Shown here: one piece after another, positions 1-31,566 of the stretch | How the letters are laid out: each line of letters begins with the position of its first letter | How positions within the stretch are numbered: the first letter of the stretch is position 1 | IMG/VR virus record: IMGVR_UViG_3300046002_004709 | Location: 1-31,566 of that record | Length of the DNA stretch: 31,566 nucleotides | From: a virus | Strand: one strand, 5' to 3' | Translations under genes and position numbers: made by a program | The notes under the pieces: model-generated | Databases searched by the model: none | Told to the model about the DNA's origin: nothing | The model's input: only the letters and a program-made list of their open reading frames with translations

Positions 1-177
1 AAAGACATTATCATCTGTTTAGATGGTGATGCGTATGATGATGCAAAAAAATTATACGATAAACTAAATGGAGGTGCCCTATATAACAGAGTAAAACTTG
101 TCAAATTACCAAAAGACAAGGATGTCTGCGATTTAAGGGGAGATATCACACCATATTACATAGAAGAAAAACAATGA
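1..177 (+). CDS. DNA primase, C-terminal fragment (Toprim domain)
   Basis: Only the last 58 codons are in the window. The fragment opens with a hydrophobic strand followed by LDGDAYDDAKKLYDKL, then VKLVKLPKDKDVCDLRG. This is how the end of a Toprim domain looks in DnaG/gp61-type primases: an acidic D-x-D metal-binding motif after a strand, then a V-x-LP-x-x-KD segment. The expected role is synthesis of RNA primers for lagging-strand replication. The stop codon overlaps the next start as ATGA, so it is translationally coupled to the nuclease gene, which fits a replication operon. The 5' part lies outside the window. A different Toprim protein remains possible. Confidence 0.7.
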   Translation, partial: KDIIICLDGDAYDDAKKLYDKLNGGALYNRVKLVKLPKDKDVCDLRGDITPYYIEEKQ

Positions 178-1031
178 ATTTAAAAGAAATAGCAAAAGAA
201 ATAAGAGACCTTATTTCAGAAAAACAAAAAGAACTATGTTTAACCTTTGAAGAAGAAAAACATAGATACACGATGAAAGATGTTAATGGAGATATTAGAG
301 ACGATTTTCCATCAGTATCAAAGGTGATGAAGTTATTTTACGATGAGTTCCCAACCGAAGAGGCGGCAAGAAATAAGGCGAAAGGTGACCCATATGTAAT
401 GCAAACTTTACTTGCAGAATGGGAGGAAGCGGGAAAGACATCCACAAATATGGGTAGTAGGGTTCATTACGAATTAGAAATTGAAACATTAAAGAGAGGT
501 GGTTTAAACAAACAAGTAAGACAACCAATCTATGAATGTGATATGGAAATGATTATGAAAGGTGATCGTATGATTAAAGCGGGTTATAAGTTTCTAAAAC
601 TTATGGAAGATAGAGGGGCAGTACTTTTAGACACGGAGATAGTTTTAGGTCACCCTGAGTTAGGATATACAGGACAACCCGATAAGGTATGGATAATGTT
701 TAATAAACAAAGAACGGGATTTGGAATTGTAATAACCGATTGGAAAACCAATAAGAAAAAAAATATGGAAACAAACGACTACACAAAACCAATGAGAGAA
801 CCGTTTAAATATTTACCAAATAACGCACTTGGACACTACAACACTCAACTTCCACTTTATGGTAAACTACTTGTAAAAATGTTAGAGGGGACAAAATATG
901 AGGGTATTAGTTTTTATGGATGTGTAATTGTTCACCTTACGGATGAACAAGAATTTACAGAATACAGAGTATCAAAAGAAGTTGTTGATACAATAATGGA
1001 TATGGATATTAAAGAATATTTGACAAAATAA
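174..1031 (+). CDS. PD-(D/E)XK superfamily nuclease (RecB/Cas4-like)
   Basis: A 285-aa protein with the ordered motifs of a RecB-type PD-(D/E)XK nuclease. An N-terminal helical part contains GSRVHYELE (about residues 94-102). Then come GYTGQPDKVWIM (about 164-175, the acidic D motif), ITDWKTNKK (about 187-195, the D-x-K motif) and HYNTQLPLYGKLL (about 221-233, the Q-x-x-x-Y motif). These residues bind the metal and drive phosphodiester cleavage in the family. It overlaps the primase stop by 4 nt and stands upstream of the gp47/gp46 genes, so a role in phage DNA processing or recombination is likely. The exact polarity and substrate cannot be read from the sequence. Confidence 0.8.
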   Translation: MNLKEIAKEIRDLISEKQKELCLTFEEEKHRYTMKDVNGDIRDDFPSVSKVMKLFYDEFPTEEAARNKAKGDPYVMQTLLAEWEEAGKTSTNMGSRVHYELEIETLKRGGLNKQVRQPIYECDMEMIMKGDRMIKAGYKFLKLMEDRGAVLLDTEIVLGHPELGYTGQPDKVWIMFNKQRTGFGIVITDWKTNKKKNMETNDYTKPMREPFKYLPNNALGHYNTQLPLYGKLLVKMLEGTKYEGISFYGCVIVHLTDEQEFTEYRVSKEVVDTIMDMDIKEYLTK

Positions 1032-1053
1032 ATAAAATAAATTATTATTGACT

Positions 1054-1146
1054 ATGGAAAATTCAGTAGAATTGGTTTGGGTATACACAACATCGTGGGA
1101 CCACTTATCACCTTTTAAAATAAACATAAATTATATTATAAAATGA
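1054..1146 (+). CDS. Possible 30-aa small protein
   Basis: A 30-codon frame begins MENSVELVWVYTTSWDHLSP and ends at a TGA that overlaps the next ATG (ATGA), the coupling used by many neighbours. It fills the gap after the nuclease. No recognised motif. The overlap and the absence of other content favour a real gene, but the length makes this weak. Confidence 0.4.
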   Translation: MENSVELVWVYTTSWDHLSPFKININYIIK

Positions 1147-1391
1147 AAATTTATTTAACAAAAACATATTCGGTATTTGAATCATATGGACCGATTGATG
1201 TTAATTTAGAAGATTATCCAGAACTTGAGGGTAAATCAGAAAAAGAAATTATTGAATACTTTAATGAAATTATGTATGAAGAAAACATTAAAGATGGTAG
1301 TGAAGACACATTAGTAGACGAGTTTCAGTTTAATACTGAAATGATAAAACAAAAATATACAGACGAAGAAGAAGAAATCGTCGCTTATTGA
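1143..1391 (+). CDS. Small acidic hypothetical protein
   Basis: An 82-aa strongly acidic protein starting MKIYLTKTYSVFESYG, with its tail dominated by Asp and Glu. No membrane segment, cysteine motif or recognised domain. It starts inside the stop of the preceding small ORF and is followed 1 nt later by the zinc-ribbon gene. It therefore belongs to a compact cluster of small early-type proteins between the replication nuclease and gp47. Function unknown. Confidence 0.65.
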   Translation: MKIYLTKTYSVFESYGPIDVNLEDYPELEGKSEKEIIEYFNEIMYEENIKDGSEDTLVDEFQFNTEMIKQKYTDEEEEIVAY

Positions 1392-1392
1392 T

Positions 1393-1605
1393 ATGGAAGA
1401 TATTATAAAACCAAAAATTAACCTAAAAGACCAACCAACAGTTGATTGTGAAAAATGCCACTCAAAATACTTTAAAGAAGTTGTAATGTTAAAAAAAGTA
1501 TCAAAAATTTTAACAGGGGGACACGAAGATAGCATGGTGCCTTTTCCAACATATATGTGTAACGAATGTGGACACGTAAACATTGATTTTCAATTATTTG
1601 ATTAA
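1393..1605 (+). CDS. Small zinc-ribbon protein
   Basis: A 70-aa protein with two CxxC knuckles: C19-E-K-C22 and C56-N-E-C59, the second in the context YMCNECGHVN. The spacing of about 33 residues is typical of a treble-clef or zinc-ribbon fold. Such ribbons often bind nucleic acid or RNA polymerase, but nothing here identifies the partner. It starts 1 nt after the previous stop, within the small-gene cluster. Confidence 0.7.
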   Translation: MEDIIKPKINLKDQPTVDCEKCHSKYFKEVVMLKKVSKILTGGHEDSMVPFPTYMCNECGHVNIDFQLFD

Positions 1606-1606
1606 A

Positions 1607-1753
1607 ATGGAAATAGGTAAAATGACATTGTCTAAAGCGTACCCTTATCTTAATAGTGTTGCAAAAACATATGGTTTAAGATTACATCTCGCTAAAGAAT
1701 TTAAATTAGCACGTTTAATTTTAGCTAACTTATATAATAGAGAATTATTATGA
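1607..1753 (+). CDS. 48-aa small basic protein
   Basis: A 48-codon frame starting MEIGKMTLSKAYPYL. It is mostly helical and basic, with KEFKLARLILANLYNREL near the end. It begins 1 nt after the zinc-ribbon stop and its TGA overlaps the next ATG as ATGA. The tight packing on both sides is the main evidence that it is expressed. No family recognised. Confidence 0.55.
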   Translation: MEIGKMTLSKAYPYLNSVAKTYGLRLHLAKEFKLARLILANLYNRELL

Positions 1754-1998
1754 CACACAAAGAATTTTATATTTGGTTAGAGGGTTACTTATATGGTAAA
1801 CTTGAAAACAAACATATTGACATAATGCCGATAGTTGAAAAAATGAATCAAGTGAAAGACGACATTGAAGTTGATAAATTAAAAATTAGACCATTACAAC
1901 CAATCCCGATGCCAACTAACCCATTTCCAAAGAATGATGATCCATTTAAACCACCATACGAAATATATTGCGGAACAAAAACACAATTAAATGATTAA
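1750..1998 (+). CDS. Hypothetical protein with proline-rich tail
   Basis: An 82-aa protein. The N-terminal half, EFYIWLEGYLYGKLENKHI, is an aromatic helix pattern I associate with small conserved phage proteins. The second half is proline-rich (PLQPIPMPTNPFPKNDDPF) and probably unstructured. It overlaps both neighbours, including 8 nt of the gp47 gene, so it is part of the same operon. Function unknown. Confidence 0.6.
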   Translation: MTHKEFYIWLEGYLYGKLENKHIDIMPIVEKMNQVKDDIEVDKLKIRPLQPIPMPTNPFPKNDDPFKPPYEIYCGTKTQLND

Positions 1999-2770
1999 AA
2001 AATTAGTACACTTCTCTGATTTACACGTCAGATTATATAAGGACCACGATTTGTATCGGTCAATTTTAGAAACAGGACTTGAACAATGGAAAGAATTAAA
2101 ACCTGATAGGATAATTTTTACAGGTGATTTAGTTCACTCTAAAAATCAAATGACACCTGAACTTATTGAGTTTGTTGCTTGGATTTTAACTGAATGTTCT
2201 AAAATTGCAAAAACAATCATCATTCCTGGTAATCACGATTTTTTAGTTAATAATACCGAAAGATTAGACGCATTAACACCAATTATTAATTCTTTGAATA
2301 ATGAAAGTATTGTGTACTACCGAGATAGAGGTGTTTATGAAGATGAAAACATTAGTTGGTGCATATACTCACAGTATCAAGGAAATATCCCACCTGATAT
2401 TAGTGAAGCAAAAGGAAATAAAATTGGATTATTTCACGGACCAATTACGGGTTTAAAAACTGATTTAGGTTTTGAGTTTGGTGAAGAGGCGTATGAGATT
2501 GAAAAGTTTGATGGACTTGAAACAGTATTATGTGGAGATATTCATAAACGTGCCGAGTTTCTTATTAAAAATGGAAAAGGGTATATGATTGGTTCTACAA
2601 TTCAAAATAATATTGGTGAAAGTATTGGAAGACACGGATATGGGGTATACGATGTTGAAACAAAAGAATACGTATATACCGATTTATTTAACCCAAGACC
2701 GTTTTTAAAATTTGAAATAAAATCTTTTGAAGATATTGAAAATGGAACAGAAAGACTCAAAAATCTTTAA
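1991..2770 (+). CDS. Recombination nuclease subunit, SbcD/Mre11-like (T4 gp47 homologue)
   Basis: A 259-aa calcineurin-like metallophosphoesterase. All five metal-binding blocks are present: FSDLH (D10, H12), TGDLVHS (G45, D46), PGNHD (N81, H82, D83), FHGP (H149) and CGDIHKR (D183, H185). In T4, gp47 pairs with gp46 (Rad50/SbcC-like) to resect DNA ends for recombination-dependent replication and host DNA breakdown. The gp46 homologue lies about 1.2 kb downstream. At 259 aa it is shorter than T4 gp47 (339 aa), consistent with a minimal catalytic core lacking much of the C-terminal capping region. Confidence 0.92.
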   Translation: MIKKLVHFSDLHVRLYKDHDLYRSILETGLEQWKELKPDRIIFTGDLVHSKNQMTPELIEFVAWILTECSKIAKTIIIPGNHDFLVNNTERLDALTPIINSLNNESIVYYRDRGVYEDENISWCIYSQYQGNIPPDISEAKGNKIGLFHGPITGLKTDLGFEFGEEAYEIEKFDGLETVLCGDIHKRAEFLIKNGKGYMIGSTIQNNIGESIGRHGYGVYDVETKEYVYTDLFNPRPFLKFEIKSFEDIENGTERLKNL

Positions 2771-3275
2771 TAAAACAATACTTAAAAATGTTGAAAGTTA
2801 TTGTAAATTAAATAATATTGAAGACATTAATGTGTTCATTAAAAAATGTTTTGATACAGGATTTAACATTGAAAAGTATGGGTTGTTGGGAAAAACACTT
2901 AATGATGGTGAAAAACACCTAAAAACGGTTGAAGTTGAGGAAAAACACGTAATTAAAGAGGTGATAGTTGAAAAACGAGTGGAGATACCGGTTGAAGTAA
3001 TAAAAGAGGTTATAGTTGAAAAAGAAGTTATTAAAGAAGTACCTGTAGAAAAGATTGTCACAAAAATAGAATATGTTAGTAATAACAATGACCAAGACAG
3101 CAACAAAATTAAAATGTTACAAACAACAATTCAAAACCTTACTTCGGAGGTTAGAGAATTAAAAAAGAAAAACGAAGAATTAGAAAAAAAATTGTTAGAC
3201 ACGCCAAAACAAGTTGGTAATATTTCCGCCAAGTTCTATGGTAGTTCTAACCTAAACGATGATTTATACAAATAA
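2742..3275 (+). CDS. Coiled-coil protein with Val/Glu/Lys repeats
   Basis: A 177-aa protein if started at MEQKDSK, which overlaps the gp47 end by 29 nt; an in-frame ATG at 2727 would add 5 residues. The first 65 residues look globular and helical (FIKKCFDTGFNIEKYGLLG). Next come degenerate repeats of the type IKEVIVEKEVIKEVPVEK (about 68-108). A heptad-like coiled coil follows (TSEVRELKKKNEELEKKLL). The tail ends SAKFYGSSNLNDDLYK. It lies between the two subunits of the Mre11/Rad50-like complex, so it may assist that complex; this is inference from position only. Confidence 0.7.
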   Translation: MEQKDSKIFNKTILKNVESYCKLNNIEDINVFIKKCFDTGFNIEKYGLLGKTLNDGEKHLKTVEVEEKHVIKEVIVEKRVEIPVEVIKEVIVEKEVIKEVPVEKIVTKIEYVSNNNDQDSNKIKMLQTTIQNLTSEVRELKKKNEELEKKLLDTPKQVGNISAKFYGSSNLNDDLYK

Positions 3276-3276
3276 T

Positions 3277-3627
3277 ATGAATTTAGTGATTTGGGCAATG
3301 GTTGCCTATGGAATGACAAACATTTTGGTCTATGGATCAATTTTTAATGGATTAAGACGTAAAATCCATAATTGGGGTAATAATGAATATTCTTTTCTTT
3401 ATGGTTTAGGGTCATTTTTATCTGGACTTATCTCTTGTGTACTTTGCACATCAACATGGGTGGGATTTTTCTTATCTTTAACGTATTTTTCACCTAATGC
3501 AGATATTATTGGACTTAATAAATTTTTATCTGTATTTTTTGATGGTATGTTGTCCGCAGGATTTGTGTGGGGAATAAATGCAATCATAGAATGGTTTGAA
3601 GAAAATAGACCGACTAATAATAAGTAA
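3277..3627 (+). CDS. Small integral membrane protein (DUF1360-like)
   Basis: A 116-aa hydrophobic protein; the ATG at 3277 follows the previous stop by 1 nt. It has about three membrane segments: residues 2-20, about 43-65 (LGSFLSGLISCVLCTSTWVGFFLSLTYF region) and about 85-105. The C-x-x-C-T-x-x-W-V-G block and the N-terminal YGSIFNGLRRKI resemble the DUF1360-type inner membrane proteins found in T4-like phages. The likely location is the host inner membrane. Its role is unknown. Confidence 0.65.
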   Translation: MNLVIWAMVAYGMTNILVYGSIFNGLRRKIHNWGNNEYSFLYGLGSFLSGLISCVLCTSTWVGFFLSLTYFSPNADIIGLNKFLSVFFDGMLSAGFVWGINAIIEWFEENRPTNNK

Positions 3628-3651
3628 TAATAACTAATAATAACTAATAAT
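3615..3651 (+). repeat. 10-bp tandem repeat (TAATAATAAC)n
   Basis: Three full copies of TAATAATAA[C/G] and 7 nt of a fourth run from the last codons of the membrane-protein gene, through its stop, into the start codon of the next gene. The period is one DNA helical turn. It is purely A/T except one base per unit, and stop codons occur in register. Confidence 0.8.
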
Positions 3652-3904
3652 GGGAAAAAAAGCAAAAGAACACAGAGCAAAAGTTGCCAAAAGAAATGCT
3701 AATTTAAAAGTACAAGAAAAACGTATGCAAAAAGTTTGGCAAGAGGCATTCCAAGAACAAATGGAAAAAATGAAAGAACAATTTGCCGCAATGTCAGGAG
3801 ATACTATGTCTGAATTAACAGGATTATTAGAGGATGAGGAAAACGTACAAGAACAAACAATACAAGAAGGATCCGAATCAGTTGAACCTGTTCAAGGAGA
3901 GTAA
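3650..3904 (+). CDS. Small charged helical hypothetical protein
   Basis: An 84-aa protein. The N-terminus is very basic (MGKKAKEHRAKVAKRNANLK), followed by a helical, Gln/Lys/Glu-rich stretch and an acidic tail. The bipolar charge suggests a nucleic-acid or protein-binding adaptor, but no family is recognised. The start codon is the end of the 10-bp tandem repeat, and it sits directly ahead of the gp46 homologue. Confidence 0.6.
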   Translation: MGKKAKEHRAKVAKRNANLKVQEKRMQKVWQEAFQEQMEKMKEQFAAMSGDTMSELTGLLEDEENVQEQTIQEGSESVEPVQGE

Positions 3905-3923
3905 ACCATTTAATTATAATATA

Positions 3924-6257
3924 ATGACAAAAGAGATAGACATATCAAAGTTTGAAAATCCGTATATTCAAGTTGTTTGGGAAGATATTAATGAAAATTT
4001 CACTCAAGATAAAATTAAGAGTGTAAAACATTATTTTCAAAAAAAATATAATACGACTAATGTGAACGTAATTACTAAAGTAAAGACGACACAGGAAGAT
4101 AGTGAACAAACTGTTGATGTCTCTGTAAATGTTATGGACACTAACTACCAAGTTGATTTATTAAAACAATATTTGGTAAGTAAGGGTTATGAAAACTATT
4201 TAGATTCTATTTTAAGTCATAATAGAATGGTTGAAAATAAAATGCAAGAAAATGAGACTGAAACTACGGTTTTTAAAAAATGGTACATTAAAAACATCGA
4301 ATTTTCTAATTTTTTATCATATGGTGAAAACCAAAAGATTGATTTTGAAAAATGTAATGGTTTAACAGTCATTGAGTCAAACCCACCAAATTTTGGAGGT
4401 AAAACCGTACTTTCAGTTGACTTGTTATTATTTTTATTTTTTAATGAAACAACAAAAACAACAAAGGCTGAAGAAATTTTTAACCGATTTACCGACAAAA
4501 ACTCGGTAGTCGTTAAAGGTGAAGTAACAATTGATGGTGAGGATTACATTATTGTAAGAAACATCGAAAGAAAGATGTCCAAAAAAGGTGAATGGAATGT
4601 TAAAACTGAATTAGATTTTTTCAAAAAAATGTCTGATGGTAGTTTACAAAATTTTACTGGTGAACAAAGAAGAGAAACTGAAAAATTTATTAAAGAATCC
4701 ATAGGGACTAAAGATGACTTTTTAATGACCATCTTGACAACGGCAACAAACCTTGAGGAGTTGATTGATGCAAAACCAACAGCAAGAGGCCAAGTATTGT
4801 CACGTTTTATGGGACTTGAGTTCTTAAAAAGAAAAGAAGAAGTTGCGAAATCAATTTATTCCGATTTTTCTAAATCTATGTTATCAAACATTTATAACAC
4901 AGAAGAACTTAAAACAGATAATGAAAATAACGAAACAAAAATATCTGAGTTAAAATCTAACATTGAAACCAATAGACTTGAGTTAATTAATATAACATCA
5001 AACATCGGTAAAGGTAGAAATTACCGAGATGAAATGATATCTAAAAAACATACAGATATTGACATTGAGTTAAGTAGGTTAGTACCAAGTGATGTGCAAA
5101 ATGAGATTGACGGACATCTATTTCAAATTGAACAAACAAACATTAAACTATCTGAGTTAAAAGTTGTTGAACCAAAAGAATACTATAAAGAGGACGAACA
5201 CGATAAAGTAAAGGAGGAATATAATAATGCATTTAAACAAAAAGTAGAATTTGATACAAAAATCACCGAGATTGAAAAATTAAAAAGTTCAGTTAAAGGT
5301 GGTATTAAGTGCGAACATTGTGGTATTGAATTAATGAATGCTGCAATAACACAACAAAAGATATCCGAACTTGATGGCCTTATCACTCATAGAGGTCAAA
5401 TTTTAGGGGTTATGACGGATTTATCCAACAAGGAACAAAGTTTTGTCCAACTTAAAAAAGAATTTGATGAGTATGAAAAAAACAAACTTATTAAAGAAAA
5501 GTATGAGGCAACAATTGAGAATTATAATTTAAAAATTGAGACACTTAAAAATAAGTTAACTGAATATGATAAAATGTTGGATAAAATTAAAACCAACGAA
5601 CAAATTGATGCTATGTTGATTAAAGCGGGTTTAAGACTTGAAGAATTGGATAGACAAAAAACTCAAACACAAACTCAGATTAATTCTGACGAATACACAG
5701 TTAAAACATTAGAAGAAAAGATTAAAACTAATCTGAACAATATTATTAAAATTTCTGAAGAACAAGAAAAAGAAAAGATTCATAAAATTTATTTAGATGC
5801 TTACGGTAAAAATGGTATTTCTAAAATAATTATGAAAACAATGATGCCATTAATTAATTCGGAACTCCAAAGACTTATGGAAGATAGTTCTTATTTTAAA
5901 TTGGAAATCAGAATTAGTGATAAAAATGAGGTTGAATTTTTAATGATTGATAATGGTACTGGAGTTGAAAAATTAATGTCATCAGGATCAGGTTACGAGA
6001 GAACAATCGCATCTTTAGCTTTAAGATCTGTTTTAAGTAAGATTTGCTCACTACCAAAACCAAACGTCATCGTATTTGATGAAGTTTTTGGTAAGATATC
6101 AAACGACAACTTGGAAATGGTATCTGAGTTCTTCGTTAAAATTAAAGAATACTTTGAGAAGATATTTTTAATAACACATAACCCAATGGTTAATCAGTGG
6201 GCTGATAGTGTTGTTAAAATTAGAAAGGAAGATAATATTTCAAAAGTTTATCAATAA
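3924..6257 (+). CDS. Recombination ATPase, SbcC/Rad50-like (T4 gp46 homologue)
   Basis: A 777-aa SMC-like protein. A 120-residue N-terminal extension precedes the ATPase head. Key parts: Walker A region ESNPPNFGGKT (151-161, K160), long coiled coils, zinc hook C463-E-H-C466, ABC signature SSGSGYERT (686-694), Walker B VIVFDE (715-720) and H-loop ITHN (H752). It would pair with the gp47 homologue to process DNA ends. I use ATG 3924 because the longer frame from 3834 runs inside the preceding gene in another register. The Walker A is odd: the first glycine of GxxxxGKT is a proline. T4 gp46 is 560 aa and starts almost directly with the ATPase head, so the extension is lineage-specific. Confidence 0.92.
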   Translation: MTKEIDISKFENPYIQVVWEDINENFTQDKIKSVKHYFQKKYNTTNVNVITKVKTTQEDSEQTVDVSVNVMDTNYQVDLLKQYLVSKGYENYLDSILSHNRMVENKMQENETETTVFKKWYIKNIEFSNFLSYGENQKIDFEKCNGLTVIESNPPNFGGKTVLSVDLLLFLFFNETTKTTKAEEIFNRFTDKNSVVVKGEVTIDGEDYIIVRNIERKMSKKGEWNVKTELDFFKKMSDGSLQNFTGEQRRETEKFIKESIGTKDDFLMTILTTATNLEELIDAKPTARGQVLSRFMGLEFLKRKEEVAKSIYSDFSKSMLSNIYNTEELKTDNENNETKISELKSNIETNRLELINITSNIGKGRNYRDEMISKKHTDIDIELSRLVPSDVQNEIDGHLFQIEQTNIKLSELKVVEPKEYYKEDEHDKVKEEYNNAFKQKVEFDTKITEIEKLKSSVKGGIKCEHCGIELMNAAITQQKISELDGLITHRGQILGVMTDLSNKEQSFVQLKKEFDEYEKNKLIKEKYEATIENYNLKIETLKNKLTEYDKMLDKIKTNEQIDAMLIKAGLRLEELDRQKTQTQTQINSDEYTVKTLEEKIKTNLNNIIKISEEQEKEKIHKIYLDAYGKNGISKIIMKTMMPLINSELQRLMEDSSYFKLEIRISDKNEVEFLMIDNGTGVEKLMSSGSGYERTIASLALRSVLSKICSLPKPNVIVFDEVFGKISNDNLEMVSEFFVKIKEYFEKIFLITHNPMVNQWADSVVKIRKEDNISKVYQ

Positions 6258-6280
6258 TATGTACGGAGTAACGAAAAAAA

Positions 6281-6288
6281 TATTTATA
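6281..6288 (+). promoter_or_regulatory. TATTTATA octamer (candidate phage promoter element)
   Basis: Exact TATTTATA lying between the gp46 stop and the preferred start of the next gene, 27 nt before ATG 6316. The same octamer precedes several other genes here. In this position it could drive the 6316 gene and the sigma factor. Confidence 0.35.
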
Positions 6289-6315
6289 TTTGTAAGACAC
6301 ATTAAAAAACTATTT

Positions 6316-6894
6316 ATGGGTAGAAAGAAAAAAGTTACGGAACCCGAAGATAAAAGGTATATGTTATTTCTATACGGAGATTTTATGGAATCGGAAGAAC
6401 TGACACAAGAATTATCAATGCAATTTATTACTGTAACATCTTCAGAGTATTTAAAGTTTACTTATGGTGAGTATGGTGTTGTTTTACATTTTAGAAGTAA
6501 AGAAACCTTTAATGACCTTAAAGAGTATGTTGATATGGTTTTTAATGACATTACGGAACAATATTTTTTAATTGAGGTGTCAGGTAATTTTGACATTAAA
6601 ATGCCAAGAAAACTTAAAAAAGATTTTTTGAATATAGATGGTGATTTAAAGAAAGAAGAACCAAAAAACGGAGGCATAAAAATTGACGAGATTAGTGAAG
6701 AGAAAAGAAAAAATATTAGTTTTGAGATTTATTACCCAATTATGGATGGAGGGCTTTTCGGTAAAGAAACCCCTTACGTAATTGAAGAACCAACAGTGGA
6801 TGAAATTTTAGATAAGATAACAGAAAAAGGAATAGAGTCATTAACAGAGAAAGAAAAAGAGATATTAAAGAATTATGGAAAGAACAAAAACTGA
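6316..6894 (+). CDS. Conserved phage hypothetical protein upstream of sigma factor
   Basis: A 192-aa protein from MGRKKKVTEPEDKRYMLF; an in-frame ATG at 6259 would add 19 residues but would swallow the TATTTATA element. The body is mixed alpha/beta, with LYGDFMESEELTQEL, VVLHFRSKETFNDLKEYVD and EVSGNFDIKMPRKLKKDF. The tail is Glu/Lys-rich and ends EKEKEILKNYGKNKN. I recognise the pattern YxxFLYGDF...LHFRSK...EYVDMV as conserved among T4-like phages of Bacteroidota, with no assigned role. It overlaps the sigma gene by 20 nt, so the two are co-translated. Confidence 0.7.
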   Translation: MGRKKKVTEPEDKRYMLFLYGDFMESEELTQELSMQFITVTSSEYLKFTYGEYGVVLHFRSKETFNDLKEYVDMVFNDITEQYFLIEVSGNFDIKMPRKLKKDFLNIDGDLKKEEPKNGGIKIDEISEEKRKNISFEIYYPIMDGGLFGKETPYVIEEPTVDEILDKITEKGIESLTEKEKEILKNYGKNKN

Positions 6895-7693
6895 GAACGT
6901 TAAATCGTCAAACCCATTGAATCAAGATGAGATTCAAATCTACCTTAAAGATATAAGAAAACTAAAGGTAATGACACCGGATCGTGAGAAGGTCTTAGCT
7001 CAAAAAATTGCATCAGGTGAATGTACGCAAAGAGAAAAAGACCAAATCCAAAAAGAAATGTTGGAGGGTAACCTTCGTTTTGTCATCACGGTTGCAAAAC
7101 AATACCAAAACCAAGGTGTTGACCTATCAGACTTAATTGCTGAAGGTAACTTTGGTCTTATGAAGGCAATTAAAAACTTTGATTGGAGTAAAAACAACCG
7201 TTTTATTTCGTATGCTGTTTGGTGGATTAAACAATCAATTCTTCAATCTCTAAATGAAAATTCAAGAACGATTAGACTACCAGTTAATGTTGTTCAGGAC
7301 ATGCAAAAAGAAAAAAAGGCAAATGAAAAAACAAATTCTGAATTGTCTGCAAAATTTGCTAACCTACCAAAAATGATAGACTTGGATATGAGTATCAATG
7401 AAGACGGGGACACACTAATTGACGTTATTAAAAATGATAATGTAGAATCCCCTGATGAAATATTCTCAACTAAAGATGCTCTTAAAGAGAAGATGTTAGG
7501 GATTATGTCTGTTTTAGATGAAAGAGAACGAATTATTGTTGAGGACTATTACGGTATAACTGGAACTCCTCGTACTTTGGAAGATATTGGGTCAGACTTT
7601 TCTTTAACAAAAGAACGTGTACGACAAATTAAAGAAAAGGCACTTCGTAAACTTAGAAACGAATGTTCTGATTTATTTGAATATTTAGGATAA
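6875..7693 (+). CDS. Phage-encoded primary-type sigma factor (RpoD-like)
   Basis: A 272-aa sigma-70 family protein. Region 1.2 is at about 15-45 (QIYLKDIRKLKVMT). Region 2 is at about 62-126, including LRFVITVAKQYQNQGVDLSD and ISYAVWWIKQSILQ. The RTIRLPVNVV block is at 131-140. Region 4 is at about 210-262, with the helix-turn-helix TLEDIGSDFSLTKERVRQIK. It closely resembles Bacteroidota RpoD, down to the YLG terminus. The part between region 2 and region 4 (about 141-200) is short, and the usual PSPEELA-type region 3.1 helix pair is not visible. It would redirect host RNA polymerase to phage promoters. It overlaps the upstream gene and is followed by the candidate RNA gene and a terminator. 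Confidence 0.93.
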   Translation: MERTKTENVKSSNPLNQDEIQIYLKDIRKLKVMTPDREKVLAQKIASGECTQREKDQIQKEMLEGNLRFVITVAKQYQNQGVDLSDLIAEGNFGLMKAIKNFDWSKNNRFISYAVWWIKQSILQSLNENSRTIRLPVNVVQDMQKEKKANEKTNSELSAKFANLPKMIDLDMSINEDGDTLIDVIKNDNVESPDEIFSTKDALKEKMLGIMSVLDERERIIVEDYYGITGTPRTLEDIGSDFSLTKERVRQIKEKALRKLRNECSDLFEYLG

Positions 7694-7731
7694 AAAATTT
7701 GGCAGATTAAAAAAAGACATATATCAGTGTT

Positions 7732-7851
7732 TGTCGGGAAGCTTACTCCTGGGGTCGTAAGTCGTCGTGACACCACGGTTAGTGTGTCGGGTTTAAAATC
7801 CTCTAATCGGTACGGAAAAATTCAAAAGGGTAGAGTAATTTCTACCCTTTT
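7732..7851 (+). ncRNA. Candidate structured RNA, GC-rich, ending in a terminator
   Basis: This non-coding stretch is about half G+C (47 of 91 bases in 7725-7815) in a very AT-rich genome, a usual sign of structured RNA. Visible helices are CTTAC/GTAAG (7742-7746 with 7757-7761) and CGTG/CACG (7766-7769 with 7774-7777, extendable by two wobble pairs). GTCGGG occurs twice (7733-7738, 7786-7791). The transcript would end at the hairpin at 7824-7851. A promoter may lie just upstream (TTTGGCA at 7698-7704, TATATC at 7720-7725). A T-arm-like GGGTTTAAAATCC is present, but no tRNA cloverleaf can be built. The 5' end is a guess and the class is unknown. Confidence 0.45.
7824..7851 (+). terminator. Intrinsic terminator after sigma factor / candidate RNA
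   Basis: A perfect 11-bp inverted repeat (AAAAGGGTAGA / TCTACCCTTTT) with a 6-nt loop GTAATT; the right arm ends in TTTT and is followed by GTTG. It separates the sigma factor and candidate RNA from the next gene, which has its own TATTTATA 4 nt further on. Confidence 0.85.
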
Positions 7852-7855
7852 GTTG

Positions 7856-7863
7856 TATTTATA
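7856..7863 (+). promoter_or_regulatory. TATTTATA element 3 nt before a start codon
   Basis: Exact octamer directly after a terminator and 3 nt before ATG 7867, so it must serve the next gene. If it is a -10 element, transcripts would begin at or next to the AUG. Confidence 0.55.
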
Positions 7864-7866
7864 AGT

Positions 7867-8406
7867 ATGTTAAATAGAATCATAAAAAAAGTATTACTTG
7901 AAGAAATCAAACTAATTGAAAGTGCGGACAAAAGAGGACACGTACTATTCTCAAAAGTTATTGACAATAAATTGGTCAGATTAATTTCATCAAGACACCA
8001 AAGAAGTGATAGGTTTGGTAATTTATCATACGAAGAGTCAGTTGAAAAATACGAAGATTTTTTACAAAAACGCAGATCTAAATTTCAAGTACCACCAAGA
8101 ATTGGGGTTCCTGATAAAATGATTGTTAATGTTTTTAGTGAGAATCTTAATAAAATTCAGGACAAATTCAAAGACTTAAACAAAAGTAAAATCATTTTTG
8201 TAAAAGAAAGGGAAGACAATGATGATGATCCGGTATTTGATAATATTGAAATAATAATAGACAAAGAAGGTTCAAACTATACAATAGTAACATCCGCATT
8301 TTCTGAAGACGGAGAATATTTAAAAAATTATAAAACAACTGAACAACAAGATAGAGTTATGTTAGAAATGTATAACGTATCTATAATGCCCGTTGTTTTC
8401 TTATAA
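7867..8406 (+). CDS. Hypothetical protein with N-terminal packaging-type tag
   Basis: A 179-aa protein. The first 13 residues, MLNRIIKKVLLEE, form a basic amphipathic helix ending in LLE, matching the tag seen on several other proteins here. The next part is charged (RLISSRHQRSDRFGNLSYEE). The C-terminal half alternates short strands and helices (DNIEIIIDKEGSNYTIVTSAF). No recognised catalytic motif. It is isolated between an upstream terminator with its own TATTTATA and the downstream membrane-protein unit. I infer a late virion-associated protein; function unknown. Confidence 0.7.
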   Translation: MLNRIIKKVLLEEIKLIESADKRGHVLFSKVIDNKLVRLISSRHQRSDRFGNLSYEESVEKYEDFLQKRRSKFQVPPRIGVPDKMIVNVFSENLNKIQDKFKDLNKSKIIFVKEREDNDDDPVFDNIEIIIDKEGSNYTIVTSAFSEDGEYLKNYKTTEQQDRVMLEMYNVSIMPVVFL

Positions 8407-8434
8407 CCCCTAATGGTTGTCAGTAATCGTTTTT

Positions 8435-8455
8435 TATTTATCTTTTATATTTATC
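8435..8455 (+). promoter_or_regulatory. Two TATTTATC copies upstream of the lysis/membrane unit
   Basis: TATTTATC at 8435-8442 and again at 8448-8455, 13 bp apart, 17 nt before ATG 8473. Each is one base off the octamer found at other late-type starts. They lie in the only gap before the 8473-12333 gene run, so they are its most likely promoter region. Confidence 0.35.
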
Positions 8456-8472
8456 TATTATAGTTTAATAAT

Positions 8473-9678
8473 ATGAAAGATAAATTTTTACCTTGGTTTT
8501 TGTTATTTTGTGCGTTGGGGTTGTCGGGTACTGCCGCATACTATAGCGTTGTTGGTTTATCCATTGTTTTTATTGGTGTTGCGTTACCCGTTATTATTAT
8601 GGGGTCATTTCTTGAAATATCAAAAATTGCAATAGCAACATACCTACACGATAAATGGAAAGAAACTTATGGGGTATTAAAAATTTACCTAACTATCGCA
8701 CTTGTAACATTATCTTTAATCACGTCGCTTGGTATATACGGGCTTTTGAGTACAGGATTCCAAGGAAACATCGCAAAACTTGAAATCAATGAAAAACAAA
8801 TCAAAAACATTGAAGTTAAAAAAGAAAGATTTGAAGAGGTTAAAGGTGAATTAACAAAAGAAAAAAATACTTTAGACGGAGATATCACAAAACTAAGAGA
8901 AGGTCTATCTAATAACACAACAATCCAATCTGTGGACGGTAGAACAGGTCAAGTTATAACGAGAGCAAATAATGCAAATAGAAAGTCGTTTGAAACTCAA
9001 TTATCCCAAGCGCAAGTAAGACGAGATACCATATCAAAAAGAATTGACAATATGAATGACAGTATCACTAAACTTGATATTGAAATATTGGATATGGAAT
9101 CTGATGAAATATCAGGAAGTGAGTTGGGGGCAATTAAATATGTTAGTGAACTTCTTGATTGGGATATTAAAAGAGTTGCGAACCTTTTTATTTTGATTTT
9201 AATATTTGTATTTGACCCATTGGCTATTACATTAGTTATTGCAACAAACCAAGCGTTTAAACTAAAAAGAAAAGATGAGGATACCCCACAAGTACCCCGT
9301 AATTACCCCGTAAGTACCCCACAAGTTAAAGATACCGACCAAGTAATTGATGATACAAATGTTGAAAAACTAACAAATTTACAAAAGGAAGAGAATAGAG
9401 TTTGGGATATGGTTAGGAAATTAAAAGATGAAGGTAAATTACCACCACCTCCTACTGAAGAAGAACTTGCGGAAGAACCAACGGCAATTGCTTTTACCCC
9501 ATATGAAATTGAAGAAGATTTAGAAACACCTGAAGACACACTAATATCTGATGGGTTAGAAGAGGTAAATGAAATAGTAGAAGAAGAGATGATAATACAA
9601 GAATCCATACCCCAAACAAATAAAAGATTATCATACACTAAAAAAAATGGAGGATCTTTACGAATTAACAGGTTTTAA
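8473..9678 (+). CDS. Membrane protein with large coiled-coil domain
   Basis: A 401-aa protein. There are three N-terminal membrane segments (about 5-27, 29-50 and 66-92). A long charged coiled-coil region follows (about 97-215, e.g. EINEKQIKNIEVKKERFEEV), then a fourth membrane segment (about 232-255, LFILILIFVFDPLAITLVIA). The cytosolic tail carries a Pro/Thr/Val repeat from tandem ACCCC-rich codons (about 270-290) and acidic proline-rich stretches. The topology places the coiled coil on one side of the membrane between TM3 and TM4. It heads a run containing the amidase-fold and spanin-like genes, so a role in lysis or envelope contact is plausible but unproven. Confidence 0.75.
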   Translation: MKDKFLPWFLLFCALGLSGTAAYYSVVGLSIVFIGVALPVIIMGSFLEISKIAIATYLHDKWKETYGVLKIYLTIALVTLSLITSLGIYGLLSTGFQGNIAKLEINEKQIKNIEVKKERFEEVKGELTKEKNTLDGDITKLREGLSNNTTIQSVDGRTGQVITRANNANRKSFETQLSQAQVRRDTISKRIDNMNDSITKLDIEILDMESDEISGSELGAIKYVSELLDWDIKRVANLFILILIFVFDPLAITLVIATNQAFKLKRKDEDTPQVPRNYPVSTPQVKDTDQVIDDTNVEKLTNLQKEENRVWDMVRKLKDEGKLPPPPTEEELAEEPTAIAFTPYEIEEDLETPEDTLISDGLEEVNEIVEEEMIIQESIPQTNKRLSYTKKNGGSLRINRF

Positions 9679-10240
9679 CCATATAGGTAAAAATGAAAAC
9701 AAAACCTTAATAATACTTTCAGACACAAGAAGAGAGTGTAAAAATTATATCAATTCCCTTAAGTACCGATATAATAATAAAAATCCATACTTACCAAATT
9801 ACGTAATATCAAAAAAAGGGGAAACATATAAAATAACTAACCCAGACTGCTATTCAAATTTTATGGAAAACATTAATGTTGATAAAAAATCAATAATTAT
9901 ATCTTTAGAAAATTTAGGGTGGTTAAAGAAAATTCCATTAAATAATACATACACAAACTGGGTTGGTGATATTTATAATAAAGAAGTTTTTGAAAAGAGG
10001 TGGAGAGACCACGTTTTTTGGGATATTTATACTGAAGAACAAATAAAAACACTTTCCACTTTAATATTAAAACTTTGTAATGAGTTCAATATACCTTTAA
10101 ATTTTGTAAATACAAATGTAAAATTTGACGGTATTGAAAACTTTAAAGGAATTGCTTCAAGAAGTAATTTTGATTTTATATATAAAGACGTAAATCCGTC
10201 ATTTGATTTTAAACTTTTAAAACAAAAAATAGAAAAATGA
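9647..10240 (+). CDS. N-acetylmuramoyl-L-alanine amidase-fold protein, zinc ligands apparently lost
   Basis: A 197-aa protein with the outline of an Amidase_2/PGRP domain. It has NYVISKKGETYKI (51-63), a central strand SIIISLENLGWL (82-93), then YTEEQIKTLSTLILKLCNEF (128-147), and finally GIASRSNFDF...DVNPSFDFKLL (169-191). In active enzymes the first strand ends in a His (xHHT-type) and the loop before the D-P/N-P motif carries a second His (SHS-type). Here these read LSDT (24-27) and SRSN (171-174). It overlaps the membrane-protein gene by 32 nt and precedes the spanin-like genes. It could be a peptidoglycan-binding or regulatory relic of an endolysin. The fold call is from memory of motif order. 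Confidence 0.6.
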   Translation: MEDLYELTGFNHIGKNENKTLIILSDTRRECKNYINSLKYRYNNKNPYLPNYVISKKGETYKITNPDCYSNFMENINVDKKSIIISLENLGWLKKIPLNNTYTNWVGDIYNKEVFEKRWRDHVFWDIYTEEQIKTLSTLILKLCNEFNIPLNFVNTNVKFDGIENFKGIASRSNFDFIYKDVNPSFDFKLLKQKIEK

Positions 10241-10791
10241 TTAACGAATATGATGAATTAAAATCCCTTTTGAAGAAGTCAAAAATGTTAATGGAACAAA
10301 AAGGTCCAATTAACATGGGTAAGAGTATTGAAGACAGGATTGAAGACGATGAAAATGATTATCCTGAAGAAACTCAACAATCTGATTACAACCCTAAAAA
10401 GGATAAAAGCAAAACCTATAGAATATCTGGAGGTCTTTTAACTTTAAACGGTAAGGATAAAAAGGATGTAGAACTAACAACTGAAGAAAAAACGGCATTT
10501 CAAGAAACAATGGATGAGTTTGTGACAGATGTTTCTGACCTTTCAGATTTTGGAATTTTAAACGTTTATGAAAACTCTGTAGAGTGGAGTGGTAAAATAT
10601 TGGATGCCGATATTGAATTCTTTTATACCATAGGAGAAGAAACTGGGGTTTACGTGAACGGAGATATGATTAAATTAGATGAAAAACTCGTTGAACTAAT
10701 CAATAAACTAACATCTTTCTATGAGAAGTTTAAATCAAAATGGGCTAAAGTAATATCTATTAGAAAGAAAACCATAGATAAAAAAATGTAA
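10237..10791 (+). CDS. Hypothetical protein, possible virion protein
   Basis: A 184-aa protein coupled to the amidase-fold gene by ATGA. The N-terminus, NEYDELKSLLKKSKMLMEQKG, is helical and basic and holds LME, a possible prohead-protease-type LxE site. A charged disordered linker follows (about 30-60). The C-terminal domain (about 62-184) is alpha/beta, with YRISGGLLTLNG, LTTEEKTAFQETMDEFV and VYENSVEWSGKILDADIEFF. No recognised family. Its position suggests late expression. Confidence 0.65.
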   Translation: MINEYDELKSLLKKSKMLMEQKGPINMGKSIEDRIEDDENDYPEETQQSDYNPKKDKSKTYRISGGLLTLNGKDKKDVELTTEEKTAFQETMDEFVTDVSDLSDFGILNVYENSVEWSGKILDADIEFFYTIGEETGVYVNGDMIKLDEKLVELINKLTSFYEKFKSKWAKVISIRKKTIDKKM

Positions 10792-10795
10792 TAAT

Positions 10796-11149
10796 ATGAA
10801 AAATCTAATATTAAAAAATTATAAAAGTATACTTTATCTTGTTATAGGAATTGGATTAGTCTATTTGATGGTTTTAATTTTTACACCTAAACCCGAAATG
10901 TCAGAGTTAGATAAGTATAAATTGGACCAATTAAATAAAGACATCAACGAGATTAAAAACAACCAAATTAAGTTGGACAGCACAATAACGAGGTATGAAA
11001 AAGAAATCAGTAAAATTGACTCAACTATTGCGACTGTAAGAAATCAAAAAACTATCATTAAAGAATATTACAAAGAAAAGGGAGAACAAATAAACGGAAT
11101 GAAACCATCACAAATAGACAGTTTATTCCATAAAAGATATAACTATTAA
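10796..11149 (+). CDS. Single-pass membrane coiled-coil protein (i-spanin-like)
   Basis: A 117-aa protein with a short basic N-terminus, one membrane segment (about 12-30, ILYLVIGIGLVYLMVLIF) and then a long charged coiled coil (about 38-95). This N-in, one-TM, periplasmic coiled-coil layout is that of inner-membrane spanins (Rz type), which join inner and outer membranes in the last step of lysis. It directly precedes a signal-peptide protein of matching design. Spanins are recognised by layout rather than sequence, so the call is inference. Confidence 0.5.
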   Translation: MKNLILKNYKSILYLVIGIGLVYLMVLIFTPKPEMSELDKYKLDQLNKDINEIKNNQIKLDSTITRYEKEISKIDSTIATVRNQKTIIKEYYKEKGEQINGMKPSQIDSLFHKRYNY

Positions 11150-11150
11150 A

Positions 11151-11558
11151 ATGAAAAATATATTATTAATTATATTGTTTTTACTACCACTAACCGTGTT
11201 TAGTCAAACAAAAAAAGATACTACAGAAATTTGTATACCATATAAAGTTGCAAAACAAATGGCTTTAGACTTAAATTCTTTGGATTCATTAAAATCAGAC
11301 TCTAAATTAACAAATAAAGAGTTGAGAGAAACAAGAAAAAAAGTAACCTATCAAGATAGTATTATTCAAACAATGGAACTTAAAGAAGAAAACTATAAGT
11401 TACAAATTCAAAAAGAAGAGGAAAAATATAAAATAGTTGATGATCAAAATAATGGACTTAGAGACGACATTAGAAAAATTAAAAGGAAAAATACTTTTAT
11501 AGAAATTATAGGTGGTTCCATAGTTGGAGCATTAAGTTACATATTAATATTTAAATAA
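11151..11558 (+). CDS. Secreted coiled-coil protein with C-terminal membrane anchor (spanin-like)
   Basis: A 135-aa protein. A signal peptide MKNILLIILFLLPLTVFSQ has the Bacteroidota-style FSQ end and no lipobox cysteine. Then come TEICIPYKVAKQMALDL and a coiled coil (about 50-110). A C-terminal hydrophobic segment (about 115-134, IEIIGGSIVGALSYILIF) completes it. The IPYKVAKxxAxDL block is one I associate with Rz-like proteins in Flavobacteriia phages. It starts 1 nt after the preceding stop and ends in a TAATG overlap. An export signal plus a C-terminal anchor resembles a unimolecular spanin, apart from the missing lipidation cysteine. Confidence 0.55.
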   Translation: MKNILLIILFLLPLTVFSQTKKDTTEICIPYKVAKQMALDLNSLDSLKSDSKLTNKELRETRKKVTYQDSIIQTMELKEENYKLQIQKEEEKYKIVDDQNNGLRDDIRKIKRKNTFIEIIGGSIVGALSYILIFK

Positions 11559-11806
11559 TGGCTCTTAGTTCTACAGATAAAAAAGAAATTGAATCTATAG
11601 TTAAAAAAGAAATAAAAGACTTTTTAAACACCACTACAGTTGTAAAATTTGAAGACAGAATTATTGAAAAAATAAAAAATGATATGTCTAAAGGAAAACT
11701 AAGAGGAGACATCAATGAGTACATTAGAAAAGCATTTGTTGAATTTTACCATTTTCTTTGGTCTAAACGAAGTACTTGGGAAAGTACAATTAAAAATATT
11801 AAATAA
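11558..11806 (+). CDS. Small conserved-type phage protein
   Basis: An 82-aa, mostly helical protein: KKEIESIVKKEIKDFLN, then FEDRIIEKIKNDM, then RKAFVEFYHFLWSKRSTW. The stop and start codons are shared with both neighbours (TAATG at each end), so it is tightly coupled in the operon. No recognised domain. The aromatic C-terminal block looks conserved and structured, possibly a virion component. Confidence 0.65.
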   Translation: MALSSTDKKEIESIVKKEIKDFLNTTTVVKFEDRIIEKIKNDMSKGKLRGDINEYIRKAFVEFYHFLWSKRSTWESTIKNIK

Positions 11807-12333
11807 TGGTAACTAAAGAGACTATAAGAAAATATATAACAGAAGCACTTAAAAAGGCTAAAGAAGTGGAGACTAAAGAAGCGACCGCAACTGGTGGCGG
11901 ATATGGATATTCTTCACCTGCGTTTAGTATGTGGTCTGAAGATGATGAGGCAAAGGCCGAATACAAAAGAATGGAAGACACCCAAGAAGAATTTACTGAA
12001 GCAACAACATCAGCATCAGTTGGGGCATATGATGTACCAGGTTTTCAGGACGTTAATATGAAGGGAAACACACTAAAAGGAAAGGGAACATCTTGGAAAA
12101 AATCACAAATACCCGGAGGATCATTTGTTGATATAGACCCAAAATGTAAAACTTTTCCATATTGTAATCAGGGGAATACAGGTGCCGTTAGATACAGAAA
12201 ATCAAAACCAAAAAACAAAAAAAGTAAATCATCACCGATGAATGAGGCAATATATAACGTATCATTAAAAACAGGATTAAGTGAAATAGAAATAAAAAAT
12301 ATTATATTATCACATATTGATAGTAATTTATAA
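11806..12333 (+). CDS. Putative virion protein with tag and EAT...GxY..P repeats
   Basis: A 175-aa protein. The N-terminus MVTKETIRKYITEALKK fits the proposed packaging tag, with ITE as the protease-type site. Two imperfect repeats follow: EATATGGGYGYSSPAF (about 25-40) and EATTSASVGAYDVPGF (about 65-80). The middle is Gly/Ser/Thr-rich with CKTFPYCNQGNTGAVRYRKS. A basic linker and a helical C-terminus end it. The low-complexity design and repeated Glu-Ala segments fit a scaffold or internal head protein cut by a prohead protease. It is the last gene before a TATTTATG element. Confidence 0.6.
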   Translation: MVTKETIRKYITEALKKAKEVETKEATATGGGYGYSSPAFSMWSEDDEAKAEYKRMEDTQEEFTEATTSASVGAYDVPGFQDVNMKGNTLKGKGTSWKKSQIPGGSFVDIDPKCKTFPYCNQGNTGAVRYRKSKPKNKKSKSSPMNEAIYNVSLKTGLSEIEIKNIILSHIDSNL

Positions 12334-12342
12334 AGTATTAGA

Positions 12343-12350
12343 TATTTATG
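12343..12350 (+). promoter_or_regulatory. TATTTATG element 3 nt before a start codon
   Basis: One base from the TATTTATA octamer, with the same 3-nt spacing to ATG 12354 as at 7856. The ATG inside the element (12348) is an alternative start but would break the pattern. Confidence 0.4.
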
Positions 12351-12353
12351 ATT

Positions 12354-13679
12354 ATGAATAGAGAAATTTTAAAAGTAGTAAATAGAGTATTATCTGAAGA
12401 GATTTCAGGTAGAATCTCAAACGTTAAACGTAGAATTTTTGAAGAAAAATCTATGTGTTCCGAGTGCGGTGTAGGTACAATGTATGAAGGAGAATGTTCA
12501 GAATGTGGATATACTAATGAAGGAGACATCCAAGAATTAGGTGGTATGGACGACGGACACCCAAGATTTGGTAAAAGACGTTTACCTAAAAGAATGAGTC
12601 CTGAAGATATTGAAAAAATCCTTAGAGGAGACGATGAGGACGATATTTCATTTGAAGATGACAATATTCCAAACATTAAAAAAATGAAACGTCACAGAGA
12701 TAATAGAGATCAAGATGAAATTAACGAGTACTCACCAAAAGATGAAATTGAAAATAATTTTTCATCGTATGAGGAATTTTGTTCTCAGATATATAATATG
12801 GATGATCCAAGATGTGAAGGATATTACCGTTATACTTCTAAACTTGATGACGAAAAAAGTTATAAAAATGATGGGGAAATAGATGAAAGATTGTACGGTA
12901 ATCAAAAAAGAATTGACAAAAACAAAAACGGAAGAATTGATAGAGAAGATTTTAAAATGTTAAGAAAAGAAATGTATGAATTAACATTGGATGACACTAA
13001 CGAGAAGTTTATTTTTACCGAAAATGAAATTATTGGAATAATTGAAAATGTTATTTTAGAGGAAAAGAAAAAGTCTAAATCTAAAACAAAATCAAAAGAC
13101 CCAATTAAGTTAACAAAATCCAACCAAGAAAAATCTAAAAAAGAAAATGATGATAACATTAATATGGTGGTTAAAATGATGAAAGACCAACTTAAAAATC
13201 AGTCAAAAGGGGAATATGAAATGTACCCCAAACATTTTCCAAAAGGTAACGGTGAATTAGCTAAAATGGATAAAATGGCTTATGTACCTTCAGATTCTGT
13301 TGAAGAATATATTAAGAATTTTACTGCAGCAGGTTTAGAAAATCTTTATTTTGGTGATGGAATTAAACCTGACGAACAATGGATGACAGATAACATTGAA
13401 GGTTCTTCAAGGACAGGAAACAACCCTAAATGGGCAAATGCTGTTGAAACACCAGTAAACAAAGAAAGAAACACAATTAGAAAAAATAACATGTTAGCGA
13501 AATTAAAACAAAAGGCGTATAACAAGGCACCACAACCTGTTGTTTCAGACAATGGTGGATCAAAATCAGATAAGGCTAGTAAGATTATGATGAATTTAGA
13601 GTCTACAGAGAGTAAAAAAGTTTTAACGGATGTAGATAAAATGAAATCTTTAATGGGATATACTAAAAATACACAATAA
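12354..13679 (+). CDS. Tagged multidomain virion-type protein with zinc ribbon and EF-hand-like loop
   Basis: A 441-aa protein. The start is the packaging-type tag MNREILKVVNRVLSEE. A zinc ribbon follows, with CSECGVG and CSECGYT knuckles (about 32-52). Then come acidic linkers and a calcium-binding loop DKNKNGRIDREDF of EF-hand/dockerin type (about 189-201). A second tag-like segment FTENEIIGIIENVILEEKKK lies near 220-240, followed by a long Lys-rich linker. The C-terminal part is globular, ending DKMKSLMGYTKNTQ. Two LxE-type sites flanking modules suggest a precursor cut during head maturation. I infer an internal head protein. The frame also offers ATG 12348. Confidence 0.65.
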   Translation: MNREILKVVNRVLSEEISGRISNVKRRIFEEKSMCSECGVGTMYEGECSECGYTNEGDIQELGGMDDGHPRFGKRRLPKRMSPEDIEKILRGDDEDDISFEDDNIPNIKKMKRHRDNRDQDEINEYSPKDEIENNFSSYEEFCSQIYNMDDPRCEGYYRYTSKLDDEKSYKNDGEIDERLYGNQKRIDKNKNGRIDREDFKMLRKEMYELTLDDTNEKFIFTENEIIGIIENVILEEKKKSKSKTKSKDPIKLTKSNQEKSKKENDDNINMVVKMMKDQLKNQSKGEYEMYPKHFPKGNGELAKMDKMAYVPSDSVEEYIKNFTAAGLENLYFGDGIKPDEQWMTDNIEGSSRTGNNPKWANAVETPVNKERNTIRKNNMLAKLKQKAYNKAPQPVVSDNGGSKSDKASKIMMNLESTESKKVLTDVDKMKSLMGYTKNTQ

Positions 13680-13699
13680 TATATATTTCACTTTTTAAA

Positions 13700-13748
13700 G
13701 ACCCATACTATTATTAAGTTATGACAACAGATAATAATAGTATGGGTC
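13700..13748 (+). terminator. 16-bp perfect hairpin with T-run, overlapping the next gene's start
   Basis: The arms at 13700-13715 and 13733-13748 are perfect complements (GACCCATACTATTATT and its reverse complement) with a 17-nt loop, followed by GTTTTTTTG. This is a textbook intrinsic terminator 20 nt after the stop of the preceding gene. Both possible start codons of the next gene lie inside it: ATG 13721 in the loop and ATG 13742 in the right arm. It may therefore also block translation of read-through transcripts. Confidence 0.75.
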
Positions 13749-14215
13749 GTTTTTTTGATTGGTTAGCCAAACCAATGAGCGATGAAGATATTAATGCTTG
13801 GTACTTAGCAAATAATATCACCCCCGAATTAACAGAACTTTTCAGAGATTTTTGCATATCTTTTTTAAATTTATTAAAAGAAACTTACTTAGGTGATGAT
13901 TTTTCAGATAATAATGAAACAAAAATAGGTATGACTAATATGCAGAAACAAGACCATTTTGAGTGGTGTTGGAGAAAAACCATAGACAACTTTAATAAAG
14001 AAAATATTGATTTTATATTTGATAAAACTGATTCCGAGTTCTTTGAATCATTTTTCTTTGAAGTTTTTTATAACCAACCCGATCAAAAAGTTAAAGAAAC
14101 TATAGATAAGTTTTTTAATCAAATCTTTGATATAAGAAGAAAAAAAACAAAATCAGACATTGAGGTTTTTACCGACATATATAAAGTCTTAGAAAGATCT
14201 TTAAAAATAATATAA
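13742..14215 (+). CDS. Conserved phage hypothetical protein (start in terminator hairpin)
   Basis: A 157-aa protein from MGRFFDWLAKPMSDEDINAW, which I recognise as the usual N-terminus of a conserved protein in T4-like Bacteroidota phages; an upstream ATG at 13721 would add 7 residues. It is rich in aromatic residues (ELFRDFCISFLNLL, HFEWCWRKTIDNF, FFESFFFEVFYNQ) and helical throughout. No catalytic motif is visible. Its first codons double as the right arm and T-run of the hairpin terminator, so translation from read-through transcripts should be low. How it is normally transcribed is unclear. Confidence 0.7.
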   Translation: MGRFFDWLAKPMSDEDINAWYLANNITPELTELFRDFCISFLNLLKETYLGDDFSDNNETKIGMTNMQKQDHFEWCWRKTIDNFNKENIDFIFDKTDSEFFESFFFEVFYNQPDQKVKETIDKFFNQIFDIRRKKTKSDIEVFTDIYKVLERSLKII

Positions 14216-14281
14216 AACATATTTACAAAAATTACCAATAGGTTACTTTTAGTATAAAATAAAATATAATTTACTATAAAA

Positions 14282-14461
14282 ATGGAAACTTTAGAACAAA
14301 TTAAAACACTAGTTGAAACGTTAGTTGTTGATACAACTAAATTTTATAATGGTAATAAATCTGCAGGAATTAGAGCAAGAAAAGTGTCACAAGAATTAAA
14401 AGCCGCGGCACAAAAACTAAGAACTGATATTTTAAACCATTCAAAACAAGAGGAAAAATAA
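14282..14461 (+). CDS. Histone H1-like (Hc1-type) protein
   Basis: A 59-aa protein. The core FYNGNKSAGIRARKVSQELKAAAQKLR matches, in pattern, the Bacteroidota histone H1-like/Hc1 proteins (FY.KGNKxAGTRARKxLQELKxLAQ). These small basic helical proteins bind DNA in the nucleoid. Here it could compact phage DNA or interfere with host chromatin. It follows a 66-nt AT-rich leader with possible promoter sequence and precedes a two-TM protein by 1 nt. Confidence 0.8.
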   Translation: METLEQIKTLVETLVVDTTKFYNGNKSAGIRARKVSQELKAAAQKLRTDILNHSKQEEK

Positions 14462-14462
14462 T

Positions 14463-14651
14463 ATGACAATTTTTTATCCGATTCTTGGGTTTATTTTTGT
14501 ATTTTCAGTACTGGCCCTTTTAAGATTTACCTTTAATTTTTTAAGGGCCTTACTTTCTACTCCGCCTAAACCTATAGAAATAACATTTAATGAAACCGTA
14601 TTTTACGGATTATTCATATCTTACATAATAACATATTTAATTTGTATTTAA
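14463..14651 (+). CDS. Small membrane protein, two TM segments
   Basis: A 62-aa hydrophobic protein. Membrane segments are at about 3-30 (ILGFIFVFSVLALLRFTF) and 45-62 (VFYGLFISYIITYLICI), joined by a short polar hairpin with PPKPIEITFNE. Size and two-TM layout are compatible with a small holin, but nothing specific supports that. It is packed between the histone-like gene and the next gene, with 1 nt on each side. Confidence 0.6.
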   Translation: MTIFYPILGFIFVFSVLALLRFTFNFLRALLSTPPKPIEITFNETVFYGLFISYIITYLICI

Positions 14652-14652
14652 A

Positions 14653-15078
14653 ATGATTTTTAGCCAATTTATAAGTAAGGTCAATAAGTACCTTAAATCC
14701 GTTAGATTATTAAAGAATTATATTAGTTTTGATATGATTTTTCCTGAAACTTGGACAACAATAAAAAAATTCCCTGATGGAATTGAAATCATACAAAATG
14801 AAAACAACGACGGAAAAATCATCACTTCTTTTGTTTGTGAAAACAAAAATACCCTAATAGATACTTTAGAGAAATCTATGGACACCTTCATTAAGAGTAA
14901 TATAGAAAGAGAAGAGAAAGAAAAATTGTTTAAAAGTAAAGTCCAAGAATTAAAAGGTATTTTTGAAAAAGAAAACCTTGAAAACTTAAAAGGACTTAAG
15001 TTTGATGTTGAAGAATTAACAAAACTACTTGAAAATGACGAAAAAGAAACCAACGGGGGAGTTGTTGAAACAGCTTAG
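14653..15078 (+). CDS. Conserved-type hypothetical protein
   Basis: A 141-aa protein. The basic N-terminus FISKVNKYLKSVRLLKNYI is followed by a beta-rich section (FPETWTTIKKFPDGIEIIQN) and a helical Lys/Glu-rich half with a likely coiled coil (about 75-125). No recognised domain. It overlaps the next gene by 44 nt in another frame, a strong overlap that suggests coupled translation. Confidence 0.65.
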   Translation: MIFSQFISKVNKYLKSVRLLKNYISFDMIFPETWTTIKKFPDGIEIIQNENNDGKIITSFVCENKNTLIDTLEKSMDTFIKSNIEREEKEKLFKSKVQELKGIFEKENLENLKGLKFDVEELTKLLENDEKETNGGVVETA

Positions 15079-15247
15079 AATTTTAGAGGAGGAAGGCAAA
15101 AAAGACCAAAAATTTTGCGAAGATTATAAAATCAAACTTGCTAAAGAATTAAAAAGTGTTAGACCTAGTGAAATAAAAAATTCACTAACAGAAGAAAAAA
15201 GAACTAATTTATGGCGAAGAATATTGATAACTTTAGGGATGAATTAA
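15035..15247 (+). CDS. Small conserved phage protein
   Basis: A 70-aa protein from MTKKKPTGELLKQLRILEEE; a TTG at 15029 would add two residues, but the ATG gives the conserved-looking start. It is helical and charged and ends NLWRRILITLGMN. I associate this pattern with short proteins common in T4-like Bacteroidota phages. It overlaps genes on both sides. Role unknown. Confidence 0.65.
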   Translation: MTKKKPTGELLKQLRILEEEGKKDQKFCEDYKIKLAKELKSVRPSEIKNSLTEEKRTNLWRRILITLGMN

Positions 15248-15432
15248 TAAAGATAGCAAAGGCCGTTGAAATATTAGAAGATTCCTTTATTGGTGATAAC
15301 AGAATTGAAGTCAATATTCCTGTTGATGATAGAACTTTTAACACAATAACAAATTATTTAGGTGGAATAGACAACCAAAATAAATGTATAGTATCAATAG
15401 GTAATTCAGAGTTTATCTTTTTGAAAAAGTAG
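15211..15432 (+). CDS. Small hypothetical protein
   Basis: A 73-aa alpha/beta protein starting MAKNIDNFRDELIKIAKAVEIL. A helix is followed by three predicted strands (RIEVNIPVDD, KCIVSIGNSEFIFL). It overlaps the preceding gene by 37 nt and its 3' end overlaps the convergent minus-strand gene by 20 nt. No family recognised. Confidence 0.6.
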   Translation: MAKNIDNFRDELIKIAKAVEILEDSFIGDNRIEVNIPVDDRTFNTITNYLGGIDNQNKCIVSIGNSEFIFLKK

Positions 15433-16054
15433 TTTTTAGTCTATACAACCTTTTTTTATCAAACCCCTTCTCTTCTAATAAGTTATAAATCCACTTTCTT
15501 TGTGCTGATGATACGTCTCTAACAAAAATGGCATCAGTCCTACCAAGATCAATAAAATGATTTTGTAAAATATCTAAAAATCTATCAGACTCATCACTAT
15601 CCTTTAATGAGAATATTGAAACGTCACTATTAATTTGAATACACAGTTTATTATGTATTGTAAAAATGTTTTTTAACTCTTTTTGTTTAAGATATTTAAT
15701 TATTAATTCGGACATTGTAATCTTATCTTGAGATTGCCAATCAAAAAGAGACTCCTCAATTTTATATTTCTTTATGTCCAAAAACACATATTCAGGATTA
15801 TCCATATTTACAGGGTTATTTCTACCCATATCATCAGTAATAAATAAACTTTTTTGTATTTTGGTTTTTTTACTTAATAACCCAAGTTCGTACTCAACCC
15901 TTGTTGCGTTCTCAATTTTTTTATCAAACAATACCGTATTTTCTTTAATAAGTTTATTGAACATTTTAATTGCGTTTTTTTCTGTAGAATAATGTTTGAT
16001 AATTTTTCTTTTTTTCTTATTCTTAAATAAAACAATTAAAAAATTAGTATCCAT
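15413..16054 (-). CDS. Conserved-type phage hypothetical protein, minus strand
   Basis: A 213-aa protein starting MDTNFLIVLFKNKKKRKIIKH. Features are YELGLLSKKTK, a middle FITDDMGRNNPVN, and the C-terminal block FVRDVSSAQRKWIYNLLEEKGF. The last resembles a conserved helix-turn pattern I recall from related phages, without known function. It is transcribed against the flow: the 3' end collides with the previous gene and its ATG abuts the dnaJ ATG head to head. Its promoter must therefore lie inside dnaJ. Confidence 0.7.
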   Translation of the reverse strand: MDTNFLIVLFKNKKKRKIIKHYSTEKNAIKMFNKLIKENTVLFDKKIENATRVEYELGLLSKKTKIQKSLFITDDMGRNNPVNMDNPEYVFLDIKKYKIEESLFDWQSQDKITMSELIIKYLKQKELKNIFTIHNKLCIQINSDVSIFSLKDSDESDRFLDILQNHFIDLGRTDAIFVRDVSSAQRKWIYNLLEEKGFDKKRLYRLKTTFSKR

Positions 16055-16057
16055 ATG
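16052..16057. other. Abutting divergent start codons (CATATG)
   Basis: The minus-strand gene starts at 16054 and dnaJ at 16055, so the two ATGs share the palindrome CATATG with no intergenic base. Each gene's leader and any promoter must be inside the other's coding region. Confidence 0.9.
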
Positions 16058-17056
16058 AAGAATTATTATAATATTTTAGGGGTTTCAGAAACCGCAAGTC
16101 AAGACGAAATAAAAAAGGCATATAGAAAATTAAGTAAACAATATCATCCAGATGTAAACCCTGAAGGTGAAGAAATGTTTAAAGACGTTAGTGAAGCATA
16201 TGATAATTTAGGGGACGAAAATAAAAGAAGACAATACGATAACTCAAAAAATAACCCATTTGCCGGTATGGGTGGACCAGGAATGGATATAAATTCCATT
16301 TTTGAACAAATGATGGGAGGACAAAGACAAAAACAAAGAGCTCCCGATAAAGTAATTACAGTAAATCTTACCCCAAAAGATTCATTCTTTGGAGTTAAAA
16401 AGGATTTTGAATATAGTGTTGCTGATTGTTGTGATACTTGTAATGGTAACGGCGGTGATAGATCAATATGTCACCACTGTAAAGGTAATGGATTTATTGT
16501 ACAACAATTTGGTACTGGTATGTTTAGACAAACAATACAAAGTGCCTGTCCACACTGTAACGGTCAAGGTAGTACAATAATGAAGGTTTGTACGTCTTGT
16601 AATGCTAAAGGCGTAAAAATCATTAAAGAGAAGATTAACGTTACAATCCCTAAAAACGTTGATAACGGAGATTTTTTAAGAATACAAGGTAAAGGAGATT
16701 ATAATTTAAATGCCAAAATAAAAGGAGACATTATTTTAAAAGTTAATCTTATTAATGATAATGGATTTGAAAAAATGGGTAGAGACTTGATATATGCAGT
16801 TAAAATAAGTCCTTTAAGTGTTATAATGAATGAACAAATAGAAATACCACACCCCGAAGGTACAATTAAAGTATCACTACCAAACGAATTTGATAGTGAT
16901 AGACCATTGAGAGTTGGAGGTAAAGGGTATAAGTACCCTGATGGTAATGGTAGTCTTTACGTTAAGGTTGGTGTTAAAAGTAACCTTAAATACAGTGACG
17001 AAGTTCTTAATTCCGTTAAAGAATTACTTGAACAAACTAACAATATTACCGATTAG
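16055..17056 (+). CDS. dnaJ: DnaJ (Hsp40) co-chaperone
   Basis: A 333-aa type I J-protein. The J domain is at 1-65 with the HPD motif at 31-33, which stimulates DnaK ATPase. A Gly/Met-rich linker (64-95) follows, then a zinc domain with four CxxCxGxG-type repeats (C126/C129, C139/C142, C165/C168, C179/C182). The C-terminal client-binding domain (about 190-320) includes DNGDFLRIQGKGDY. The linker is shorter than in E. coli DnaJ (376 aa). The last zinc repeat is CTSCNAKG, with the first Gly replaced. It probably recruits host DnaK for phage replication or head assembly. There is no phage dnaK in the window. Confidence 0.95.
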   Translation: MKNYYNILGVSETASQDEIKKAYRKLSKQYHPDVNPEGEEMFKDVSEAYDNLGDENKRRQYDNSKNNPFAGMGGPGMDINSIFEQMMGGQRQKQRAPDKVITVNLTPKDSFFGVKKDFEYSVADCCDTCNGNGGDRSICHHCKGNGFIVQQFGTGMFRQTIQSACPHCNGQGSTIMKVCTSCNAKGVKIIKEKINVTIPKNVDNGDFLRIQGKGDYNLNAKIKGDIILKVNLINDNGFEKMGRDLIYAVKISPLSVIMNEQIEIPHPEGTIKVSLPNEFDSDRPLRVGGKGYKYPDGNGSLYVKVGVKSNLKYSDEVLNSVKELLEQTNNITD

Positions 17057-17197
17057 TTCTACTGAACCGTAAATTGATGTTGCTATTATATAAATAGCTA
17101 AAAAGGTTATCCATTTTTGTGATGTTGACATACCTTTATTTTTACCTTCCTTACACTTTTTACATTCAGGACCTTGAGTTAAATTTTCTGATTCCAT
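17024..17197 (-). CDS. 57-aa membrane protein with CxxC, minus strand
   Basis: A minus-strand frame of 57 aa. The N-terminus has GPECKKCKEGKNKG with a C12-x2-C15 pair. A single membrane segment follows at about 29-46 (WITFLAIYIIATSIYGSV), then a short tail VELIGNIVSLFK. I recall this CKKCK-plus-one-TM pattern from many small proteins of Bacteroidota phages. It overlaps the dnaJ 3' end by 33 nt. The 223-nt region from here to the Dam gene is AT-rich, and I see no further gene in it. Confidence 0.65.
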   Translation of the reverse strand: MESENLTQGPECKKCKEGKNKGMSTSQKWITFLAIYIIATSIYGSVELIGNIVSLFK

Positions 17198-17420
17198 ATT
17201 TTAATTTATATAGGTAATAATATCACCCCTAACAATTTTAGTAAAGTTATTATTTTCAAATTGTTATTTTATTACTGTATCGACTGATTCACATAGTATT
17301 CTTTTTAAGGTATTTAAAGGTTTTATAATGACTCTATCTTGTTTTTACAAAGAAAAAATGTTATATTTAATGAGGTAATTAATATTATTACAAATAAACA
17401 AAAATATAGAAAAAAATAAA

Positions 17421-18263
17421 ATGTGTTTATCATATATAGGAGGTAAGAGTAGGATTGGAAAGTGGATTGTCCCTTTCTATGATAAAAATATGGAAACATA
17501 CGTTGAGCCATTTGGAGGAATGTTTTGGTGCTTCTTTAATATGGACTTGAAGGAGTTCCCCAACCTAAAGAAAGTTGTTTATAATGACTTTAATCCATTA
17601 AACCATAATCTATTTAAATGCATTCAAAATCCGGCAGAGTTGTTAAGTGAGATTAATTCAATTGAATGTCAAAAATTTGGAGAAGAAATTACACCGCCAA
17701 TATATAAAGAACAATTTATTAGGTTTCAGGCTGAAATATTTGGTGAAAATTTCAGCGTAGAACCTGGTAATTATGAAGTTGCCGCAAAATACGTATATAT
17801 TCTTACACAAGTATTCAGCGGGTCTAAACCTGAAACCTCATCATTTATTGATTTAAAAGGTAAGTATAAATCAAAGTATTTGACATTTAGAGATAAGTTG
17901 TCTAAACCTGATTGGGTTGAACATTTTTTAAAAATTACCCATGTTGAGAATATGGATTTTGCACATTTGATTAATGCATATGACTCACCAACAACATATT
18001 TTTATGTGGATCCACCATATTGGAAAACTGAAAATTATTACTCAAATCACGATTTTGATAGAAATGACCACGAAAGACTTGCTAACACATTAAAAGGAAT
18101 CAAAGGTAAATTCAGTTTATCTTATTATGATTTTGACCTTTTAAATGAATGGTTTCCCAAAAATGAATATACTTGGGAGAAGAAAGAATTTGCAAAAGCA
18201 GCCGCAGCAAAAAAAGGGGCAAAACAAAATATGGGGGAAGAATTATTAATTATGAACTACTAA
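17421..18263 (+). CDS. dam: DNA adenine methylase (Dam/D12 class)
   Basis: A 280-aa N6-adenine methyltransferase. The motifs are in D12-class order: SYIGGKSRIGKWI (4-16), VEPFGGM (28-34), YNDFNP (54-59) and the catalytic YVDPPYW (195-201). It transfers methyl from S-adenosylmethionine to adenine, classically in GATC. A phage copy would protect progeny DNA from host restriction or mark replication forks. It stands alone after a 223-nt leader and before the tagged LRR gene. GATC specificity is not proven by sequence. Confidence 0.9.
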   Translation: MCLSYIGGKSRIGKWIVPFYDKNMETYVEPFGGMFWCFFNMDLKEFPNLKKVVYNDFNPLNHNLFKCIQNPAELLSEINSIECQKFGEEITPPIYKEQFIRFQAEIFGENFSVEPGNYEVAAKYVYILTQVFSGSKPETSSFIDLKGKYKSKYLTFRDKLSKPDWVEHFLKITHVENMDFAHLINAYDSPTTYFYVDPPYWKTENYYSNHDFDRNDHERLANTLKGIKGKFSLSYYDFDLLNEWFPKNEYTWEKKEFAKAAAAKKGAKQNMGEELLIMNY

Positions 18264-18287
18264 AGAATATTTTTCTTATATTTGTGA

Positions 18288-18295
18288 TATTTATT
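18288..18295 (+). promoter_or_regulatory. TATTTATT element upstream of LRR gene
   Basis: One base from TATTTATA, 16 nt before ATG 18312, in the short gap after the Dam gene. It is the only promoter-like sequence in this gap. Confidence 0.3.
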
Positions 18296-18311
18296 AATAA
18301 AACATACAAAA

Positions 18312-19679
18312 ATGGCAATTAAGTTTACAAACATTTTAAGAGATCTTATCATTGAAAGTTCAAGATTTCAAGTATTATTTGACAAATACGTAAAACCTAA
18401 TAAAGAAACAAGAAAGGCTATAATGCCATTCCCTATCCTATTTGAAATTATCGCAGCTGACCCAACATCAAGAATACCTGATGGTATGACTGCAGAGACA
18501 GCAAAACCTGAAGATATGGAGAAAGTAAAAATTGGAAAGTATGTCCAATGGATGCTTAAAAATTATGCAACACCTAATATTGACTTAGAAAGTGGTATTA
18601 CCGACCCTAATAGTCCGGCAGTGAAACAGGCAATTAAACAATATCAAGATTTGTTCTTGGAGGACATTTATAAAATCACTCAGGACTTAATGAAGTTTGA
18701 AAGATTTAAAAACAGATTACCACAAGAGGCTAGAGATATTAATAAATTAACTCCTGAGACTCTATATGATCAAGTTAAAGATTTCTCATTAGAAAAAACT
18801 AAAGCAACTAAGGATGAAAAGGTTGAAGCATCAAGAACATACCAACATCCAGGAGCTGACATTGTTTATCGTGGTTCTGAGTGGACAGTTGCTCGTATTT
18901 CAGACCAAGGACAATTAGGTAAAAACGCCGCTTGTTTCTATGGTGGACAACATAAAGAACCACAAAGAGGTGAAACAAGATGGTGTACATCATCTCCAGG
19001 TTTAACTTGGTTTGATAGATACATTAAAGATGGTCCTTTATATGTTGTTATCCCTAACTCACCACGTAAATTTACGGGTAGCATGGATATTGGTGAAGAA
19101 TCTGGACTTCCAGCATACAGAATCCAATTCCACTTCCCATCTAATCAGTTTATGACACCTGACGATAGAAATATTGACTTGGTTGAGTTCTTGAATCAAC
19201 AGGAAACAGGACTTAAAGAATACTTTAAACCTGAATTTATGAAAGGTTTGGCATCTAAAGGTGGAACTAAAGTGTCTGTTAATTACCCTGGTGATTCGGC
19301 ATCTAAATTCATTGCTCTTTATGGTTTTGAAGAATTCTTTGAAACATTACCTGAAAATATTGAAAGACTTGAATTTACTAAAAAAGGTGGTCCTGACATT
19401 GCACTTAACATTCCTAATAGTATTGGTAAATTTAAAAACTTAACCGCTTTACACCTTGTTGGATGTGTTAAAAATTTACCAGAATCTATTTGTCAACTTG
19501 AAAAACTACAGTTCCTTTCTTTACCTGATAACCCTCAGTTGGAGATGTTACCAAGTTGTTTAGCGAATCTTAAAAGATTAACTGTTATCAACTTGAAAAA
19601 TAGTAATTCAAGTAGTGTGATTCCTGATTCATTGAAACAAAAAATGGATTCAGACGACGCATTCCACTTATTTGCTTAA
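18312..19679 (+). CDS. Tagged leucine-rich-repeat protein, putative virion-delivered protein
   Basis: A 455-aa protein. The N-terminus MAIKFTNILRDLIIESSRF resembles the packaging tag, with IIE as the LxE-like site. A helical domain (about 20-170) follows, then a conserved-looking alpha/beta block (about 180-300) containing YRGSEWTVARISDQ, NAACFYGGQHKE, TRWCTSSPG and GPLYVVIPN. Three or four leucine-rich repeats close the protein (about 350-440; e.g. LPESICQLEKLQFLSLPDN). LRRs bind proteins. The RWCT...YVV pattern recalls a domain in other phage proteins of unknown role. It has its own TATTTATT element, and an AT-rich hairpin follows. I infer a packaged or late protein that contacts host proteins. 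Confidence 0.7.
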   Translation: MAIKFTNILRDLIIESSRFQVLFDKYVKPNKETRKAIMPFPILFEIIAADPTSRIPDGMTAETAKPEDMEKVKIGKYVQWMLKNYATPNIDLESGITDPNSPAVKQAIKQYQDLFLEDIYKITQDLMKFERFKNRLPQEARDINKLTPETLYDQVKDFSLEKTKATKDEKVEASRTYQHPGADIVYRGSEWTVARISDQGQLGKNAACFYGGQHKEPQRGETRWCTSSPGLTWFDRYIKDGPLYVVIPNSPRKFTGSMDIGEESGLPAYRIQFHFPSNQFMTPDDRNIDLVEFLNQQETGLKEYFKPEFMKGLASKGGTKVSVNYPGDSASKFIALYGFEEFFETLPENIERLEFTKKGGPDIALNIPNSIGKFKNLTALHLVGCVKNLPESICQLEKLQFLSLPDNPQLEMLPSCLANLKRLTVINLKNSNSSSVIPDSLKQKMDSDDAFHLFA

Positions 19680-19693
19680 AAAGTTTTTTATAT

Positions 19694-19714
19694 CAAAAAT
19701 ATTTAGTATTTTTG
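19694..19714 (+). terminator. AT-rich hairpin after LRR gene (possible terminator)
   Basis: A perfect 8-bp stem CAAAAATA/TATTTTTG with a 5-nt loop, 14 nt after the LRR stop. It is followed by TTTAAATT rather than a long T-run. The stem is weak, so termination is uncertain. Confidence 0.35.
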
Positions 19715-19736
19715 TTTAAATTAAAAAGTATTGGAT

Positions 19737-20021
19737 ATGAGTGTTGACATTGAAATTTATATGACACAATTTAAGGGGTTCTTTGATAAGAACCCCGAAC
19801 AATTAAAAATGTTAATAGGGGAAATTAACCCCGAAAAATTTTTTAGTGGCGTTAGGTCTATTGTTGCAGAAAACTCAGAAAAAGAAGATTCACCACTTGA
19901 ACCAACGAGAAAACAAATTTTAACACTGATCGTAAACCTTAATGGTGAAACAAAAGAAAGTGTAGAAAAAAGATTAATCCCATTTATGAAACATCATATG
20001 GGATCCATTTGTTTGAATTAG
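19737..20021 (+). CDS. Conserved-type small hypothetical protein
   Basis: A 94-aa protein from MSVDIEIYMTQFKGFFDKNP; a TTG at 19731 is less likely as start. It is helical, with PEQLKMLIGEINPEKFFSGVR and RKQILTLIVNL. I recall the MSVxxEIYMxxxxxFFxxNPxxL opening from T4-like phages of Bacteroidota, with no assigned function. It lies between the LRR gene and the PcfJ-like gene. Confidence 0.65.
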   Translation: MSVDIEIYMTQFKGFFDKNPEQLKMLIGEINPEKFFSGVRSIVAENSEKEDSPLEPTRKQILTLIVNLNGETKESVEKRLIPFMKHHMGSICLN

Positions 20022-20042
20022 TAACCCTATAATATTATTTTT

Positions 20043-21722
20043 ATGTCTGAAATGACGACATTATTTAAAAAAGAAGTTCGTAAATACACAACTGAAGTTT
20101 TTCAAAATTTTAATGAATTGGCACCCAAAACCCCAATTGACAACGATCCTTTTGATTTTGGCGTTAATCCTGGTATACGACCAAGTCCACAAGGTTCTTT
20201 TAAACCAAAATTTGTATCAGAAGACGAGACTGTTTTTTTAGAAAACTACGCAAATCCCCTTTCATCATTAACTATGTTGAGAAAGACATTAGTTATAGAA
20301 GAAAACGAAAATAAAATTGCTCTTAAATGTTATAACTACAGGAACCACAGAGATGTTGCAAAAAAGTATTTTATAGTTAGACGAGATATTACTTATCTAA
20401 CATTCAACATTAAAAGAAAAACTTTTTATTCAGGAATACTTAGACTTAAAAAACGAGCTAAAATCGGTTCAAAAATGTCTATGAATAAAACGGATTTATA
20501 TTCAATGGATGTGTATAACCAAATATTTTATTTTATGTCGTATTTAAATAATGAATATGATAGTTATAATCTTACCAATGAGGTAATTAATTTGTTTTTA
20601 AATAGAGTTTCTGAAATAATAGATATAAAATTTGATAAAGAGGATTTAACACCAAGAGACAAGTTTTATCAATTATACCTTAAAATTTCTGGTATTAAGT
20701 ATCCTGACGCATTTTCAAAGTTTGTAACATATTATACCCCTAAAAAGGAAATTAGAGAACATGGTAATAATTTAGTTACTTGGTTTATGAAAAAAAATGG
20801 ATTTAAGGGAACTAAAATACGAGAACTTTTAAATAAGTATAATAATGTGGATATAAACGGACTAACCTCGTTTTATAAACTATTAGGACAAAATTTATTT
20901 AATACAATTAATAGCGAATGTTTTTTAACTGAAAGTAAACTTGGGTCAGAATATTACGGAATGTGGTCTCAGATACCGGAAATGTTAGGTAAAAAAGAAT
21001 TGTATAATATTTGTAAAATATTAAATACAACAAAATCAGAAACCTTATTAAACTCTTTAGGTGATCATATTCATTATAAAGAGTCTTTAAAAAAATATGG
21101 AGAATTTGTTAAAATTACGGCAACTAACTATGATGATTACGTAAAAGAACATTCTGAATGGTCATCACTTATACAATCATATCGTACTGGTCTTGTTACA
21201 AGATTTTATGGAGATGATGAGTATTTAATTGAAAAACCAATCAACCATAATGGTGAAACGTATTATCCTGTATTATTAAAGACAACCGAGCAATACGAAG
21301 GAGAATCAATGGTTCAAAGCAACTGCGTTAGAACTTATAGTGAGAAACCTTACTGTTTTATTGTGTCTTTAAGAAAAGGAAATGCGGATAGTGATGTGAG
21401 AGCAAGTATTGAGTTCCGATATATGAATGACGGACTTAAAGTTGTTCAAAAGTTAGGTAAATACAATAAACACTTATCTGAAGAATGGTTATCCCCAATT
21501 AATGAATTGGAGGGATTTGCAAACTATCTTTATAGTAAAGGTGTGATTAAATTACCTGAGATGACTAAAAAATTTCCTAATGGTAAAGTAATTAAACAAA
21601 ATGCAGTATTTGAAAATAAAAAGGATATAAAGTACATGTTACCAATTTGGAATAATGACGAACCTAAAAACTATTTACTAGATTATATTGCTGATTATGA
21701 TTTATTTGAAGATTTACCATAA
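20043..21722 (+). CDS. Large PcfJ-like phage protein
   Basis: A 559-aa protein starting MSEMTTLFKKEVRKYTTEVF; ATG 20052 is also possible. The C-terminal region (about 395-500) has the outline of a PcfJ-like domain: VLLKTTEQYEGESMVQSNCVRTY, then CFIVSLRKGNADSDVRASIEF, then VVQKLGKYNKHLSEEW. PcfJ is a plasmid and phage protein of unknown biochemical role. The N-terminal 380 residues are helical and unrecognised. The segment FKKEVRKYTTEVFQ could be a weak version of the packaging tag, but it has no octamer upstream. Confidence 0.6.
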   Translation: MSEMTTLFKKEVRKYTTEVFQNFNELAPKTPIDNDPFDFGVNPGIRPSPQGSFKPKFVSEDETVFLENYANPLSSLTMLRKTLVIEENENKIALKCYNYRNHRDVAKKYFIVRRDITYLTFNIKRKTFYSGILRLKKRAKIGSKMSMNKTDLYSMDVYNQIFYFMSYLNNEYDSYNLTNEVINLFLNRVSEIIDIKFDKEDLTPRDKFYQLYLKISGIKYPDAFSKFVTYYTPKKEIREHGNNLVTWFMKKNGFKGTKIRELLNKYNNVDINGLTSFYKLLGQNLFNTINSECFLTESKLGSEYYGMWSQIPEMLGKKELYNICKILNTTKSETLLNSLGDHIHYKESLKKYGEFVKITATNYDDYVKEHSEWSSLIQSYRTGLVTRFYGDDEYLIEKPINHNGETYYPVLLKTTEQYEGESMVQSNCVRTYSEKPYCFIVSLRKGNADSDVRASIEFRYMNDGLKVVQKLGKYNKHLSEEWLSPINELEGFANYLYSKGVIKLPEMTKKFPNGKVIKQNAVFENKKDIKYMLPIWNNDEPKNYLLDYIADYDLFEDLP

Positions 21723-21724
21723 TT

Positions 21725-22057
21725 ATGGAAGAAAATAATATACCTGAACACGTTGTTAATCAATTTTTGAATAAAAATTCAAGTTACCCTAACATTGTAA
21801 GAACAAGAAATATAACATTAGATGGTATAAATGTGTTAATTGAAAAAAATAATTTAGAGTGGACCAATTCAATTTACGATAAAGGATATATCTATATAGA
21901 GGGATTAGTTGTTTGGGGAAAATCCAAAACGTTTTTATACTTTAAAAAAAATGAAAATGAATTCACATATAAAATACACATCTTAACTGAAGATATTTCA
22001 AAAATAGATATGTTATTAATTGGATTAAATAAATATTATACAATAGATAAAATATGA
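21725..22057 (+). CDS. Hypothetical protein
   Basis: A 110-aa protein starting MEENNIPEHVVNQFLNKNSS. A short N-terminal helix is followed by a predominantly beta region with alternating hydrophobic residues (TLDGINVLIEKNN, GYIYIEGLVVWG). No family recognised. It begins 2 nt after the PcfJ-like stop and ends in an ATGA overlap with the glutaredoxin gene. Confidence 0.6.
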   Translation: MEENNIPEHVVNQFLNKNSSYPNIVRTRNITLDGINVLIEKNNLEWTNSIYDKGYIYIEGLVVWGKSKTFLYFKKNENEFTYKIHILTEDISKIDMLLIGLNKYYTIDKI

Positions 22058-22341
22058 AAGTAATTGTTTTATATACAATGGAAGGGTGCCCATTTTGTGG
22101 GATGATAAAAGAAATTTTAGATAATGAAAATTATAGTTACCTTGAAAGAGATATTCATGAGCATTCAGAAGAGTATGACGAATTTTCAAAAACAACGGAT
22201 AATGATTTTATACCTGCATTTATGTTATTAACTTTAGATGAAAAAGATAATGCACATAACGTTAAATTATGTGCACCTGACAGAGACTTTGAAGATATTT
22301 TTCAGGGAGTTGACATCATTAGAGATTACTTTTTAGACTAA
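22054..22341 (+). CDS. Glutaredoxin-like thiol-disulfide protein
   Basis: A 95-aa thioredoxin-fold protein. The first strand VIVLYTMEGCPFCGMIKEIL carries the C-P-F-C active site at about residues 12-15. The cis-proline loop is FIPAFML (about 53-59). Such phage glutaredoxins reduce ribonucleotide reductase or other host and phage enzymes. No ribonucleotide reductase is in the window. It is coupled to the upstream gene by ATGA and converges on the minus-strand cluster with a 9-nt overlap. Confidence 0.85.
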   Translation: MKVIVLYTMEGCPFCGMIKEILDNENYSYLERDIHEHSEEYDEFSKTTDNDFIPAFMLLTLDEKDNAHNVKLCAPDRDFEDIFQGVDIIRDYFLD

Positions 22342-23211
22342 AATAAATTCTGATACTTTATTTAATTTTGAATACGGGTTGTTTTCTGAATCCAAAATAG
22401 TGGATTCAAAATTGTACCCATTTAAATTAAATTCTTTAATTATATCATTAACATTAATTGGAAACACATCCAAGATTAAAGACTCCAACCACTCAGATTT
22501 AACCATATTTTTATCACTACTAATTTTTATTTCACAGTTAAGATTATCAATTTCCGATAATTTAGATTTAGAAAAAATATTAATAGATACTTCATTACTT
22601 AAACCTAAATGAAACAGGTGTTCAGAGATAAATTTAGAAAGGACTTTATATGATTTTTCTGAATTAACATTCAAACCATATGTTGGATCGGAAAAATATG
22701 TCTCAGAAGAAAAATCAGATTTAATTACATCAAAACTTGGAAATTCAGATAATAAAACATTTTTAACTTTAGAAATATCCTCTTTATCACAATCAAATAA
22801 TATAATTGAATGTAGTTCATCTACTTTAATGTTAAAATAAAGACCATCTTTTGAATTTTGATTTACAATTTTTTGATAAAACTTATTTCTGTCGTTTTTA
22901 ATATAGGTACTCGTAAAGTTTAATGACTCATCTTCAAAAGACGTATTATATAAGATAACGTCTATAATTTTTAATAGTTTAGAAGATTCGGGTTTTAAGG
23001 ACTCTAATTTTTTGGATATTACATCTGTTAAATTTAAAACCGTATCTGAGTCGGTCTTACCCCTAACTATAAAAAAATTCCTAACGTTAATAACTGATAT
23101 TTCTACCATAACGTTAGGATTATTCTCTTTTAATTTTTCAACAATGGTATTCGCAAAAAGGTTACAAAGATTGTTACCATCAAGATGATTATAAATTTCA
23201 ATTTGATTCAT
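22333..23211 (-). CDS. Hypothetical protein, minus strand
   Basis: A 292-aa protein starting MNQIEIYNHLDGNNLCNLFA. The sequence appears to contain three similar alpha/beta segments, each pairing a strand-rich stretch (VMVEISVINVRNFFIVRGKT; SINIFSKSKLSEIDNLNCEI) with a helix. That hints at an internal repeat or a ferredoxin-like duplication. No catalytic motif or known family. It is the last of three minus-strand genes running from the GIY-YIG gene. Confidence 0.6.
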   Translation of the reverse strand: MNQIEIYNHLDGNNLCNLFANTIVEKLKENNPNVMVEISVINVRNFFIVRGKTDSDTVLNLTDVISKKLESLKPESSKLLKIIDVILYNTSFEDESLNFTSTYIKNDRNKFYQKIVNQNSKDGLYFNIKVDELHSIILFDCDKEDISKVKNVLLSEFPSFDVIKSDFSSETYFSDPTYGLNVNSEKSYKVLSKFISEHLFHLGLSNEVSINIFSKSKLSEIDNLNCEIKISSDKNMVKSEWLESLILDVFPINVNDIIKEFNLNGYNFESTILDSENNPYSKLNKVSEFILV

Positions 23212-23286
23212 ATTTAAAACTTTAATATTTTATTTTAATCAAGTTTAGTTAAAAAAAATATTAGGTTAAATATTATAAATCAAAAA

Positions 23287-23418
23287 TTACTTCTTATTGT
23301 AATATTTTTCAACAATCTTTGTTACAGCTTGTTTTACTGTTTCATTGTTTTGTTGTTGTTGTGTTTGAACTGGTTGTTGTACCTGTTCATTGTTTTGTTT
23401 TTTACACCCACAAGACAT
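23287..23418 (-). CDS. 43-aa protein with CGC start and Gln-rich linker
   Basis: A minus-strand 43-codon frame. It opens MSCGCKKQNNEQ, continues with a Gln/Thr-rich low-complexity linker and ends with a basic helix TVKQAVTKIVEKYYNKK. I recall MSCGCK...IIEKYYNK-type mini-proteins in many Bacteroidota phages, of unknown function. It fills the gap between two minus-strand genes. Confidence 0.65.
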   Translation of the reverse strand: MSCGCKKQNNEQVQQPVQTQQQQNNETVKQAVTKIVEKYYNKK

Positions 23419-23430
23419 AATAATTTAGTT

Positions 23431-24027
23431 TTAATTGTTTATTATCTCAAACTTATGACCATATAAGGTCTTTCTTATTGATCCGTTATTTAGTTTTCCG
23501 TTATTTATTTTTTTACCTCTTAATGCTGATGATATTTTTTGTCTAACGTGTTTAGGTTGTCCAGAAGAAAACCCATTAGAAATTAAATAGTTCGCACCCT
23601 CAACTAGAGACTCAAATATAAATATCTCACCAGTTTGAATATTTGTAAATGAAAATTTAGAAAAGTTGTTATTTTTAATTAAATTATATTTTGATAACGA
23701 TATTTTAACCTCAAGATTGTATGTGTTTCTTCTAAATTCATTCACCATAGCCAAATTATAACCATAATTTAAATCATTAGATTTATATTGTAATATGTAA
23801 AAATTTTCTCGGTCTATTAATTGATTTTTGTTACACCCCTCAATTATTTCAAAACCAAAGAATTCTTCACCGTATTTATTAAACGAATTTTGTAAATATT
23901 GGTTATCGTGAGAGTTAGAGGACAACATCCAAAAATGTTTGTATTTACGATTTTGTAAATTTAGAGAACTACCAATGTAAGTTTTACCATTAATTTTATT
24001 AAAAATTTTATAAATACCACATCCCAT
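23431..24027 (-). CDS. GIY-YIG homing-type endonuclease
   Basis: A 198-aa protein. The N-terminal GIY-YIG domain is clear: GCGIYKIFNKINGKTYIGSS, then NRKYKHFW, then LQNSFNKYGEEFFGFEII and DRENFYILQYK with the metal-binding Glu. The C-terminal half (FTNIQTGEIFIFESLVEGAN and QKISSALRGKK) fits NUMOD-type DNA-binding modules. Free-standing enzymes of this kind spread by cutting allelic DNA. I start it at ATG 24027, because TATTTATA sits 3 nt before that codon on the minus strand; the longer frame from 24054 would translate through the element. Confidence 0.88.
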   Translation of the reverse strand: MGCGIYKIFNKINGKTYIGSSLNLQNRKYKHFWMLSSNSHDNQYLQNSFNKYGEEFFGFEIIEGCNKNQLIDRENFYILQYKSNDLNYGYNLAMVNEFRRNTYNLEVKISLSKYNLIKNNNFSKFSFTNIQTGEIFIFESLVEGANYLISNGFSSGQPKHVRQKISSALRGKKINNGKLNNGSIRKTLYGHKFEIINN

Positions 24028-24030
24028 AAT

Positions 24031-24038
24031 TATAAATA
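24031..24038 (-). promoter_or_regulatory. TATTTATA element (minus strand) 3 nt before the GIY-YIG start
   Basis: Reads TATTTATA on the minus strand, then ATT, then ATG. The spacing is the same as at 7856 on the plus strand, so the motif follows gene orientation. Confidence 0.5.
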
Positions 24039-24069
24039 TCTTTGATAATGACAATTTGTAAATAGAAAG

Positions 24070-24077
24070 TATTTATA
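24070..24077 (+). promoter_or_regulatory. TATTTATA element 5 nt before a start codon
   Basis: Exact octamer before ATG 24083. It lies 31 bp from the opposite-strand copy serving the GIY-YIG gene, forming a divergent pair. Confidence 0.5.
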
Positions 24078-24082
24078 ACTAT

Positions 24083-25291
24083 ATGAATTTAAAAAACATA
24101 ATTAGACGGGTTTTAAAAGAACAAGATGAAGAATGGGTTAATATTGACCCTGAATATTATATTGATCTTTTAAAGTATGTTAATGGTGATGGTGCACTCA
24201 TTAAGAGATTTCCACAATATAGAGGTAAAAAAATTAGAATTACCGGTGACTTAGACTTAAATGGTTATAAAGACATATCAAATATTGATAGCATTGATTA
24301 TGTTGATGGTGGTTTAAGTTTTGATAGTACAAATATATCTTATTTTGATAAAAATAAAGTTAAGGGTAGATTTAGTTATTGGTACAGTACAATGCACAGT
24401 ATTGAAAAAAAGAGAATTTTAAACCAAAAGTTAGCCACTCTTGATGGGTACAGACAAGAGGGTGAATGGGACGTTAATAACAATGATGAAGAATCAAATG
24501 AAACTGAAGCTCTCTTTATGCATTTAAATGAAAATGGTAATGTAAGTAAATATGAAAACGACGAAGGGGAAGAAGTAGAAGAAGATAAATATTTTATTTG
24601 GAAAACTAAGTACACATCCTATGGAAATTCATCAATGTTTGAATGGTTAGGAGATGATATGTTTGAAAGTGAATGGATTGTAATTCCTGATGATAAAATT
24701 CATTACGCAGCAACTGAAGCATTAAAACAACGAATAGATGAGATGGGTTATGACTCGTTTAATGATTATGTTTGGGAAAATAATTTAGACACTAAAGAAG
24801 TTGAGTCTTGGTTATATGAAAATTACGAAGATTATATAAGAAGCCAACCTGAAGATTGGGATATAACAAAAGAACTTTCATCACAACAAGAAAAGTATGT
24901 TGAAATTTATGAACAAAAAATAGAAAGGTTAAATTCTAGATTAGAAACCGAAGAATTAACAGACGAAGAAACTGAAGAAATTGAAGACGAAATATCAAAT
25001 ATTGAAGATATTGTTGAAGAAATAAAAGAAAACCCTGAAGGTGAATATAGTGAGGACGAAATTGAAGATAGAATACAATCACTTGTCGATGATTATTCTA
25101 ATGATTTCCCAAGTTATTTAAGAGATCACGGATATGATGCTAAATATCTTTTAGAATTTGTTGATATTGATGGTGTTTGTGAAGACATCATAAGTAATGA
25201 TGGTTATGGTAATATTTTAAACGGGTACGATGGAAATGACGATGAATATAAGGTAAATGATAAGTGGTATCACGTAATGAGACATAATTAA
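24083..25291 (+). CDS. Tagged acidic protein with LRR-like N-terminal strands
   Basis: A 402-aa acidic protein. It opens with the packaging-type tag MNLKNIIRRVLKEQDEE. Residues about 45-95 form a short leucine-rich or beta-solenoid stretch (ITGDLDLNGYKDISNI, VDGGLSFDSTNISYF). The middle and C-terminus are very rich in Glu and Asp, with coiled-coil-like helices (EQKIERLNSRLETEELTDEE). Aromatic acidic repeats (WLYENYEDYI) lie just before them. No enzyme motif. It has its own TATTTATA and is followed 1 nt later by another tagged protein. I infer an internal virion protein; the strong acidity might mimic DNA, which is speculative. Confidence 0.65.
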   Translation: MNLKNIIRRVLKEQDEEWVNIDPEYYIDLLKYVNGDGALIKRFPQYRGKKIRITGDLDLNGYKDISNIDSIDYVDGGLSFDSTNISYFDKNKVKGRFSYWYSTMHSIEKKRILNQKLATLDGYRQEGEWDVNNNDEESNETEALFMHLNENGNVSKYENDEGEEVEEDKYFIWKTKYTSYGNSSMFEWLGDDMFESEWIVIPDDKIHYAATEALKQRIDEMGYDSFNDYVWENNLDTKEVESWLYENYEDYIRSQPEDWDITKELSSQQEKYVEIYEQKIERLNSRLETEELTDEETEEIEDEISNIEDIVEEIKENPEGEYSEDEIEDRIQSLVDDYSNDFPSYLRDHGYDAKYLLEFVDIDGVCEDIISNDGYGNILNGYDGNDDEYKVNDKWYHVMRHN

Positions 25292-25292
25292 T

Positions 25293-25697
25293 ATGAAACA
25301 TATAATCAAAAAAATATTAAAAGAAGAAAGTCTTAAACAAACTTTAAAACAACAAGTTAAAGAATTTGGTTGGAAAGGTACCGCGGAATTGGTTAATGGA
25401 TCCGAAAACTTATTGGAATTGATACACATAAATAACCCAATGGATTTTCTTAATCTTTATAACGATCTTGACGTTTTTGATAGTGAAAAATTTATTTTAT
25501 TTGGACGTAGAGAAAATGAAGAACTGATAACTTACTATAAAACACATAAAGATGTTTACATTGATTATAATCAAATATGGTCAGTTTTAGAAGAAGGTTT
25601 TGGGCTTAGCTATGATGAAACTCAGTCACTTATAGAAACGTGGTTGGGTGACATATACAATTTAAGGGGAATCAAAGTCTATGAAAATGCAGAATAG
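25293..25697 (+). CDS. Tagged small conserved-type protein
   Basis: A 134-aa protein starting with the clearest tag copy, MKHIIKKILKEESLKQ. The body, VKEFGWKGTAELVNGSENLLEL, MDFLNLYNDLDVF and WSVLEEGFGLSYDETQSL, is a pattern I recall as conserved in related phages. It ends with WLGDIYNLRGIKVYENAE and a TAG stop. Beyond the stop the same frame stays open for about 20 codons and repeats WLGDVYNL, so the 3' end looks rearranged. It shares the transcript of the previous tagged gene. Confidence 0.65.
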   Translation: MKHIIKKILKEESLKQTLKQQVKEFGWKGTAELVNGSENLLELIHINNPMDFLNLYNDLDVFDSEKFILFGRRENEELITYYKTHKDVYIDYNQIWSVLEEGFGLSYDETQSLIETWLGDIYNLRGIKVYENAE

Positions 25698-25731
25698 AAG
25701 TTCAAATGGTTGGGTGACGTATACAATTTAA
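25641..25731 (+). repeat. 25-bp direct repeat at the 3' end of the 25293 gene
   Basis: TGGTTGGGTGAC[A/G]TATACAATTTAA occurs at 25641-25665 and 25707-25731 with a single mismatch. The offset is 66 nt, exactly 22 codons, so both copies encode WLGD[I/V]YNL in one frame. The second copy lies past the TAG stop. Confidence 0.85.
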
Positions 25732-25777
25732 AAAGAAATATAATTTACACTATGTTATAATTTATTATTATTTAGTG

Positions 25778-26527
25778 ATGAAAACAGATTGGTTATTTCA
25801 AGAACCCATAGATTTAGAGCACAAACAGTACGTACTTTTGGATTATCTACAAAAATTAGATAAAAATCTAAATAATTTAAAATTATACCCCCAATTCCAA
25901 GAGATATCCTTACATCTTGCAAGTATCAATTTATTAATTGAAAAAGGACAATATCTTACTTTAGGGAGACAATTAAAGGATCCTGATGATGAAATACTTA
26001 TTTCAGATTTAATTCCCGTTAATTGTCCATTACTTACAGAACAGGAAATATTAGAAGTATATAACGTCTGTAAATATTCAACCGAAAACTTAAAAGATTA
26101 CTTTAATCACGCAAAAGCCATTTGGGACATTGTAAATGATACTGTATCTATTGAAGTAGTACAAAACCCAAAAAACATTGAACCAAAACAAGGCCTTTTC
26201 TTTTTAGACTATAAAGAAAAAACATATCTATATGAGTTTATTATAAAACCAATTAAAAAAGATAGTCCTGAAACCAAATGTCACATTAAAAAAATATGTG
26301 AATGTCCAAAAGGAGATTTTAACGAAAAATTAAAGGAGGTAAAAAAATCATTAATCAAAGATATACAGGATGAAAAAATACACGGTAATTTAATCGTGTT
26401 TACTGTTAATCATAACAATAACTATCCACTTAGAGAAACATTACTACCAATAGTCAAAAGAAAGATTATGAATTATATGATACAGTCAAAAATTATTAGA
26501 CATAAGAATTTGACAGGTAAGATTTAA
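25778..26527 (+). CDS. Conserved-type phage hypothetical protein
   Basis: A 249-aa protein from MKTDWLFQEPIDLEHKQYVL; a GTG at 25775 is less likely. The N-terminal pattern (LDYLQKLDKNLNNLKLYPQFQEISLHLASINLL) and PDDEILISDL are ones I recall as conserved in T4-like phages of Bacteroidota and relatives, with no known function. The C-terminal half is alpha/beta (YLYEFIIKPIKK, LIVFTVNHNNNYPL). It is flanked on both sides by the same 16-nt sequence AATTTATTATTATTTA (25759-25774 and 26526-26541). Confidence 0.7.
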   Translation: MKTDWLFQEPIDLEHKQYVLLDYLQKLDKNLNNLKLYPQFQEISLHLASINLLIEKGQYLTLGRQLKDPDDEILISDLIPVNCPLLTEQEILEVYNVCKYSTENLKDYFNHAKAIWDIVNDTVSIEVVQNPKNIEPKQGLFFLDYKEKTYLYEFIIKPIKKDSPETKCHIKKICECPKGDFNEKLKEVKKSLIKDIQDEKIHGNLIVFTVNHNNNYPLRETLLPIVKRKIMNYMIQSKIIRHKNLTGKI

Positions 26528-26550
26528 TTTATTATTATTTAAATAAAATT

Positions 26551-26697
26551 ATGGAAACAATTGAATTGTCAGTTATTAAAAAAATGGTAAAAGAAAATCC
26601 TAATGATATGGAGTTAGGTAAAAAAATTAGACAAATGATTTTAGAAATTAAAAATCAAAAATATGGGATTCAACAAGAGGATACTCAAAAAGGATAA
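26551..26697 (+). CDS. 48-aa small hypothetical protein
   Basis: A 48-codon frame starting METIELSVIKKMVKENPNDM. It is basic and helical (ELGKKIRQMILEIKNQKYG). It overlaps the next gene by 35 nt. The upstream spacer is AT-rich with AAATAAAATT before the ATG, like other starts here. No family recognised. Confidence 0.5.
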   Translation: METIELSVIKKMVKENPNDMELGKKIRQMILEIKNQKYGIQQEDTQKG

Positions 26698-26845
26698 TAT
26701 TATTAATAATATTGATAGGTTACCGATTTACCTATCGGCAGATGCAATCATTACAAGCGATGACTTCTCAAGGGAAGTTTATAAAATGTATTGTGATGGA
26801 AAAACAGAGGATGAAATCATAAAATATATAAACAAAAATAAATGA
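26663..26845 (+). CDS. 60-aa small hypothetical protein
   Basis: A 60-aa protein starting MGFNKRILKKDNIINN. The second half (YLSADAIITSDDFSREVYKMYC, then EDEIIKYINKNK) looks like a compact helical domain. Its stop overlaps the glutamine synthetase ATG (ATGA), so the two are translationally coupled. Function unknown. Confidence 0.55.
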   Translation: MGFNKRILKKDNIINNIDRLPIYLSADAIITSDDFSREVYKMYCDGKTEDEIIKYINKNK

Positions 26846-28131
26846 AAATCAAATTAGAATACGTTTGGTTGGATGGATATACGCCAGAACCAAACTTAAG
26901 AAGTAAAGTAAAAATTGTAGAATACAATGATATTAAAAATGCGTTTTTGGATGGTAAATTTCCTGAATGGAACTTTGACGGGTCATCAACAAAACAAGCA
27001 GAAACAGGTAGTTCAGATTGTATTTTAAAACCTGTTAAACACTACATAACGGATGGGTTACTAAATACGATTTATATCCTTTGTGAAGTTATGAACCCAG
27101 ATGGTACACCACACAAATCAAATTACCGTTCACAATTAGGTGATGAACAAGAAGATTTGTGGTTTGGATTTGAACAAGAATACTTTATTCAAAAAGGGAT
27201 CGGTGAAGGAGTTTTAGGTCACGACAGAAAGTATTTGGACCCACAAGGTAAGTATTACTGTGGTGTAGGACAAAACGTTGTTGGAAGGGACTTTGTTGAA
27301 AGACATACTAATATGTGTTTAAATTATGGGATTGATATTACTGGAACAAATGCTGAGGTTGCGCTTGGACAATGGGAGTATCAGGTTTTTTCAAAAGGTA
27401 AACTAAATGCTGGAGATGACCTATGGATGTCACGATACTTCCTATACAAACTTTCTGAAGAATATGGTTACGCAATTACAATCCACCCAAAACCACTACA
27501 ATATGGAGAATGGAACGGTTCAGGACTTCATACAAACTTCTCAAATGATTATATGAGAAATGTTGGTGGAGAAGAGTATTTTAAATCATTATTTGCAAGT
27601 TTTAACGCAAGACATACTGAACATATTAAACATTATGGTTCACATAATGAATTAAGATTGACAGGTAATTTTGAAACACAATCAATTGATAAATTTAGTT
27701 GGGGGGTTTCAGATAGAGGAGCATCAATTAGAGTACCACAACAAACAGCAAAAGATTGGAAAGGTTATGTTGAAGATAGAAGACCTGGTTCAAACGCGGA
27801 CCCATATAAAATTATCTACCAAATTGAAAAGTCAATTAATAATGCTGAAACAATTGGTGATATTAAACATATGATGAATTTTAAAATTGATATTGATAAA
27901 TTGGATGGTAAGTATGAAGGGATTTTAAGTAATGATGAATTACTTAAAGAATATAAAAACGATGAGGACTATGAACTTGATGTTGAAACAATGGAAGGGT
28001 CTAATATACCAACAGAAGACATTAACTTCAATCCACAACTACAATCAGAATTAATATCAGAATTAAGAAATAAATTGCAAAATAGCAAAATACCTAAAGC
28101 TCTTAAAAACGCAATGTTATATGGAAAATAA
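26842..28131 (+). CDS. glnA: Glutamine synthetase, type II (GSII)
   Basis: A 429-aa ATP-dependent ammonia-glutamate ligase of the eukaryote-like class II. The N-terminal beta-grasp part has KLEYVWLDGYTP and FPEWNFDGSST (40-50). Catalytic parts include WFGFEQEYF (107-115), NGSGLHTNFS (225-234), HYGSHNELRLTGNFET (264-279) and DRGASIRVP (291-299). YVEDRRPGSNADPY is at 309-322. All substrate-binding blocks appear intact. Usual GSII proteins are about 340-370 aa; here about 95 residues follow the last core motif, including an acidic stretch and a basic end KIPKALKNAMLYGK. It would reprogram nitrogen metabolism during infection. A complete GS is rare in phages. Confidence 0.93.
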   Translation: MKIKLEYVWLDGYTPEPNLRSKVKIVEYNDIKNAFLDGKFPEWNFDGSSTKQAETGSSDCILKPVKHYITDGLLNTIYILCEVMNPDGTPHKSNYRSQLGDEQEDLWFGFEQEYFIQKGIGEGVLGHDRKYLDPQGKYYCGVGQNVVGRDFVERHTNMCLNYGIDITGTNAEVALGQWEYQVFSKGKLNAGDDLWMSRYFLYKLSEEYGYAITIHPKPLQYGEWNGSGLHTNFSNDYMRNVGGEEYFKSLFASFNARHTEHIKHYGSHNELRLTGNFETQSIDKFSWGVSDRGASIRVPQQTAKDWKGYVEDRRPGSNADPYKIIYQIEKSINNAETIGDIKHMMNFKIDIDKLDGKYEGILSNDELLKEYKNDEDYELDVETMEGSNIPTEDINFNPQLQSELISELRNKLQNSKIPKALKNAMLYGK

Positions 28132-28144
28132 TAACAATATAAAA

Positions 28145-28507
28145 ATGATAGAATTTCAACAATTTGAACCACTTAAATCAAATAGATGGTTAATAAGAAC
28201 GGAAGGATTAGAAATCAACCCTTTTTTATTTAGAAAATATAAAATATTTAATGATGGAAAAGAAATCATATTTACCACAGAATTTATTGAAACGGTAAAT
28301 AACACATATAACCCAAAAGATTTATTAAATATTGTTGGTATTACCATTGAGTATTTGGATCCAACAGGGGTTGCGGTTCAGAAACTTAAATTTGATGTTA
28401 AGGGGTTGAACTTTAAAATTAAACAATCATATAGTAAAGATACTTTACAAACTACAAAACTTAGATTTGTTGTTAATTCAGATACATTAACTTTAATGAA
28501 TAAATAA
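28145..28507 (+). CDS. Conserved-type hypothetical protein, possible structural protein
   Basis: A 120-aa protein from MIEFQQFEPLKSNRWLIRTE; ATG 28121 overlaps the GS end and adds 8 residues. It is almost all beta: NPFLFRKYKIFNDGKEIIFTT, VGITIEYLDPTGV, LKFDVKGLNFKIK, LRFVVNSDTLTL. The FEPLKSNRW opening and YLDPTGVxVxxLxFDVKG block recall small beta proteins in T4-like Bacteroidota phages, perhaps tail or neck components. That assignment is weak. The DUF3310 remnant begins 1 nt after its stop. Confidence 0.6.
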   Translation: MIEFQQFEPLKSNRWLIRTEGLEINPFLFRKYKIFNDGKEIIFTTEFIETVNNTYNPKDLLNIVGITIEYLDPTGVAVQKLKFDVKGLNFKIKQSYSKDTLQTTKLRFVVNSDTLTLMNK

Positions 28508-28508
28508 T

Positions 28509-28544
28509 ATGGAAAAAGAACAAGTAAACCACCCCCAACATTAA
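28509..28544 (+). pseudogene. Remnant of a DUF3310 gene start
   Basis: An 11-codon frame MEKEQVNHPQH followed by TAA. It aligns with EKEMVNHPDH at the start of the intact DUF3310 gene at 29306. Most codon differences are synonymous (GTA/GTT, AAC/AAT, CAC/CAT). The HNH endonuclease gene lies between the remnant and the intact copy, so it is probably a scar of the endonuclease insertion. Confidence 0.6.
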
Positions 28545-28570
28545 AAAGTTTTGTTGTATGTGGTAAAAAT

Positions 28571-28608
28571 CGTAGTATGGGGATATTTATATATAAACCC
28601 ATACTATG
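28571..28608 (+). promoter_or_regulatory. Hairpin sequestering the HNH start codon
   Basis: Left arm 28571-28581 pairs with right arm 28598-28608 over 11 bp, with one G-U wobble. The right arm includes the ATG of the HNH gene (28606-28608). The 16-nt loop holds TATTTATA. Read-through mRNA would hide the start codon; an mRNA starting from the loop element would lack the left arm. Confidence 0.65.
28584..28591 (+). promoter_or_regulatory. TATTTATA inside the HNH hairpin loop
   Basis: Exact octamer in the hairpin loop, 14 nt before ATG 28606. A start about 6 nt downstream would give an mRNA containing only the right arm. Confidence 0.5.
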
Positions 28609-29301
28609 AAAAAACTTGAATTAAAAATTGGTGATAAATATCATTATTGGACTATATTAGAATTATCTGACTTTGAAAGTAAAAAAGGTGAAAGATATTA
28701 TAAATGTAAGTGTGATTGTGGAACAATAAAGGATGTTAGAGCTCATCACTTGAAAAATGAAAAATCAAAATCTTGTGGTTGTTTTGTTAAAGAAACAATG
28801 TCAAAAATAAAAAGAATTGATATTGAAGGTCAAAAATTTGGTAAATTAACCCCTATAAAAAGAGTTCACCATAATAATAGTAAACATTTAAATAATTGGT
28901 TATGTAAGTGTGATTGTGGTAACGAAGTAATTGCGTCTACGGGTGCGTTAAGAAGAAATAAACATTTATCTTGTGGGTGTATAAGGAAAGGTGAGGAAAG
29001 CCACAATTGGAAAGGGGGGAAAATTACAACACCATCAGGGTATGTTAAAAAATATGCACCTGAACACCCAAAAAATATAATTGGTTATGTTTTGGAACAT
29101 AGATTAATTATGGAAGAGATGGTTGGAAGATATTTAGAACCAAATGAGGAAGTTCACCATAAAAATGGTATTAGAAATGATAATTCTAAAGAAAACCTTG
29201 AATTATGGGTTAAATCCCAACCACCAGGACAAAGAGTTGACGATATGGTTGATTTTTGTTATAATTTCTTAAAGAAATATAAACCTGAAATATTAAAATA
29301 G
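28606..29301 (+). CDS. HNH homing-type endonuclease with two zinc-ribbon repeats
   Basis: A 231-aa protein. Two similar N-terminal repeats each hold a four-cysteine zinc site: YKCKCDCGTIKDV...SCGCF (about 32-62) and WLCKCDCGNEVIAS...SCGC (about 99-126). These modules bind DNA in many phage HNH proteins. The C-terminal HNH domain follows: GYVLEHRLIMEEMVGRYL, then EVHHKNGIRNDNSKENLEL (about 185-203), carrying the His-His and Asn-His-type catalytic residues. The enzyme would nick or cut DNA at a homing site. Its start codon lies in a hairpin, and a DUF3310 remnant lies upstream, the marks of a mobile gene under late control. Confidence 0.9.
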   Translation: MKKLELKIGDKYHYWTILELSDFESKKGERYYKCKCDCGTIKDVRAHHLKNEKSKSCGCFVKETMSKIKRIDIEGQKFGKLTPIKRVHHNNSKHLNNWLCKCDCGNEVIASTGALRRNKHLSCGCIRKGEESHNWKGGKITTPSGYVKKYAPEHPKNIIGYVLEHRLIMEEMVGRYLEPNEEVHHKNGIRNDNSKENLELWVKSQPPGQRVDDMVDFCYNFLKKYKPEILK

Positions 29302-29305
29302 TAAA

Positions 29306-29536
29306 ATGTCAGAAGAAAAAGAAATGGTTAATCATCCCGACCATTACCAATTTGGTGAAAATAATGAATATGAGGCAATCAAAGTAATTGATGCTTGGGA
29401 ATTGGGATTCTCACTTGGTAATACTGTTAAGTACATCTCAAGAGCTGGAAAAAAAGAAAAAGATAAAGAATTACAGGACCTTAAAAAGGCGTTATGGTAT
29501 TTACAACACCATATTGAAACATTAGAGAAAAAATGA
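29306..29536 (+). CDS. DUF3310 family protein
   Basis: A 76-aa protein. The DUF3310 signature is clear: VNHPDHYQFG near the start, then EAIKVIDAWELGFSLGNTVK, YISRAGKKEKD and LQDLKKALWYLQHHIE. The family is widespread in phages, sometimes labelled nucleotide kinase-like, but its function is unknown. It starts 4 nt after the HNH stop and is coupled to the methylase gene by ATGA. A decayed copy of its first codons lies upstream of the HNH gene. Confidence 0.85.
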   Translation: MSEEKEMVNHPDHYQFGENNEYEAIKVIDAWELGFSLGNTVKYISRAGKKEKDKELQDLKKALWYLQHHIETLEKK

Positions 29537-30378
29537 TAGAAACAGGAAAAATAATAAATGGTGATTGTATTGAGGTAATGAAAAGTTTACCTGAAGGGGA
29601 AATAGATCTTCTTGTTTCATCACCCCCATACAATGTGGGTATTAATTATGACGCACATATAGATACATTAGACATGGATGTTTATTGGGAATGGACTAAA
29701 GAGTGGTTATCCGAAGCTTACAGAATTTTGAAGGACGATGGTAGAGTTGCTATAAACATCCCTTACGAAACCAATGTACGTGAACGAGGTGGTAGAGTGT
29801 TTTTTGTATCTGAATTTTATCAAATTATGAAACAAGTTGGGTTTAAATTTTTTGGTATTGTGGATTTGGAGGAACAATCACCTCATCGTAGTAAGACAAC
29901 TGCGTGGGGATCTTGGATGAGTCCGTCAAGTCCATATATTTATAACCCAAAAGAGTGTGTAATACTTGCATACAAAAAATACCACATTAAAAAGGTTAAA
30001 GGGGAACCTCAGTGGAAAGGAACACCAACTGAAATTATTCAGGAGGATGGAACCATAAAAAAGAAAGTAGTATATGAGGAAGAAGATAAGAAAGAGTTTA
30101 TGGAACTTGTTTTTGGTCAGTGGAATTACTTTGCAGATACTAAATCACTCACCAAGGCAACGTTCTCAATGGACATCCCAACTAAAGCGATCAAGATATT
30201 GTCCTACAAAAACGATGTAATTCTTGACCCGTTTGCGGGTAGCGGAACAACATTAGTTGCTGCTGAGATACTTGGAAGAAGATGGTTAGGTATTGAACTA
30301 TCACCAAATTATACGGAGGTGGCTAAAACAAGGGTTGAATATTTTAAAAACCTACAAACAGTATCAGAGGAAATCTAA
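29533..30378 (+). CDS. Site-specific DNA methyltransferase (N4/N6, SPPY type)
   Basis: A 281-aa amino-methyltransferase. The catalytic motif IV SSPPYNVGI (about 29-37) comes first and the AdoMet motif I LDPFAGSGTTLVAAE (about 230-244) near the end, the permuted beta-class order. It transfers a methyl group to adenine N6 or cytosine N4. A long insert (about 150-195) may form part of the target-recognition domain. It is coupled to DUF3310 by ATGA. With the Dam-type gene at 17421, the phage carries two distinct methylases and no visible partner restriction enzyme, consistent with evasion of host restriction. Confidence 0.9.
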   Translation: MIETGKIINGDCIEVMKSLPEGEIDLLVSSPPYNVGINYDAHIDTLDMDVYWEWTKEWLSEAYRILKDDGRVAINIPYETNVRERGGRVFFVSEFYQIMKQVGFKFFGIVDLEEQSPHRSKTTAWGSWMSPSSPYIYNPKECVILAYKKYHIKKVKGEPQWKGTPTEIIQEDGTIKKKVVYEEEDKKEFMELVFGQWNYFADTKSLTKATFSMDIPTKAIKILSYKNDVILDPFAGSGTTLVAAEILGRRWLGIELSPNYTEVAKTRVEYFKNLQTVSEEI

Positions 30379-30397
30379 GAGTAATCTTGGATTTTTT
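30371..30397 (+). terminator. Intrinsic terminator after the methylase
   Basis: AAATCTAAG pairs with CTTGGATTT (9 bp with one G-U) around a loop AGTAAT (30380-30385), followed by TTT. The left arm contains the methylase stop codon. It lies just before the TATTTATA that serves the next gene. Confidence 0.7.
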
Positions 30398-30408
30398 GTT
30401 TTTAATGG

Positions 30409-30416
30409 TATTTATA
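30409..30416 (+). promoter_or_regulatory. TATTTATA element 4 nt before a start codon
   Basis: Exact octamer right after a terminator and 4 nt before ATG 30421, the same arrangement as at 7824-7867. Confidence 0.55.
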
Positions 30417-30420
30417 TATT

Positions 30421-31029
30421 ATGAAAAAAAATGTTATTAAAAATGTCAACTTAATACTTGAAGAAAGATATTTAAAACAAAAATCAATTATTATTGAAAG
30501 TTTAGAACCACCTAAAAGTGAAGACGAATATATATCAATAATTAAAAATAATGGATTCACACAAGTAAGTTCAAAGGACCCGAACACTGTTTGGAAATAT
30601 GAAAATAGTAAAACACAAGTTTTTACATATAAAACAAAAGACGGTAAATTATATGTAAGTCAAAGAGGGTTTTATAACCCAAAAACTGATTTACATATTC
30701 CCACAACTACTACATCTTTTAAAATACCTGTAACTACTGAATATCAAAAATATTGGGATAGGGCCGTTAATGACTACATACAAAGTAAAAACATTTATGA
30801 CCCGTCTTGGTCATTAGAAAATATTAATGACCAAATAAAAAAAATTGAAGATAATCTTAAAATAACTAACGATAAGGATATTGTTACAGTTGGTGGGGTT
30901 TTTATCAGAAATATTAAATCAGTTGAAGAAAATATTAATAAATGGTTGATTGATCCTGATAAACAGATGGCAAAAAATAACCTAAACCAGTTAAAGGGAT
31001 TGGCAAAAGAAAAAGGATTATCCGTATGA
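30421..31029 (+). CDS. Tagged hypothetical protein
   Basis: A 202-aa protein starting MKKNVIKNVNLILEERYLKQ, a tag-like helix with LILE as the putative protease site and a further IIIES about 10 residues on. The body has FTYKTKDGKLYVSQRGFYNP, a Thr/Pro stretch, and the helical ENINDQIKKIEDNLKI. No enzyme motif. It has its own TATTTATA after a terminator and is coupled to the DHH gene by ATGA, so the two form a late unit. Confidence 0.65.
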   Translation: MKKNVIKNVNLILEERYLKQKSIIIESLEPPKSEDEYISIIKNNGFTQVSSKDPNTVWKYENSKTQVFTYKTKDGKLYVSQRGFYNPKTDLHIPTTTTSFKIPVTTEYQKYWDRAVNDYIQSKNIYDPSWSLENINDQIKKIEDNLKITNDKDIVTVGGVFIRNIKSVEENINKWLIDPDKQMAKNNLNQLKGLAKEKGLSV

Positions 31030-31566
31030 AATATATAATTAAAGAATCAGGAATTAGAGATATAAATCAAATAAAAAAAAGATATCCTAAAGCTAAAATT
31101 TACTTTCACCAAGATTTAGATGGAGTAACAACAGCCCTTGGTATGAAACATTATTTAGAGCAAAACGGGATTAAAGTTGTTGATGCTGAGACTATACAAT
31201 ACGGAGATAAAGAATTTGCAATTAAAAAAACGGATGCTGGTGGTGATATTATGCCTGTACTTGTGGATTTTGCTCACGGGAAACCAATGTTTGTAATACA
31301 TACAGACCATCACGATAGTCAGGCTGGGGTTGAACCTGGCACCGCAACTAATTTTAGACCGTCAAGATCTAACGTTGAAACAATATCACAAGTAGTTTCA
31401 CCAAAAGAAATTTTTCCTTTTGATGATATTACTTTAATATCAACTGTGGACTCAGCCAATTTCTTGGCCCATAATATTACACAGGAAATGGTAATGAACT
31501 ATTTGTTTAAATTTGATAAGGATAATAGTTTAAAATCTAACAAAATGTTAATGGGACTTGTCACTA
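31026..31566 (+). CDS. DHH-family phosphoesterase, N-terminal part
   Basis: The first 180 codons of a protein cut by the window end. YFHQDLDGVTTALGMKHYLE (about 27-46) is the first DHH-superfamily motif (D-x-D-G). PVLVDFAHGKPMFVIHTDHHDSQ contains the second and third motifs, with the DHH triad near 98-100. STVDSANF continues the family pattern. DHH enzymes are RecJ-type nucleases, nanoRNases or pyrophosphatases; the substrate class cannot be decided here. The N-terminus MKYIIKESGIRD matches a short form of the packaging tag. It is coupled to the preceding tagged gene by ATGA. Confidence 0.8.
   Translation, partial: MKYIIKESGIRDINQIKKRYPKAKIYFHQDLDGVTTALGMKHYLEQNGIKVVDAETIQYGDKEFAIKKTDAGGDIMPVLVDFAHGKPMFVIHTDHHDSQAGVEPGTATNFRPSRSNVETISQVVSPKEIFPFDDITLISTVDSANFLAHNITQEMVMNYLFKFDKDNSLKSNKMLMGLVT

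Follow-up and report, generated by a model that had tools for sequence, protein, structure and literature searches.

Capsid targeting in described phages

In phage T4 the internal proteins IPI, IPII and IPIII and the Alt protein carry a capsid-targeting sequence (CTS), whose [L/I]xE end is the cleavage site for the S77 prohead protease (PMC9026906, PMC3012670, PMC12373910). Alt is cleaved after ITE-6 (PMC5694885), which resembles the MKIIITE/ form of the leader described here (a slash marks a cut site or the end of a leader). Near-N-terminal [LIF]xE sites also occur in T4 gp24 and the core proteins gp22, gp67 and gp68 (LLRE/S, LIAE/A, LFAE/A and LIPE/A). Like the protein encoded at 12354 (see below), these have multiple or internal sites; a non-systematic comparison revealed no homology between them and the tagged proteins. 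The N-terminal 30 residues of phage P1 DarB send this protein, and also a reporter, into the head (PMC9024508). Like the candidate signal considered here, this is an N-terminal capsid-targeting signal, but it has been described for one cargo protein. We know of no sequence shared between the DarB signal and the leader. The jumbo phages phiKZ and SPN3US package and eject many proteins, and S80 cleavage occurs after x-x-Glu (PMC5694885, PMC10052503). In contrast to the I/L-x-E found here, their motif is S/A-x-E, the propeptides are mostly longer than 100 residues and few proteins are cleaved.

The leader shares with the T4 CTS its short length, its N-terminal position on otherwise unrelated, lineage-variable proteins and its [L/I]xE end. 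Unlike the T4 CTS it occurs in several interchangeable forms, and except for the xE end it bears no resemblance to the unrelated T4 sequence MKTYQEFIAE (compared as MKTYQEFIAEA). T4 has a handful of cargo proteins, whereas 18 to 47 tagged genes, coding for candidate cargo, were counted per large genome here. The likeness to the T4 CTS proposed in the earlier note thus extends to function, with the [L/I]xE end and a gp21-type protease, but not to the leader sequence. The comparison is best read as an analogy, in which the leader would work like a CTS without being taken to derive from that of T4. No published description of the leader was found in the literature searched (mainly open-access, with few preprints), and the string RLTESDL did not occur there.

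Tagged genes in the window

The window, i.e. the whole stretch of 31,566 nt that was analyzed, is a 31.6-kb fragment from an uncultured T4-like jumbo phage. It contains 50 predicted genes, has a base composition of 29% GC and has relatives with lengths of up to 229-322 kb; neither prohead protease nor capsid genes are present in it. The hosts of the T4-like jumbo phages bearing leaders are probably Bacteroidota. A 9-column profile was trained on the N-termini of the relatives G001 and G003, and six of the 50 window genes matched it at the N-terminus with a score of at least 12. One of these six, at 26551, was rejected because homology continues straight through the E, and it is probably not a tag. 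The tags in the window are:

7867..7902, + strand: short-form tag MLNRIIKKVLLE/ of a 179-aa orphan protein (7867-8406)
11806..11844, + strand: tag MVTKETIRKYITE/A of a 175-aa protein
12354..12398, + strand: tag MNREILKVVNRVLSE/ of a 441-aa protein with a weak EF-hand match
13005..13061, + strand: internal tag copy KFIFTENEIIGIIENVILE/ inside the 12354 protein
18312..18356, + strand: probable tag MAIKFTNILRDLIIE/ of a 455-aa LRR protein; score 12.0
24083..24121, + strand: short-form tag MNLKNIIRRVLKE/ of a 402-aa orphan protein; score 22.9
25293..25325, + strand: short-form tag MKHIIKKILKE/ of a 134-aa protein, largest tagged family; score 19.6
30421..30462, + strand: possible tag MKKNVIKNVNLILE/ of a 202-aa orphan protein
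31026..31046, + strand: minimal tag MKYIIKE/ of a DHH phosphoesterase, truncated by the contig end

The starts quoted in the earlier note were confirmed at 7867 (MLNRIIKKVLLEE), 12354 (MNREILKVVNRVLSEE), 24083 (MNLKNIIRRVLKEQ) and 25293 (MKHIIKKILKEES), as was the second, internal copy in the 12354 protein (IIGIIENVILEEK, with IIENVILE at 13038). Nearly all aligned orthologues conserve this internal copy, among them two without an N-terminal copy, in which it resembles the long tag (KLSESEMIDLIEKLVRE, RLTESEMISLIEKIVKE). The N-terminal tag E of the 12354 protein is retained in nearly all orthologues behind varying leaders; its Pfam EF-hand match lies below the cut-off. Most orthologues of the 7867 protein keep [ILV]xE with different leaders, e.g. 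MKLLFTLKNIIINE/Q and MNLLSVLKNIVLSE/T. Leaders of 24083 orthologues are MRDFIKNFLLE/, MSGKIILTNKDLHQIVKQIKE/, MKKIKLTEQGLHKLIRTIVE/ and MKKVIRLTESDLIKIIKTKLNE/, and those of 25293 homologues are MKIIITENQYKLIKE/, MNLQENIRRILRE/ and MKIIITE/SQ. When compared with the PDB, a confident structure model of the 25293 protein matched no known fold at E<=0.001.

Judged by their orthologues, two of the four starts first listed as weaker copies, 31026 and 11806, are real, 18312 is likely and 30421 is possible. The E is invariant and P3 is always I or L in 18 DHH orthologues of the 31026 family, which differ in leader length and form; the Pfam DHH match of this protein (2.8e-5) is below the curated cut-off. 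In the 11806 family, the I/L-x-E position is kept in most orthologues (ISE, ITE, VSE, ILE, LFE) and the leaders are variable. The strongly conserved region of this protein begins downstream of the tag, at KEATGxGSAGGF, and the G006 member has ATSTGSSGSF, which is similar to the N-terminus of the mature capsid protein. A G002 LRR relative of the 18312 protein starts with MKLVKILSSVIVE/N, but the 18312 tag is less certain because homology extends beyond the E in closer orthologues. One orthologue of the 30421 protein (L383) keeps LILE, and homology runs on beyond it.

Leader forms and their common end

The leader is a modular element common to many unrelated bodies, with the exchangeable forms MKxLIRHILKE, MKKVIRLTESDLTRIVRRVIKE and MKIIITESQYxxLxE. 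The tag first noticed is thus real, but several interchangeable forms exist instead of one. A DNA scan with a pattern that specified only RLTE[S/R/T]DLTR[I/M] and left the end of the leader free yielded 115 N-terminal ORFs with 83 unrelated body families. All 115 have E at +16 and I, L, V or M at +14 (P3), which does not agree with the S80-type S/A-x-E motif, and conservation falls off directly after the E. The boundary was also kept in 47 of 49 N-terminal ORFs found with a looser pattern in four genomes. A second long form accompanies 73 body families, and a sister form, with E at +20 in 104 of 113 cases, characterises rumen phages of 280-412 kb. Orthologues of the DHH, 24083, 25293 and 12354 families exchange leaders and retain the [I/L]xE boundary. 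At its end the leader therefore has [ILVM]xE with almost no exception, and these are residues required by T4 gp21. About one third of the MKIIITExQ(Y/F) proteins have no second [ILVMF]xE at the usual place and might be cut after IITE.

The gp21-type (S77) prohead protease that the earlier note predicted outside the window is encoded by the relatives. It was present in 11 of 12 and 10 of 11 large contigs, in two sets of contigs found by the tag alone, and alignment with T4 gp21 showed that the His and Ser motifs are retained. The capsid protein of the relatives has LINE/A aligned with the T4 gp23 cut site FLTE/A, and LINE/A is the predicted cleavage site. Thus the leader end agrees both with the T4 gp21 rule (PMC9026906) and with the predicted capsid-protein site of the same phages.

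The tag is very probably a capsid-targeting propeptide, which is cut off by the prohead protease. We infer docking, cleavage, packaging and injection of the tagged proteins: the short basic-amphipathic leader would dock the new protein onto the prohead core, the S77 protease would remove it during head maturation by cutting after [I/L]-x-E, and the body would stay inside the head and be delivered together with the DNA. In this way a numerous and diverse protein cargo is probably packaged in the phage heads and delivered into bacteria. T4 IPI-III and Alt have early-infection roles in anti-restriction and host take-over, and by analogy the cargo probably acts at this stage and in such roles.

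Instead, the leader could be a helix that localises or docks the protein to a different phage structure, such as a replication compartment, membrane, chaperone or tail, and the final E a helix residue without cleavage. In one tagged protein, structure prediction places it at the beginning of a helix that runs into the body (residues 2-25), and the sequence does not reveal the destination. However, the exact agreement of [I/L]xE with gp21 rule and capsid site, the stop of conservation at the E and the same terminal E in all leaders, whose lengths range from 7 to about 22 residues, make this unlikely; a pure docking helix has no need to keep its last Glu invariant while leaving P2 free.

Genome-wide distribution of the leader

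The profile search of relatives suggested in the earlier note found the tag genome-wide on unrelated proteins. The chance level was derived from internal positions and from shuffled N-termini (50 shuffles for the window). For the six matches in the window 0.11 (internal) and 0.14 (shuffled, at most one in 50 shuffles) were expected. In the held-out relatives, 33 of 387 genes of G002 (expected 0.71 internal, 0.86 shuffled) and 11 of 228 genes of G006 (0.26 and 0.34) scored at least 12. Four large relatives have 8-13% of their genes tagged, on dozens of unrelated bodies. Among 139 tagged proteins from five sequences, a set defined by a lower score threshold and including some chance matches, 82 unrelated body families were counted. 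For some tagged genes the location is inside or next to the head-gene cluster; G006 has an example between its protease and capsid genes.

Compared with length-matched other genes, a larger share of the tagged genes is lineage-specific (58% versus 34% found in one genome only), and many tagged genes are clustered. These properties would also fit a recombination cassette, in which a conserved 5' end allows swapping of bodies and the peptide has no role; the T4 ip loci are likewise hypervariable. Synonymous sites of the leader vary while its residues stay fixed, which indicates that selection acts on the peptide. Since non-homologous forms also substitute for one another on orthologous bodies and an invariant [ILV]xE is not predicted by a cassette, this explanation is highly improbable. 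Chance or common ancestry, i.e. lysine-rich amphipathic N-termini favoured by AT-rich genomes with their I, K, N and E residues, or duplicated genes with diverged bodies, is refuted at genome scale and hardly credible, as matches of at least 12 are about 30- to 50-fold fewer in shuffled N-termini and internal positions, the bodies lack mutual similarity and the E is fixed in 115 of 115.

Candidate cargo proteins and occurrence in other genomes

Most of the tagged bodies matched no known family in searches against Pfam, NCBIfam, PADLOC and PHROGs. The few annotations obtained were LRR, EF-hand, zinc ribbon and DUF6576, and matches in PADLOC were weak and single. NCBIfam matches to the type III effectors XopAE, XopAC and XopL (three members each) most likely reflect LRR repeats. 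Since most bodies have no known family, calling the tagged proteins effectors, as in the earlier note, is guesswork in nearly every case. The DHH phosphoesterase is a conserved protein of the freshwater clade and could simply act as an ordinary enzyme inside the cell.

No cultured phage with the long form came up in INPHARED, where a tblastn search with the 22-residue tag gave no match, and 257 Gb of genome sequence from bacteria and archaea contained no match to the freshwater long form. By capsid protein the nearest cultured phages, among them Flavobacterium phage immuto, gave few profile matches (4 of 219 genes at a score of at least 12) and seem to use a leader set peculiar to them. Two Prevotella-group isolates have isolated genes with the sister form, and an S77 protease was not found in their genomes; these genes are not accounted for by packaging alone. 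A wider but doubtful proposal is a widespread non-T4 'packaging code' of freshwater and rumen Bacteroidota giant phages, with about 20-50 proteins per genome loaded via interchangeable leaders and the lone tagged Prevotella-group chromosomal genes possibly entering or sabotaging heads.

If the capsid-targeting reading of the tag is right, one could tell from sequence which proteins uncultured giant phages carry, since a protein starting with the leader would be a candidate for delivery. More than 100 orphan families would gain a testable role at once, and candidates for new anti-defence factors would be picked out. The leaders would also offer short tags to load proteins into the heads of Bacteroidota-infecting phages. 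Which proteins jumbo phages inject would become a single mass-spectrometry question with a precise prediction, namely new N-termini after [I/L]xE.

A modular leader with a fixed end

The window is an entire IMG/VR contig (31,566 bases, G+C 29%) in which no tRNA genes were found. Its SbcC/gp46-like gene (3834-6257) has 256 relatives in IMG/VR, several of them on contigs of 200-300 kb. Four relatives were taken whole (G001, 281 kb; G002, 304 kb; G003, 292 kb; G006, 229 kb), and their genes were predicted with a simple codon-based caller, which gives approximate start sites. By eye, the window also harbors an apparent glutamine synthetase gene (26842-28131, +), with relatives in G002, G003 and G006, and two apparent homing-endonuclease-like insertions, one (23431-24027, -) with a weak match elsewhere in G003 and one (28606-29301, +) without a match in the four relatives.

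The N-termini that the earlier note quoted as a shared tag on unrelated proteins are all present in the window where it had placed them. An N-terminal profile was trained on G001 and G003 and tested on held-out sequences. Of the 387 genes in G002, 33 scored at least 12, as did 11 of the 228 in G006 and 6 of the window's 50; the two controls, internal positions and shuffled N-termini, predict 0.1-0.9 matches per set. With all recognised forms together, 8-13% of the genes in the four large genomes carry the tag. Stripped of the leader, 139 tagged proteins, which include some chance matches because they were collected at a lower threshold of 8, sort into 82 families that show no similarity to one another. 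Tagged proteins are private to one genome in 58% of cases, versus 34% for untagged proteins of the same length range. The leader is modular.

The long form's opening ten residues alone, RLTE[S/R/T]DLTR[I/M], with its end left unspecified, served as the pattern for a scan of IMG/VR, which found at least 116 distinct ORFs. Among the matches listed, 115 have a methionine at most 12 residues upstream. In every one of these 115 N-terminal ORFs, position +14 is I, L, V or M and position +16 is E; conservation drops sharply at the residue directly after the E. Their bodies form at least 83 families. A looser pattern kept this E-end rule in 47 of 49 cases in the four genomes. The synonymous codons of the leader vary, and therefore the constraint acts on the peptide. 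The long-form pattern combined with one partly fixed codon was absent from the bacterial and archaeal genomes scanned, 257 billion bases in total.

Between orthologues, leaders are exchanged while the boundary stays. The DHH phosphoesterase at 31026 begins with MKYIIKE↓SGIRD (arrow, predicted cut), and its orthologue on L383, with an aligned body 96% identical, begins with MKIIITETQYKRLINE↓SGIRD. Other DHH leaders include MRKKLISE, MSKILKE, MKIKKNTQVIIE and MNTVILSESQVDRLVQKLLNE. Across 18 orthologues the E never changes, and the residue two before it is always I or L. Most members of the 24083, 25293, 12354 and 7867 families behave alike. Inside the 12354 protein lies another copy of the tag, similar to the long form and kept in nearly all orthologues, including two without the N-terminal copy. 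A cut there would divide the protein in two, a presumable likeness to the internally cut T4 core proteins.

Different tagged proteins (window 11806-12333; G001 82991-83716; G006 200578-201048) share a start like ATSTGSSGSF after an E, resembling the mature capsid protein start ASSTDSSGSF.

Prohead protease and capsid protein

The gp21-like protease that the earlier note expected outside the window is present in the relatives as an S77 prohead protease, whose gene lies within a few kb of that for a gp23-type capsid protein. It occurs in 11 of 12 large contigs found solely through the tag; the twelfth (109 kb) may be a fragment. In the alignment the protease retains the His and Ser motifs of T4 gp21, and LINE↓A of the relatives' capsid protein lines up with FLTE↓A, where T4 gp23 is cleaved. 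T4 gp21 cleaves after L/I-x-E, and targeting of IPIII requires its first ten residues (PMC9026906); Alt is cleaved after ITE-6 (PMC5694885).

Further forms, hosts and habitats

A sister form, RLTESDLH(R/K/N)I(V/I)KESVNRILKE, is four residues longer than the long form and is carried by phage contigs as large as 412 kb, apparently from rumen and gut samples. It is N-terminal in 114 of 123 cases, has the E at +20 in 104 of 113 and precedes 73 body families; ten of 11 large sister-form contigs harbor the S77 protease. Two more forms, MKIIITExQ(Y/F)xxLxE and FIITEEEKxxI, are also common and N-terminal. The cultured Flavobacterium phage immuto (NC_055915.1) seemingly has its own leader set, MKKSQLRxIIKE and MENFDLKKFLVENKLT (for example at 102294, 102880, 113188, 103806, 117631 and 118632).

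Sister-form matches in GTDB are almost exclusively to assemblies of Prevotella and other Bacteroidales, which points to Bacteroidota as hosts. The nearest capsid proteins of the freshwater clade include those of Flavobacterium and Rhodothermus phages; together with the GTDB matches, we infer that this clade probably infects Bacteroidota as well. The two habitats, freshwater and rumen, are deduced from sample numbers and assembly titles rather than metadata.

Lone genes with the rumen-form leader were located on two isolate chromosomes:

L618, 1104-1367 (-): Segatella baroniae B14
L623, about 6200 (-): Prevotella sp. MA2016

Both are surrounded by ordinary bacterial genes, and the S77 protease was not found in either genome. 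Are these remnants of phages, or do the hosts make them to target phage heads? The capsid-targeting reading leaves them unexplained.

Cargo and predicted function

Family searches found no known domains in most tagged bodies. For the 25293 family the structure model is confident, and no PDB entry matches it at E<=0.001. Weak Pfam matches, and weak fold matches of a moderate-quality model, suggest that the DHH protein is a member of the RecJ/DhhP/PAP-phosphatase superfamily. It was found in six of seven large contigs of the freshwater type and was absent from all six of the rumen type that were compared. One tagged DHH phosphoesterase (L394:11-2224, +) also carries a fused SET domain (Pfam, 1.1e-7), and a DHH orthologue (G025 92655-94058; L645) contains one in-frame TGA, reflecting a sequencing error, a pseudogene or recoding.

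In every testable respect but one, the leader resembles a capsid-targeting propeptide that the prohead protease would cut. The one departure is its sequence, which differs from the T4 capsid targeting sequence; the number of interchangeable forms and the cargo size differ as well. Packaging, cleavage and injection of the tagged proteins are predictions from sequence. If delivered, a DHH-type enzyme could, speculatively, degrade nucleotide signals or DNA ends.

Follow-up and report, generated by a model that had tools for sequence, protein, structure and literature searches.

Why a phage should encode a complete glutamine synthetase (GS), and what the additional residues at the end of that enzyme might do, are the questions raised by a gene in a viral stretch of 31,566 nucleotides (positions 1 to 31,566 of IMG/VR record IMGVR_UViG_3300046002_004709). 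We refer to this whole stretch as the window and use its numbering throughout. An earlier note on the same DNA had read the gene as a complete type II glutamine synthetase (GSII) with an extra C-terminal domain, and had considered such an enzyme unusual cargo for a phage. Here we examine the enzyme, its C-terminal tail and the site that the gene occupies, and weigh what the phage may gain from it.

Results

The gene encodes a complete GSII under purifying selection

The gene lies on the plus strand at 26842..28131 and encodes 429 residues from an ATG start to a TAA stop; its reading as a complete GSII was borne out by its domains, its catalytic residues and its fold. Both Pfam domains, Gln-synt_N (PF03951, 2.5e-9) and Gln-synt_C (PF00120, 4.2e-17), scored above their gathering thresholds. 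The nearest solved structures are type II enzymes (yeast 3fky, E 1.3e-87; Streptomyces 4bax, E 3.5e-82), whereas the top type I match reached only about 1e-9. The best NCBIfam family by far is GlnII (NF041605), with 325 bits against 54 for GlnA; this score is below the family cut-off of 500, as are the 372-415 bits of chromosomal Bacteroidota GSIIs. A structure model, for which 73 sequences served as input, matched GSII structures with Z scores of 33-38 over residues 1-341 and structures of other GS types with only 26-27, and superposed best on 4bax (Z 37.7, 2.3 A, 331 residues). By PDB E values, Z scores and NCBIfam bits, the protein is closer to GSII than to GSI or GSIII.

The core, residues 1-337 (26842..27852, plus strand), comprises the beta-grasp and catalytic domains with every catalytic residue in place. 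Thirteen positions, D46, S49, E111, E113, E172, E179, H230, R272, E278, R292, R297, E311 and R313, which we take to be the catalytic metal, substrate and nucleotide residues of GSII, are invariant among 73 aligned phage and bacterial proteins and identical in the alignment with yeast GSII. Pooled over 32 disjoint pairs of phage genes, core dN/dS is 0.097, which indicates strong purifying selection and hence a likely active enzyme. Thus the view that the core is intact and probably active is upheld by the conserved active site and the low dN/dS, as far as sequence can tell; the intact frame together with this dN/dS rules out a pseudogene or remnant. The phage GS shares about 49-59% identity with bacterial GSII, from which it differs by fixed residues at H127, Y162, K203 and S331.

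The enzyme belongs to an old viral group

A full GS proved to be less exceptional in phages than the earlier note had supposed, since at least about 590 IMG/VR stretches encode one, as do 9 of 25 moraphages (Perez-Hernandez et al. 2025, PMC12619734). A maximum-likelihood tree of the cores places the window GS in a single all-viral group of 65 rows (SH-aLRT 96) apart from bacterial GSII, while 26 other viral rows fall among or beside bacterial GSII. The tree was built by a quick method and contains several long branches, so its deeper order is unsure. The position of the window GS inside an all-viral clade argues for a long residence of the gene in phages, and the 26 scattered rows indicate that GSII probably entered phages on more than one occasion. 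The all-viral clade, together with an identity of at most 59% to any bacterial GSII found, rules out that the gene was captured from a host recently.

Two larger contigs, G003 (304 kb) and G004 (274 kb), show the same gene order as most of the window. Both encode a GS, a homologue of the DnaJ-like ORF of the window and a family B polymerase, and DnaK was found in neither; in the window itself no TerL, MCP or PolB gene was recognised. The window phage probably belongs to the moraphages or a near lineage. Moraphages are described as jumbo phages, the largest of 307 kb, that come mostly from freshwater and have hosts predicted to be mostly Bacteroidota (PMC12619734). Hosts among the Bacteroidota and an aquatic habitat are therefore probable for the window phage, both being taken from the published and probably related lineage rather than from this contig.

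The C-terminal tail is a flexible appendage with one conserved motif

Bacterial GSIIs stop at about residue 332-345 in window numbering, most of them at about 332-340. The extra C-terminal part of the window GS is thus real, some 85-95 residues beyond the core; in the model it is not a folded domain, however, as pLDDT is mostly below 50 over residues 347-396. Bacterial ends and the structure model together delimit a lengthened last core helix at residues 338-346 (27853..27879, plus strand; model helix 321-346), followed by a phage-specific tail at residues 347-429 (27880..28128, plus strand). Within the tail, pLDDT falls below 50 at residues 347-351, 353-362 and 372-396, and a short helix is predicted at 364-372, around the motif ELLKEY (residues 366-371; 27937..27954, plus strand). 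Only the long-tail forms have two more helices near the C-terminus (398-413 and 419-427; 28033..28122, plus strand), predicted with moderate confidence (pLDDT about 65-77) and ending IPKALKNAMLYGK. This profile argues for a flexible appendage, and structure prediction thus returned a mostly disordered segment in place of the proposed domain. The segment has a single short conserved motif, and its continuation beyond the motif varies.

In the 91 phage GS genes of at least 64% identity, the conserved part of the tail reads L-x-G-K-Y-G-T-x-S-N-D-E-L-L-K-E-Y, and E366, L367, L368 and Y371 are near-universal, each being kept in 87-89 of the 91 rows. Pooled dN/dS (32 disjoint pairs) is 0.207 for residues 337-375 and 0.416 past 375. 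In 58 closed motif-bearing genes no more than 6 residues follow the motif, in 14 there are 7-35 and in 15, among them the window, more than 35. Tail-bearing phage GS proteins range from about 372 to 457 residues in total.

The tail was also sought in ordinary bacterial GSIIs, where its presence would have refuted the reading of the earlier note, and was not found in those examined. Of 80 bacterial GSIIs fetched by similarity to the window protein, 79 end at or near the core end; the one longer frame (L106, 452 residues) has an extension that looks unrelated to the phage tail. In a sample of 295 Bacteroidia genomes, about 38 of them with GSII, no stop-free alignment ran beyond residue 339. When viral contigs were searched for the tail by itself, 80 ORFs emerged, of which 78 are GS. 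The remaining two, apparent cases of the tail on other proteins, are GS genes cut by contig ends, and a tail module on non-GS proteins was rejected. Within residues 339-429, no Pfam family reached its threshold (the nearest was Aha1_N, with 19.1 bits where 23.6 are required, E 0.0016), a PDB search with the tail gave only a chance-level match (nebulin, E 4.6), and a BFVD search gave low-TM matches only. The comparison with solved structures covered mainly residues 1-341.

Tail-like sequences also occur on phage GS cores that are less closely related, for example that of L318, which is 56% identical to the window protein; the tail thus either predates the close clade or was exchanged. In three more distant phages (L264, L272 and L275) a Cys-rich stretch, CVICGIKT...CDGSCGTFK, follows a tail-like motif at the GS C-terminus.

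GS sits in an optional cargo segment

The GS gene belongs to a segment, 26846..29353 (right edge approximate), that also holds a 128-aa ORF, an HNH endonuclease and the start of a DUF3310 ORF. This segment is missing in four relatives: their alignment to the window ends at 26845 (L388, L389 and L390) or 26840 (L405), and restarts in all four at 29354-29363, with flanks of about 77-89% DNA identity. Since these relatives skip it, GS and its downstream neighbours form an optional segment beside a 60-aa gene. The 60-aa ORF (26663..26845, plus strand) overlaps the GS start by 4 nt with its stop (ATGA), an arrangement from which GS is probably translated by stop-start coupling. At the other end, the 128-aa ORF (28121..28507, plus strand) overlaps GS by 11 nt; several relatives have this ORF immediately after the 60-aa ORF, without GS between them. 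The HNH endonuclease ORF (28606-29301), located between the 128-aa ORF and DUF3310 in the segment that relatives lack, may help the cargo to spread.

A homologue of the 60-aa gene precedes 70 of 89 tail-bearing GS genes, in most cases again overlapping by 4 nt, but only 9 of 60 GS genes without the tail motif. This distribution first suggested the 60-aa protein as a partner of GS. A dedicated partnership is weakened by the converse count, in which GS is adjacent at 52 of 77 loci with the 60-aa gene and absent, within the DNA examined, from 25. We read 16 of these 25 loci; the 60-aa gene is there followed mostly by the 128-aa ORF, by a methyltransferase-like/DUF3310 gene or directly by the DUF3310 ORF. 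As it precedes other genes of the same locus where GS is absent, the 60-aa gene is part of the backbone beside the cargo site.

One 153 kb contig (L424) preserves what is left after loss of the enzyme. At 3180-3563, directly after the 60-aa gene and with the same overlap, a frame begins within the GS tail, retains NDELLKEY and runs into DUF3310, the GS core having been lost. ATGAAA is present both at this junction and at the window GS start, which would fit deletion of the core through short homology; a pattern scan found a junction of this type in no other contig. Together, the facultative presence of GS and this deletion indicate that these phages can do without the enzyme.

Two further arrangements were observed at GS loci. 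In L438 (3190-4406), two other genes follow the 60-aa gene at the GS position, one of them resembling a DegT-type aminotransferase by eye, and the GS site may be a cargo hotspot. In G003, a block consisting of the 60-aa gene, GS, a methyltransferase/DUF3310 gene and an N6/N4 methyltransferase is present at both contig ends (L346 1-3269 and the last 3.3 kb, in L361; 3.3 kb each, 81% DNA identity), which may reflect either a tandem duplication or the assembly of two strains into one contig.

Additionally, many otherwise dissimilar proteins of these phages have N-termini in which [LI]xE comes after a basic amphipathic stretch, as in MKHIIKKILKEE. Such starts, which resemble the capsid-targeting sequences of T4 internal proteins, are found in the window at 7867, 11806, 12348, 18312, 24083, 25293 and 30421, and also in L346-L361 (G003) and L332-L345 (G004). 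A loose pattern for them matched 8 times in the window (shuffled mean 1.9), 43 times in G003 (11.1) and 33 times in G004 (9.8). GS itself lacks this N-terminal stretch.

Discussion

We consider it probable that the window gene encodes an active, putatively decameric GSII that serves as facultative metabolic cargo, supplying glutamine and bearing a docking tail. Its carriers would be aquatic phages with large, AT-rich genomes of about 270-304 kb, and their hosts are probably Bacteroidota. Coupling to the 60-aa ORF would drive translation of GS, and in the infected cell the enzyme would use ATP to join ammonium to glutamate, yielding glutamine. This compound donates nitrogen when the host makes purines, CTP and amino acids, and for this reason an extra GS, uncoupled from expression of the host enzyme, would be expected to support genome replication. 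On this general biochemistry, the suggestion that a phage GS could raise the glutamine available for nucleotide synthesis is plausible. The glutamine-using families GATase (PF00117), GATase_6 (PF13522) and Asn_synthase (PF00733) were not found in G000, G003, G004 or G005; thus phage-made glutamine would feed host enzymes.

For the tail, the presence of a short conserved motif inside a disordered segment of one enzyme makes docking its most likely role. The appendage is specific to GS, and ELLxEY probably docks it either to a partner or to the enzyme that bears it; this would adjust where GS is located, how it assembles or how stable it is, and not its catalysis. We can offer only tentatively a stronger version, in which the ELLxEY motif marks a docking module invented by phages that tethers GS to one particular partner, from phage or host, or controls the activity of GS, and so regulates or localises the glutamine supply. 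Were this true, the L424 remnant, with its tail in frame and its core lost, would imply that the tail has an effect of its own, independent of the enzyme.

The benefit to the phage might instead lie in escape from host control, a GSII with an altered surface and a tail continuing to work while the host GS is shut down or inhibited, be it by infection or by shifts in nitrogen. The divergence of phage GS, only about 49-59% identical to bacterial GSII, the four fixed differences and the confinement of the tail to phages are all in keeping with this idea; yet the fixed differences may be lineage drift, and the existence of tailless phage GSIIs argues that the tail is dispensable. We therefore regard escape as unlikely. 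To the same degree we doubt that the tail is a drifting, non-functional addition to an ordinary GSII. Its variable length, its mostly disordered prediction and a dN/dS of up to 0.42 past residue 375 are what an inert tail would show, but a dN/dS of 0.21 over residues 337-375, the near-universal retention of four motif residues and the occurrence of a close tail on the distant core of L318 point the other way.

Less probable still is a two-part phage GS module in which the tail would be the docking site for the upstream 60-aa protein. The enrichment of the 60-aa gene ahead of tail-bearing over motif-less GS genes suggests such a module, as does G004, where the pair is found some 25 kb away from the genes that normally flank it. 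Against this, the 60-aa gene stands without GS at 25 of 77 loci, where other genes of the locus lie downstream of it, and about 19 tail-bearing GS genes have no 60-aa gene upstream. We thus retain the reading of a glutamine-supplying cargo enzyme with a docking tail, of which the motif offers a concrete target for binding tests. If the tail does dock a partner, phages would be adding regulation to a metabolic gene and not only copying it. Furthermore, close relatives with and without GS lend themselves to a natural comparison of the conditions under which glutamine production benefits a phage.

The window GS can be set beside several known systems. Chromosomal GSIIs of Bacteroidota and related bacteria (GlnII, NF041605) have the same domains and catalytic residues and about 50-59% identity over residues 1-337, but are tailless, end at about residue 332-345 and fall outside the viral clade. 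The eukaryotic and Streptomyces enzymes 4bax, 2d3a, 2qc8 and 3fky share the fold, with Z scores of 35-38, and have nothing that matches window residues 347-429. Three huge phages with genomes of 635-735 kb (LR756501, LR756502 and LR745206) also encode a full GSII; these enzymes, in contrast, are only 44-53% identical to that of the window, have 331-365 residues without the ELLxEY tail and lie elsewhere in the tree. Among titles and abstracts of a mostly open-access literature, we found no C-terminal extension of GSII like the phage tail, and while GS in phages has already been reported, the flexible, phage-only ELLxEY tail does not appear to have been described.

A further parallel is with the moraphages, of which 9 of 25 carry GS; DnaJ is common among them, the window having a DnaJ-like ORF, and DnaK occurs in 8 of 25 (PMC12619734). 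In the available portions of that account, the type of GS, its tail, its neighbours and the presence/absence site are not mentioned. Viral glnA has likewise been described from viromes as a metabolic gene for ammonium assimilation (PMC9083009, PMC10721903, PMC11944383), in the accessible parts of these reports at the level of annotation and without sequence anatomy. Where viral glnA is usually known by annotation alone, the present gene now has its anatomy, its selection, its gain and loss and a defined cargo site worked out.
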